The position numbers and the translations under genes were made by a program. From NCBI GenBank assembly GCA_037893245.1, contig JBAIAA010000023.1:1-64000 (forward strand): a stretch of DNA of 64,000 bases, given 5' to 3'. The DNA comes from Crossaster papposus. Its lineage: Eukaryota > Echinodermata > Asteroidea > Velatida > Solasteridae. Within the stretch, counting starts at the first letter, position 1; every line of letters begins with the position of its first letter. This document shows, piece after piece, positions 1-64,000 of this stretch. The notes below the pieces were generated by a model. It did no database searches. It was not told the origin of the DNA and saw only the letters and a program-made list of their open reading frames with translations.

Positions 1-1093
1 CTTTTTAACGTCAGATCACGAAACGGACTTACAACACTCCCAAATGGTCTATAGCGCCCATTGAGCCTAACAAACACTTTTTGGCACTATTTACCTTCAG
101 ATCACGAAATGGACTTACAACACTCCCAAATGCTCTATAGCGTCCATTTAGCGTAACAAACACTTTTCGGCACTTTTTACCTTCAGATCACAAAATGGAT
201 TTACAACACTCCCAAATGCTCTATAGCGTCCATTTAGCCTAACAAACACTTTTCGGCACTATTTACCTTCAGATCACAAAATTGACTAACAACACTCCCA
301 AATGCTCTATAGCGCCCATTGAGCCAAACAAACACTTTTCGGCACTTTTTACCGTCAGATCACGAAATGGACTTCCAACACTCCAAAATGGTCTATAGCG
401 CACATTGAGCCAAACAAACACTTTTTGGCACTATTTACCTTCAGATCACGAAATGGACTTACAACACTCCCAAATGCTCTATAGCGCCCATTGAGCCTAA
501 CAAACACTTTTCGGCACTTGTTACCTTCATATTACGAAATGGACTTACAACACTCCCAAATGCTCTATAGCGCCCATTGAGCCTAACAAACACTTTTCGG
601 CACTATTTACCTTTAGATCACGAAATTGAGTAACAACACTCCCAAATGCTCTATAGCGCCCATTGAGCCTAACAAACACTTTTCGGCACTATTTACCTTT
701 AGATCACGAAATTGACTAACAACACTCCCAAATGCTCTATAGCGCCCATTGAGCCTAACAAACACTTTTCGGCACTATTTACCTTCAGATCACGAAATGG
801 ACTTACAACACTCGAATATGGTCTATAGCGCCCATTGAGCCTAAGAAACAATTTTCGGCACTTTTTAACGTCAGATCACGAAACGGACTTACAACACTCC
901 CAAATGGTCTATAGCGCCCATTGAGCCTAACAAACACTTTTTGGCACTCTTTACCTTCAGATCACGAAATGGACTTACAACACTCCCAAATGCTCTATAG
1001 CGCCCAATTGAGCCTAACAAACACTTTTCGGCACTTTTTACCGTCAGATCACGAAATTGACTAACAACACTCCCAAATGCTCTATAGCGCCCA
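1..1093 (+). repeat. Partial HOR copy related to 7.8-8.6 kb
   Basis: From about 85 to 860 this stretch matches 7796-8571 at a constant offset of 7711 bp. Shared rare variants are TTGAGTAACAAC (near 627 and 8338) and CTCGAATATGG (811 and 8522). The +1 variant CCCAATTG then lies at 1003 here but at 8628 there, an offset of 7625, so one 86-bp monomer is missing from the other copy. The window therefore opens inside a further copy of the HOR found at 3.5-11.5 kb. No gene is present. Confidence 0.8.
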
Positions 1094-2125
1094 TTGAGCC
1101 TAAGAAACACTTTTCGGCACTTTTTAACGTCAGATCACGAAACGGACTTACAACACTCCCAAATGGTCTATAGCGCCCATTGAGCATAACAAACACTTTT
1201 TGGCACTATTTACCTTCAGATCACGAAATGGACTTACAACACTCCCAAATGCTCTATAGCGTCCATTTAGCCTAACAAACACTTTTCGGCACTATTTACC
1301 TTCAGATCACAAAATGGATTTACAACACTCCCAAATGGTCTATAGCGCCCATTGAGCCTAACAAACACTTTTCGGCACTATTTACCGTCAGATCACGAAA
1401 TGGACTTCCAACACCCCAAAATGGTCTGTAGCGCACATTGAGCCAAACAAACACTTTTTGGCACTATTTACCTTCAGATCACGAAATGGATTTACAACAC
1501 TCCCAAATGCTCTATAGCGCCCATTGAGCCTAACAAACACTTTTCGGCACTATTTACCTTTAGATCACGAAATTGACTAACAACACTCCCAAATGCTCTA
1601 TAGCGCCCATTGAGCCTAAGAAACACTTTTCGGCACTTTTTAACGTCAGATCACGAAACGGACTTACAACACTCCCAAATGGTCTATAGCGCCCATTGAG
1701 CATAACAAACACTTTTTGGCACTATTTACCTTCAGATCACGAAATGGACTTACAACACTCCCAAATGCTCTATAGCGTCCATTTAGCCTAACAAACACTT
1801 TTCGGCACTATTTACCTTCAGATCACAAAATGGATTTACAACACTCCCAAATGGTCTATAGCGCCCATTGAGCCTAACAAACACTTTTCGGCACTTTTTA
1901 CCGTCAGATCACGAAATGGACTTCCAACACCCCAAAATGGTCTGTAGCGCACATTGAGCCAAACAAACACTTTTTGGCACTATTTACCTTCAGATCACGA
2001 AATGGATTTACAACACTCCCAAATGCTCTATAGCGCCCATTGAGCCTAACAAACACTTTTCGGCACTATTTACCTTTAGATCACGAAATTGACTAACAAC
2101 ACTCCCAAATGCTCTATAGCGCCCA
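1094..2125 (+). repeat. 516-bp (6-monomer) tandem duplication
   Basis: Two adjacent copies of six monomers are offset by exactly 516 bp. The private variant GAGCATAACAAAC occurs at about 1182 and 1698. Both copies share the order AACGTC type, GTCCATTTAGCC type, ACAAAATGG type, ACCGTC with CACCCCAAAATGGTCTG, GCACATTG type, then AAATTGACTAAC type. They differ at few sites, for example ACTATTTACCGTC in the first and ACTTTTTACCGTC in the second. This is a recent local unequal exchange. Confidence 0.87.
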
Positions 2126-3545
2126 TTGAGCCTAACAAACACTTTTTGGCACTATTTACCTTCAGATCACGAAATGGACTTACAACACTCCCAAATGGTC
2201 TATAGCGCCCATTGAGCCTAACAAACACTTTTCGGCACTTTTTAACGTCAGATCACAAAACGGACACTTTTTGCCACTATTTACCTTCAGATTACGAAAT
2301 TGACTAACAACACTCCCAAATGCTCTATAGCGCCCATTGAGCCTAACAAACACTTTTCGGCACTATTTACCTTCAAATCACGAAATGGACTTACAACACT
2401 CGAAAATGGTCTTTAGCGCCCATTGAGCCTAAGAAACACTTTTCGGCACTTTTTAACGTCAGATCACGAAACGGACACTTTTTGGCACTATTTACCTTCA
2501 GATCACGAAATGGACTTACAACACTCCCAAATGCTCTATAGCGCCCATTGAGCCTAACAAACACTTTTCGGCACTTTTTACCTTCAGATCACGAAATTGA
2601 CTAACAACACTCCCAAATGCTCTATAGCGCCCATTGAGCCTAAGAAACACTTTTCGGCACTTTTTAACGTCAGATCACGAAACGGACTTACAACACTCCC
2701 AAATGGTCTATAGCGCCCATTGAGCCTAACAAACACTTTTTGGCACTATTTACCTTCAGATCACAAAATGGATTTACAACACTCCCAAATGCTCTATAGC
2801 GTCCATTTAGCCTAACAAACACTTTTCGGCACTATTTACCTTCAGATCACAAAATTGACTAACAACACTCCCAAATGCTCTATAGCGCCCATTGAGCCTA
2901 ACAAACACTTTTTGGCACTATTTACCTTCAGATCACGAAATGGACTTACATCACTCCCAAATGCTCTATAGCGTCAATTTAGCCTAACAAACACTTTTCG
3001 GCACTATTTACCTTCAGATCACAAAATGGATTTACAACACTCCCAAATGCTCTATAGCGCCCATTGAGCCAAACAAACACTTTTCGGCACTTTTTACCGT
3101 CAGATCACGAAATGGACTTCCAACACCCCAAAATGGTCTGTAGCGCACATTGAGCCAAACAAACACTTTTTGGCACTATTTACCTTCAGATCACGAAATG
3201 GATTTACAACACTCCCAAATGCACTATAGCGCCCATTGAGCCTAACAAACACTTTTCGGCACTATTTACCTTTAGATCACGAAATTGACTAACAACACTC
3301 CCAAATGCTCTATAGCGCCCATTGAGCCTAACAAACACTTTTTGGCACTATTTACCTTCAGATCACGAAATGGACTTACAACACTCCCAAATGGTCTATA
3401 GCGCCCATTGAGCCAAACAAACACTTTTCGGCACTTTTTACCGTCAGATCACGAAATGGACTTCCAACACCCCAAAATGGTCTGTAGCGCACATTGAGCC
3501 AAACAAACACTTTTTGGCACTATTTACCTTCAGATCACGAAATGG
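2126..3545 (+). repeat. Mixed satellite stretch with a 344-bp duplication
   Basis: This part holds two short-monomer junctions (CGGACACTTTTT at 2261 and 2472). It also holds a four-monomer (344-bp) duplication, about 3061-3404 and 3405-3748, in which CTTCCAACACCCC recurs at 3117 and 3461. Rare single-monomer changes include TTACATCACTCC near 2946 and GTCAATTTAGCC near 2970. It otherwise contains only standard monomers and no gene. Confidence 0.8.
2261..2682 (+). repeat. 211-bp cassettes with short monomer (x2)
   Basis: CGGACACTTTTT junctions lie at 2261 and 2472, and the next full CGGACTTAC monomer begins its matching site at 2683, so the spacing is 211 bp twice. Each cassette is one 39-bp short monomer plus two full 86-bp monomers. 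The first junction is followed by TTGCCAC, the second by TTGGCAC. Confidence 0.88.
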
Positions 3546-5899
3546 ATTTACAACACTCCCAAATGCTCTATAGCGCCCATTGAGCCTAACAAACACTTTT
3601 CGGCACTATTTACCTTTAGATCACGAAATTGACTAACAACACTCCCAAATGCTCTATAGCGCCCATTGAGCCTAACAAACACTTTTTGGCACTATTTACC
3701 TTCAGATCACGAAATGGACTTACAACACTCCCAAATGGTCTATAGCGCCCATTGAGCCTAACAAACACTTTTCGGCACTTTTTAACGTCAGATCACGAAA
3801 CGGACACTTTTTGCCACTATTTACCTTCAGATCACGAAAGGGACTTACAACACTCCCAAATGCTCTATAGCGCCCATTGAGCCTAACAAACACTTTTCGG
3901 CACTATTTACCTTTAAATCACGAAATGGACTTACAACACTCGAAAATGGTCTTTAGCGCCCATTGAGCCTAAGAAACACTTTTCGGCACTTTTTAACGTC
4001 AGATCACGAAACGGACACTTTTTGCCACTATTTACCTTCAGATCACGAAATTGACTAACAACACTCCCAAATGCTCTATAGCGCCCATTGAGCCTAACAA
4101 ACACTTTTCGGCACTATTTACCTTTAAATCACGAAATGGACTTACAACACTCGAAAATGGTCTTTAGCGCCCATTGAGCCTAAGAAACACTTTTCGGCAC
4201 TTTTTAACGTCAGATCACGAAACGGACACTTTTTGGCACTATTTACCTTCAGATCACGAAATGGACTTACAACACTCCCAAATGCTCTATAGCGCCCATT
4301 GAGCCTAACAAACACTTTTCGGCACTTTTTACCTTCAGATCACGAAATTGACTAACAACACTCCCAAATGCTCTATAGCGCCCATTGAGCCTAAGAAACA
4401 CTTTTCGGCACTTTTTAACGTCAGATCACGAAACGGACTTACAAACACTCCCAAATGGTCTATAGCGCCCATTGAGCCTAACAAACACTTGTTGGCACTA
4501 TTTACCTTCAGATCACGAAATGGACTTACAACACTCCCAAATGCTCTATAGCGTCCATTTAGCCTAACAAACACTTTTCGGCACTTTTTACCTTCAGATC
4601 ACAAAATGGATTTACAACACTCCCAAATGCTCTATAGCGTCCATTTAGCCTAACAAACACTTTTCGGCACTATTTACCTTCAGATCACAAAATTGACTAA
4701 CAACACTCCCAAATGCTCTATAGCGCCCATTGAGCCAAACAAACACTTTTCGGCACTTTTTACCGTCAGATCACGAAATGGACTTCCAACACTCCAAAAT
4801 GGTCTATAGCGCACATTGAGCCAAACAAACACTTTTTGGCACTATTTACCTTCAGATCACGAAATGGACTTACAACACTCCCAAATGCTCTATAGCGCCC
4901 ATTGAGCCTAACAAACACTTTTCGGCACTTTTTACCTTCAGATCACGAAATTGACTAACAACACTCCCAAATGCTCTATAGCGCCCATTGAGCCTAAGAA
5001 ACACTTTTCGGCACTTTTTAACGTCAGATCACGAAACGGACTTACAACACTCCCAAATGGTCTATAGCGCCCATTGAGCCTAACAAACACTTTTTGGCAC
5101 TATTTACCTTCAGATCACGAAATGGACTTACAACACTCGCAAATGCTCTATAGCGTCCATTTAGCCTAACAAACACTTTTCGGCACTTTTTACCTTCAGA
5201 TCACAAAATGGATTTACAACACTCCCAAATGCTCTATAGCGTCCATTTAGCCTAACAAACACTTTTCGGCACTATTTACCTTCAGATCACAAAATTGACT
5301 AACAACACTCCCAAATGCTCTATAGCGCCCATTGAGCCAAACAAACACTTTTCGGCACTTTTTACCGTCAGATCACGAAATGGACTTCCAACACTCCAAA
5401 ATGGTCTATAGCGCACATTGAGCCAAACAAACACTTTTTGGCACTATTTACCTTCAGATCACGAAATGGACTTACAACACTCCCAAATGCTCTATAGCGT
5501 CCATTTAGCCTAACAAACACTTTTCGGCACTTTTTACCTTCAGATCACAAAATGGATTTACAACACTCCCAAATGCTCTATAGCGTCCATTTAGCCTAAC
5601 AAACACTTTTCGGCACTATTTACCTTCAGATCACAAAATTGACTAACAACACTCCCAAATGCTCTATAGCGCCCATTGAGCCAAACAAACACTTTTCGGC
5701 ACTTTTTACCGTCAGATCACGAAATGGACTTCCAACACTCCAAAATGGTCTATAGCGCACATTGAGCCAAACAAACACTTTTTGGCACTATTTACCTTCA
5801 GATCACGAAATGGACTTACAACACTCCCAAATGCTCTATAGCGCCCATTGAGCCTAACAAACACTTTTCGGCACTTGTTACCTTCAGATTACGAAATGG
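3546..5899 (+). repeat. HOR copy A (2354 bp)
   Basis: This unit matches the next stretch at an offset of 2354 bp, which equals 26 full monomers, three 39-bp monomers and one extra base. Shared private marks are the +1 variant TTACAAACACTC (4440 and 6794), CTTGTTGGCAC (near 4489 and 6843) and CTCGCAAATGC (5136 and 7490). Homology starts near 3546, upstream of which the copies diverge (GGATTTAC against GGACTTAC). It contains the triple 211-bp cassette at 3801-4433. The unit is non-coding. Confidence 0.86.
3801..4433 (+). repeat. 211-bp cassettes with short monomer (x3)
   Basis: Junctions CGGACACTTTTT occur at 3801, 4012 and 4223, and the next full-length equivalent is at 4434, giving exact 211-bp spacing three times. 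The three cassettes are not identical inside: the first carries GAAAGGGAC, the second AAATTGAC, and the third AAATGGAC then AAATTGAC. The first two share CTCGAAAATGGTCTTTAGCG. Confidence 0.9.
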
Positions 5900-8722
5900 A
5901 CTTACAACACTCCCAAATGCTCTATAGCGCCCATTGAGCCTAACAAACACTTTTCGGCACTATTTACCTTTAGATCACGAAATTGACTAACAACACTCCC
6001 AAATGCTCTATAGCGCCCATTGAGCCTAACAAACACTTTTTGGCACTATTTACCTTCAGATCACGAAATGGACTTACAACACTCCCAAATGGTCTATAGC
6101 GCCCATTGAGCCTAACAAACACTTTTCGGCACTTTTTAACGTCAGATCACGAAACGGACACTTTTTGCCACTATTTACCTTCAGATCACGAAAGGGACTT
6201 ACAACACTCCCAAATGCTCTATAGCGCCCATTGAGCCTAACAAACACTTTTCGGCACTATTTACCTTCAAATCACGAAATGGACTTACAACACTCGAAAA
6301 TGGTCTTTAGCGCCCATTGAGCCTAAGAAACACTTTTCGGCACTTTTTAACGTCAGATCACGAAACGGACACTTTTTGCCACTATTTACCTTCAGATCAC
6401 GAAATTGACTAACAACACTCCCAAATGCTCTATAGCGCCCATTGAGCCTAACAAACACTTTTCGGCACTATTTACCTTTAAATCACGAAATGGACTTACA
6501 ACACTCGAAAATGGTCTTTAGCGCCCATTGAGCCTAAGAAACACTTTTCGGCACTTTTTAACGTCAGATCACGAAACGGACACTTTTTGGCACTATTTAC
6601 CTTCAGATCACGAAATGGACTTACAACACTCCCAAATGCTCTATAGCGCCCATTGAGCCTAACAAACACTTTTCGGCACTTTTTACCTTCAGATCACGAA
6701 ATTGACTAACAACACTCCCAAATGCTCTATAGCGCCCATTGAGCCTAAGAAACACTTTTCGGCACTTTTTAACGTCAGATCACGAAACGGACTTACAAAC
6801 ACTCCCAAATGGTCTATAGCGCCCATTGAGCCTAACAAACACTTGTTGGCACTATTTACCTTCAGATCACGAAATGGACTTACAACACTCCCAAATGCTC
6901 TATAGCGTCCATTTAGCCTAACAAACACTTTTCGGCACTTTTTACCTTCAGATCACAAAATGGATTTACAACACTCCCAAATGCTCTATAGCGTCCATTT
7001 AGCCTAACAAACACTTTTCGGCACTATTTACCTTCAGATCACAAAATTGACTAACAACACTCCCAAATGCTCTATAGCGCCCATTGAGCCAAACAAACAC
7101 TTTTCGGCACTTTTTACCGTCAGATCACGAAATGGACTTCCAACACTCTAAAATGGTCTATAGCGCACATTGAGCCAAACAAACACTTTTTGGCACTATT
7201 TACCTTCAGATCACGAAATGGACTTACAACACTCCCAAATGCTCTATAGCGCCCATTGAGCCTAACAAACACTTTTCGGCACTTTTTACCTTCAGATCAC
7301 GAAATTGACTAACAACACTCCCAAATGCTCTATAGCGCCCATTGAGCCTAAGAAACACTTTTCGGCACTTTTTAACGTCAGATCACGAAACGGACTTACA
7401 ACACTCCCAAATGGTCTATAGCGCCCATTGAGCCTAACAAACACTTTTTGGCACTATTTACCTTCAGATCACGAAATGGACTTACAACACTCGCAAATGC
7501 TCTATAGCGTCCATTTAGCCTAACAAACACTTTTCGACACTTTTTACCTTCAGATCACAAAATGGATTTACAACACTCCCAAATGCTCTATAGCGTCCAT
7601 TTAGCCTAACAAACACTTTTCGGCACTATTTACCTTCAGATCACAAAATTGACTAACAACACTCCCAAATGCTCTATAGCGCCCATTGAGCCAAACAAAC
7701 ACTTTTCGGCACTTTTTACCGTCAGATCACGAAATGGACTTCCAACACTCCAAAATGGTCTATAGCGCACATTGAGCCAAACAAACACTTTTTGGCACTA
7801 TTTACCTTCAGATCACGAAATGGACTTACAACACTCCCAAATGCTCTATAGCGTCCATTTAGCCTAACAAACACTTTTCGGCACTTTTTACCTTCAGATC
7901 ACAAAATGGATTTACAACACTCCCAAATGCTCTATAGCGTCCATTTAGCCTAACAAACACTTTTCGGCACTATTTACCTTCAGATCACAAAATTGACTAA
8001 CAACACTCCCAAATGCTCTATAGCGCCCATTGAGCCAAACAAACACTTTTCGGCACTTTTTACCGTCAGATCACGAAATGGACTTCCAACACTCCAAAAT
8101 GGTCTATAGCGCACATTGAGCCAAACAAACACTTTTTGGCACTATTTACCTTCAGATCACGAAATGGACTTACAACACTCCCCAATGCTCTATAGCGCCC
8201 ATTGAGCCTAACAAACACTTTTCGGCACTTGTTACCTTCAGATTACGAAATGGACTTACAACACTCCCAAATGCTCTATAGCGCCCATTGAGCCTAACAA
8301 ACACTTTTCGGCACTATTTACCTTTAGATCACGAAATTGAGTAACAACACTCCCAAATGCTTTATAGCGCCCATTGAGCCTAACAAACACTTTTCGGGAC
8401 TATTTACCTTTAGATCACGAAATTGACTAACAACACTCCCAAATGCTCTATAGCGCCCATTGAGCCTAACAAACACTTTTCGGCACTATTTACCTTCAGA
8501 TCACGAAATGGACTTACAACACTCGAATATGGTCTATAGCGCCCATTGAGCCTAAGAAACACTTTTCGGCACTTTTTAACGTCAGATCACGAAACGGACT
8601 TACAACACTCCCAAATGCTCTATAGCGCCCAATTGAGCCTAACAAACACTTTTCGGCACTTTTTACCTTCAGATCACGAAATTGACTAACAACACTCCCA
8701 AATGCTCTATAGCGCCCATTGA
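5680..8722 (+). repeat. HOR copy B (3043 bp)
   Basis: Copy B is linked to copy A by the 2354-bp offset (3801 to 6155) and to copy C by a 3043-bp offset before the cassettes and 2832 bp after them. The 211-bp difference is one short-monomer cassette that C lacks. It carries the same private marks as A (TTACAAACACTC at about 6794, CTCGCAAATGC at 7490) and ends with TTGAGTAAC (8338), CTCGAATATGG (8522) and CCCAATTG (8628). Its left edge overlaps the edge of A because the exchange point lies inside nearly identical monomers. Confidence 0.84.
6155..6787 (+). repeat. 211-bp cassettes with short monomer (x3)
   Basis: Junctions lie at 6155, 6366 and 6577, and the next full-length equivalent is at 6788. 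This is the copy B equivalent of the triplet at 3801-4433, 2354 bp downstream, with the same internal order of GAAAGGGAC and AAATTGAC monomers. Confidence 0.9.
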
Positions 8723-11554
8723 GCCAAACAAACACTTTTCGGCACTTTTTACCGTCAGATCACGAAATGGACTTCCAACACTCCAAAATGGTCTATAGCG
8801 CACATTGAGCCAAACAAACACTTTTTGGCACTATTTACCTTCAGATCACGAAATGGACTTACAACACTCCCAAATGCTCTATAGCGCCCATTGAGCCTAA
8901 CAAACACTTTTCGGCACTTGTTACCTTCAGATTACGAAATGGACTTACAACACTCCCAAATGCTCTATAGCGCCCATTGAGCCTAACAAACACTTTTCGG
9001 CACTATTTACCTTTAGATCACGAAATTGACTAACAACACTCCCAAATGCTCTATAGCGCCCATTGAGCCTAACAAACACTTTTTGGCACTATTTACCTTC
9101 AGATCACGAAATGGACTTACAACACTCCCAAATGGTCTATAGCGCCCATTGAGCCTAACAAACACTTTTCAGCACTTTTTAACGTCAGATCACGAAACGG
9201 ACACTTTTTGCCACTATTTACCTTCAGATCACGAAAGGGACTTACAACACTCCCAAATGCTCTATAGCGCCCATTGAGCCTAACAAACACTTTTCGGCAC
9301 TATTTACCTTCAAATCACGAAATGGACTTACAACACTCGAAAATGGTCTTTAGCGCCCATTGAGCCTAAGAAACACTTTTCGGCACTTTTTAACGTCAGA
9401 TCACGAAACGGACACTTTTTGCCACTATTTACCTTCAGATCACGAAATTGACTAACAACACTCCCAAATGCTCTATAGCGCCCATTGAGCCTAACAAACA
9501 CTTTTCGGCACTTTTTACCTTCAGATCACGAAATTGACTAACAACACTCCCAAATGCTCTATAGCGCCCATTGAGCCTAAGAAACACTTTTCGGCACTTT
9601 TTAACGTCAGATCACGAAACGGACTTACAAACACTCCCAAATGGTCTATAGCGCCCATTGAGCCTAACAAACACTTGTTGGCACTATTTACCTTCAGATC
9701 ACGAAATGGACTTACAACACTCCCAAATGCTCTATAGCGTCCATTTAGCCTAACAAACACTTTTCGGCACTTTTTACCTTCAGATCACAAAATGGATTTA
9801 CAACACTCCCAAATGCTCTATAGCGTCCATTTAGCCTAACAAACACTTTTCGGCACTATTTACCTTCAGATCACAAAATTGACTAACAACACTCCCAAAT
9901 GCTCTATAGCGCCCATTGAGCCAAACAAACACTTTTCGGCACTTTTTACCGTCAGATCACGAAATGGACTTCCAACACTCCAAAATGGTCTATAGCGCAC
10001 ATTGAGCCAAACAAACACTTTTTGGCACTATTTACCTTCAGATCACGAAATGGACTTACAACACTCCCAAATGCTCTATAGCGCCCATTGAGCCTAACAA
10101 ACACTTTTCGGCACTTTTTACCTTCAGATCACGAAATTGACTAACAACACTCCCAAATGCTCTATAGCGCCCATTGAGCCTAAGAAACACTTTTCGGCAC
10201 TTTTTAACGTCAGATCACGAAACGGACTTACAACACTCCCAAATGGTCTATAGCGCCCATTGAGCCTAACAAACACTTTTTGGCACTATTTACCTTCAGA
10301 TCACGAAATGGACTTACAACACTCGCAAATGCTCTATAGCGTCCATTTAGCCTAACAAACACTTTTCGGCACTTTTTACCTTCAGATCACAAAATGGATT
10401 TACAACACTCCCAAATGCTCTATAGCGTCCATTTAGCCTAACAAACACTTTTCGGCACTATTTACCTTCAGATCACAAAATTGACTAACAACACTCCCAA
10501 ATGCTCTATAGCGCCCATTGAGCCAAACAAACACTTTTCGGCACTTTTTACCGTCAGATCACGAAATGGACTTCCAACACTCCAAAATGGTCTATAGCGC
10601 ACATTGAGCCAAACAAACACTTTTTGGCACTATTTACCTTCAGATCACGAAATGGACTTACAACACTCCCAAATGCTCTATAGCGTCCATTTAGCCTAAC
10701 AAACACTTTTCGGCACTTTTTACCTTCAGATCACAAAATGGATTTACAACACTCCCAAATGCTCTATAGCGTCCATTTAGCCTAACAAACACTTTTCGGC
10801 ACTATTTACCTTCAGATCACAAAATTGACTAACAACACTCCCAAATGCTCTATAGCGCCCATTGAGCCAAACAAACACTTTTCGGCACTTTTTACCGTCA
10901 GATCACGAAATGGACTTCCAACACTCCAAAATGGTCTATAGCGCACATTGAGCCAAACAAACACTTTTTGGCACTATTTACCTTCAGATCACGAAATGGA
11001 CTTACAACACTCCCAAATGCTCTATAGCGCCCATTGAGCCTAACAAACACTTTTCGGCACTTGTTACCTTCAGATTACGAAATGGACTTACAACACTCCC
11101 AAATGCTCTATAGCGCCCATTGAGCCTAACAAACACTTTTCGGCACTATTTACCTTTAGATCACGAAATTGAGTAACAACACTCCCAAATGCTTTATAGC
11201 GCCCATTGAGCCTAACAAACACTTTTCGGGACTATTTACCTTTAGATCACGAAATTGACTAACAACACTCCCAAATGCTCTATAGCGCCCATTGAGCCTA
11301 ACAAACACTTTTCGGCACTATTTACCTTCAGATCACGAAATGGACTTACAACACTCGAATATGGTCTATAGCGCCCATTGAGCCTAAGAAACACTTTTCG
11401 GCACTTTTTAACGTCAGATCACGAAACGGACTTACAACACTCCCAAATGCTCTATAGCGCCCAATTGAGCCTAACAAACACTTTTCGGCACTTTTTACCT
11501 TCAGATCACGAAATTGACTAACAACACTCCCAAATGCTCTATAGCGCCCATTGA
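8723..11554 (+). repeat. HOR copy C (2832 bp)
   Basis: Copy C matches B at 2832 bp (TTACAAACACTC at about 9626, CTCGCAAATGC at 10322, GATTACG at 11073, CTCGAATATGG near 11354). The match breaks near 11554, where B continues with GCCAAACAAAC and C with GCCTAAGAAAC. It has only two short-monomer cassettes where A and B have three, which accounts for its being 211 bp shorter than B. Confidence 0.86.
9198..9619 (+). repeat. 211-bp cassettes with short monomer (x2)
   Basis: Junctions CGGACACTTTTT lie at 9198 and 9409, with the full-length equivalent at 9620. Compared with copies A and B, one 211-bp cassette is missing. This shows that cassette number varies between otherwise near-identical HOR copies. 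Confidence 0.89.
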
Positions 11555-13880
11555 GCCTAAGAAACACTTTTCGGCACTTTTTAACGTCAGATCACGAAAC
11601 GGACTTACAACACTCCCAAATGGTCTATAGCGCCCATTGAGCCTAACAAACACTTTTTGGCACTATTTACATTCAGATCACAAAATGGATTTACAACACT
11701 CCCAAATGGTCTATAGCGCCCATTGAGCCTAAGAAGCACTTTTCGGCACTTTTTACCTTCAGATTACGAAATTGACTAACAACACTCCCAAATGCTCTAT
11801 AGCGCCCATTGAGCCAAACAAACACTTTTCGGCACTTTTTACCGTCAGATCACGAAATGGACTTCCAACACTCCAAAATGGTCTATAGCGCACATTGAGC
11901 CAAACAAACACTTTTTCGCACTATTTACCTTCAGATCACGAAATGGATTTACAACACTCCCAAATGCTCTATAGCGCCCATTGAGCCTAACAAACACTTT
12001 TCGGCACTATTTACCTTTAGATCACGAAATTGACTAACAACACTCCCAAATGCTCTATAGCGCCCATTGAGCCTAACAAACACTTTTCGGCACTATTTAC
12101 CTTCAGATCACGAAATGGACTTACAACACTCGAAAATGGTCTATAGCGCCCATTGAGCCTAAGAAACACTTTTCGGCACTTTTTAACGTCAGATCACGAA
12201 ACGGACACTTTTTGCCACTATTTACCTTCAGATCACGAAAGGGACTTACAACACTCCCAAATGCTCTATAGCGCCCATTGAGCCTAACAAACACTTTTCG
12301 GCACTTTTTAACGTCAGATCACGAAACGGACTTACAACACTCCCAAATGGTCTATAGCGCCCATTGAGCCTAACAAACACTTTTTGGCACTATTTACCTT
12401 CAGATCACGAAATGGACTTACAACACTCCCAAATGCTCTATAGCGCCCATTGAGCCTAACAAACACTTTTTGGCACTCTTTACCTTCAGATCACGAAATG
12501 GACTTACAACACTCCCAAATGCTCTATAGCGCCCAATTGAGCCTAACAAACACTTTTCGGCACTTTTTACCTTCAGATCACGAAATTGACTAACAACACT
12601 CCCAAATGCTCTATAGCGCCCATTGAGCCTAAGAAACACTTTTCGGCACTTTTTAACGTCAGATCACGAAATTGACTAACAACACTCCCAAATGCTCTAT
12701 AGCGCCCATTGAGCCAAACAAACACTTTTCGGCACTTTTTACCGTCAGATCACGAAATGGACTTACAACACTCCCAAATGCTCTATAGCGTCCATTTAGC
12801 CTAACAAACACTTTTCGGCACTATTTACCTTCAGATCACAAAATTGACTAACAACACTCCCAAATGCTCTATAGCGCCCATTGAGCCAAACAAACACTTT
12901 TCGGCACTTTTTACCGTCAGATCACGAAATGGACTTCCAACACTCCAAAATGGTCTATAGCGCACATTGAGCCAAACAAACACTTTTTGGCACTATTTAC
13001 CTTCAGATCACGAAATGAACTTACAACACTCCCAAATGCTCTATAGCGCCCATTGAGCCTAACAAACACTTTTCGGCACTTGTTACCTTCAGATTACGAA
13101 ATGGACTTACAACACTCCCAAATGCTCTATAGCGCCCATTGAGCCTAACAAACACTTTTCGACACTATTTACCTTCAGATCACGAAATTGACTAACAACA
13201 CTCCCAAATGCTCTATAGCGCCCATTGAGCCTAAGAAACACTTTTCGGCACTTTTTAACGTCAGATCACGAAATTGACTAACAACACTCCCAAATGCTCT
13301 ATAGCGCCCATTGAGCCAAACAAACACTTTTCGGCACTTTTTACCGTCAGATCACGAAATGGACTTACAACACTCCCAAATGCTCTATAGCGTCCATTTA
13401 GCCTAACAAACACTTTTCGGCACTATTTACCTTCAGATCACAAAATTGACTAACAACACTCCCAAATGCTCTATAGCGCCCATTGAGCCAAACAAACACT
13501 TTTCGGCACTTTTTACCGTCAGATCACGAAATGGACTTCCAACACTCCAAAATGGTCTATAGCGCACATTGAACCAAACAAACACTTTTTGGCACTATTT
13601 ACCTTCAGATCACGAAATGGACTTACAACACTCCCAAATGCTCTATAGCGCCCATTGAGCCTAACAAACACTTTTCGGCACTTGTTACCTTTAGATTACG
13701 AAATGGACTTACAACACTCCCAAATGCTCTATAGCGCCCATTGAGCCTAACAAACACTTTTCGGCACTATTTACCTTTAGATCACGAAATTGAGTAACAA
13801 CACTCCCAAATGCTTTATAGCGCCCATTGAGCCTAACAAACACTTTTCGGCACTATTTACCTTTAGATCACGAAATTGAC
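11555..13880 (+). repeat. Mixed satellite stretch with a 602-bp duplication
   Basis: Standard monomers in mixed order, with one short monomer at 12202 and a +1 CCCAATTG at about 12534. The second half is a seven-monomer duplication at a 602-bp offset, in which AACGTC followed directly by AAATTGACTAAC recurs at 12656 and 13258. Homology between the two copies begins near 12545. Differences between them include GCACATTGAACC near 13564 against GCACATTGAGCC in the first copy. No gene is present. Confidence 0.82.
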
Positions 13881-16800
13881 TAACAACACTCCCAAATGCT
13901 CTATAGCGCCCATTGAGCCTAACAAACACTTTTCGGCACTATTTACCTTCAGATCACGAAATGGACTTACAACACTCGAATATGGTCTATAGCGCCCATT
14001 GAGCCTAAGAAACACTTTTCGGCACTTTTTAACGTCAGATCACGAAACGGACTTACAACACTCCCAAATGGTCTATAGCGCCCATTGAGCCTAACAAACA
14101 CTTTTTGGCACTCTTTACCTTCAGATCACGAAATGGACTTACAACACTCCCAAATGCTCTATAGCGCCCAATTGAGCCTAACAAACACTTTTCGGCACTT
14201 TTTACCTTCAGATCACGAAATTGACTAACAACACTCCCAAATGCTCTATAGCGCCCATTGAGCCTAAGAAACACTTTTCGGCACTTGTTAACGTCAGATC
14301 ACGAAACGGACTTACAACACTCCCAAATGGTCTATAGCGTCCATTTAGCCCAACAAACACTTTTCGGCACTTTTTACATTCAGATCACAAAATGGATTTA
14401 CAACACTCCCAAATGCTCTATAGCGCCCAATTGAGCCTAACAATCACTTTTCGGCACTTTTTACCTTCAGATCACGAAATTGACTAACAACACTCCCAAA
14501 TGCTCTATAGCGTCCATTTAGCCCAACAAACACTTTTCGGCACTTTTTACATTCAGATCACAAAATGGATTTACAACACTCCCAAATGCTCTATAGCGCC
14601 CAATTGAGCCTAACAAACACTTTTCGGCACTTTTTACCTTCAGATCACGAAATTGACTAACAACACTCCCAAATGCTCTATAGCGCCCATTGAGCCTAAG
14701 AAACACTTTTCGGCACTATTTACCTTCAGATCACGAAATGGACTTACAACACTCCCAAATGCTCTATAGCGTCCATTTAGCCTAACAAACACTTTTCGGC
14801 ACTTTTTACATTCAGATCACAAAATGGATTTACAACACTCCCAAATGGTCTATAGCGCCCATTGAGCCTAACAAGCACTTTTCGGCACTTTTTACCTTCA
14901 GATTACGAAATTGACTAACAACACTCCCAAATGCTCTATAGCGCCCATTGAGCCAAACAAACACTTTTCGGCACTTTTTACCGTCAGATCACGAAATGGA
15001 CTTCCAACACTCCAAAATGGTCTATAGCGCACATTGAGCCAAACAAACACTTTTTCGCACTATTTACCTTCAGATCACGAAATGGATTTACAACACTCCC
15101 AAATGCTCTATAGCGCCCATTGAGCCTAACAAACACTTTTCGGCACTATTTACCTTTAGATCACGAAATTGACTAACAACACTCCCAAATGCTCTATAGC
15201 GCCCATTGAGCCTAACAAACACTTTTCGGCACTATTTACCTTCAGATCACGAAATTGACTAACAACACTCCCAAATGCTCTATAGCGCCCATTGAGCCTA
15301 AGAAACACTTTTCGGCACTTTTTAACGTCAGATCACGAAACGGACTTACAACACTCCCAAATGCTCTATAGCGCCCATTGAGCCTAACAAACACTTTTCG
15401 GCACTATTTACCTTCAGATCACGAAATGGACTTACAACACTCGAATATGGTCTATAGCGCCCATTGAGCCTAAGAAACACTTTTCGGCACTTTTTAACGT
15501 CAGATCACGAAACGGACTTACAACACTCCCAAATGGTCTATAGCGCCCATTGAGCCTAACAAACACTTTTTGGCACTCTTTACCTTCAGATCACGAAATG
15601 GACTTACAACACTCCCAAATGCTCTATAGCGCCCAATTGAGCCTAACAAACACTTTTCGGCACTTTTTACCTTCAGATCACGGAATTGACTAACAACACT
15701 CCCAAATGCTCTATAGCGCCCATTGAGCCTAAGAAACACTTTTCGGCACTTGTTAACGTCAGATCACGAAACGGACTTACAACACTCCCAAATGGTCTAT
15801 AGCGTCCATTTAGCCCAACAAACACTTTTCGGCACTTTTTACATTCAGATCACAAAATGGATTTACAACACTCCCAAATGCTCTATAGCGCCCAATTGAG
15901 CCTAACAATCACTTTTCGGCACTTTTTACCTTCAGATCACGAAATTGACTAACAACACTCCCAAATGCTCTATAGCGTCCATTTAGCCCAACAAACACTT
16001 TTCGGCACTTTTTACATTCAGATCACAAAATGGATTTACAACACTCCCAAATGCTCTATAGCGCCCAATTGAGCCTAACAAACACTTTTCGGCACTTTTT
16101 ACCTTCAGATCACGAAATTGACTAACAACACTCCCAAATGCTCTATAGCGCCCATTGAGCCTAAGAAACACTTTTCGGCACTATTTACCTTCAGATCACG
16201 AAATGGACTTACAACACTCCCAAATGCTCTATAGCGTCCATTTAGCCTAACAAACACTTTTCGGCACTTTTTACATTCAGATCACAAAATGGATTTACAA
16301 CACTCCCAAATGGTCTATAGCGCCCATTGAGCCTAACAAGCACTTTTCGGCACTTTTTACCTTCAGATTACGAAATTGACTAACAACACTCCCAAATGCT
16401 CTATAGCGCCCATTGAGCCAAACAAACACTTTTCGGCACTTTTTACCGTCAGATCACGAAATGGACTTCCAACACTCCAAAATGGTCTATAGCGCACATT
16501 GAGCCAAACAAACACTTTTTCGCACTATTTACCTTCAGATCACGAAATGGATTTACAACACTCCCAAATGCTCTATAGCGCCCATTGAGCCTAACAAACA
16601 CTTTTCGGCACTATTTACCTTTAGATCACGAAATTGACTAACAACACTCCCAAATGCTCTATAGCGCCCATTGAGCCTAACAAACACTTTTCGGCACTAT
16701 TTACCTTCAGATCACGAAATTGACTAACAACACTCCCAAATGCTCTATAGCGCCCATTGAGCCTAAGAAACACTTTTCGGCACTTTTTAACGTCAGATCA

Positions 16801-18545
16801 CGAAACGGACTTACAACACTCCCAAATGGTCTATAGCGCCCATTGAGCCTAACAAACACTTTTTGGCACTATTTACCTTCAGATCACGAAATGGACTTAC
16901 AACACTCCCAAATGCTCTATAGCGTCCATTTAGCCTAACAAACACTTTTCGGCACTTTTTACATTCAGATCACAAAATGGATTTACAACACTTCCAAATG
17001 GTCTATAGCGCCCATTGAGCCTAACAAGCACTTTTCGGCACTTTTTACCTTTAGATTACGAAATTGACTAACAACACTCCCAAATGCTCTATAGCGCCCA
17101 TTGAGCCAAACAAACACTTTTCGGCACTTTTTACCGTCAGATCACGAAATGGACTTCCAACACTCCAAAATGGTCTATAGCGCACATTGAGCCAAACAAA
17201 CACTTTTTCGCACTATTTACCTTTAGATCACGAAATTGACTAACAACACTCCCAAATGCTCTATAGCGCCCATTGAGCCTAAGAAACACTTTTCGGCACT
17301 TGTTAACGTCAGATCACGAAACGGACTTACAACACTCCCAAATGGTCTATAGCGTCCATTTAGCCCAACAAACACTTTTCGGCACTTTTTACATTCAGAT
17401 CACAAAATGGATTTACAACACTCCCAAATGCTCTATAGCGCCCAATTGAGCCTAACAATCACTTTTCGGCACTTTTTACCTTCAGATCACGAAATTGACT
17501 AACAACACTCCCAAATGCTCTATAGCGTCCATTTAGCCCAACAAACACTTTTCGGCACTTTTTACATTCAGATCACAAAATGGATTTACAACACTCCCAA
17601 ATGCTCTATAGCGCCCAATTGAGCCTAACAAACACTTTTCGGCACTTTTTACCTTCAGATCACGAAATTGACTAACAACACTCCCAAATGCTCTATAGCG
17701 CCCATTGAGCCTAAGAAACACTTTTCGGCACTATTTACCTTCAGATCACGAAATGGACTTACAACACTCCCAAATGCTCTATAGCGTCCATTTAGCCTAA
17801 CAAACACTTTTCGGCACTTTTTACATTCAGATCACAAAATGGATTTACAACACTCCCAAATGGTCTATAGCGCCCATTGAGCCTAACAAGCACTTTTCGG
17901 CACTTTTTACCTTCAGATTACGAAATTGACTAACAACACTCCCAAATGCTCTATAGCGCCCATTGAGCCAAACAAACACTTTTCGGCACTTTTTACCGTC
18001 AGATCACGAAATGGACTTCCAACACTCCAAAATGGTCTATAGCGCACATTGAGCCAAACAAACACTTTTTCGCACTATTTACCTTCAGATCACGAAATGG
18101 ATTTACAACACTCCCAAATGCTCTATAGCGCCCATTGAGCCTAACAAACACTTTTCGGCACTATTTACCTTTAGATCACGAAATTGACTAACAACACTCC
18201 CAAATGCTCTATAGCGCCCATTGAGCCTAACAAACACTTTTCGGCACTATTTACCTTCAGATCACGAAATTGACTAACAACACTCCCAAATGCTCTATAG
18301 CGCCCATTGAGCCTAAGAAACACTTTTCGGCACTTTTTAACGTCAGATCACGAAACGGACTTACAACACTCCCAAATGGTCTATAGCGCCCATTGAGCCT
18401 AACAAACACTTTTTGGCACTATTTACCTTCAGATCACGAAATGGACTTACAACACTCCCAAATGCTCTATAGCGTCCATTTAGCCTAACAAACACTTTTC
18501 GGCACTTTTTACATTCAGATCACAAAATGGATTTACAACACTCCC
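13880..18545 (+). repeat. HOR units of 1465 and 1550 bp
   Basis: The first two units are offset by 1465 bp, which is 17 monomers plus three extra bases. CTCGAATATGG recurs at 13975 and 15440, and CACTTGTTAACGTC near 14283 and 15748. A third unit follows at 1550 bp (18 monomers plus two bases), with the same mark near 17298. The units carry several +1 CCCAATTG monomers (near 14170, 14430, 14609 and their copies), GCCCAACAAAC, AACAATCAC and AACAAGCAC variants. Edges are approximate (near 15345 and 17225). Confidence 0.84.
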
Positions 18546-21500
18546 AAATGCTCTATAGCGCCCATTGAGCCAAACAAACACTTTTCGGCACTTTTTACCG
18601 TCAGATCACGAAATGGACTTCCAACACTCCAAAATGGTCTATAGCGCACATTGAGCCAAACAAACACTTTTTCGCACTATTTACCTTCAGATCACGAAAT
18701 GGATTTACAACACCCCCAAATGCTCTATAGCGCCCATTGAGCCTAACAAACACTTTTTGGCACTATTTACCTTTAGATCACGAAATTGACTAACAACACT
18801 CCCAAATGCTCTATTGCGCCCATTGAGCCTAACAAACACTTTTCGGCACTATTTACCTTCAGATCACGAAATGGACTTACAACACTCGAAAATGGTCTAT
18901 AGCGCCCATTGAGCCTAACAAACACTTTTTGGCACTATTTACCTTCAGATCACGAAATGGACTTACAACACTCCCAAATGCTCTATAGCGCCCATTGAGC
19001 CTAACAAACACTTTTCGGCACTTTTTACCTTCAGATCACGAAATTGACTAACAACACTCCCAAATGCTCTATAGCGCCCATTGAGCCTAAGAAACACTTT
19101 TCGGCACTATTTACCTTCAGATCACGAAATGGACTTACAACACTCCCAAATGCTCTATAGCGTCCATTTAGCCTAACAAACACTTTTCGGCACTTTTTAC
19201 ATTCAGATCACAAAATGGATTTACAACACTCCCAAATGGTCTATAGCGCCCATTGAGCCTAACAAGCACTTTTCGGCACTTTTTACCTTCAGATTACGAA
19301 ATTGACTAACAACACTCCCAAATGCTCTATAGCGCCCATTGAGCCAAACAAACACTTTTCGGCACTTTTTACCGTCAGATCACGAAATGGACTTCCAACA
19401 CTCCAAAATGGTCTATAGCGCACATTGAGCCAAACAAACACTTTTTCGCACTATTTACCTTCAGATCACGAAATGGATTTACAACACTCCCAAATGCTCT
19501 ATAGCGCCCATTGAGCCTAACAAACACTTTTCGGCACTATTTACCTTTAGATCACGAAATTGACTAACAACACTCCCAAATGCTCTATAGCGCCCATTGA
19601 GCCTAACAAACACTTTTCGGCACTATTTACCTTCAGATCACGAAATTGACTAACAACACTCCCAAATGCTCTATAGCGCCCATTGAGCCTAAGAAACACT
19701 TTTCGGCACTTTTTAACGTCAGATCACGAAACGGACTTACAACACTCCCAAATGGTCTATAGCGCCCATTGAGCCTAACAAACACTTTTTGGCACTATTT
19801 ACCTTCAGATCACGAAATGGACTTACAACACTCCCAAATGCTCTATAGCGTCCATTTAGCCTAACAAACACTTTTCGGCACTTTTTACATTCAGATCACA
19901 AAATGGATTTACAACACTCCCAAATGCTCTATAGCGCCCATTGAGCCAAACAAACACTTTTCGGCACTTTTTACCGTCAGATCACGAAATGGACTTCCAA
20001 CACTCCAAAATGGTCTATAGCGCACATTGAGCCAAACAAACACTTTTTCGCACTATTTACCTTCAGATCACGAAATGGATTTACAACACCCCCAAATGCT
20101 CTATAGCGCCCATTGAGCCTAACAAACACTTTTTGGCACTATTTACCTTTAGATCACGAAATTGACTAACAACACTCCCAAATGCTCTATTGCGCCCATT
20201 GAGCCTAACAAACACTTTTCGGCACTATTTACCTTCAGATCACGAAATGGACTTACAACACTCGAAAATGGTCTATAGCGCCCATTGAGCCTAACAAACA
20301 CTTTTTGGCACTATTTACCTTCAGATCACGAAATGGACTTACAACACTCCCAAATGCTCTATAGCGCCCATTGAGCCTAACAAACACTTTTCGGCACTTT
20401 TTACCTTCAGATCACGAAATTGACTAACAACACTCCCAAATGCTCTATAGCGCCCATTGAGCCTAAGAAACACTTTTCGGCACTTTTTAACGTCAGATCA
20501 CGAAACGGACTTACAACACTCCCAAATGGTCTATAGCGCCCATTGAGCCTAACAAACACTTTTTGGCACTATTTACCTTCAGATCACGAAATGGACTTAC
20601 AACACTCCCAAATGCTCTATAGCGTCCATTTAGCCTAACAAACACTTTTCGGCACTATTTACCTTCAGATCACAAAATGGATTTACAACACTCCCAAATG
20701 GTCTATAGCGCCCATTGAGCCTAACAAACACTTTTCGGCACTTTTTACCTTCAGATCACGAAATTGACTAACAACACTCCCAAATGCTCTATAGCGCCCA
20801 TTGAGCCAAACAAACACTTTTCGGCACTTTTTACCGTCAGATCACGAAATGGACTTCCAACACCCCAAAATGGTCTGTAGCGCACATTGAGCCAAACAAA
20901 CACTTTTTGGCACTATTTACCTTCAGATCACGAAATGGATTTACAACACTCCCAAATGCTCTATAGCGCCCATTGAGCCTAACAAACACTTTTCGGCACT
21001 ATTTACCTTCAGATCACGAAATGGACTTACAACACTCGAAAATGGTCTATAGCGCCCATTGAGCCTAAGAAACACTTTTCGGCACTTTTTAACGTCAGAT
21101 CACGAAACGGACTTACAACACTCCCAAATGGTCTATAGCGCCCATTGAGCCTAACAAACACTTTTTGGCACTATTTACCTTCAGATCACGAAATGGACTT
21201 ACAACACTCCCAAATGCTCTATAGCGTCCATTTAGCCAAACAAACACTTTTCGGCACTTTTTACCGTCAGATCACGAAATGGACTTCCAACACTCCAAAA
21301 TGGTCTATAGCGCACATTGAGCCAAACAAACACTTTTTCGCACTATTTACCTTCAGATCACGAAATGGATTTACAACACCCCCAAATGCTCTATAGCGCC
21401 CATTGAGCCTAACAAACACTTTTTGGCACTATTTACCTTTAGATCACGAAATTGACTAACAACACTCCCAAATGCTCTATTGCGCCCATTGAGCCTAACA

Positions 21501-23687
21501 AACACTTTTCGGCACTATTTACCTTCAGATCACGAAATGGACTTACAACACTCGAAAATGGTCTATAGCGCCCATTGAGCCTAACAAACACTTTTTGGCA
21601 CTATTTACCTTCAGATCACGAAATGGACTTACAACACTCCCAAATGCTCTATAGCGCCCATTGAGCCTAACAAACACTTTTCGGCACTTTTTACCTTCAG
21701 ATCACGAAATTGACTAACAACACTCCCAAATGCTCTATAGCGCCCATTGAGCCTAAGAAACACTTTTCGGCACTTTTTAACGTCAGATCACGAAACGGAC
21801 TTACAACACTCCCAAATGGTCTATAGCGCCCATTGAGCCTAACAAACACTTTTTGGCACTATTTACCTTCAGATCACGAAATGGACTTACAACACTCCCA
21901 AATGCTCTATAGCGTCCATTTAGCCTAACAAACACTTTTCGGCACTATTTACCTTCAGATCACAAAATGGATTTACAACACTCCCAAATGGTCTATAGCG
22001 CCCATTGAGCCTAACAAACACTTTTCGGCACTATTTACCTTCAGATTACGAAATTGACTAACAACACTCCCAAATGCTCTATAGCGCCCATTGAGCCAAA
22101 CAAACACTTTTCGGCACTTTTTACCGTCAGATCACGAAATGGACTTCCAACACTCCAAAATGGTCTATAGCGCACATTGAGCCAAACAAACACTTTTTCG
22201 CACTATTTACCTTCAGATCACGAAATGGATTTACAACACTCCCAAATGCTCTATAGCGCCCATTGAGCCTAACAAACACTTTTCGGCACTATTTACCTTT
22301 AGATCACGAAATTGACTAACAACACTCCCAAATGCTCTATAGCGCCCATTGAGCCTAACAAACACTTTTCGGCACTATTTACCTTCAGATCACGAAATTG
22401 ACTAACAATACTCCCAAATGCTCTATAGCGCCCATTGAGCCTAAGAAACACTTTTCGGCACTTTTTAACGTCAGATCACGAAACGGACTTACAACACTCC
22501 CAAATGGTCTATAGCGCCCATTGAGCCTAACAAACACTTTTTGGCACTATTTACCTTCCGATCACGAAATGGACTTACAACACTCCCAAATGCTCTATAG
22601 CGTCCATTTAGCCTAACAAACACTTTTCGGCACTTTTTACATTCAGATCACAAAATGGATTTACAACACTCCCAAATGCTCTATAGCGCCCATTGAGCCA
22701 AACAAACACTTTTCGGCACTTTTTACCGCCAGATCACGAAATGGACTTCCAACACTCCAAAATGGTCTATAGCGCACATTGAGCCAAACAAACACTTTTT
22801 CGCACTATTTACCTTCAGATCACGAAATGGATTTACAACACCCCCAAATGCTCTATAGCGCCCATTGAGCCTAACAAACACTTTTTGGCACTATTTACCT
22901 TTAGATCACGAAATTGACTAACAACACTCCCAAATGCTCTATTGCGCCCATTGAGCCTAACAAACACTTTTCGGCACTATTTACCTTCAGATCACGAAAT
23001 GGACTTACAACACTCGAAAATGGTCTATAGCGCCCATTGAGCCTAAGAAACACTTTTCGGCACTTTTTAACGTCAGATCACGAAACGGACTTACAACACT
23101 CCCAAATGGTCTATAGCGCCCATTGAGCCTAACAAACACTTTTTGGCACTATTTACCTTCAGATCACGAAATGGACTTACAACACTCCCAAATGCTCTAT
23201 AGCGTCCATTTAGCCTAACAAACACTTTTCGGCACTATTTACCTTCAGATCACAAAATGGATTTACAACACTCCCAAATGGTCTATAGCGCCCATTGAGC
23301 CTAACAAACACTTTTCGGCACTTTTTACCTTCAGATCACGAAATTGACTAACAACACTCCCAAATGCTCTATAGCGCCCATTGAGCCAAACAAACACTTT
23401 TCGGCACTTTTTACCGTCAGATCACGAAATGGACTTCCAACACCCCAAAATGGTCTGTAGCGCACATTGAGCCAAACAAACACTTTTTGGCACTATTTAC
23501 CTTCAGATCACGAAATGGATTTACAACACTCCCAAATGCTCTATAGCGCCCATTGAGCCTAACAAACACTTTTCGGCACTATTTACCTTCAGATCACGAA
23601 ATGGACTTACAACACTCGAAAATGGTCTATAGCGCCCATTGAGCCTAAGAAACACTTTTCGGCACTTTTTAACGTCAGATCACGAAA
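18546..23687 (+). repeat. HOR blocks of 15-17 monomers marked by CTATTGCG
   Basis: The variant CTATTGCG (instead of CTATAGCG) occurs at 18811, 20187, 21477 and 22939. The spacings are 1376, 1290 and 1462 bp, exactly 16, 15 and 17 monomers. Each occurrence sits downstream of CACCCCCAAATGC. Part of the stretch near 20641-21090 also matches 23221-23670 at 2580 bp (30 monomers). No short monomers occur inside it. Variable unit length with a conserved monomer order indicates repeated unequal exchange. Confidence 0.85.
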
Positions 23688-25620
23688 CGGACACTTTTTG
23701 CCACTATTTACCTTCAGATCACAAAATGGATTTACAACACTCCCAAATGCTCTATAGCGCCCATTGAGCCAAACAAACACTTTTCGGCACTTTTTACCGT
23801 CAGATCACGAAATGGACTTCCAACACCCCAAAATGGTCTGTAGCGCACATTGAGCCAAACAAACACTTTTTGGCACTATTTACCTTCAGATCACGAAATG
23901 GATTTACAACACTCCCAAATGCTCTATAGCGCCCATTGAGCCTAACAAACACTTTTCGGCACTATTTACCTTTAGATCACGAAATTGACTAACAACACTC
24001 CCAAATGCTCTATAGCGCCCATTGAGCCTAACAAACACTTTTTGGCACTATTTACCTTCAGATCACGAAATGGACTTACAACACTCCCAAATGGTCTATA
24101 GCGCCCATTGAGCCTAACAAACACTTTTCGGCACTTTTTAACGTCAGATCACGAAACGGACACTTTTTGCCACTATTTACCTTCAGATCACGAAAGGGAC
24201 TTACAACACTCCCAAATGCTCTATAGCGCCCATTGAGCCTAACAAACACTTTTCGGCACTATTTACCTTCAAATCACGAAATGGACTTACAACACTCGAA
24301 AATGGTCTTTAGCGCCCATTGAGCCTAAGAAACACTTTTCGGCACTTTTTAACGTCAGATCACGAAACGGACACTTTTTGCCACTATTTACCTTCAGATC
24401 ACGAAATTGACTAACAACACTCCCAAATGCTCTATAGCGCCCATTGAGCCTAACAAACACTTTTCGGCACTATTTACCTTCAAATCACGAAATGGACTTA
24501 CAACACTCGAAAATGGTCTTTAGCGCCCATTGAGCCTAAGAAACACTTTTCGGCACTTTTTAACGTCAGATCACGCAACGGACACTTTTTGGCACTATTT
24601 ACCTTCAGATCACGAAATGGACTTACAACACTCCCAAATGCTCTATAGCGCCCATTGAGCCTAACAAACACTTTTCGGCACTTTTTACCTTCAGATCACG
24701 AAATTGACTAACAACACTCCCAAATGCTCTATAGCGCCCATTGAGCCTAAGAAACACTTTTCGGCACTTTTTAACGTCAGATCACGAAACGGACTTACAA
24801 CACTCCCAAATGGTCTATAGCGCCCATTGAGCCTAACAAACACTTTTTGGCACTATTTACCTTCAGATCACGAAATGGACTTACAACACTCCCAAATGCT
24901 CTATAGCGTCCATTTAGCCTAACAAACACTTTTCGGCACTTGTTACCTTCAGATCACAAAATGGATTTACAACACTCCCAAATGCTCTATAGCGTCCATT
25001 TAGCCTAACAAACACTTTTCGGCACTATTTACCTTCAGATCACAAAATTGACTAACAACACTCCCAAATGCTCTATAGCGCCCATTGAGCCAAACAAACA
25101 CTTTTCGGCACTTTTTACCGTCAGATCACGAAATGGACTTCCAACACTCCAAAATGGTCTATAGCGCACATTGAGCCAAACAAACACTTTTTGGCACTAT
25201 TTACCTTCAGATCACGAAATGGACTTACAACACTCCCAAATGCTCTATAGCGCCCATTGAGCCTAACAAACACTTTTCGGCACTTGTTACCTTCAGATTA
25301 CGAAATGGACTTACAACACTCCCAAATGCTCTATAGCGCCCATTGAGCCTAACAAACACTTTTCGGCACTATTTACCTTTAGATCACGAAATTGAGTAAC
25401 AACACTCCCAAATGCTTTATAGCGACCATTGAGCCTAACAAACACTTTTCGGCACTATTTACCTTTAGATCACGAAATTGACTAACAACACTCCCAAATG
25501 CTCTATAGCGCCCATTGAGCCTAACAAACACTTTTCGGCACTATTTACCTTCAGATCACGAAATGGACTTACAACACTCGAATATGGTCTATAGCGCCCA
25601 TTGAGCCTAAGAAACACTTT
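23688..25620 (+). repeat. Diverged copy of HOR A
   Basis: From about 23750 this matches 3400 onward at an offset of 20356 bp: CTTCCAACACCCC at 3461 and 23817, first cassette junction at 3801 and 24157. It lacks the extra base of TTACAAACACTC, so it split from A, B and C before that insertion or has been corrected since. It opens with a lone short monomer at 23688. It also carries TCACGCAACGG (near 24572) and TTTATAGCGACC (near 25415). Confidence 0.8.
24157..24789 (+). repeat. 211-bp cassettes with short monomer (x3)
   Basis: Junctions at 24157, 24368 and 24579 are followed by the full-length equivalent at 24790. The third junction carries the private change CGCAACGGACAC. The internal order matches the triplet at 3801-4433. 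Confidence 0.89.
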
Positions 25621-28600
25621 TCGGCACTTTTTAACGTCAGATCACGAAACGGACTTACAACACTCCCAAATGGTCTATAGCGCCCATTGAGCCTAACAAA
25701 CACTTTTTGGCACTCTTTACCTTCAGATCACGAAATGGACTTACAACACTCCCAAATGCTCTATAGCGCCCAATTGAGCCTAACAAACACTTTTCGGCAC
25801 TTTTTACCTTCAGATCACGAAATTGACTAACAACACTCCCAAATGCTCTATAGCGCCCATTGAGCCTAAGAAACACTTTTCGGCACTTTTTAACGTCAGA
25901 TCACGAAACGGACTTACAACACTCCCAAATGGTCTATAGCGCCCATTGAGCCTAACAAACACTTTTTGGCACTATTTACCTTCAGATCACGAAATGGACT
26001 TACAACACTCGAATATTGTCTATAGCGCCCATTGAGCCTAAGAAACACTTTTCGGCACTTTTTAACGTCAGATCACGAAATGGACTTACAACACTCCCAA
26101 ATGCTCTATAGCGCCCAATTGAGCCTAACAAACACTTTTCGGCACTTTTTACCTTCAGATCACGAAATTGACAAACAACACTCCCAAATGCTCTATAGCG
26201 CCCATTGAGCCTAAGAAACACTTTTCGGCACTTTTTAACGTCAGATCACGAAACGGACTTACAACACTCCCAAATGGTCTATAGCGCCCATTGAGCCTAA
26301 CACACACTTTTTGGCACTATTTACCTTCAGATCACGAAATGGACTTACAACACTCCCAAATGCTCTATAGCGTCCATTTAGCCTAACAAACACTTTTCGG
26401 CACTTTTTACATTCAGATCACAAAATGGATTTACAACACTCCCAAATGGTCTATAGCGCCCATTGAGCCTAACAAGCACTTTTCGGCACTTTTTACCTTC
26501 AGATTACGAAATTGACTAACAACACTCCCAAATGCTCTATAGCGCCCATTGAGCCAAACAAACACTTTTCGGCACTTTTTACCGTCAGATCACGAAATGG
26601 ACTTCCAACACTCCAAAATGGTCTATAGCGCACATTGAGCCAAACAAACACTTTTTCGCACTATTTACCTTCAGATCACGAAATGGATTTACAACACTCC
26701 CAAATGCTCTAAAGCGCCCATTGAGCCTAACAAACACTTTTCGGCACTATTTACCTTTAGATCACGAAATTGACTAACAACACTCCCAAATGCTCTATAG
26801 CGCCCATTGAGCCAAACAAACACCTTTCGGCACTTTTTACCGTCAGATCACGAAATGGACTTCCAACACTCCAAAATGGTCTATAGCGCACATTGAGCCA
26901 AACAAACACTTTTTCGCACTATTTACCTTTAGATCACGAAATTGACTAACAACACTCCCAAATGCTCTATAGCGCCCATTGAGCCTAACAAACACTTTTC
27001 GGCACTATTTACCTTCAGATCACGAAATGGACTTACAACACTCGAAAATGGTCTATAGCGCCCATTGAGCCTAAGAAACACTTTTCGGCACTTTTTAACG
27101 TCAGATCACGAAACGGACACTTTTTGCCACTATTTACCTTCAGATCACGAAAGGGACTTACAACACTCCCAAATGCTCTATAGCGCCCATTGAGCCTAAG
27201 AAACACTTTTCGGCACTTTTTAACGTCAGATCACGAAACGGACTTACAACACTCCCAAATGGTCTATAGCGCCCATTGAGCCTAACAAACACTTTTTGGC
27301 ACTATTTACCGTCAGATCACGAAATGGACTTCCAACACTCCAAAATGGTCTATAGCGCACATTGAGCCAAACAAACACTTTTTCGCACTATTTACCTTTA
27401 GATCACGAAATTGACTAACAACACTCCCAAATGCTCTATAGCGCCCATTGAGCCTAACAAACACTTTTCGGCACTATTTACCTTCAGATCACGAAATGGA
27501 CTTACAACACTCGAAAATGGTCTATAGCGCCCATTGAGCCTAAGAAACACTTTTCGGCACTTTTTAACGTCAGATCACGAAACGGACACTTTTTGCCACT
27601 ATTTACCTTCAGATCACGAAAGGGACTTACAACACTCCCAAATGCTCTATAGCGCCCATTGAGCCTAACAAACACTTTTTGGCACTTTTTAACGTCAGAT
27701 CACGAAACGGACTTACAACACTCCCAAATGGTCTATAGCGCCCATTGAGCCTAACAAACACTTTTTGGCACTCTTTACCTTCAGATCACGAAATGGACTT
27801 ACAACACTCCCAAATGCTCTATAGCGCCCAATTGAGCCTAACAAACACTTTTCGGCACTTTTTACCTTCAGATCACGAAATTGACTAACAACACTCCCAA
27901 ATGCTCTATAGCGCCCATTGAGCCTAAGAAACACTTTTCGGCACTTTTTAACGTCAGATCACGAAACGGACTTACAACACTCCCAAATGGTCTATAGCGC
28001 CCATTGAGCCTAACAAACACTTTTTGGCACTATTTACCTTCAGATCACGAAATGGACTTACAACACTCGAATATGGTCTATAGCGCCCATTGAGCCTAAG
28101 AAACACTTTTCGGCACTTTTTAACGTCAGATCACGAAATGGACTTACAACACTCCCAAATGCTCTATAGCGCCCAATTGAGCCTAACAAACACTTTTCGG
28201 CACTTTTTACCTTCAGATCACGAAATTGACAAACAACACTCCCAAATGCTCTATAGCGCCCATTGAGCCTAAGAAACACTTTTCGGCACTTTTTAACGTC
28301 AGATCACGAAACGGACTTACAACACTCCCAAATGGTCTATAGCGCCCATTGAGCCTAACACACACTTTTTGGCACTATTTACCTTCAGATCACGAAATGG
28401 ACTTACAACACTCCCAAATGCTCTATAGCGTCCATTTAGCCTAACAAACACTTTTCGGCACTTTTTACATTCAGATCACAAAATGGATTTACAACACTCC
28501 CAAATGGTCTATAGCGCACATTGAGCCTAACAAGCACTTTTCGGCACTTTTTACCTTCAGATTACGAAATTGACTAACAACACTCCCAAATGCTCTATAG

Positions 28601-29370
28601 CGCCCATTGAGCCAAACAAACACTTTTCGGCACTTTTTACCGTCAGATCACGAAATGGACTTCCAACACTCCAAAATGGTCTATAGCGCACATTGAGCCA
28701 AACAAACACTTTTTCGCACTATTTACCTTCAGATCACGAAATGGATTTACAACACTCCCAAATGCTCTAAAGCGCCCATTGAGCCTAACAAACACTTTTC
28801 GGCACTATTTACCTTTAGATCACGAAATTGACTAACAACACTCCCAAATGCTCTATAGCGCCCATTGAGCCAAACAAACACTTTTCGGCACTTTTTACCG
28901 TCAGATCACGAAATGGACTTCCAACACTCCAAAATGGTCTATAGCGCACATTGAGCCAAACAAACACTTTTTCGCACTATTTACCTTTAGATCACGAAAT
29001 TGACTAACAACACTCCCAAATGCTCTATAGCGCCCATTGAGCCTAACAAACACTTTTCGGCACTATTTACCTTCAGATCACGAAATGGACTTACAACACT
29101 CGAAAATGGTCTATAGCGCCCATTGAGCCTAAGAAACACTTTTCGGCACTTTTTAACGTCAGATCACGAAACGGACACTTTTTGCCACTATTTACCTTCA
29201 GATCACGAAAGGGACTTACAACACTCCCAAATGCTCTATAGCGCCCATTGAGCCTAACAAACACTTTTTGGCACTTTTTAACGTCAGATCACGAAACGGA
29301 CTTACAACACTCCCAAATGGTCTATAGCGCCCATTGAGCCTAACAAACAATTTTTGGCACTATTTACCTT
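25621..29370 (+). repeat. 2058-bp tandem duplication
   Basis: Two copies lie at 2058 bp, equal to 23 full monomers, two 39-bp monomers and two extra bases. Shared private marks are CTCTAAAGCG (26707 and 28765), CCTAACACACAC (near 26299 and 28357) and the short monomer at 27114 and 29172. Homology begins near 25621 and 27679 and ends near 27310 and 29368. The first copy is followed by a 469-bp partial duplication (five monomers plus one short monomer), with short monomers at 27114 and 27583. Confidence 0.86.
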
Positions 29371-30249
29371 CAGATCACGAAACGGACTTATAACACTCCC
29401 AAATAGTCTATAGCGCCCATTGAGCCTAACAAACACTTTTTGGCACTTTTTACCTTCAGATCACGAAATGGACTTACAACACTCCCAAATGCTCTATAGC
29501 GTCCATTTAGCCCAACAAACACTTTTCGGCACTTTTTACATTCAGATCACAAAATGGATTTACAACACTCCCAAATGCTCTATAGCGCCCATTGAGCCAA
29601 ACAAACACTTTTCGGCACTTTTTACCGTCAGATTACGAAATGGACTTCCAACACTCCAAAATGGTCTATAGCGCACATTGAGCCAAACAAACACTTTTTC
29701 GCACTATTTACCTTCAGATCACGAAATGGATTTACAACACCCCCAAATGCTCTATAGCGCCCATTGAGCCTAACAAACACTTTTTGGCACTATTTACCTT
29801 TAGATCACGAAATTGACTAACAACACTCCCAAATGCTCTATAGCGCCCATTGAGCCTAACAAACACTTTTCGGCACTATTTACCTTCAGATCACGAAATG
29901 GACTTACAACACTCGAAAATGGTCTATAGCGCCCATTGAGCCTAACAAACACTTTTTGGCACTATTTACCTTCAGATCACGAAATGGACTTACAACACTC
30001 CCAAATGCTCTATAGCGCCCATTGAGCCTAACAAACACTTTTCGGCACTTTTTACCTTCAGATCACGAAATTGACTAACAACACTCCCAAATGCTCTATA
30101 GCGCCCATTGAGCCTAAGAAACACTTTTCGGCACTTTTTAACGTCAGATCACGAAACGGACTTACAACACTCCCAAATGGTCTATAGCGCCCATTGAGCC
30201 TAACAAACACTTTTTGGCACTATTTACCTTCAGATCACGAAATGGACTT
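29371..30249 (+). repeat. Satellite linker with first TTATAACAC block
   Basis: About ten monomers. It opens with the first occurrence of the paired variant CTTATAACAC plus AAATAGTC (29387), a mark that is absent upstream and recurs downstream. It continues with GCCCAACAAAC, ACATTCAG, ACCGTCAGATTACG and CACCCCCAAATGC monomers. No gene is present. Confidence 0.8.
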
Positions 30250-31399
30250 ACAACACTCCCAAATGCTCTATAGCGTCCATTTAGCCTAACAAACACTTTT
30301 CGGCACTATTTACCTTCAGATCACAAAATGGATTTACAACACTCCCAAATGGTCTATAGCGCCCATTGAGCCTAACAAACACTTTTCGGCACTTTTTACC
30401 TTCAGATCACGAAATTGACTAACAACACTCCCAAATGCTCTATAGCGCCCATTGAGCCAAACAAACACTTTTCGGCACTTTTTACCGTCAGATCACGAAA
30501 TGGACTTCCAACACCCCAAAATGGTCTGTAGCGCACATTGAGCTAAACAAACACTTTTTGGCACTATTTACCTTCAGATCACGAAATGGATTTACAACAC
30601 TCCCAAATGCTCTATAGCGCCCATTGAGCCTAACAAACACTTTTCGGCACTATTTACCTTTAGATCACGAAATTGACTAACAACACTCCCAAATGCTCTA
30701 TAGCGCCCATTGAGCCTAACAAACACTTTTCGGCACTATTTACCTTCAGATCACGAAATGGACTTACAACACTCGAAAATGGTCTATAGCGCCCATTGAG
30801 CCTAAGAAACACTTTTCGGCACTTTTTAACGTCAGATCACGAAACGGACACTTTTTGCCACTATTTACCTTCAGATCACAAAATGGATTTACAACACTCC
30901 CAAATGGTCTATAGCGCCCATTGAGCCTAACAAATACTTTTCGGCACTTTTTACCTTCAGATCACGAAATTGACTAACAACACTCCCAAATGCTCTATAG
31001 CGCCCATTGAGCCAAACAAACACTTTTCGGCACTTTTTACCGTCAGATCACGAAATGGACTTCCAACACCCCAAAATGGTCTGTAGCGCACATTGAGCCA
31101 AACAAACACTTTTTGGCACTATTTACCTTCAGATCACGAAATGGATTTACAACACTCCCAAATGCTCTATAGCGCCCATTGAGCCTAACAAACACTTTTC
31201 GGCACTATTTACTTTTAGATCACGAAATTGACTAACAACACTCCCAAATGCTCTATAGCGCCCATTGAGCCTAACAAACACTTTTTGGCACTATTTACCT
31301 TCAGATCACGAAATGGACTTACAACACTCCCAAATGGTCTATAGCGCCCATTGAGCCTAACAAACACTTTTCGGCACTTTTTAACGTCAGATCACGAAA

Positions 31400-32032
31400 C
31401 GGACACTTTTTGCCACTATTTACCTTCAGATCACGAAAGGGACTTACAACACTCCCAAATGCTCTATAGCGCCCATTGAGCCTAACAAACACTTTTCGGC
31501 ACTATTTACCTTCAAATCACGAAATGGACTTACAACACTCGAAAATGGTCTTTAGCGCCCATTGAGCCTAAGAAACACTTTTCGGCACTTTTTAACGTCA
31601 GATCACGAAACGGACACTTTTTGCCACTATTTACCTTCAGATCACGAAATTGACTAACAACACTCCCAAATGCTCTATAGCGCCCATTGAGCCTAACAAA
31701 CACTTTTCGGCACTATTTACCTTCAAATCACAAAATGGACTTACAACACTCGAAAATGGTCTTTAGCGCCCATTGAGCCTAAGAAACACTTTTCGGCACT
31801 TTTTAACGTCAGATCACGAAACGGACACTTTTTGGCACTATTTACCTTCAGATCACGAAATGGACTTACAACACTCCCAAATGCTCTATAGCGCCCATTG
31901 AGCCTAACAAACACTTTTCGGCACTTTTTACCTTCAGATCACGAAATTGACTAACAACACTCCCAAATGCTCTATAGCGCCCATTGAGCCTAAGAAACAC
32001 TTTTTGGCACTTGTTAACGTCAGATCACGAAA
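31400..32032 (+). repeat. 211-bp cassettes with short monomer (x3)
   Basis: Junctions at 31400, 31611 and 31822 are followed by the full-length equivalent at 32033. The second cassette has the private change AAATCACAAAATGGACTT, shared with the second copy of the 6560-bp unit. Confidence 0.9.
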
Positions 32033-33366
32033 CGGACTTACAACACTCCCAAATGGTCTATAGCGCCCATTGAGCCTAACAAACACTTTTTGGCACTATT
32101 TACCTTCAGATCACGAAATGGACTTACAACACTCCCAAATGCTCTATAGCGTCCATTTAGCCTAACAAACACTTTTCGGCACTTGTTACCTTCAGATCAC
32201 AAAATGGATTTACAACACTCCCAAATGCTCTATAGCGTCCATTTAGCCTAACAAACACTTTTCGGCACTATTTACCTTCAGATCACAAAATTGACTAACA
32301 ACACTCCCAAATGCTCTATAGCGCCCATTGAGCCAAACAAACACTTTTCGGCACTTTTTACCGTCAGATCACGAAATGGACTTCCAACACTCCAAAATGG
32401 TCTATAGCGCACATTGAGCCAAACAAACACTTTTTGGCACTATTTACCTTCAGATCACGAAATGGACTTACAACACTCCCAAATGCTCTATAGCGCCCAT
32501 TGAGCCTAACAAACACTTTTCGGCACTTGTTACCTTCAGATTACGAAATGGACTTACAACACTCCCAAATGGTCTATAGCGCCCATTGAGCCTAACAAAC
32601 ACTTTTTGGCACTATTTACCTTCAGATCACGAAACGGACTTATAACACTCCCAAATAGTCTATAGCGCCCATTGAGCCTAACAAACACTTTTTGGCACTT
32701 TTTACCTTCAGATCACGAAATGGACTTACAACACTCCCAAATGCTCTATAGCGTCCATTTAGCCCAACAAACACTTTTCGGCACTTTTTACATTCAGATC
32801 ACAAAATGGATTTACAACACTCCCAAATACTCTATAGCGCCCATTGAGCCAAACAAACACTTTTCGGCACTTTTTACCGTCAGATTACGAAATGGACTTC
32901 CAACACTCCAAAATGGTCTATAGCGCACATTGAGCCAAACAAACACTTTTTCGCACTATTTACCTTCAGATCACAAAATGGATTTACAACACCCCCAAAT
33001 GCTCTATAGCGCCCATTGAGCCTAACAAACACTTTTTGGCACTATTTACCTTTAGATCACGAAATTGACTAACAACACTCCCAAATGCTCTATAGCGCCC
33101 ATTGAGCCTAACAAACACTTTTCGGCACTATTTACCTTCAGATCACGAAATGGACTTACAACACTCGAAAATGGTCTATAGCGCCCATTGAGCCTAACAA
33201 ACACTTTTTGGCACTATTTACCTTCAGATCACGAAATGGACTTACAACACTCCCAAATGCTCTATAGCGCCCATTGAGCCTAACAAACACTTTTCGGCAC
33301 TTTTTACCTTCAGATCACGAAATTGACTAACAACACTCCCAAATGCTCTATAGCGCCCATTGAGCC

Positions 33367-34570
33367 TAAGAAACACTTTTTGGCACTTTTTAACGTCAGA
33401 TCACGAAACGGACTTACAACACTCCCAAATGGTCTATAGCGCCCATTGAGCCTAACAAACACTTTTTGGCACTATTTACCTTCAGATCACGAAATGGACT
33501 TACAACACTCCCAAATGCTCTATAGCGTCCATTTAGCCTAACAAACACTTTTCGGCACTTGTTACCTTCAGATCACAAAATGGATTTACAACACTCCCAA
33601 ATGCTCTATAGCGTCCATTTAGCCTAACAAACACTTTTCGGCACTATTTACCTTCAGATCACGAAATTGACTAACAACACTCCCAAATGCTCTATAGCGC
33701 CCATTGAGCCAAACAAACACTTTTCGGCACTTTTTACCGTCAGATCACGAAATGGACTTCCAACACTCCAAAATGGTCTATAGCGCACATTGAGCCAAAC
33801 AAACACTTTTTGGCACTATTTACCTTCAGATCACAAAATGGACTTACAACACTCCCAAATGCTCTATAGCGTCCATTGAGCCTAACAAACACTTTTCGGC
33901 ACTTTTTACCTTCAGATCACGAAATTGACTAACAACACTCCCAAATGCTCTATAGCGCCCATTGAGCCTAAGAAACACTTTTTGGCACTTTTTAACGTCA
34001 GATCACGAAACGGACTTACAACACTCCCAAATGGTCTATAGCGCCCATTGAGCCTAACAAACACTTTTTGGCACTATTTACCTTCAGATCACGAAATGGA
34101 CTTACAACACTCCCAAATGCTCTATAGCGTCCATTTAGCCTAACAAACACTTTTCGGCACTTGTTACCTTCAGATCACAAAATGGATTTACAACACTCCC
34201 AAATGCTCTATAGCGTCCATTTAGCCTAACAAACACTTTTCGGCACTATTTACCTTCAGATCACGAAATTGACTAACAACACTCCCAAATGCTCTATAGC
34301 GCCCATTGAGCCAAACAAACACTTTTCGGCACTTTTTACCGTCAGATCACGAAATGGACTTCCAACACTCCAAAATGGTCTATAGCGCACATTGAGCCAA
34401 ACAAACACTTTTCGGCACTATTTACCTTTAGATCACGAAATTGAGTAACAACACTCCCAAATGCTCTATAGCGCCCATTGAGCCTATCAAACACTTTTCG
34501 GCACTTGTTACCTTCAGATTACGAAATGGACTTACAACACTCCCAAATGCTCTATAGCGCCCATTGAGCC
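33367..34570 (+). repeat. 602-bp (7-monomer) internal duplication
   Basis: TAAGAAACACTTTTTGGCAC occurs at 33367 and 33969, 602 bp apart. The flanking monomers repeat in the same order: GTCCATTTAGCC, CACTTGTTACC with ACAAAATGG, AAATTGAC, ACCGTC, GCACATTG. The same arrangement is present in the second 6560-bp copy (near 39927-41130), so it predates that duplication. Confidence 0.84.
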
Positions 34571-36820
34571 TAACAAACACTTTTCGGCACTATTTACCTT
34601 TAGATCACGAAATTGAGTAACAACACTCCCAAATGCTTTATAGCGCCCATTGAGCCTAACAAACACTTTTCGGCACTATTTACCTTTAGATCAAGAAATT
34701 GACTAACAACACTCCCAAATGCTCTATAGCGCCCATTGAGCCTAACAAACACTTTTCGGCACTATTTACCTTCAGATCACGAAATGGACTTACAACACTC
34801 GAATATGGTCTATAGCGCCCATTGAGCCTAAGAAACACTTTTCGGCACTTTTTAACGTCAGATCACGAAACGGACTTACAACACTCCCAAATGGTCTATA
34901 GCGCCCATTGAGCCTAACAAACACTTTTTGGCACTTTTTACCTTCAGATCACGAAATTGACTAACAACACTCCCAAATGCTCTATAGCGCCCATTGAGCC
35001 TAAGAAACACTTTTCGGCACTTTTTAACGTCAGATCACGAAACGGACTTACAACACTCCCAAATGGTCTATAGCGCCCATTGAGCCTAACAAACACTTTT
35101 TGGCACTATTTACCTTCAGATCACGAAATGGACTTACAACACTCGAATGTGGTCTATAGTGCCCATTGAGCCTAAGAAACACTTTTCGGCACTTTTTAAC
35201 GTCAGATCACGAAATGGACTTACAACACTCCCAAATGCTCTATAGCGCCCAATTGAGCCTAACAAACACTTTTCGGCACTATTTACCTTCAGATCACAAA
35301 ATGGACTTACAACACTCCCAAATGCTCTATAGCGCCCATTGAGCCTATCAAACACTTTTCGGCACTTGTTACCTTCAGATTACGAAATGGACTTACAACA
35401 CTCCCAAATGCTCTATAGCGCCCATTGAGCCTAACAAACACTTTTCTGCACTATTTACCTTTAGATCACGAAATTGACTAACAACACTCCCAAATGCTCT
35501 ATAGCGCCCATTGAGCCTAACAAACACTTTTCGGCACTATTTACCTTCAGATCACGAAATGGACTTACAACACTCGAAAATGGTCTATAGCGCCCATTGA
35601 GCCTAAGAAACACTTTTCGGCACTTTTTAACGTCAGATCACGAAACGGACACTTTTTGCCACTATTTACCTTCAGATCACAAAATGGATTTACAACACTC
35701 CCAAATGGTCTATAGCGCCCATTGAGCCTAACAAATAATTTTCGGCACTTTTTACCTTCAGATCACGAAATTGACTAACAACACTCCCAAATGCTCTATA
35801 GCGCCCATTGAGCCAAACAAACACTTTTCGGCACTTTTTACCGTCAGATCACGAAATGGACTTCCAACACCCCAAAATGGTCTGTAGCGCACATTGAGCC
35901 AAACAAACACTTTTTGGCACTATTTACCTTCAGATCACGAAATGGATTTACAACACTCCCAAATGCTCTATAGCGCCCATTGAGCCTAACAAACACTTTT
36001 CGGCACTATTTACCTTTAGATCACGAAATTGACTAACAACACTCCCAAATGCTCTATAGCGCCCATTGAGCCTAACAAACACTTTTTGCCACTATTTACC
36101 TTCAGATCACGAAAGGGACTTACAACACTCCCAAATGCTCTATAGCGCCCATTGAGCCAAACAAACACTTTTCGGCACTTTTTACCGTCAGATTACGAAA
36201 TGGACTTCCAACACTCCAAAATGGTCTATAGCGCACATTGAGCCAAACAAACACTTTTTCGCACTATTTACCTTCAGATCACGAAATGGATTTACAACAC
36301 TCCCAAATGCTCTATAGCGCCCATTGAGCCTAACAAACACTTTTCGGCACTATTTACCTTCAGATCACGAAATGGACTTACAACACTCGAAAATGGTCTA
36401 TAGCGCCCATTGAGCCTAACAAACACTTTTTGGCACTATTTACCTTCAGATCACGAAATGGACTTACAACACTCCCAAATGCTCTATAGCGCCCATTGAG
36501 CCTAACAAACACTTTTCGGCACTTTTTACCTTCAGATCACGAAATTGACTAACAACACTCCCAAATGCTCTATAGCGCCCATTGAGCCTAAGAAACACTT
36601 TTTGGCACTTTTTAACGTCAGATCACGAAACGGACTTACAACACTCCCAAATGGTCTATAGCGCCCATTGAGCCTAACAAACACTTTTTGGCACTATTTA
36701 CCTTCAGATCACGAAATGGACTTACAACACTCCCAAATGCTCTATAGCGTCCATTTAGCCTAACAAACACTTTTCGGCACTTGTTACCTTCAGATCACAA
36801 AATGGATTTACAACACTCCC

Positions 36821-39800
36821 AAATGCTCTATAGCGTCCATTTAGCCTAACAAACACTTTTCGGCACTATTTACCTTCAGATCACAAAATGGATTTACAAC
36901 ACTCCCAAATGGTCTATAGCGCCCATTGAGCCTAACAAACACTTTTCGGCACTTTTTACCTTCAGATCACGAAATTGACTAACAACACTCCCAAATGCTC
37001 TATAGCGCCCATTGAGCCAAACAAACACTTTTCGGCACTTTTTACCGTCAGATCACGAAATGGACTTCCAACACCCCAAAATGGTCTGTAGCGCACATTG
37101 AGCTAAACAAACACTTTTTGGCACTATTTACCTTCAGATCACGAAATGGATTTACAACACTCCCAAATGCTCTATAGCGCCCATTGAGCCTAACAAACAC
37201 TTTTCGGCACTATTTACCTTTAGATCACGAAATTGACTAACAACACTCCCAAATGCTCTATAGCGCCCATTGAGCCTAACAAACACTTTTCGGCACTATT
37301 TACCTTCAGATCACGAAATGGACTTACAACACTCGAAAATGGTCTATAGCGCCCATTGAGCCTAAGAAACACTTTTCGGCACTTTTTAACGTCAGATCAC
37401 GAAACGGACACTTTTTGCCACTATTTACCTTCAGATCACAAAATGGATTTACAACACTCCCAAATGGTCTATAGCGCCCATTGAGCCTAACAAATACTTT
37501 TCGGCACTTTTTACCTTCAGATCACGAAATTTACTAACAACACTCCCAAATGCTCTATAGCGCCCATTGAGCCAAACAAACACTTTTCGGCACTTTTTAC
37601 CGTCAGATCACGAAATGGACTTCCAACACCCCAAAATGGTCTGTAGCGCACATTGAGCCAAACAAACACTTTTTGGCACTATTTACCTTCAGATCACGAA
37701 ATGGATTTACAACACTCCCAAATGCTCTATAGCGCCCATTGAGCCTAACAAACACTTTTCGGCACTATTTACTTTTAGATCACGAAATTGACTAACAACA
37801 CTCCCAAATGCTCTATAGCGCCCATTGAGCCTAACAAACACTTTTTGGCACTATTTACCTTCAGATCACGAAATGGACTTACAACACTCCCAAATGGTCT
37901 ATAGCGCCCATTGAGCCTAACAAACACTTTTCGGCACTTTTTAACGTCAGATCACGAAACGGACACTTTTTGCCACTATTTACCTTCAGATCACGAAAGG
38001 GACTTACAACACTCCCAAATGCTCTATAGCGCCCATTGAGCCTAACAAACACTTTTCGGCACTATTTACCTTCAAATCACGAAATGGACTTACAACACTC
38101 GAAAATGGTCTTTAGCGCCCATTGAGCCTAAGAAACACTTTTCGGCACTTTTTAACGTCAGATCACGAAACGGACACTTTTTGCCACTATTTACCTTCAG
38201 ATCACGAAATTGACTAACAACACTCCCAAATGCTCTATAGCGCCCATTGAGCCTAACAAACACTTTTCGGCACTATTTACCTTCAAATCACAAAATGGAC
38301 TTACAACACTCGAAAATGGTCTTTAGCGCCCATTGAGCCTAAGAAACACTTTTCGGCACTTTTTAACGTCAGATCACGAAACGGACACTTTTTGGCACTA
38401 TTTACCTTCAGATCACGAAATGGACTTACAACACTCCCAAATGCTCTATAGCGCCCATTGAGCCTAACAAACACTTTTCGGCACTTTTTACCTTCAGATC
38501 ACGAAATTGACTAACAACACTCCCAAATGCTCTATAGCGCCCATTGAGCCTAAGAAACACTTTTTGGCACTTGTTAACGTCAGATCACGAAACGGACTTA
38601 CAACACTCCCAAATGGTCTATAGCGCCCATTGAGCCTAACAAACACTTTTTGGCACTATTTACCTTCAGATCACGAAATGGACTTACAACACTCCCAAAT
38701 GCTCTATAGCGTCCATTTAGCCTAACAAACACTTTTCGGCACTTGTTACCTTCAGATCACAAAATGGATTTACAACACTCCCAAATGCTCTATAGCGTCC
38801 ATTTAGCCTAACAAACACTTTTCGGCACTATTTACCTTCAGATCACGAAATGGACTTACAACACTCCCAAATGCTCTATAGCGTCCATTTAGCCTAACAA
38901 ACACTTTTCGGCACTTGTTACCTTCAGATCACAAAATGGATTTACAACACTCCCAAATGCTCTATAGCGTCCATTTAGCCTAACAAACACTTTTCGGCAC
39001 TATTTACCTTCAGATCACAAAATTGACTAACAACACTCCCAAATGCTCTATAGCGCCCATTGAGCCAAACAAACACTTTTCGGCACTTTTTACCGTCAGA
39101 TCACGAAATGGACTTCCAACACTCCAAAATGGTCTATAGCGCACATTGAGCCAAACAAACACTTTTTGGCACTATTTACCTTCAGATCACGAAATGGACT
39201 TACAACACTCCCAAATGCTCTATAGCGCCCATTGAGCCTAACAAACACTTTTCGGCACTTGTTACCTTCAGATTACGAAATGGACTTACAACACTCCCAA
39301 ATGGTCTATAGCGCCCATTGAGCCTAACAAACACTTTTTGGCACTATTTACCTTCAGATCACGAAACGGACTTATAACACTCCCAAATAGTCTATAGCGC
39401 CCATTGAGCCTAACAAACACTTTTTGGCACTTTTTACCTTCAGATCACGAAATGGACTTACAACACTCCCAAATGCTCTATAGCGTCCATTTAGCCCAAC
39501 AAACACTTTTCGGCACTTTTTACATTCAGATCACAAAATGGATTTACAACACTCCCAAATACTCTATAGCGCCCATTGAGCCTAACAAACACTTTTTGGC
39601 ACTATTTACCTTTAGATCACGAAATTGACTAACAACACTCCCAAATGCTCTATAGCGCCCATTGAGCCTAACAAACACTTTTCGGCACTATTTACCTTCA
39701 GATCACGAAATGGACTTACAACACTCGAAAATGGTCTATAGCGCCCATTGAGCCTAACAAACACTTTTTGGCACTATTTACCTTCAGATCACGAAATGGA

Positions 39801-42800
39801 CTTACAACACTCCCAAATGCTCTATAGCGCCCATTGAGCCTAACAAACACTTTTCGGCACTTTTTACCTTCAGATCACGAAATTGACTAACAACACTCCC
39901 AAATGCTCTATAGCGCCCATTGAGCCTAAGAAACACTTTTTGGCACTTTTTAACGTCAGATCACGAAACGGACTTACAACACTCCCAAATGGTCTATAGC
40001 GCCCATTGAGCCTAACAAACACTTTTTGGCACTATTTACCTTCAGATCACGAAATGGACTTACAACACTCCCAAATGCTCTATAGCGTCCATTTAGCCTA
40101 ACAAACACTTTTCGGCACTTGTTACCTTCAGATCACAAAATGGATTTACAACACTCCCAAATGCTCTATAGCGTCCATTTAGCCTAACAAACACTTTTCG
40201 GCACTATTTACCTTCAGATCACGAAATTGACTAACAACACTCCCAAATGCTCTATAGCGCCCATTGAGCCAAACAAACACTTTTCGGCACTTTTTACCGT
40301 CAGATCACGAAATGGACTTCCAACACTCCAAAATGGTCTATAGCGCACATTGAGCCAAACAAACACTTTTTGGCACTATTTACCTTCAGATCACAAAATG
40401 GACTTACAACACTCCCAAATGCTCTATAGCGTCCATTGAGCCTAACAAACACTTTTCGGCACTTTTTACCTTCAGATCACGAAATTGACTAACAACACTC
40501 CCAAATGCTCTATAGCGCCCATTGAGCCTAAGAAACACTTTTTGGCACTTTTTAACGTCAGATCACGAAACGGACTTACAACACTCCCAAATGGTCTATA
40601 GCGCCCATTGAGCCTAACAAACACTTTTTGGCACTATTTACCTTCAGATCACGAAATGGACTTACAACACTCCCAAATGCTCTATAGCGTCCATTTAGCC
40701 TAACAAACACTTTTCGGCACTTGTTACCTTCAGATCACAAAATGGATTTACAACACTCCCAAATGCTCTATAGCGTCCATTTAGCCTAACAAACACTTTT
40801 CGGCACTATTTACCTTCAGATCACGAAATTGACTAACAACACTCCCAAATGCTCTATAGCGCCCATTGAGCCAAACAAACACTTTTCGGCACTTTTTACC
40901 GTCAGATCACGAAATGGACTTCCAACACTCCAAAATGGTCTATAGCGCACATTGAGCCAAACAAACACTTTTCGGCACTATTTACCTTTAGATCACGAAA
41001 TTGAGTAACAACACTCCCAAATGCTCTATAGCGCCCATTGAGCCTATCAAACACTTTTCGGCACTTGTTACCTTCAGATTACGAAATGGACTTACAACAC
41101 TCCCAAATGCTCTATAGCGCCCATTGAGCCTAACAAACACTTTTCGGCACTATTTACCTTTAGATCACGAAATTGAGTAACAACACTCCCAAATGCTTTA
41201 TAGCGCCCATTGAGCCTAACAAACACTTTTCGGCACTATTTACCTTTAGATCAAGAAATTGACTAACAACACTCCCAAATGCTCTATAGCGCCCATTGAG
41301 CCTAACAAACACTTTTCGGCACTATTTACCTTCAGATCACGAAATGGACTTACAACACTCGAATATGGTCTATAGCGCCCATTGAGCCTAAGAAACACTT
41401 TTCGGCACTTTTTAACGTCAGATCACGAAACGGACTTACAACACTCCCAAATGGTCTATAGCGCCCATTGAGCCTAACAAACACTTTTTGGCACTTTTTA
41501 CCTTCAGATCACGAAATTGACTAACAACACTCCCAAATGCTCTATAGCGCCCATTGAGCCTAAGAAACACTTTTCGGCACTTTTTAACGTCAGATCACGA
41601 AACGGACTTACAACACTCCCAAATGGTCTATAGCGCCCATTGAGCCTAACAAACACTTTTTGGCACTATTTACCTTCAGATCACGAAATGGACTTACAAC
41701 ACTCGAATGTGGTCTATAGTGCCCATTGAGCCTAAGAAACACTTTTCGGCACTTTTTAACGTCAGATCACGAAATGGACTTACAACACTCCCAAATGCTC
41801 TATAGCGCCCAATTGAGCCTAACAAACACTTTTCGGCACTATTTACCTTCAGATCACAAAATGGACTTACAACACTCCCAAATGCTCTATAGCGCCCATT
41901 GAGCCTATCAAACACTTTTCGGCACTTGTTACCTTCAGATTACGAAATGGACTTACAACACTCCCAAATGCTCTATAGCGCCCATTGAGCCTAACAAACA
42001 CTTTTCTGCACTATTTACCTTTAGATCACGAAATTGACTAACAACACTCCCAAATGCTCTATAGCGCCCATTGAGCCTAACAAACACTTTTCGGCACTAT
42101 TTACCTTCAGATCACGAAATGGACTTACAACACTCGAAAATGGTCTATAGCGCCCATTGAGCCTAAGAAACACTTTTCGGCACTTTTTAACGTCAGATCA
42201 CGAAACGGACACTTTTTGCCACTATTTACCTTCAGATCACAAAATGGATTTACAACACTCCCAAATGGTCTATAGCGCCCATTGAGCCTAACAAATAATT
42301 TTCGGCACTTTTTACCTTCAGATCACGAAATTGACTAACAACACTCCCAAATGCTCTATAGCGCCCATTGAGCCAAACAAACACTTTTCGGCACTTTTTA
42401 CCGTCAGATCACGAAATGGACTTCCAACACCCCAAAATGGTCTGTAGCGCACATTGAGCCAAACAAACACTTTTTGGCACTATTTACCTTCAGATCACGA
42501 AATGGATTTACAACACTCCCAAATGCTCTATAGCGCCCATTGAGCCTAACAAACACTTTTCGGCACTATTTACCTTTAGATCACGAAATTGACTAACAAC
42601 ACTCCCAAATGCTCTATAGCGCCCATTGAGCCTAACAAACACTTTTTGCCACTATTTACCTTCAGATCACGAAAGGGACTTACAACACTCCCAAATGCTC
42701 TATAGCGCCCATTGAGCCAAACAAACACTTTTCGGCACTTTTTACCGTCAGATTACGAAATGGACTTCCAACACTCCAAAATGGTCTATAGCGCACATTG

Positions 42801-43420
42801 AGCCAAACAAACACTTTTTCGCACTATTTACCTTCAGATCACGAAATGGATTTACAACACTCCCAAATGCTCTATAGCGCCCATTGAGCCTAACAAACAC
42901 TTTTCGGCACTATTTACCTTCAGATCACGAAATGGACTTACAACACTCGAAAATGGTCTATAGCGCCCATTGAGCCTAACAAACACTTTTTGGCACTATT
43001 TACCTTCAGATCACGAAATGGACTTACAACACTCCCAAATGCTCTATAGCGCCCATTGAGCCTAACAAACACTTTTCGGCACTTTTTACCTTCAGATCAC
43101 GAAATTGACTAACAACACTCCCAAATGCTCTATAGCGCCCATTGAGCCTAAGAAACACTTTTTGGCACTTTTTAACGTCAGATCACGAAACGGACTTACA
43201 ACACTCCCAAATGGTCTATAGCGCCCATTGAGCCTAACAAACACTTTTTGGCACTATTTACCTTCAGATCACGAAATGGACTTACAACACTCCCAAATGC
43301 TCTATAGCGTCCATTTAGCCTAACAAACACTTTTCGGCACTTGTTACCTTCAGATCACAAAATGGATTTACAACACTCCCAAATGCTCTATAGCGTCCAT
43401 TTAGCCTAACAAACACTTTT
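36821..43420 (+). repeat. 6560-bp tandem duplication, second copy
   Basis: The second copy follows directly after the first. The offset is 6560 bp from the start, rises to 6732 between about 38850 and 39560, and returns to 6560 from about 39590. The change comes from a two-monomer (172-bp) duplication near 38840-39011 and a two-monomer loss near 39561-39571. Homology stops near 43421, where TTCTGCAC replaces TTCGGCAC and the monomer order changes. Near identity of rare variants means the duplication is recent compared with the rest of the array. Confidence 0.9.
37960..38592 (+). repeat. 211-bp cassettes with short monomer (x3)
   Basis: Junctions at 37960, 38171 and 38382 are each exactly 6560 bp from their partners at 31400, 31611 and 31822. 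This confirms that the triplet was copied as part of the large duplication. Confidence 0.9.
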
Positions 43421-46219
43421 CTGCACTATTTACCTTCAGATCACGAAATTGACTAACAACACTCCCAAATGCTCTATAGCGCCCATTGAGCCAAACAAAC
43501 ACTTTTCGGCACTTTTTACCGTCAGATCACGAAATGGACTTCCAACACTCCAAAATGGTCTATAGCGCACATTGAGCCAAACAAACACTTTTTGGCACTA
43601 TTTACCTTCAGATCACAAAATGGACTTACAACACTCCCAAATGCTCTATAGCGCCCATTGAGCCTATCAAACACTTTTCGGCACTTGTTACCTTCAGATT
43701 ACGAAATGGACTTACAACACTCCCAAATGCTCTATAGCGCCCATTGAGCCTAACAAACACTTTTCGGCACTATTTACCTTTAGATCACGAAATTGAGTAA
43801 CAACACTCCCAAATGCTTTATAGCGCCCATTGAGCCTAACAAACACTTTTCGGCACTATTTACCTTTAGATCACGAAATTGACTAACAACACTCCCAAAT
43901 GCTCTATAGCGCCCATTGAGCCTAACAAACACTTTTCGGCACTATTTACCTTCAGATCACGAAATGGACTTACAACACTCGAATATGGTCTATAGCGCCC
44001 ATTGAGCCTAAGAAACACTTTTCGGCACTTTTTAACGTCAGATCACGAAACGGACTTACAACACTCCCAAATGGTCTATAGCGCCCATTGAGCCTAACAA
44101 ACACTTTTTGGCACTCTTTACCTTCAGATCACGAAATGGACTTACAACACTCCCAAATGCTCTATAGCGCCCAATTGAGCCTAACAAACACTTTTCGGCA
44201 CTTTTTACCTTCAGATCACGAAATTGACTAACAACACTCCCAAATGCTCTATAGCGCCCATTGAGCCTAAGAAACACTTTTCGGCACTTTTTAACGTCAG
44301 ATCACGAAACGGACTTACAACACTCCCAAATGGTCTATAGCGCCCATTGAGCCTAACAAACACTTTTTGGCACTATTTACCTTCAGATCACGAAATGGAC
44401 TTACAACACTCCCAAATGCTCTATAGCGCCCATTGAGCCTAAGAAACACTTTTCGGCACTTTTTAACGTCAGATCACGAAACGGACTTACAACACTCCCA
44501 AATGCTCTATAGCGTCCATTTAGCCTAACAAACACTTTTCGGCACTTTTTACATTCAGATCACAAAATGGATTTACAACACTCCCAAATGCTCTATAGCG
44601 CCCATTGAGACTAACAAACACTTTTCGGCACTATTTACCTTCAGATCACGAAATGGACTTACAACACTCGAAAATGGTCTATAGCGCCCATTGAGCCTAA
44701 GAAACACCTTTCGGCACTTTTTAACGTCAGATCACGAAACGAACACTTTTTGCCACTATTTACCTTCAGATCACGAAAGGGACTTACAACACTCCCAAAT
44801 GCTCTATAGCGCCCATTGAGCCTAACAAACACTTTTCGGCACTTGTTAACGTCAGATCACAAAACGGACTTACAACACTCCCAAATGGTCTATAGCGCCC
44901 ATTGAGCCTAACAAACACTTTTTGGCACTATTTACCTTCAGATCACGAAATGGACTTACAACACTCCCAAATGCTCTATAGCGCCCATTGAGCCTAACAA
45001 ACACTTTTCGGCACTTTTTACCTTCAGATCACGAAATTGACTAACAACACTCCCAAATGCTCTATAGCGCCCATTGAGCCTAAGAAACACTTTTCGGCAC
45101 TTTTTAACGTCAGATCACAAAACGGACTTATAACACTCCCAAATAGTCTATAGCGCCCATTGAGCCTAACAAACACTTTTTGGCACTATTTACCTTCAGA
45201 TCACGAAATGGACTTACAACACTCCCAAATGCTCTATAGCGTCCATTTAGCCCAACAAACACTTTTCGGCACTTTTTACATTCAGATCACAAAATGGATT
45301 TACAACACTCCCAAATGCTCTATAGCGCCCATTGAGCCAAACAAACACTTTTCGGCACTTTTTACCGTCAGATCACGAAATGGACTTCCAACACTCCAAA
45401 ATGGTCTATAGCGCACATTGAGCCAAACAAACACTTTTTCGCACTATTTACCTTCAGATCACGAAATGGATTTACAACACCCCCAAATGCTCTATAGCGC
45501 CCATTGAGCCTAACAAACACTTTTTGGCACTATTTACCTTTAGATCACGAAATTGACTAACAACACTCCCAAATGCTCTATAGCGCCCATTGAGCCTAAC
45601 AAACACTTTTCGGCACTATTTACCTTCAGATCACGAAATGGACTTACAACACTCGAAAATGGTCTATAGCGCCCATTGAGCCTAACAAACACTTTTTGGC
45701 ACTATTTACCTTCAGATCACGAAATGGACTTACAACACTCCCAAATGCTCTATAGCGCCCATTGAGCCTAACAAACACTTTTCGGCACTTTTTACCTTCA
45801 GATCACGAAATTGACTAACAACACTCCAAATGCTCTATAGCGCCCATTGAGCCTAAGAAACACTTTTCGGCACTTTTTAACGTCAGATCACGAAACGGAC
45901 TTACAACACTCCCAAATGGTCTATAGCGCCCATTGAGCCTAACAAACACTTTTTGGCACTATTTACCTTCAGATCACGAAATGGACTTACAACACTCCCA
46001 AATGCTCTATAGCGTCCATTTAGCCTAACAAACACTTTTCGGCACTATTTACCTTCAGATCACAAAATGGATTTACAACACTCCCAAATGGTCTATAGCG
46101 CCCATTGAGCCTAACAAACACTTTTCGGCACTTTTTACCTTCAGATCACGAAATTGACTAACAACACTCCCAAATGCTCTATAGCGCCCATTGAGCCAAA
46201 CAAACACTTTTCGGCACTT
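43421..46219 (+). repeat. Satellite linker between the two large duplications
   Basis: Monomers here resemble the 25.6 kb and 57.2 kb blocks at first (TTGAGTAAC with TTTATAGCG near 43795-43820, CTCGAATATGG near 43978, CCCAATTG near 44172). From 45127 they resemble the TTATAACAC block. One short monomer at 44741 has a changed junction, CGAACACTTTTT. A 1-bp loss, ACACTCCAAATG, lies at 45822-45833. It contains no gene. Confidence 0.8.
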
Positions 46220-46759
46220 TTTACCGTCAGATCACGAAATGGACTTCCAACACCCCAAAATGGTCTGTAGCGCACATTGAGCCAAACAAACACTTTTTGG
46301 CACTATTTACCTTCAGATCACGAAATGGATTTACAACACTCCCAAATGCTCTATAGCGCCCATTGAGCCTAACAAACACTTTTCGGCACTATTTACCTTT
46401 AGATCACGAAATTGACTAACAACACTCCCAAATGCTCTATAGCGCCCATTGAGCCTAACAAACACTTTTCGGCACTTTTTAACGTCAGATCACGAAACGG
46501 ACTTACAACACTCCCAAATGGTCTATAGTGCCCATTGAGCCTAACAAACACTTTTTGGCACTATTTACCTTCAGATCACGAAATGGACTTACAACACTCC
46601 CAAATGCTCTATAGCGCCCATTGAGCCTAACAAACACTTTTCGGCACTTTTTACCTTCAGATCACGAAATTGACTAACAACACTCCCAAATGCTCTATAG
46701 CGCCCATTGAGCCTAAGAAACACTTTTCGGCACTTGTTAACGTCATATCACGAAACGGA

Positions 46760-49700
46760 CTTATAACACTCCCAAATAGTCTATAGCGCCCATTGAGCCT
46801 AACAAACACTTTTTGGCACTATTTACCTTCAGATCACGAAATGGACTTACAACACTCCCAAATGCTCTATAGCGTCCATTTAGCCCAACAAACACTTTTC
46901 GGCACTTTTTACATTCAGATCACAAAATGGATTTACAACACTCCCAAATGCTCTATAGCGCCCATTGAGCCAAACAAACACTTTTCGGCACTTTTTACCG
47001 TCAGATCACGAAATGGACTTCCAACACTCCAAAATGGTCTATAGCGCACATTGAGCCAAACAAACACTTTTTCTCACTATTTACCTTCAGATCACGAAAT
47101 GGATTTACAACACTCCCAAATGCTCTATAGCGCCCATTGAGCATAACAAACACTTTTTGGCACTATTTACCTTTAGATCACGAAATTGACTAACAACACT
47201 CCCAAATGCTCTATAGCGCCCATTGAGCCTAACAAACACTTTTTGGCACTATTTACCTTCAGATCACGAAATGGACTTACAACACTCCCGAATGGTCTAT
47301 AGCGCCCATTGAGCCTAACAAACACTTTTCGGCACTATTTACCTTCAGATCACAAAATGGATTTACAACACTCCCAAATGGTCTATAGCGCCCATTGAGC
47401 CTAACAAACACTTTTCGGCACTTTTTACCTTCAGATCACGAAATTGACTAACAACACTCCCAAATGCTCTATAGCGCCCATTGAGCCAAACAAACACTTT
47501 TCGGCACTTTTTACCGTCAGATCACGAAATGGACTTCCAACACCCCAAAATGGTCTGTAGCGCACATTGAGCCAAACAAACACTTTTTGGCACTATTTAC
47601 CTTCAGATCACGAAATGGATTTACAACACTCCCAAATGCTCTATAGCGCCCATTGAGCCTAACAAACACTTTTCGGCACTATTTACCTTCAGATCACGAA
47701 ATGGACTTACAACACTCGAAAATGGTCTATAGCGCCCATTGAGCCTAACAAACACTTTTTGGCACTATTTACCTTCAGATCACGAAATGGACTTACAACA
47801 CTCCCAAATGCTCTATAGCGCCCATTGAGCCTAACAAACACTTTTCGGCACTTTTTACCTTCAGATCACGAAATTGACTAACAACACTCCAAATGCTCTA
47901 TAGCGCCCATTGAGCCTAAGAAACACTTTTCGGCACTTTTTAACGTCAGATCACGAAACGGACTTACAACACTCCCAAATGGTCTATAGCGCCCATTGAG
48001 CCTAACAAACACTTTTTGGCACTATTTACCTTCAGATCACGAAATGGACTTACAACACTCCCAAATGCTCTATAGCGTCCATTTAGCCTAACAAACACTT
48101 TTCGGCACTATTTACCTTCAGATCACAAAATGGATTTACAACACTCCCAAATGGTCTATAGCGCCCATTGAGCCTAACAAACACTTTTCGGCACTTTTTA
48201 CCTTCAGATCACGAAATTGACTAACAACACTCCCAAATGCTCTATAGCGCCCATTGAGCCAAACAAACACTTTTCGGCACTTTTTACCGTCAGATCACGA
48301 AATGGACTTCCAACACCCCAAAATGGTCTGTAGCGCACATTGAGCCAAACAAACACTTTTTGGCACTATTTACCTTCAGATCACGAAATGGATTTACAAC
48401 ACTCCCAAATGCTCTATAGCGCCCATTGAGCCTAACAAACACTTTTCGGCACTATTTACCTTTAGATCACGAAATTGACTAACAACACTCCCAAATGCTC
48501 TATAGCGCCCATTGAGCCTAACAAACACTTTTCGGCACTTTTTAACGTCAGATCACGAAACGGACTTACAACACTCCCAAATGGTCTATAGCGCCCATTG
48601 AGCCTAACAAACACTTTTTGGCACTATTTACCTTCAGATCACGAAATGGACTTACAACACTCCCAAATGCTCTATAGCGCCCATTGAGCCTAACAAACAC
48701 TTTTCGGCACTTTTTACCTTCAGATCACGAAATTGACTAACAACACTCCCAAATGCTCTATAGCGCCCATTGAGCCTAAGAAACACTTTTCGGCACTTGT
48801 TAACGTCATATCACGAAACGGACTTATAACACTCCCAAATAGTCTATAGCGCCCATTGAGCCTAACAAACACTTTTTGGCACTATTTACCTTCAGATCAC
48901 GAAATGGACTTACAACACTCCCAAATGCTCTATAGCGTCCATTTAGCCCAACAAACACTTTTCGGCACTTTTTACATTCAGATCACAAAATGGATTTACA
49001 ACACTCCCAAATGCTCTATAGCGCCCATTGAGCCAAACAAACACTTTTCGGCACTTTTTACCGTCAGATCACGAAATGGACTTCCAACACTCCAAAATGG
49101 TCTATAGCGCACATTGAGCCAAACAAACACTTTTTCTCACTATTTACCTTCAGATCACGAAATGGATTTACAACACTCCCAAATGCTCTATAGCGCCCAT
49201 TGAGCATAACAAACACTTTTTGGCACTATTTACCTTTAGATCACGAAATTGACTAACAACACTCCCAAATGCTCTATAGCGCCCATTGAGCCTAACAAAC
49301 ACTTTTTGGCACTATTTACCTTCAGATCACGAAATGGACTTACAACACTCCCGAATGGTCTATAGCGCCCATTGAGCCTAACAAACACTTTTCGGCACTA
49401 TTTACCTTCAGATCACAAAATGGATTTACAACACTCCCAAATGGTCTATAGCGCCCATTGAGCCTAACAAACACTTTTCGGCACTTTTTACCTTCAGATC
49501 ACGAAATTGACTAACAACACTCCCAAATGCTCTATAGCGCCCATTGAGCCAAACAAACACTTTTCGGCACTTTTTACCGTCAGATCACGAAATGGACTTC
49601 CAACACCCCAAAATGGTCTGTAGCGCACATTGAGCCAAACAAACACTTTTTGGCACTATTTACCTTCAGATCACGAAATGGATTTACAACACTCCCAAAT

Positions 49701-50885
49701 GCTCTATAGCGCCCATTGAGCCTAACAAACACTTTTCGGCACTATTTACCTTTAGATCACGAAATTGACTAACAACACTCCCAAATGCTCTATAGCGCCC
49801 ATTGAGCCTAACAAACACTTTTCGGCACTATTTACCTTCAGATCACGAAATGGACTTACAACACTCGAAAATGGTCTATAGCGCCCATTGAGCCTAAGAA
49901 ACACTTTTCGGCACTTTTTAACGTCAGATCACGAAACGGACACTTTTTGCCACTATTTACCTTCAGATCACGAAAGGGACTTACAACACTCCCAAATGCT
50001 CTATAGCGCCCATTGAGCCTAACAAACACTTTTCGGCACTTTTTAACGTCAGATCACGAAACGGACTTACAACACTCCCAAATAGTCTATAGCGCCCATT
50101 GAGCCTAACAAACACTTTTTGGCACTATTTACCTTCAGATCACGAAATGGACTTACAACACTCCCAAATGCTCTATAGCGCCCATTGAGCCTAACAAACA
50201 CTTTTCGGCACTTTTTACCTTCAGATCACGAAATTGACTAACAACACTCCCAAATGCTCTATAGCGCCCATTGAGCCTAAAAAACACTTTTCGGCACTTT
50301 TTAACGTCAGATCACGAAACGGACTTATAACACTCCCAAATAGTCTATAGCGCCCATTGAGCCTAACAAACACTTTTTGGCAATATTTACCTTCAAATCA
50401 CGAAATGGACTTACAACACTCGAAAATGGTCTTTAGCGCCCATTGAGCCTAAGAAACACTTTTCTGCACTTTTTAACGTCAGATCACGAAACGGACACTT
50501 TTTGGCACTATTTACCTTCAGATCACGAAATGGACTTACAACACTCCCAAATGCTCTATAGCGCCCATTGAGCCTAACAAACACTTTTCGGCACTATTTA
50601 CCTTCAAATCACGAAATGGACTTACAACACTCGAAAATGGTCTTTAGCGCCCATTGAGCCTAAGAAACACTTTTCGGCACTTTTTAACGTCAGATCACGA
50701 AACGGACACTTTTTGGCACTATTTACCTTCAGATCACGAAATGGACTTACAACACTCCCAAATGCTCTATAGCGCCCATTGAGCCTAACAAACACTTTTC
50801 GGCACTTTTTACCTTCAGATCACGAAATTGACTAACAACACTCCCAAATGCTCTATAGCGCCCATTGAGCCTAAGAAACACTTTT
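46760..50885 (+). repeat. 2063-bp subunit pair inside the 5534-bp unit
   Basis: CTTATAACAC occurs at 46760 and 48823, 2063 bp apart. CTCCCGAATGG (near 47286 and 49349), TTTTTCTCAC (near 47067 and 49130) and GAGCATAACAAAC (near 47139 and 49202) recur at the same spacing. The same pair is present in the second 5534-bp copy. The right edge given is a nominal two unit lengths; homology between the subunits fades near 49.8 kb. Confidence 0.8.
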
Positions 50886-50913
50886 CGGCACTTTTTAACG
50901 TCAGATCACGAAA
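50492..50913 (+). repeat. 211-bp cassettes with short monomer (x2)
   Basis: Junctions at 50492 and 50703 are followed by the full-length equivalent at 50914. Both junctions are followed by TTGGCAC, and the first is preceded by the private TTCTGCAC. Confidence 0.89.
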
Positions 50914-51754
50914 CGGACTTACAACACTCCCAAATGGTCTATAGCGCCCATTGAGCCTAACAAACACTTTTTGGCACTATTTACCTTCAGATCACGAAAT
51001 GGACTTACAACACTCCCAAATGCTCTATAGCGTCCATTTAGCCTAACAAACACTTTTCGGCACTTTTTACCTTCAGATCACAAAATGGATTTACAACACT
51101 CCCAAATGCTCTATAGCGTCCATTTAGCCTAACAAACACTTTTCGGCACTATTTACCTTCAGATCACAAAATTGACTAACAACACTCCCAAATGCTCTAT
51201 AGCGCCCATTGAGCCAAACAAACACTTTTCGGCACTTTTTACCGTCAGATCACGAAATGGACTTCCAACACTCCAAAATGGTCTATAGCGCACATTGAGC
51301 CAAACAAACACTTTTTGGCACTATTTACCTTCAGATCACGAAATGGACTTACAACACTCCCAAATGCTCTATAGCGCCCATTGAGCCTAACAAACACTTT
51401 TCGGCACTTGTTACCTTCAGATTACGAAATGGACTTACAACACTCCCAAATGCTCTATAGCGCCCATTGAGCCTAACAAACACTTTTCGGCACTATTTAC
51501 CTTTAGATCACGAAATTGAGTAACAACACTCCCAAATGCTTTATAGCGCCCATTGAGCCTAACAAACACTTTTCGGCACTATTTACCTTTAGATCACGAA
51601 ATTGACTAACAACACTCCCAAATGCTCTATAGCGCCCATTGAGCCTAACAAACACTTTTCGGCACTATTTACCTTTAGATCACGAAATTGACTAACAACA
51701 CTCCCAAATGCTCTATAGCGCCCATTGAGCCTAACAAACACTTTTCGGCACTTT

Positions 51755-51800
51755 TTAACGTCAGATCACGAAATGGACTTCCAACACCCCAAAATGGTCT
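51755..51800 (+). repeat. Hybrid monomer at the 5534-bp junction
   Basis: Here TTTTTAACGTC, which is the left half of one monomer type, is joined to TGGACTTCCAACACCCC, the right half of another. Elsewhere in the window that right half follows ACCGTC. The position coincides with the calculated edge between the two 5534-bp copies, so it is best read as the exchange point. Confidence 0.8.
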
Positions 51801-54800
51801 GTAGCGCACATTGAGCCAAACAAACACTTTTTGGCACTATTTACCTTCAGATCACGAAATGGATTTACAACACTCCCAAATGCTCTATAGCGCCCATTGA
51901 GCCTAACAAACACTTTTCGGCACTATTTACCTTTAGATCACGAAATTGACTAACAACACTCCCAAATGCTCTATAGCGCCCATTGAGCCTAACAAACACT
52001 TTTCGGCACTTTTTAACGTCAGATCACGAAACGGACTTACAACACTCCCAAATGGTCTATAGTGCCCATTGAGCCTAACAAACACTTTTTGGCACTATTT
52101 ACCTTCAGATCACGAAATGGACTTACAACACTCCCAAATGCTCTATAGCGCCCATTGAGCCTAACAAACACTTTTCGGCACTTTTTACCTTCAGATCACG
52201 AAATTGACTAACAACACTCCCAAATGCTCTATAGCGCCCATTGAGCCTAAGAAACACTTTTCGGCACTTGTTAACGTCATATCACGAAACGGACTTATAA
52301 CACTCCCAAATAGTCTATAGCGCCCATTGAGCCTAACAAACACTTTTTGGCACTATTTACCTTCAGATCACGAAATGGACTTACAACACTCCCAAATGCT
52401 CTATAGCGTCCATTTAGCCCAACAAACACTTTTCGGCACTTTTTACATTCAGATCACAAAATGGATTTACAACACTCCCAAATGCTCTATAGCGCCCATT
52501 GAGCCAAACAAACACTTTTCGGCACTTTTTACCGTCAGATCACGAAATGGACTTCCAACACTCCAAAATGGTCTATAGCGCACATTGAGCCAAACAAACA
52601 CTTTTTCTCACTATTTACCTTCAGATCACGAAATGGATTTACAACACTCCCAAATGCTCTATAGCGCCCATTGAGCATAACAAACACTTTTTGGCACTAT
52701 TTACCTTTAGATCACGAAATTGACTAACAACACTCCCAAATGCTCTATAGCGCCCATTGAGCCTAACAAACACTTTTTGGCACTATTTACCTTCAGATCA
52801 CGAAATGGACTTACAACACTCCCGAATGGTCTATAGCGCCCATTGAGCCTAACAAACACTTTTCGGCACTATTTACCTTCAGATCACAAAATGGATTTAC
52901 AACACTCCCAAATGGTCTATAGCGCCCATTGAGCCTAACAAACACTTTTCGGCACTTTTTACCTTCAGATCACGAAATTGACTAACAACACTCCCAAATG
53001 CTCTATAGCGCCCATTGAGCCAAACAAACACTTTTCGGCACTTTTTACCGTCAGATCACGAAATGGACTTCCAACACCCCAAAATGGTCTGTAGCGCACA
53101 TTGAGCCAAACAAACACTTTTTGGCACTATTTACCTTCAGATCACGAAATGGATTTACAACACTCCCAAATGCTCTATAGCGCCCATTGAGCCTAACAAA
53201 CACTTTTCGGCACTATTTACCTTCAGATCACGAAATGGACTTACAACACTCGAAAATGGTCTATAGCGCCCATTGAGCCTAACAAACACTTTTTGGCACT
53301 ATTTACCTTCAGATCACGAAATGGACTTACAACACTCCCAAATGCTCTATAGCGCCCATTGAGCCTAACAAACACTTTTCGGCACTTTTTACCTTCAGAT
53401 CACGAAATTGACTAACAACACTCCAAATGCTCTATAGCGCCCATTGAGCCTAAGAAACACTTTTCGGCACTTTTTAACGTCAGATCACGAAACGGACTTA
53501 CAACACTCCCAAATGGTCTATAGCGCCCATTGAGCCTAACAAACACTTTTTGGCACTATTTACCTTCAGATCACGAAATGGACTTACAACACTCCCAAAT
53601 GCTCTATAGCGTCCATTTAGCCTAACAAACACTTTTCGGCACTATTTACCTTCAGATCACAAAATGGATTTACAACACTCCCAAATGGTCTATAGCGCCC
53701 ATTGAGCCTAACAAACACTTTTCGGCACTTTTTACCTTCAGATCACGAAATTGACTAACAACACTCCCAAATGCTCTATAGCGCCCATTGAGCCAAACAA
53801 ACACTTTTCGGCACTTTTTACCGTCAGATCACGAAATGGACTTCCAACACCCCAAAATGGTCTGTAGCGCACATTGAGCCAAACAAACACTTTTTGGCAC
53901 TATTTACCTTCAGATCACGAAATGGATTTACAACACTCCCAAATGCTCTATAGCGCCCATTGAGCCTAACAAACACTTTTCGGCACTATTTACCTTTAGA
54001 TCACGAAATTGACTAACAACACTCCCAAATGCTCTATAGCGCCCATTGAGCCTAACAAACACTTTTCGGCACTTTTTAACGTCAGATCACGAAACGGACT
54101 TACAACACTCCCAAATGGTCTATAGCGCCCATTGAGCCTAACAAACACTTTTTGGCACTATTTACCTTCAGATCACGAAATGGACTTACAACACTCCCAA
54201 ATGCTCTATAGCGCCCATTGAGCCTAACAAACACTTTTCGGCACTTTTTACCTTCAGATCACGAAATTGACTAACAACACTCCCAAATGCTCTATAGCGC
54301 CCATTGAGCCTCAGAAACACTTTTCGGCACTTGTTAACGTCATATCACGAAACGGACTTATAACACTCCCAAATAGTCTATAGCGCCCATTGAGCCTAAC
54401 AAACACTTTTGGGCACTATTTACCTTCAGATCACGAAATGGACTTACAACACTCCCAAATGCTCTATAGCGTCCATTTAGCCCAACAAACACTTTTCGGC
54501 ACTTTTTACATTCAGATCACAAAATGGATTTACAACACTCCCAAATGCTCTATAGCGCCCATTGAGCCAAACAAACACTTTTCGGCACTTTTTACCGTCA
54601 GATCACGAAATGGACTTCCAACACTCCAAAATGGTCTATAGCGCACATTGAGCCAAACAAACACTTTTTCTCACTATTTACCTTCAGATCACGAAATGGA
54701 TTTACAACACTCCCAAATGCTCTATAGCGCCCATTGAGCATAACAAACACTTTTTGGCACTATTTACCTTTAGATCACGAAATTGACTAACAACACTCCC

Positions 54801-56025
54801 AAATGCTCTATAGCGCCCATTGAGCCTAACAAACACTTTTTGGCACTATTTACCTTCAGATCACGAAATGGACTTACAACACTCCCGAATGGTCTATAGC
54901 GCCCATTGAGCCTAACAAACACTTTTCGGCACTATTTACCTTCAGATCACAAAATGGATTTACAACACTCCCAAATGGTCTATAGCGCCCATTGAGCCTA
55001 ACAAACACTTTTCGGCACTTTTTACCTTCAGATCACGAAATTGACTAACAACACTCCCAAATGCTCTATAGCGCCCATTGAGCCAAACAAACACTTTTCG
55101 GCACTTTTTACCGTCAGATCACGAAATGGACTTCCAACACCCCAAAATGGTCTGTAGCGCACATTGAGCCAAACAAACACTTTTTGGCACTATTTACCTT
55201 CAGATCACGAAATGGATTTACAACACTCCCAAATGCTCTATAGCGCCCATTGAGCCTAACAAACACTTTTCGGCACTATTTACCTTTAGATCACGAAATT
55301 GACTAACAACACTCCCAAATGCTCTATAGCGCCCATTGAGCCTAACAAACACTTTTCGGCACTATTTACCTTCAGATCACGAAATGGACTTACAACACTC
55401 GAAAATGGTCTATAGCGCCCATTGAGCCTAAGAAACACTTTTCGGCACTTTTTAACGTCAGATCACGAAACGGACACTTTTTGCCACTATTTACCTTCAG
55501 ATCACGAAAGGGACTTACAACACTCCCAAATGCTCTATAGCGCCCATTGAGCCTAACAAACACTTTTCGGCACTTTTTAACGTCAGATCACGAAACGGAC
55601 TTACAACACTCCCAAATAGTCTATAGCGCCCATTGAGCCTAACAAACACTTTTTGGCACTATTTACCTTCAGATCACGAAATGGACTTACAACACTCCCA
55701 AATGCTCTATAGCGCCCATTGAGCCTAACAAACACTTTTCGGCACTTTTTACCTTCAGATCACGAAATTGACTAACAACACTCCCAAATGCTCTATAGCG
55801 CCCATTGAGCCTAAAAAACACTTTTCGGCACTTTTTAACGTCAGATCACGAAACGGACTTATAACACTCCCAAATAGTCTATAGCGCCCATTGAGCCTAA
55901 CAAACACTTTTTGGCAATATTTACCTTCAAATCACGAAATGGACTTACAACACTCGAAAATGGTCTTTAGCGCCCATTGAGCCTAAGAAACACTTTTCTG
56001 CACTTTTTAACGTCAGATCACGAAA

Positions 56026-56447
56026 CGGACACTTTTTGGCACTATTTACCTTCAGATCACGAAATGGACTTACAACACTCCCAAATGCTCTATAGCGCCC
56101 ATTGAGCCTAACAAACACTTTTCGGCACTATTTACCTTCAAATCACGAAATGGACTTACAACACTCGAAAATGGTCTTTAGCGCCCATTGAGCCTAAGAA
56201 ACACTTTTCGGCACTTTTTAACGTCAGATCACGAAACGGACACTTTTTGGCACTATTTACCTTCAGATCACGAAATGGACTTACAACACTCCCAAATGCT
56301 CTATAGCGCCCATTGAGCCTAACAAACACTTTTCGGCACTTTTTACCTTCAGATCACGAAATTGACTAACAACACTCCCAAATGCTCTATAGCGCCCATT
56401 GAGCCTAAGAAACACTTTTCGGCACTTTTTAACGTCAGATCACGAAA
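56026..56447 (+). repeat. 211-bp cassettes with short monomer (x2)
   Basis: Junctions at 56026 and 56237 lie exactly 5534 bp from 50492 and 50703. They are the second-copy partners of that pair. Confidence 0.89.
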
Positions 56448-56789
56448 CGGACTTACAACACTCCCAAATGGTCTATAGCGCCCATTGAGCCTAACAAACA
56501 CTTTTTGGCACTATTTACCTTCAGATCACGAAATGGACTTACAACACTCCCAAATGCTCTATAGCGTCCATTTAGCCTAACAAACACTTTTCGGCACTTT
56601 TTACCTTCAGATCACAAAATGGATTTACAACACTCCCAAATGCTCTATAGCGTCCATTTAGCCTAACAAACACTTTTCGGCACTATTTACCTTCAGATCA
56701 CAAAATTGACTAACAACACTCCCAAATGCTCTATAGCGCCCATTGAGCCAAACAAACACTTTTCGGCACTTTTTACCGTCAGATCACGA

Positions 56790-59425
56790 AATGGACTTCC
56801 AACACTCCAAAATGGTCTATAGCGCACATTGAGCCAAACAAACACTTTTTGGCACTATTTACCTTCAGATCACGAAATGGACTTACAACACTCCCAAATG
56901 CTCTATAGCGCCCATTGAGCCTAACAAACACTTTTCGGCACTTGTTACCTTCAGATTACGAAATGGACTTACAACACTCCCAAATGCTCTATAGCGCCCA
57001 TTGAGCCTAACAAACACTTTTCGGCACTATTTACCTTTAGATCACGAAATTGAGTAACAACACTCCCAAATGCTTTATAGCGCCCATTGAGCCTAACAAA
57101 CACTTTTCGGCACTATTTACCTTTAGATCACGAAATTGACTAACAACACTCCCAAATGCTCTATAGCGCCCATTGAGCCTAACAAACACTTTTCGGCACT
57201 ATTTACCTTCAGATCACGAAATGGACTTACAACACTCGAATATGGTCTATAGCGCCCATTGAGCCTAAGAAACACTTTTCGGCACTTTTTAACGTCAGAT
57301 CACGAAACGGACTTACAACACTCCCAAATGGTCTATAGCGCCCATTGAGCCTAACAAACACTTTTTGGCACTCTTTACCTTCAGATCACGAAATGGACTT
57401 ACAACACTCCCAAATGCTCTATAGCGCCCAATTGAGCCTAACAAACACTTTTCGGCACTTTTTACCTTCAGATCACGAAATTGACTAACAACACTCCCAA
57501 ATGCTCTATAGCGCCCATTGAGCCTAAGAAACACTTTTCGGCACTTTTTAACGTCAGATCACGAAACGGACTTACAACACTCCCAAATGGTCTATAGCGC
57601 CCATTGAGCCTAACAAACACTTTTTGGCACTATTTACCTTCAGATCACGAAATGGACTTACAACACTCGAATATGGTCTATAGCGCCCATTGAGCCTAAG
57701 AAACACTTTTCGGCACTTTTTAACGTCAGATCACGAAACGGACTTACAACACTCCCAAATGGTCTATAGCGCCCATTGAGCCTAACAAACACTTTTTGGC
57801 ACTCTTTACCTTCAGATCACGAAATGGACTTACAACACTCCCAAATGCTCTATAGCGCCCAATTGAGCCTAACAAACACTTTTCGGCACTTTTTACCTTC
57901 AGATCACGAAATTGACTAACAACACTCCCAAATGCTCTATAGCGCCCATTGAGCCTAAGAAACACTTTTCGGCACTTTTTAACGTCAGATCACGAAACGG
58001 ACTTACAACACTCCCAAATGGTCTATAGCGCCCATTGAGCCTAACAAACACTTTTTGGCACTATTTACCTTCAGATCACGAAATGGACTTACAACACTCC
58101 CAAATGCTCTATAGCGCCCATTGAGCCTAACAAACACTTTTCGGCACTTTTTACCTTCAGATCACGAAATTGACTAACAACACTCCAAATGCTCTATAGC
58201 GCCCATTGAGCCTAAGAAACACTTTTCGGCACTTTTTAACGTCAGATCACGAAACGGACTTACAACACTCCCAAATGGTCTATAGCGCCCATTGAGCCTA
58301 ACAAACACTTTTTGGCACTATTTACCTTCAGATCACGAAATGGACTTACAACACTCCCAAATGCTCTATAGCGTCCATTTAGCCTAACAAACACTTTTCG
58401 GCACTATTTACCTTCAGATCACAAAATGGATTTACAACACTCCCAAATGGTCTATAGCGCCCATTGAGCCTAACAAACACTTTTCGGCACTATTTACCTT
58501 CAGATCACGAAATGGACTTACAACACTCGAAAATGGTCTATAGCGCCCATTGAGCCTAAGAAACACTTTTCGGCACTTTTTAACGTCAGATCACGAAACG
58601 GACACTTTTTGCCACTATTTACCTTCAGATCACGAAAGGGACTTACAACACTCCCAAATGCTCTATAGCGCCCATTGAGCCTAACAAACACTTTTTGCCA
58701 CTATTTACCTTCAGATCACGAAAGGGACTTACAACACTCCCAAATGCTCTATAGCGCCCATTGAGCCTAACAAACACTTTTCGGCACTTGTTACCTTCAG
58801 ATCACGAAACGGACTTACAACACTCCCAAATGCTCTATAGCGCCCATTGAGCCTAAGAAACACTTTTCGGCACTTTTTAACGTCAGATCACGAAACGGAC
58901 TTACAACACTCCCAAATGGTCTATAGCGCCCATTGAGCCTAACAAACACTTTTTGGCACTATTTACCTTCAGATCACGAAATGGACTTACAACACTCCCA
59001 AATGCTCTATAGCGTCCATTTAGCCTAACAAACACTTTTCGGCACTATTTACCTTCAGATCACAAAATGGATTTACAACACTCCCAAATGGTCTATAGCG
59101 CCCATTGAGCCTAACAAACACTTTTCGGCACTTTTTACCTTCAGATCACGAAATTGACTAACAACACTCCCAAATGCTCTATAGCGCCCATTGAGCCAAA
59201 CAAACACTTTTCGGCACTTTTTACCGTCAGATCACGAAATGGACTTCCAACACCCCAAAATGGTCTGTAGCGCACATTGAGCCAAACAAACACTTTTTGG
59301 CACTATTTACCTTCAGATCACGAAATGGATTTACAACACTCCCAAATGCTCTATAGCGCCCATTGAGCCTAACAAACACTTTTCGGCACTATTTACCTTT
59401 AGATCACGAAATTGACTAACAACAC
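56790..59425 (+). repeat. 2620-bp tandem duplication, first copy
   Basis: This unit matches the next at 2620 bp, equal to 30 monomers, one short monomer and one extra base. CTCGAATATGG, the two CCCAATTG monomers (near 57431 and 57860) and their flanks all recur at this offset. Its left edge overlaps the end of the 5534-bp unit because the duplicated segment begins inside it. A short monomer lies at 58599. Confidence 0.86.
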
Positions 59426-59450
59426 TCCAAAATGGTCTATAGCGCACATT
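59400..59450 (+). repeat. Hybrid monomer at the 2620-bp junction
   Basis: AAATTGACTAACAACACTCC is followed directly by AAAATGGTCTATAGCGCAC. In the rest of the window the second segment follows GGACTTCCAACACTCC. The hybrid sits where the first 2620-bp copy ends and the second begins (56781 plus 2620 is 59401), so it records the exchange point within the shared AACACTCC. Confidence 0.82.
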
Positions 59451-61950
59451 GAGCCAAACAAACACTTTTTGGCACTATTTACCTTCAGATCACGAAATGG
59501 ACTTACAACACTCCCAAATGCTCTATAGCGCCCATTGAGCCTAACAAACACTTTTCGGCACTTGTTACCTTCAGATTACGAAATGGACTTACAACACTCC
59601 CAAATGCTCTATAGCGCCCATTGAGCCTAACAAACACTTTTCGGCACTATTTACCTTTAGATCACGAAATTGAGTAACAACACTCCCAAATGCTTTATAG
59701 CGCCCATTGAGCCTAACAAACACTTTTCGGCACTATTTACCTTTAGATCACGAAATTGACTAACAACACTCCCAAATGCTCTATAGCGCCCATTGAGCCT
59801 AACAAACACTTTTCGGCACTATTTACCTTCAGATCACGAAATGGACTTACAACACTCGAATATGGTCTATAGCGCCCATTGAGCCTAAGAAACACTTTTC
59901 GGCACTTTTTAACGTCAGATCACGAAACGGACTTACAACACTCCCAAATGGTCTATAGCGCCCATTGAGCCTAACAAACACTTGTTGGCACTCTTTACCT
60001 TCAGATCACGAAATGGACTTACAACACTCCCAAATGCTCTATAGCGCCCAATTGAGCCTAACAAACACTTTTCGGCACTTTTTACCTTCAGATCACGAAA
60101 TTGACTAACAACACTCCCAAATGCTCTATAGCGCCCATTGAGCCTAAGAAACACTTTTCGGCACTTTTTAACGTCAGATCACGAAACGGACTTACAACAC
60201 TCCCAAATGGTCTATAGCGCCCATTGAGCCTAACAAACACTTTTTGGCACTATTTACCTTCAGATCACGAAATGGACTTACAACACTCGAATATGGTCTA
60301 TAGCGCCCATTGAGCCTAAGAAACACTTTTCGGCACTTTTTAACGTCAGATCACGAAACGGACTTACAACACTCCCAAATGGTCTATAGCGCCCATTGAG
60401 CCTAACAAACACTTTTTGGCACTCTTTACCTTCAGATCACGAAATGGACTTACAACACTCCCAAATGCTCTATAGCGCCCAATTGAGCCTAACAAACACT
60501 TTTCGGCACTTTTTACCTTCAGATCACGAAATTGACTAACAACACTCCCAAATGCTCTATAGCGCCCATTGAGCCTAAGAAACACTTTTCGGCACTTTTT
60601 AACGTCAGATCACGAAACGGACTTACAACACTCCCAAATGCTCTATAGCGCCCATTGAGCCTAACAAACACTTTTCGGCACTTTTTACCTTCAGATCACG
60701 AAATTGACTAACAACACTCCAAATGCTCTATAGCGCCCATTGAGCCTAAGAAACACTTTTCGGCACTTTTTAACGTCAGATCACGAAACGGACTTACAAC
60801 ACTCCCAAATGGTCTATAGCGCCCATTGAGCCTAACAAACACTTTTTGGCACTATTTACCTTCAGATCACGAAATGGACTTACAACACTCCCAAATGCTC
60901 TATAGCGTCCATTTAGCCTAACAAACACTTTTCGGCACTATTTACCTTCAGATCACAAAATGGATTTACAACACTCCCAAATGGTCTATAGCGCCCATTG
61001 AGCCTAACAAACACTTTTCGGCACTATTTACCTTCAGATCACGAAATGGACTTACAACACTCGAAAATGGTCTATAGCGCCCATTGAGCCTAAGAAACAC
61101 TTTTCGGCACTTTTTAACGTCAGATCACGAAACGGACACTTTTTGCCACTATTTACCTTCAGATCACGAAAGGGACTTACAACACTCCCAAATGCTCTAT
61201 AGCGCCCATTGAGCCTAACAAACACTTTTTGCCACTATTTACCTTCAGATCACGAAAGGGACTTACAACACTCCCAAATGCTCTATAGCGCCCATTGAGC
61301 CTAACAAACACTTTTCGGCACTTTTTACCTTCAGATCACGAAACGGACTTACAACACTCCCAAATGCTCTATAGCGCCCATTGAGCCTAAGAAACACTTT
61401 TCGGCACTTTTTAACGTCAGATCACGAAACGGACTTACAACACTCCCAAATGGTCTATAGCGCCCATTGAGCCTAACAAACACTTTTTGGCACTATTTAC
61501 CTTCAGATCACGAAATGGACTTACAACACTCCCAAATGCTCTATAGCGTCCATTTAGCCTAACAAACACTTTTCGGCACTATTTACCTTCAGATCACAAA
61601 ATGGATTTACAACACTCCCAAATGGTCTATAGCGCCCATTGAGCCTAACAAACACTTTTCGGCACTTTTTACCTTCAGATCACGAAATTGACTAACAACA
61701 CTCCCAAATGCTCTATAGCGCCCATTGAGCCAAACAAACACTTTTCGGCACTTTTTACCGTCAGATCACGAAATGGACTTCCAACACCCCAAAATGGTCT
61801 GTAGCGCACATTGAGCCAAACAAACACTTTTTGGCACTATTTACCTTCAGATCACGAAATGGATTTACAACACTCCCAAATGCTCTATAGCGCCCATTGA
61901 GCCTAACAAACACTTTTCGGCACTATTTACCTTTAGATCACGAAATTGAC
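59426..61950 (+). repeat. 2620-bp tandem duplication, second copy (one monomer lost)
   Basis: The offset is 2620 bp up to about 60620 and then 2534 bp. The 1-bp-loss monomer ACTCCAAATG lies at 58183 and 60717. The 86-bp difference is one monomer missing after the AACGTC monomer near 60600. A private CTTGTTGGCAC lies near 59980, and a short monomer at 61133. Homology ends near 61950. Confidence 0.85.
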
Positions 61951-64000
61951 TAACAACACTCCCAAATGCTCTATAGCGCCCATTGAGCCTAACAAACACT
62001 TTTTGCCACTATTTACCTTCAGATCACGAAAGGGACTTACAACACTCCCAAATGCTCTATAGCGCCCATTGAGCCTAACAAACACTTTTCGGCACTTTTT
62101 AACGTCAGATCACGAAACGGACTTACAACACTCCCAAATGGTCTATAGCGCCCATTGAGCCTAACAAACACTTTTTGGCACTATTTACCTTCAGATCACG
62201 AAATGGACTTACAACACTCCCAAATGCTCTATAGCGCCCATTGAGCCTAACAAACACTTTTCGGCACTTTTTACCTTCAGATCACGAAATTGACTAACAA
62301 CACTCCCAAATGCTCTATAGCGCCCATTGAGCCTAAGAAACACTTTTCGGCACTTTTTAACGTCATATCACGAAACGGACTTATAACACTCCCAAATAGT
62401 CTATAGCGCCCATTGAGCCTAACAAACACTTTTTGGCACTATTTACCTTCAGATCACGAAATTGACTTACAACACTCCCAAATGCTCTATAGCGTCCATT
62501 TAGCCCAACAAACACTTTTCGGCACTTTTTACATTCAGATCACAAAATGGATTTACAACACTCCCAAATGCTCTATAGCGCCCATTGAGCCAAACAAACA
62601 CTTTTCGGCACTTTTTACCGTCAGATCACGAAATGGACTTCCAACACTCCAAAATGGTCTATAGCGCACATTGAGCCAAACAAACACTTTTTCGCACTAT
62701 TTACCTTCAGATCACGAAATGGATTTACAACACTCCCAAATGCTCTATAGCGCCCATTGAGCCTAACAAACACTTTTTGGCACTATTTACCTTTAGATCA
62801 CGAAATTGACTAACAACACTCCCAAATGCTCTATAGCGCCCATTGAGCCTAACAAACACTTTTTGGCACTATTTACCTTCAGATCACGAAATGGACTTAC
62901 AACACTCCCGAATGGTCTATAGCGCCCATTGAGCCTAACAAACACTTTTCGGCACTATTTACCTTCAGATCACAAAATGGATTTACAACACTCCCAAATG
63001 GTCTATAGCGCCCATTGAGCCTAACAAACACTTTTCGGCACTTTTAACCTTCAGATCACGAAATTGACTAACAACACTCCCAAATGCTCTATAGCGCCCA
63101 TTGAGCCAAACAAACACTTTTCGGCACTTTTTACCGTCAGATCACGAAATGGACTTCCAACACCCCAAAATGGTCTGTAGCGCACATTGAGCCAAACAAA
63201 CACTTTTTGGCACTATTTACCTTCAGATCACGAAATGGATTTACAACACTCCCAAATGCTCTATAGCGCCCATTGAGCCTAACAAACACTTTTCGGCACT
63301 ATTTACCTTTAGATCACGAAATTGACTAACAACACTCCCAAATGCTCTATAGCGCCCATTGAGCCTAACAAACACTTTTCGGCACTATTTACCTTCAGAT
63401 CACGAAATGGACTTACAACACTCGAAAATGGTCTATAGCGCCCATTGAGCCTAAGAAACACTTTTCGGCACTTTTTAACGTCAGATCACGAAACGGACAC
63501 TTTTTGCCACTATTTACCTTCAGATCACGAAAGGGACTTACAACACTCCCAAATGCTCTATAGCGCCCATTGAGCCTAACAAACACTTTTTGCCACTATT
63601 TACCTTCAGATCACGAAAGGGACTTACAACACTCCCAAATGCTCTATAGCGCCCATTGAGCCTAACAAACACTTTTCGGCACTTTTTACCTTCAGATCAC
63701 GAAACGGACTTACAACACTCCCAAATGCTCTATAGCGCCCATTGAGCCTAAGAAACACTTTTCGGCACTTTTTAACGTCAGATCACGAAACGGACTTACA
63801 ACACTCCCAAATGGTCTATAGCGCCCATTGAGCCTAACAAACACTTTTTGGCACTATTTACCTTCAGATCACGAAATGGACTTACAACACTCCCAAATGC
63901 TCTATAGCGTCCATTTAGCCTAACAAACACTTTTCGGCACTATTTACCTTCAGATCACAAAATGGATTTACAACACTCCCAAATGGTCTATAGCGCCCAT
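61951..64000 (+). repeat. Further HOR copy, cut by the window end
   Basis: From about 62090 this matches the 54.1-55.4 kb block at 8023 bp (CTTATAACAC at 62380 and 54357, CTCCCGAATGG near 62906). It then runs into GAAAGGGAC and short-monomer sequence (junction at 63494) like that at 61.1 kb. It differs from all four copies at 46-55 kb in having TTTTTCGCAC and GAGCCTAACAAAC where they have TTTTTCTCAC and GAGCATAACAAAC. It also has the private CACTTTTAACCTTC near 63040. The array continues past the end. Confidence 0.82.

Follow-up and report, generated by a model that had tools for sequence, protein, structure and literature searches.

The stretch of DNA analysed here (the window), which comprises the first 64,000 of the 124,073 bases of contig C23 of the starfish Crossaster papposus, is satellite DNA, that is, a long head-to-tail array of one non-coding unit, and its 86-bp monomers form an irregular mosaic of overlapping block duplications rather than one regular higher-order repeat (HOR). 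The array is an ordinary satellite from a clade that has received little study, and its higher-order arrangement is unusually rich. The 86-bp repeat is probably a clade-specific echinoderm satellite family in satellite-rich DNA, acting as structural heterochromatin rather than as the seat of the kinetochore.

Positions 1 to 64,000, forward strand: 86-bp satellite array of 725 full monomers, running on past the window on the same contig.

Wrap-around alignment to the monomer fitted all 64,000 of the 64,000 bases to the 86-bp consensus at 94.8% identity (60,667 matching bases, 26 inserted, 5 deleted and 38 jumps), and the weakest 200-bp step of the window still reached 91.5%. Not one of the 1,584 distinct 14-mers recurs on the opposite strand, so the array has a single orientation and is without inversion. 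The original prediction that one monomer family fills the window, with no transposon, inversion or unique sequence, is thus borne out by the whole-window alignment and the reverse 14-mer count together, as is the 86-bp period itself. Among the 725 full monomers there are 141 distinct sequences, the commonest exact type being present in 51 copies, and neighbouring monomers share a mean identity of 91.3%. Base composition is uniform, with a G+C content of 41–42% and a GC skew of about −0.36 all along the window, and CpG is hardly depleted (observed/expected 0.96).

There is no sign of coding in the 86-bp satellite. No open reading frame of at least 100 amino acids is present in the window (ATG, GTG and TTG starts, table 11), scans of the window returned no tRNA and no Rfam match at the gathering score, and positions 1 to 4,000 had no match in either the phage or the plasmid collection. 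Within the two-monomer consensus, exact inverted repeats reach no more than 6 bp. A thin literature search, using a 13-base piece of the monomer and the unit size with topic words, found no published account of it; the one match to the 13-base piece was a black raspberry linkage paper, which is unrelated. Echinoderm satellites look little studied, since none was a title subject among the literature matches listed.

The order of the monomers is far from random. Average-linkage clustering of the 725 full monomers with a cut at 3 differences gave 27 clusters, and strings of these types contain 94 distinct neighbour pairs as against a mean of 263.28 and a minimum of 252 in 100 shuffles, and 340 distinct 6-mers of monomer letters as against a shuffled mean of 759.98. 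Like types avoid one another as neighbours (0.021 versus 0.080 expected). At a larger scale, block copies occur at many lags with identities of 95.7–99.9%, the following being the five tabulated.

Positions 29,560 to 43,444, forward strand: block copy, 29,560–36,884 and 36,120–43,444, lag 6,560, 98.6% over 7,325 bp.
Positions 46,075 to 57,209, forward strand: block copy, 46,075–51,675 and 51,609–57,209, lag 5,534, 99.9% over 5,601 bp.
Positions 2,475 to 8,487, forward strand: block copy, 2,475–6,133 and 4,829–8,487, lag 2,354, 97.8% over 3,659 bp.
Positions 6,201 to 11,836, forward strand: block copy, 6,201–9,004 and 9,033–11,836, lag 2,832, 98.8% over 2,804 bp.
Positions 45,147 to 49,920, forward strand: block copy, 45,147–47,857 and 47,210–49,920, lag 2,063, 98.4% over 2,711 bp.

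Two of the levels of organisation that had been proposed are recovered directly in such copies, the 1.3–3 kb level at lags of 1,376, 1,465, 2,058, 2,063, 2,354 and 2,832 and the 5.5–6.6 kb level at lags of 5,534 and 6,560. The proposed 344–602 bp level survives in part: a lag of 7 monomers (602 bp) is a genuine peak of type agreement (0.141, with 0.080 expected and a maximum of 0.123 in 200 shuffles), whereas a lag of 4 monomers (344 bp) gives 0.055 and thus no separate peak at the level of monomer types, the high base identity at 344 bp arising because 344 is a multiple of 86. HORs are defined in section 11 of PMC4053949 and in PMC10153287. In the window, block copies are more alike than neighbouring monomers (95.7–99.9% versus a mean of 91.3%), and there is no single multi-monomer unit in regular tandem: across all lags shorter than 200 monomers, type agreement peaks at 0.165. 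Since no period or unit tiles the window, the array is called here a mosaic of duplicated blocks; the "nested HORs" of the earlier description are right as to higher-order structure and non-random order and loose as a name. That the satellite is homogenised and has higher-order structure is upheld by its 141 distinct sequences among 725 monomers, its ordered neighbours and its block copies.

A further period in the window comes from truncated units rather than from whole monomers.

Positions 2,225 to 63,496, forward strand: 38 short 39-bp units that stop after monomer base 39 (first 2,225–2,263, last 63,458–63,496).

In 37 of the 38, exactly 39 bases align and the junction is identical; the remaining unit (44,704–44,742) also has 39 bases, which base changes made the aligner split into 34 + 5. 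Four of the junctions were checked by eye. The short units produce periods of 125 and 211 bp, the latter being 86 + 86 + 39, so that the 211-bp period of the original prediction, which TRF finds at many places, has its source in the 39-bp units and a 47-bp deletion. A single such deletion, copied along with its surroundings, would account for all 38 units. No 39-bp unit appears in the monomer strings of five 10-kb samples of another contig, C406, and the short variant therefore has its own distribution.

Comparison between contigs indicates that homogenisation of the 86-bp satellite is local, within each array sampled. On average, a monomer finds its best match at 0.995–0.999 within its own contig sample and at 0.976–0.995 in other samples, and the fraction of monomers with an exact twin in another sample ranges from 12 to 69% by pair, being lowest for contig C385. 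The majority consensus is nevertheless identical across five sample sets, except for one base in the second set from C23.

The assembly surveyed contains 1,023,315,904 bases in 1,841 contigs, and the 86-bp family lies in at least five of these (from 40 scored places among 1,293 candidates), beside other satellites. Beyond the window, all stretches of C23 that were read, including the final 400 bases, are 86-bp satellite; together with the window they cover all but about 29 kb of the contig. On C406 (360,036 bases) the same holds for eight of eight stretches checked, 50,800 bases in total. On C497 the family occupies all stretches read in the first 105.2 kb. On C385, which is 1,687,928 bases long, the array extends over about 40 kb, from approximately 453,381 to 493,815, an extent estimated from partial reading of the span. 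On C2, the satellite is absent at 400 kb and at 500 kb; between these points it begins by 430 kb at the latest and reaches 490 kb or beyond. Its monomers match the consensus at 84–95% at 430–435 kb and at 94–98% at 479–482 kb, so this array is diverged along one side and homogenised inside, and one 3-kb sample of it shows a more regular higher unit of 1,032 or 1,204 bp.

Several other features were seen in the course of this survey. A further satellite is common to the ends of C497 (180 kb to the end) and C2 (550–783 kb), on the latter in both orientations, and two more tandem repeats lie at the start of C2 and the end of C385; satellites seem to be a frequent breaking point of contigs. On the minus strand of C385, at about 440.4–443.8 kb (sample L021:408–3782) and thus some 10 kb away from the array described above, lies part of a Ty3/gypsy-type retrotransposon, with a reverse transcriptase, an RNase H-like domain and a zinc knuckle (Pfam) and a Ty3-like protein as its best PDB match. 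Contig C1841 (16,330 bases) is mitochondrial: it begins with a tRNA (Rfam), which is followed by small-subunit rRNA (by eye), tRNA-Glu and tRNA-Thr, further on by ND1 and three tRNAs on the minus strand, and then by tRNA-Gln, COX1, ND4L and COX2 on the plus strand, the protein names being a reading of translations whose frames are open under code 9. The gene order of asteroid mitochondria is described as conserved in PMC7947835. The contig marks the host as an echinoderm and most likely as a starfish, a brittle star or a crinoid being less probable.

Abundance bears on the role of the family. A 49-base core of the monomer has 15,886 exact copies in the assembly (8,560 forward and 7,326 reverse, with 0 for a reversed control), which corresponds to 5.8 Mb at the density of the window or 8.0 Mb at that of 130 kb of other samples, 0.56–0.78% of the assembly; like the figures that follow, this is an assembly-based estimate from exact short words, hence rough and possibly too low where arrays have collapsed or diverged. 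A 31-bp satellite (TATTTCTTATGCACACTTCTTTCCCTTTACA) has 1,082,143 exact copies, or about 46 Mb and about 4.5% of the assembly when calibrated on five samples, four of which were best hits. It has a 67-bp variant unit, and the 40 places scored out of 2,584 candidates show it nearly unchanged across at least 13 contigs. A 24-base piece of a 217-bp satellite has 40,393 copies, giving 8.8 Mb if those units alone are counted and about 13.8 Mb, or about 1.35% of the assembly, at the density of two samples; this satellite occurs at several places in single contigs (on C9 at 616–672 kb and at 2,158 kb), and in the C385 samples it occupies L024:3816–10000 and L021:7617–9993. Among the three satellites counted (31, 86 and 217 bp), the 31-bp repeat is thus about six to eight times commoner than the 86-bp one.

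PMC4053949 takes the most abundant tandem repeat of a genome as its centromere candidate, a rule that proved right for most species whose centromeres are known and has exceptions in maize and the Tammar wallaby. Under it, the 86-bp satellite, at about 5.8–8.0 Mb as against about 46 and 13.8 Mb, is not the candidate; the 31-bp satellite is, because it is the most abundant of those counted, and the 86-bp repeat is most likely a heterochromatic companion. The array was built by the copying of multi-monomer blocks, with which the 47-bp deletion probably spread, and the copying may have gone through unequal sister-chromatid exchange or gene conversion. The array would be packed in silent chromatin as structural heterochromatin in a pericentromeric or interstitial position, and the far commoner 31-bp satellite would be the better candidate for the kinetochore seat.

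The original prediction had instead suggested a centromeric or similar core array of an undescribed family. Centromere cores also look like long, insertion-free, higher-order arrays, and it could be envisioned that the 86-bp arrays, in which two monomers (172 bp) come close to one nucleosome repeat, are the active core, carrying CENP-A on some or all chromosomes, with the 31-bp satellite as flanking pericentromere. Consistent with this are the 64 kb without insertion, the higher-order arrangement with recent block copying, the satellite in all stretches checked of C23 (124,073 bp) and C406 (360,036 bp), and the homogenised interior and diverged side of the C2 array. Against it, the 86-bp repeat is the least abundant among the three satellites that were counted; the array of about 40 kb on C385 sits within a 1.69-Mb contig between stretches of the multi-site 217-bp satellite; and a search of both strands of the 86-bp satellite for the CENP-B box (the motif and two looser forms) gave 0 matches. 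A CENP-B box is not required outside mammals. On balance the centromere-core reading is weakened, no longer leads, and appears rather doubtful. The broader proposal that the centromeres of this echinoderm are built on alpha-satellite-like higher-order mosaics of the 86-bp unit, with the much larger 31-bp satellite as pericentromere, is unlikely; were it true, rich higher-order centromeric repeats would have arisen independently, far from primates.

It is quite improbable that the 86-bp repeat is a subtelomeric, sex-chromosome or B-chromosome satellite confined to a few chromosomes; the placement of the family in five contigs among the matches listed (at least five, with 40 of 1,293 candidates scored, while the listed first places of the 49-base core are all on C2) would fit such a distribution, and nothing speaks directly against it. 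That misassembly, in the form of a contig wrongly repeated or collapsed, produced part of the higher-order blocks is scarcely credible, for although C23 has satellite at both ends, which are sites of assembler error, the copies carry substitutions (95.7% to 99.9% identity at many lags) and samples of other contigs have a similar yet different block order.

As putative structural heterochromatin, the 86-bp family can be set beside both its neighbours and better-known arrays. Within the same genome, the 31-bp satellite also forms long arrays and adjoins the 86-bp array on C497 near 105.2 kb, and the 217-bp satellite, also tandem, flanks both sides of the array on C385; each differs from the 86-bp repeat in period and sequence, and the 217-bp satellite is the more abundant. 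The 31-, 86- and 217-bp units provide three concrete probes for locating starfish centromeres. More widely, a HiFi survey of 21 species including the starfish Marthasterias glacialis (PMC10153287) reports most as lacking rich HORs, and the mosaic is therefore of some interest in itself, adding a multi-monomer HOR case in an echinoderm; against that interest, simple HORs are widespread, an older Sanger survey having found clear ones, mostly of two monomers, in 76 of 171 species (PMC4053949).

Among known systems, the HORs of primate alpha satellite are a close parallel. The alpha monomer is 171 bp rather than 86 bp and the host is unrelated; the 86-bp satellite differs further in having no CENP-B box and no single period that tiles the window. 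What the two systems share is their architecture: tandem monomers that are unlike their neighbours find matching copies one block away, and diverged monomers lie beside a homogenised interior, as they do here on C2.
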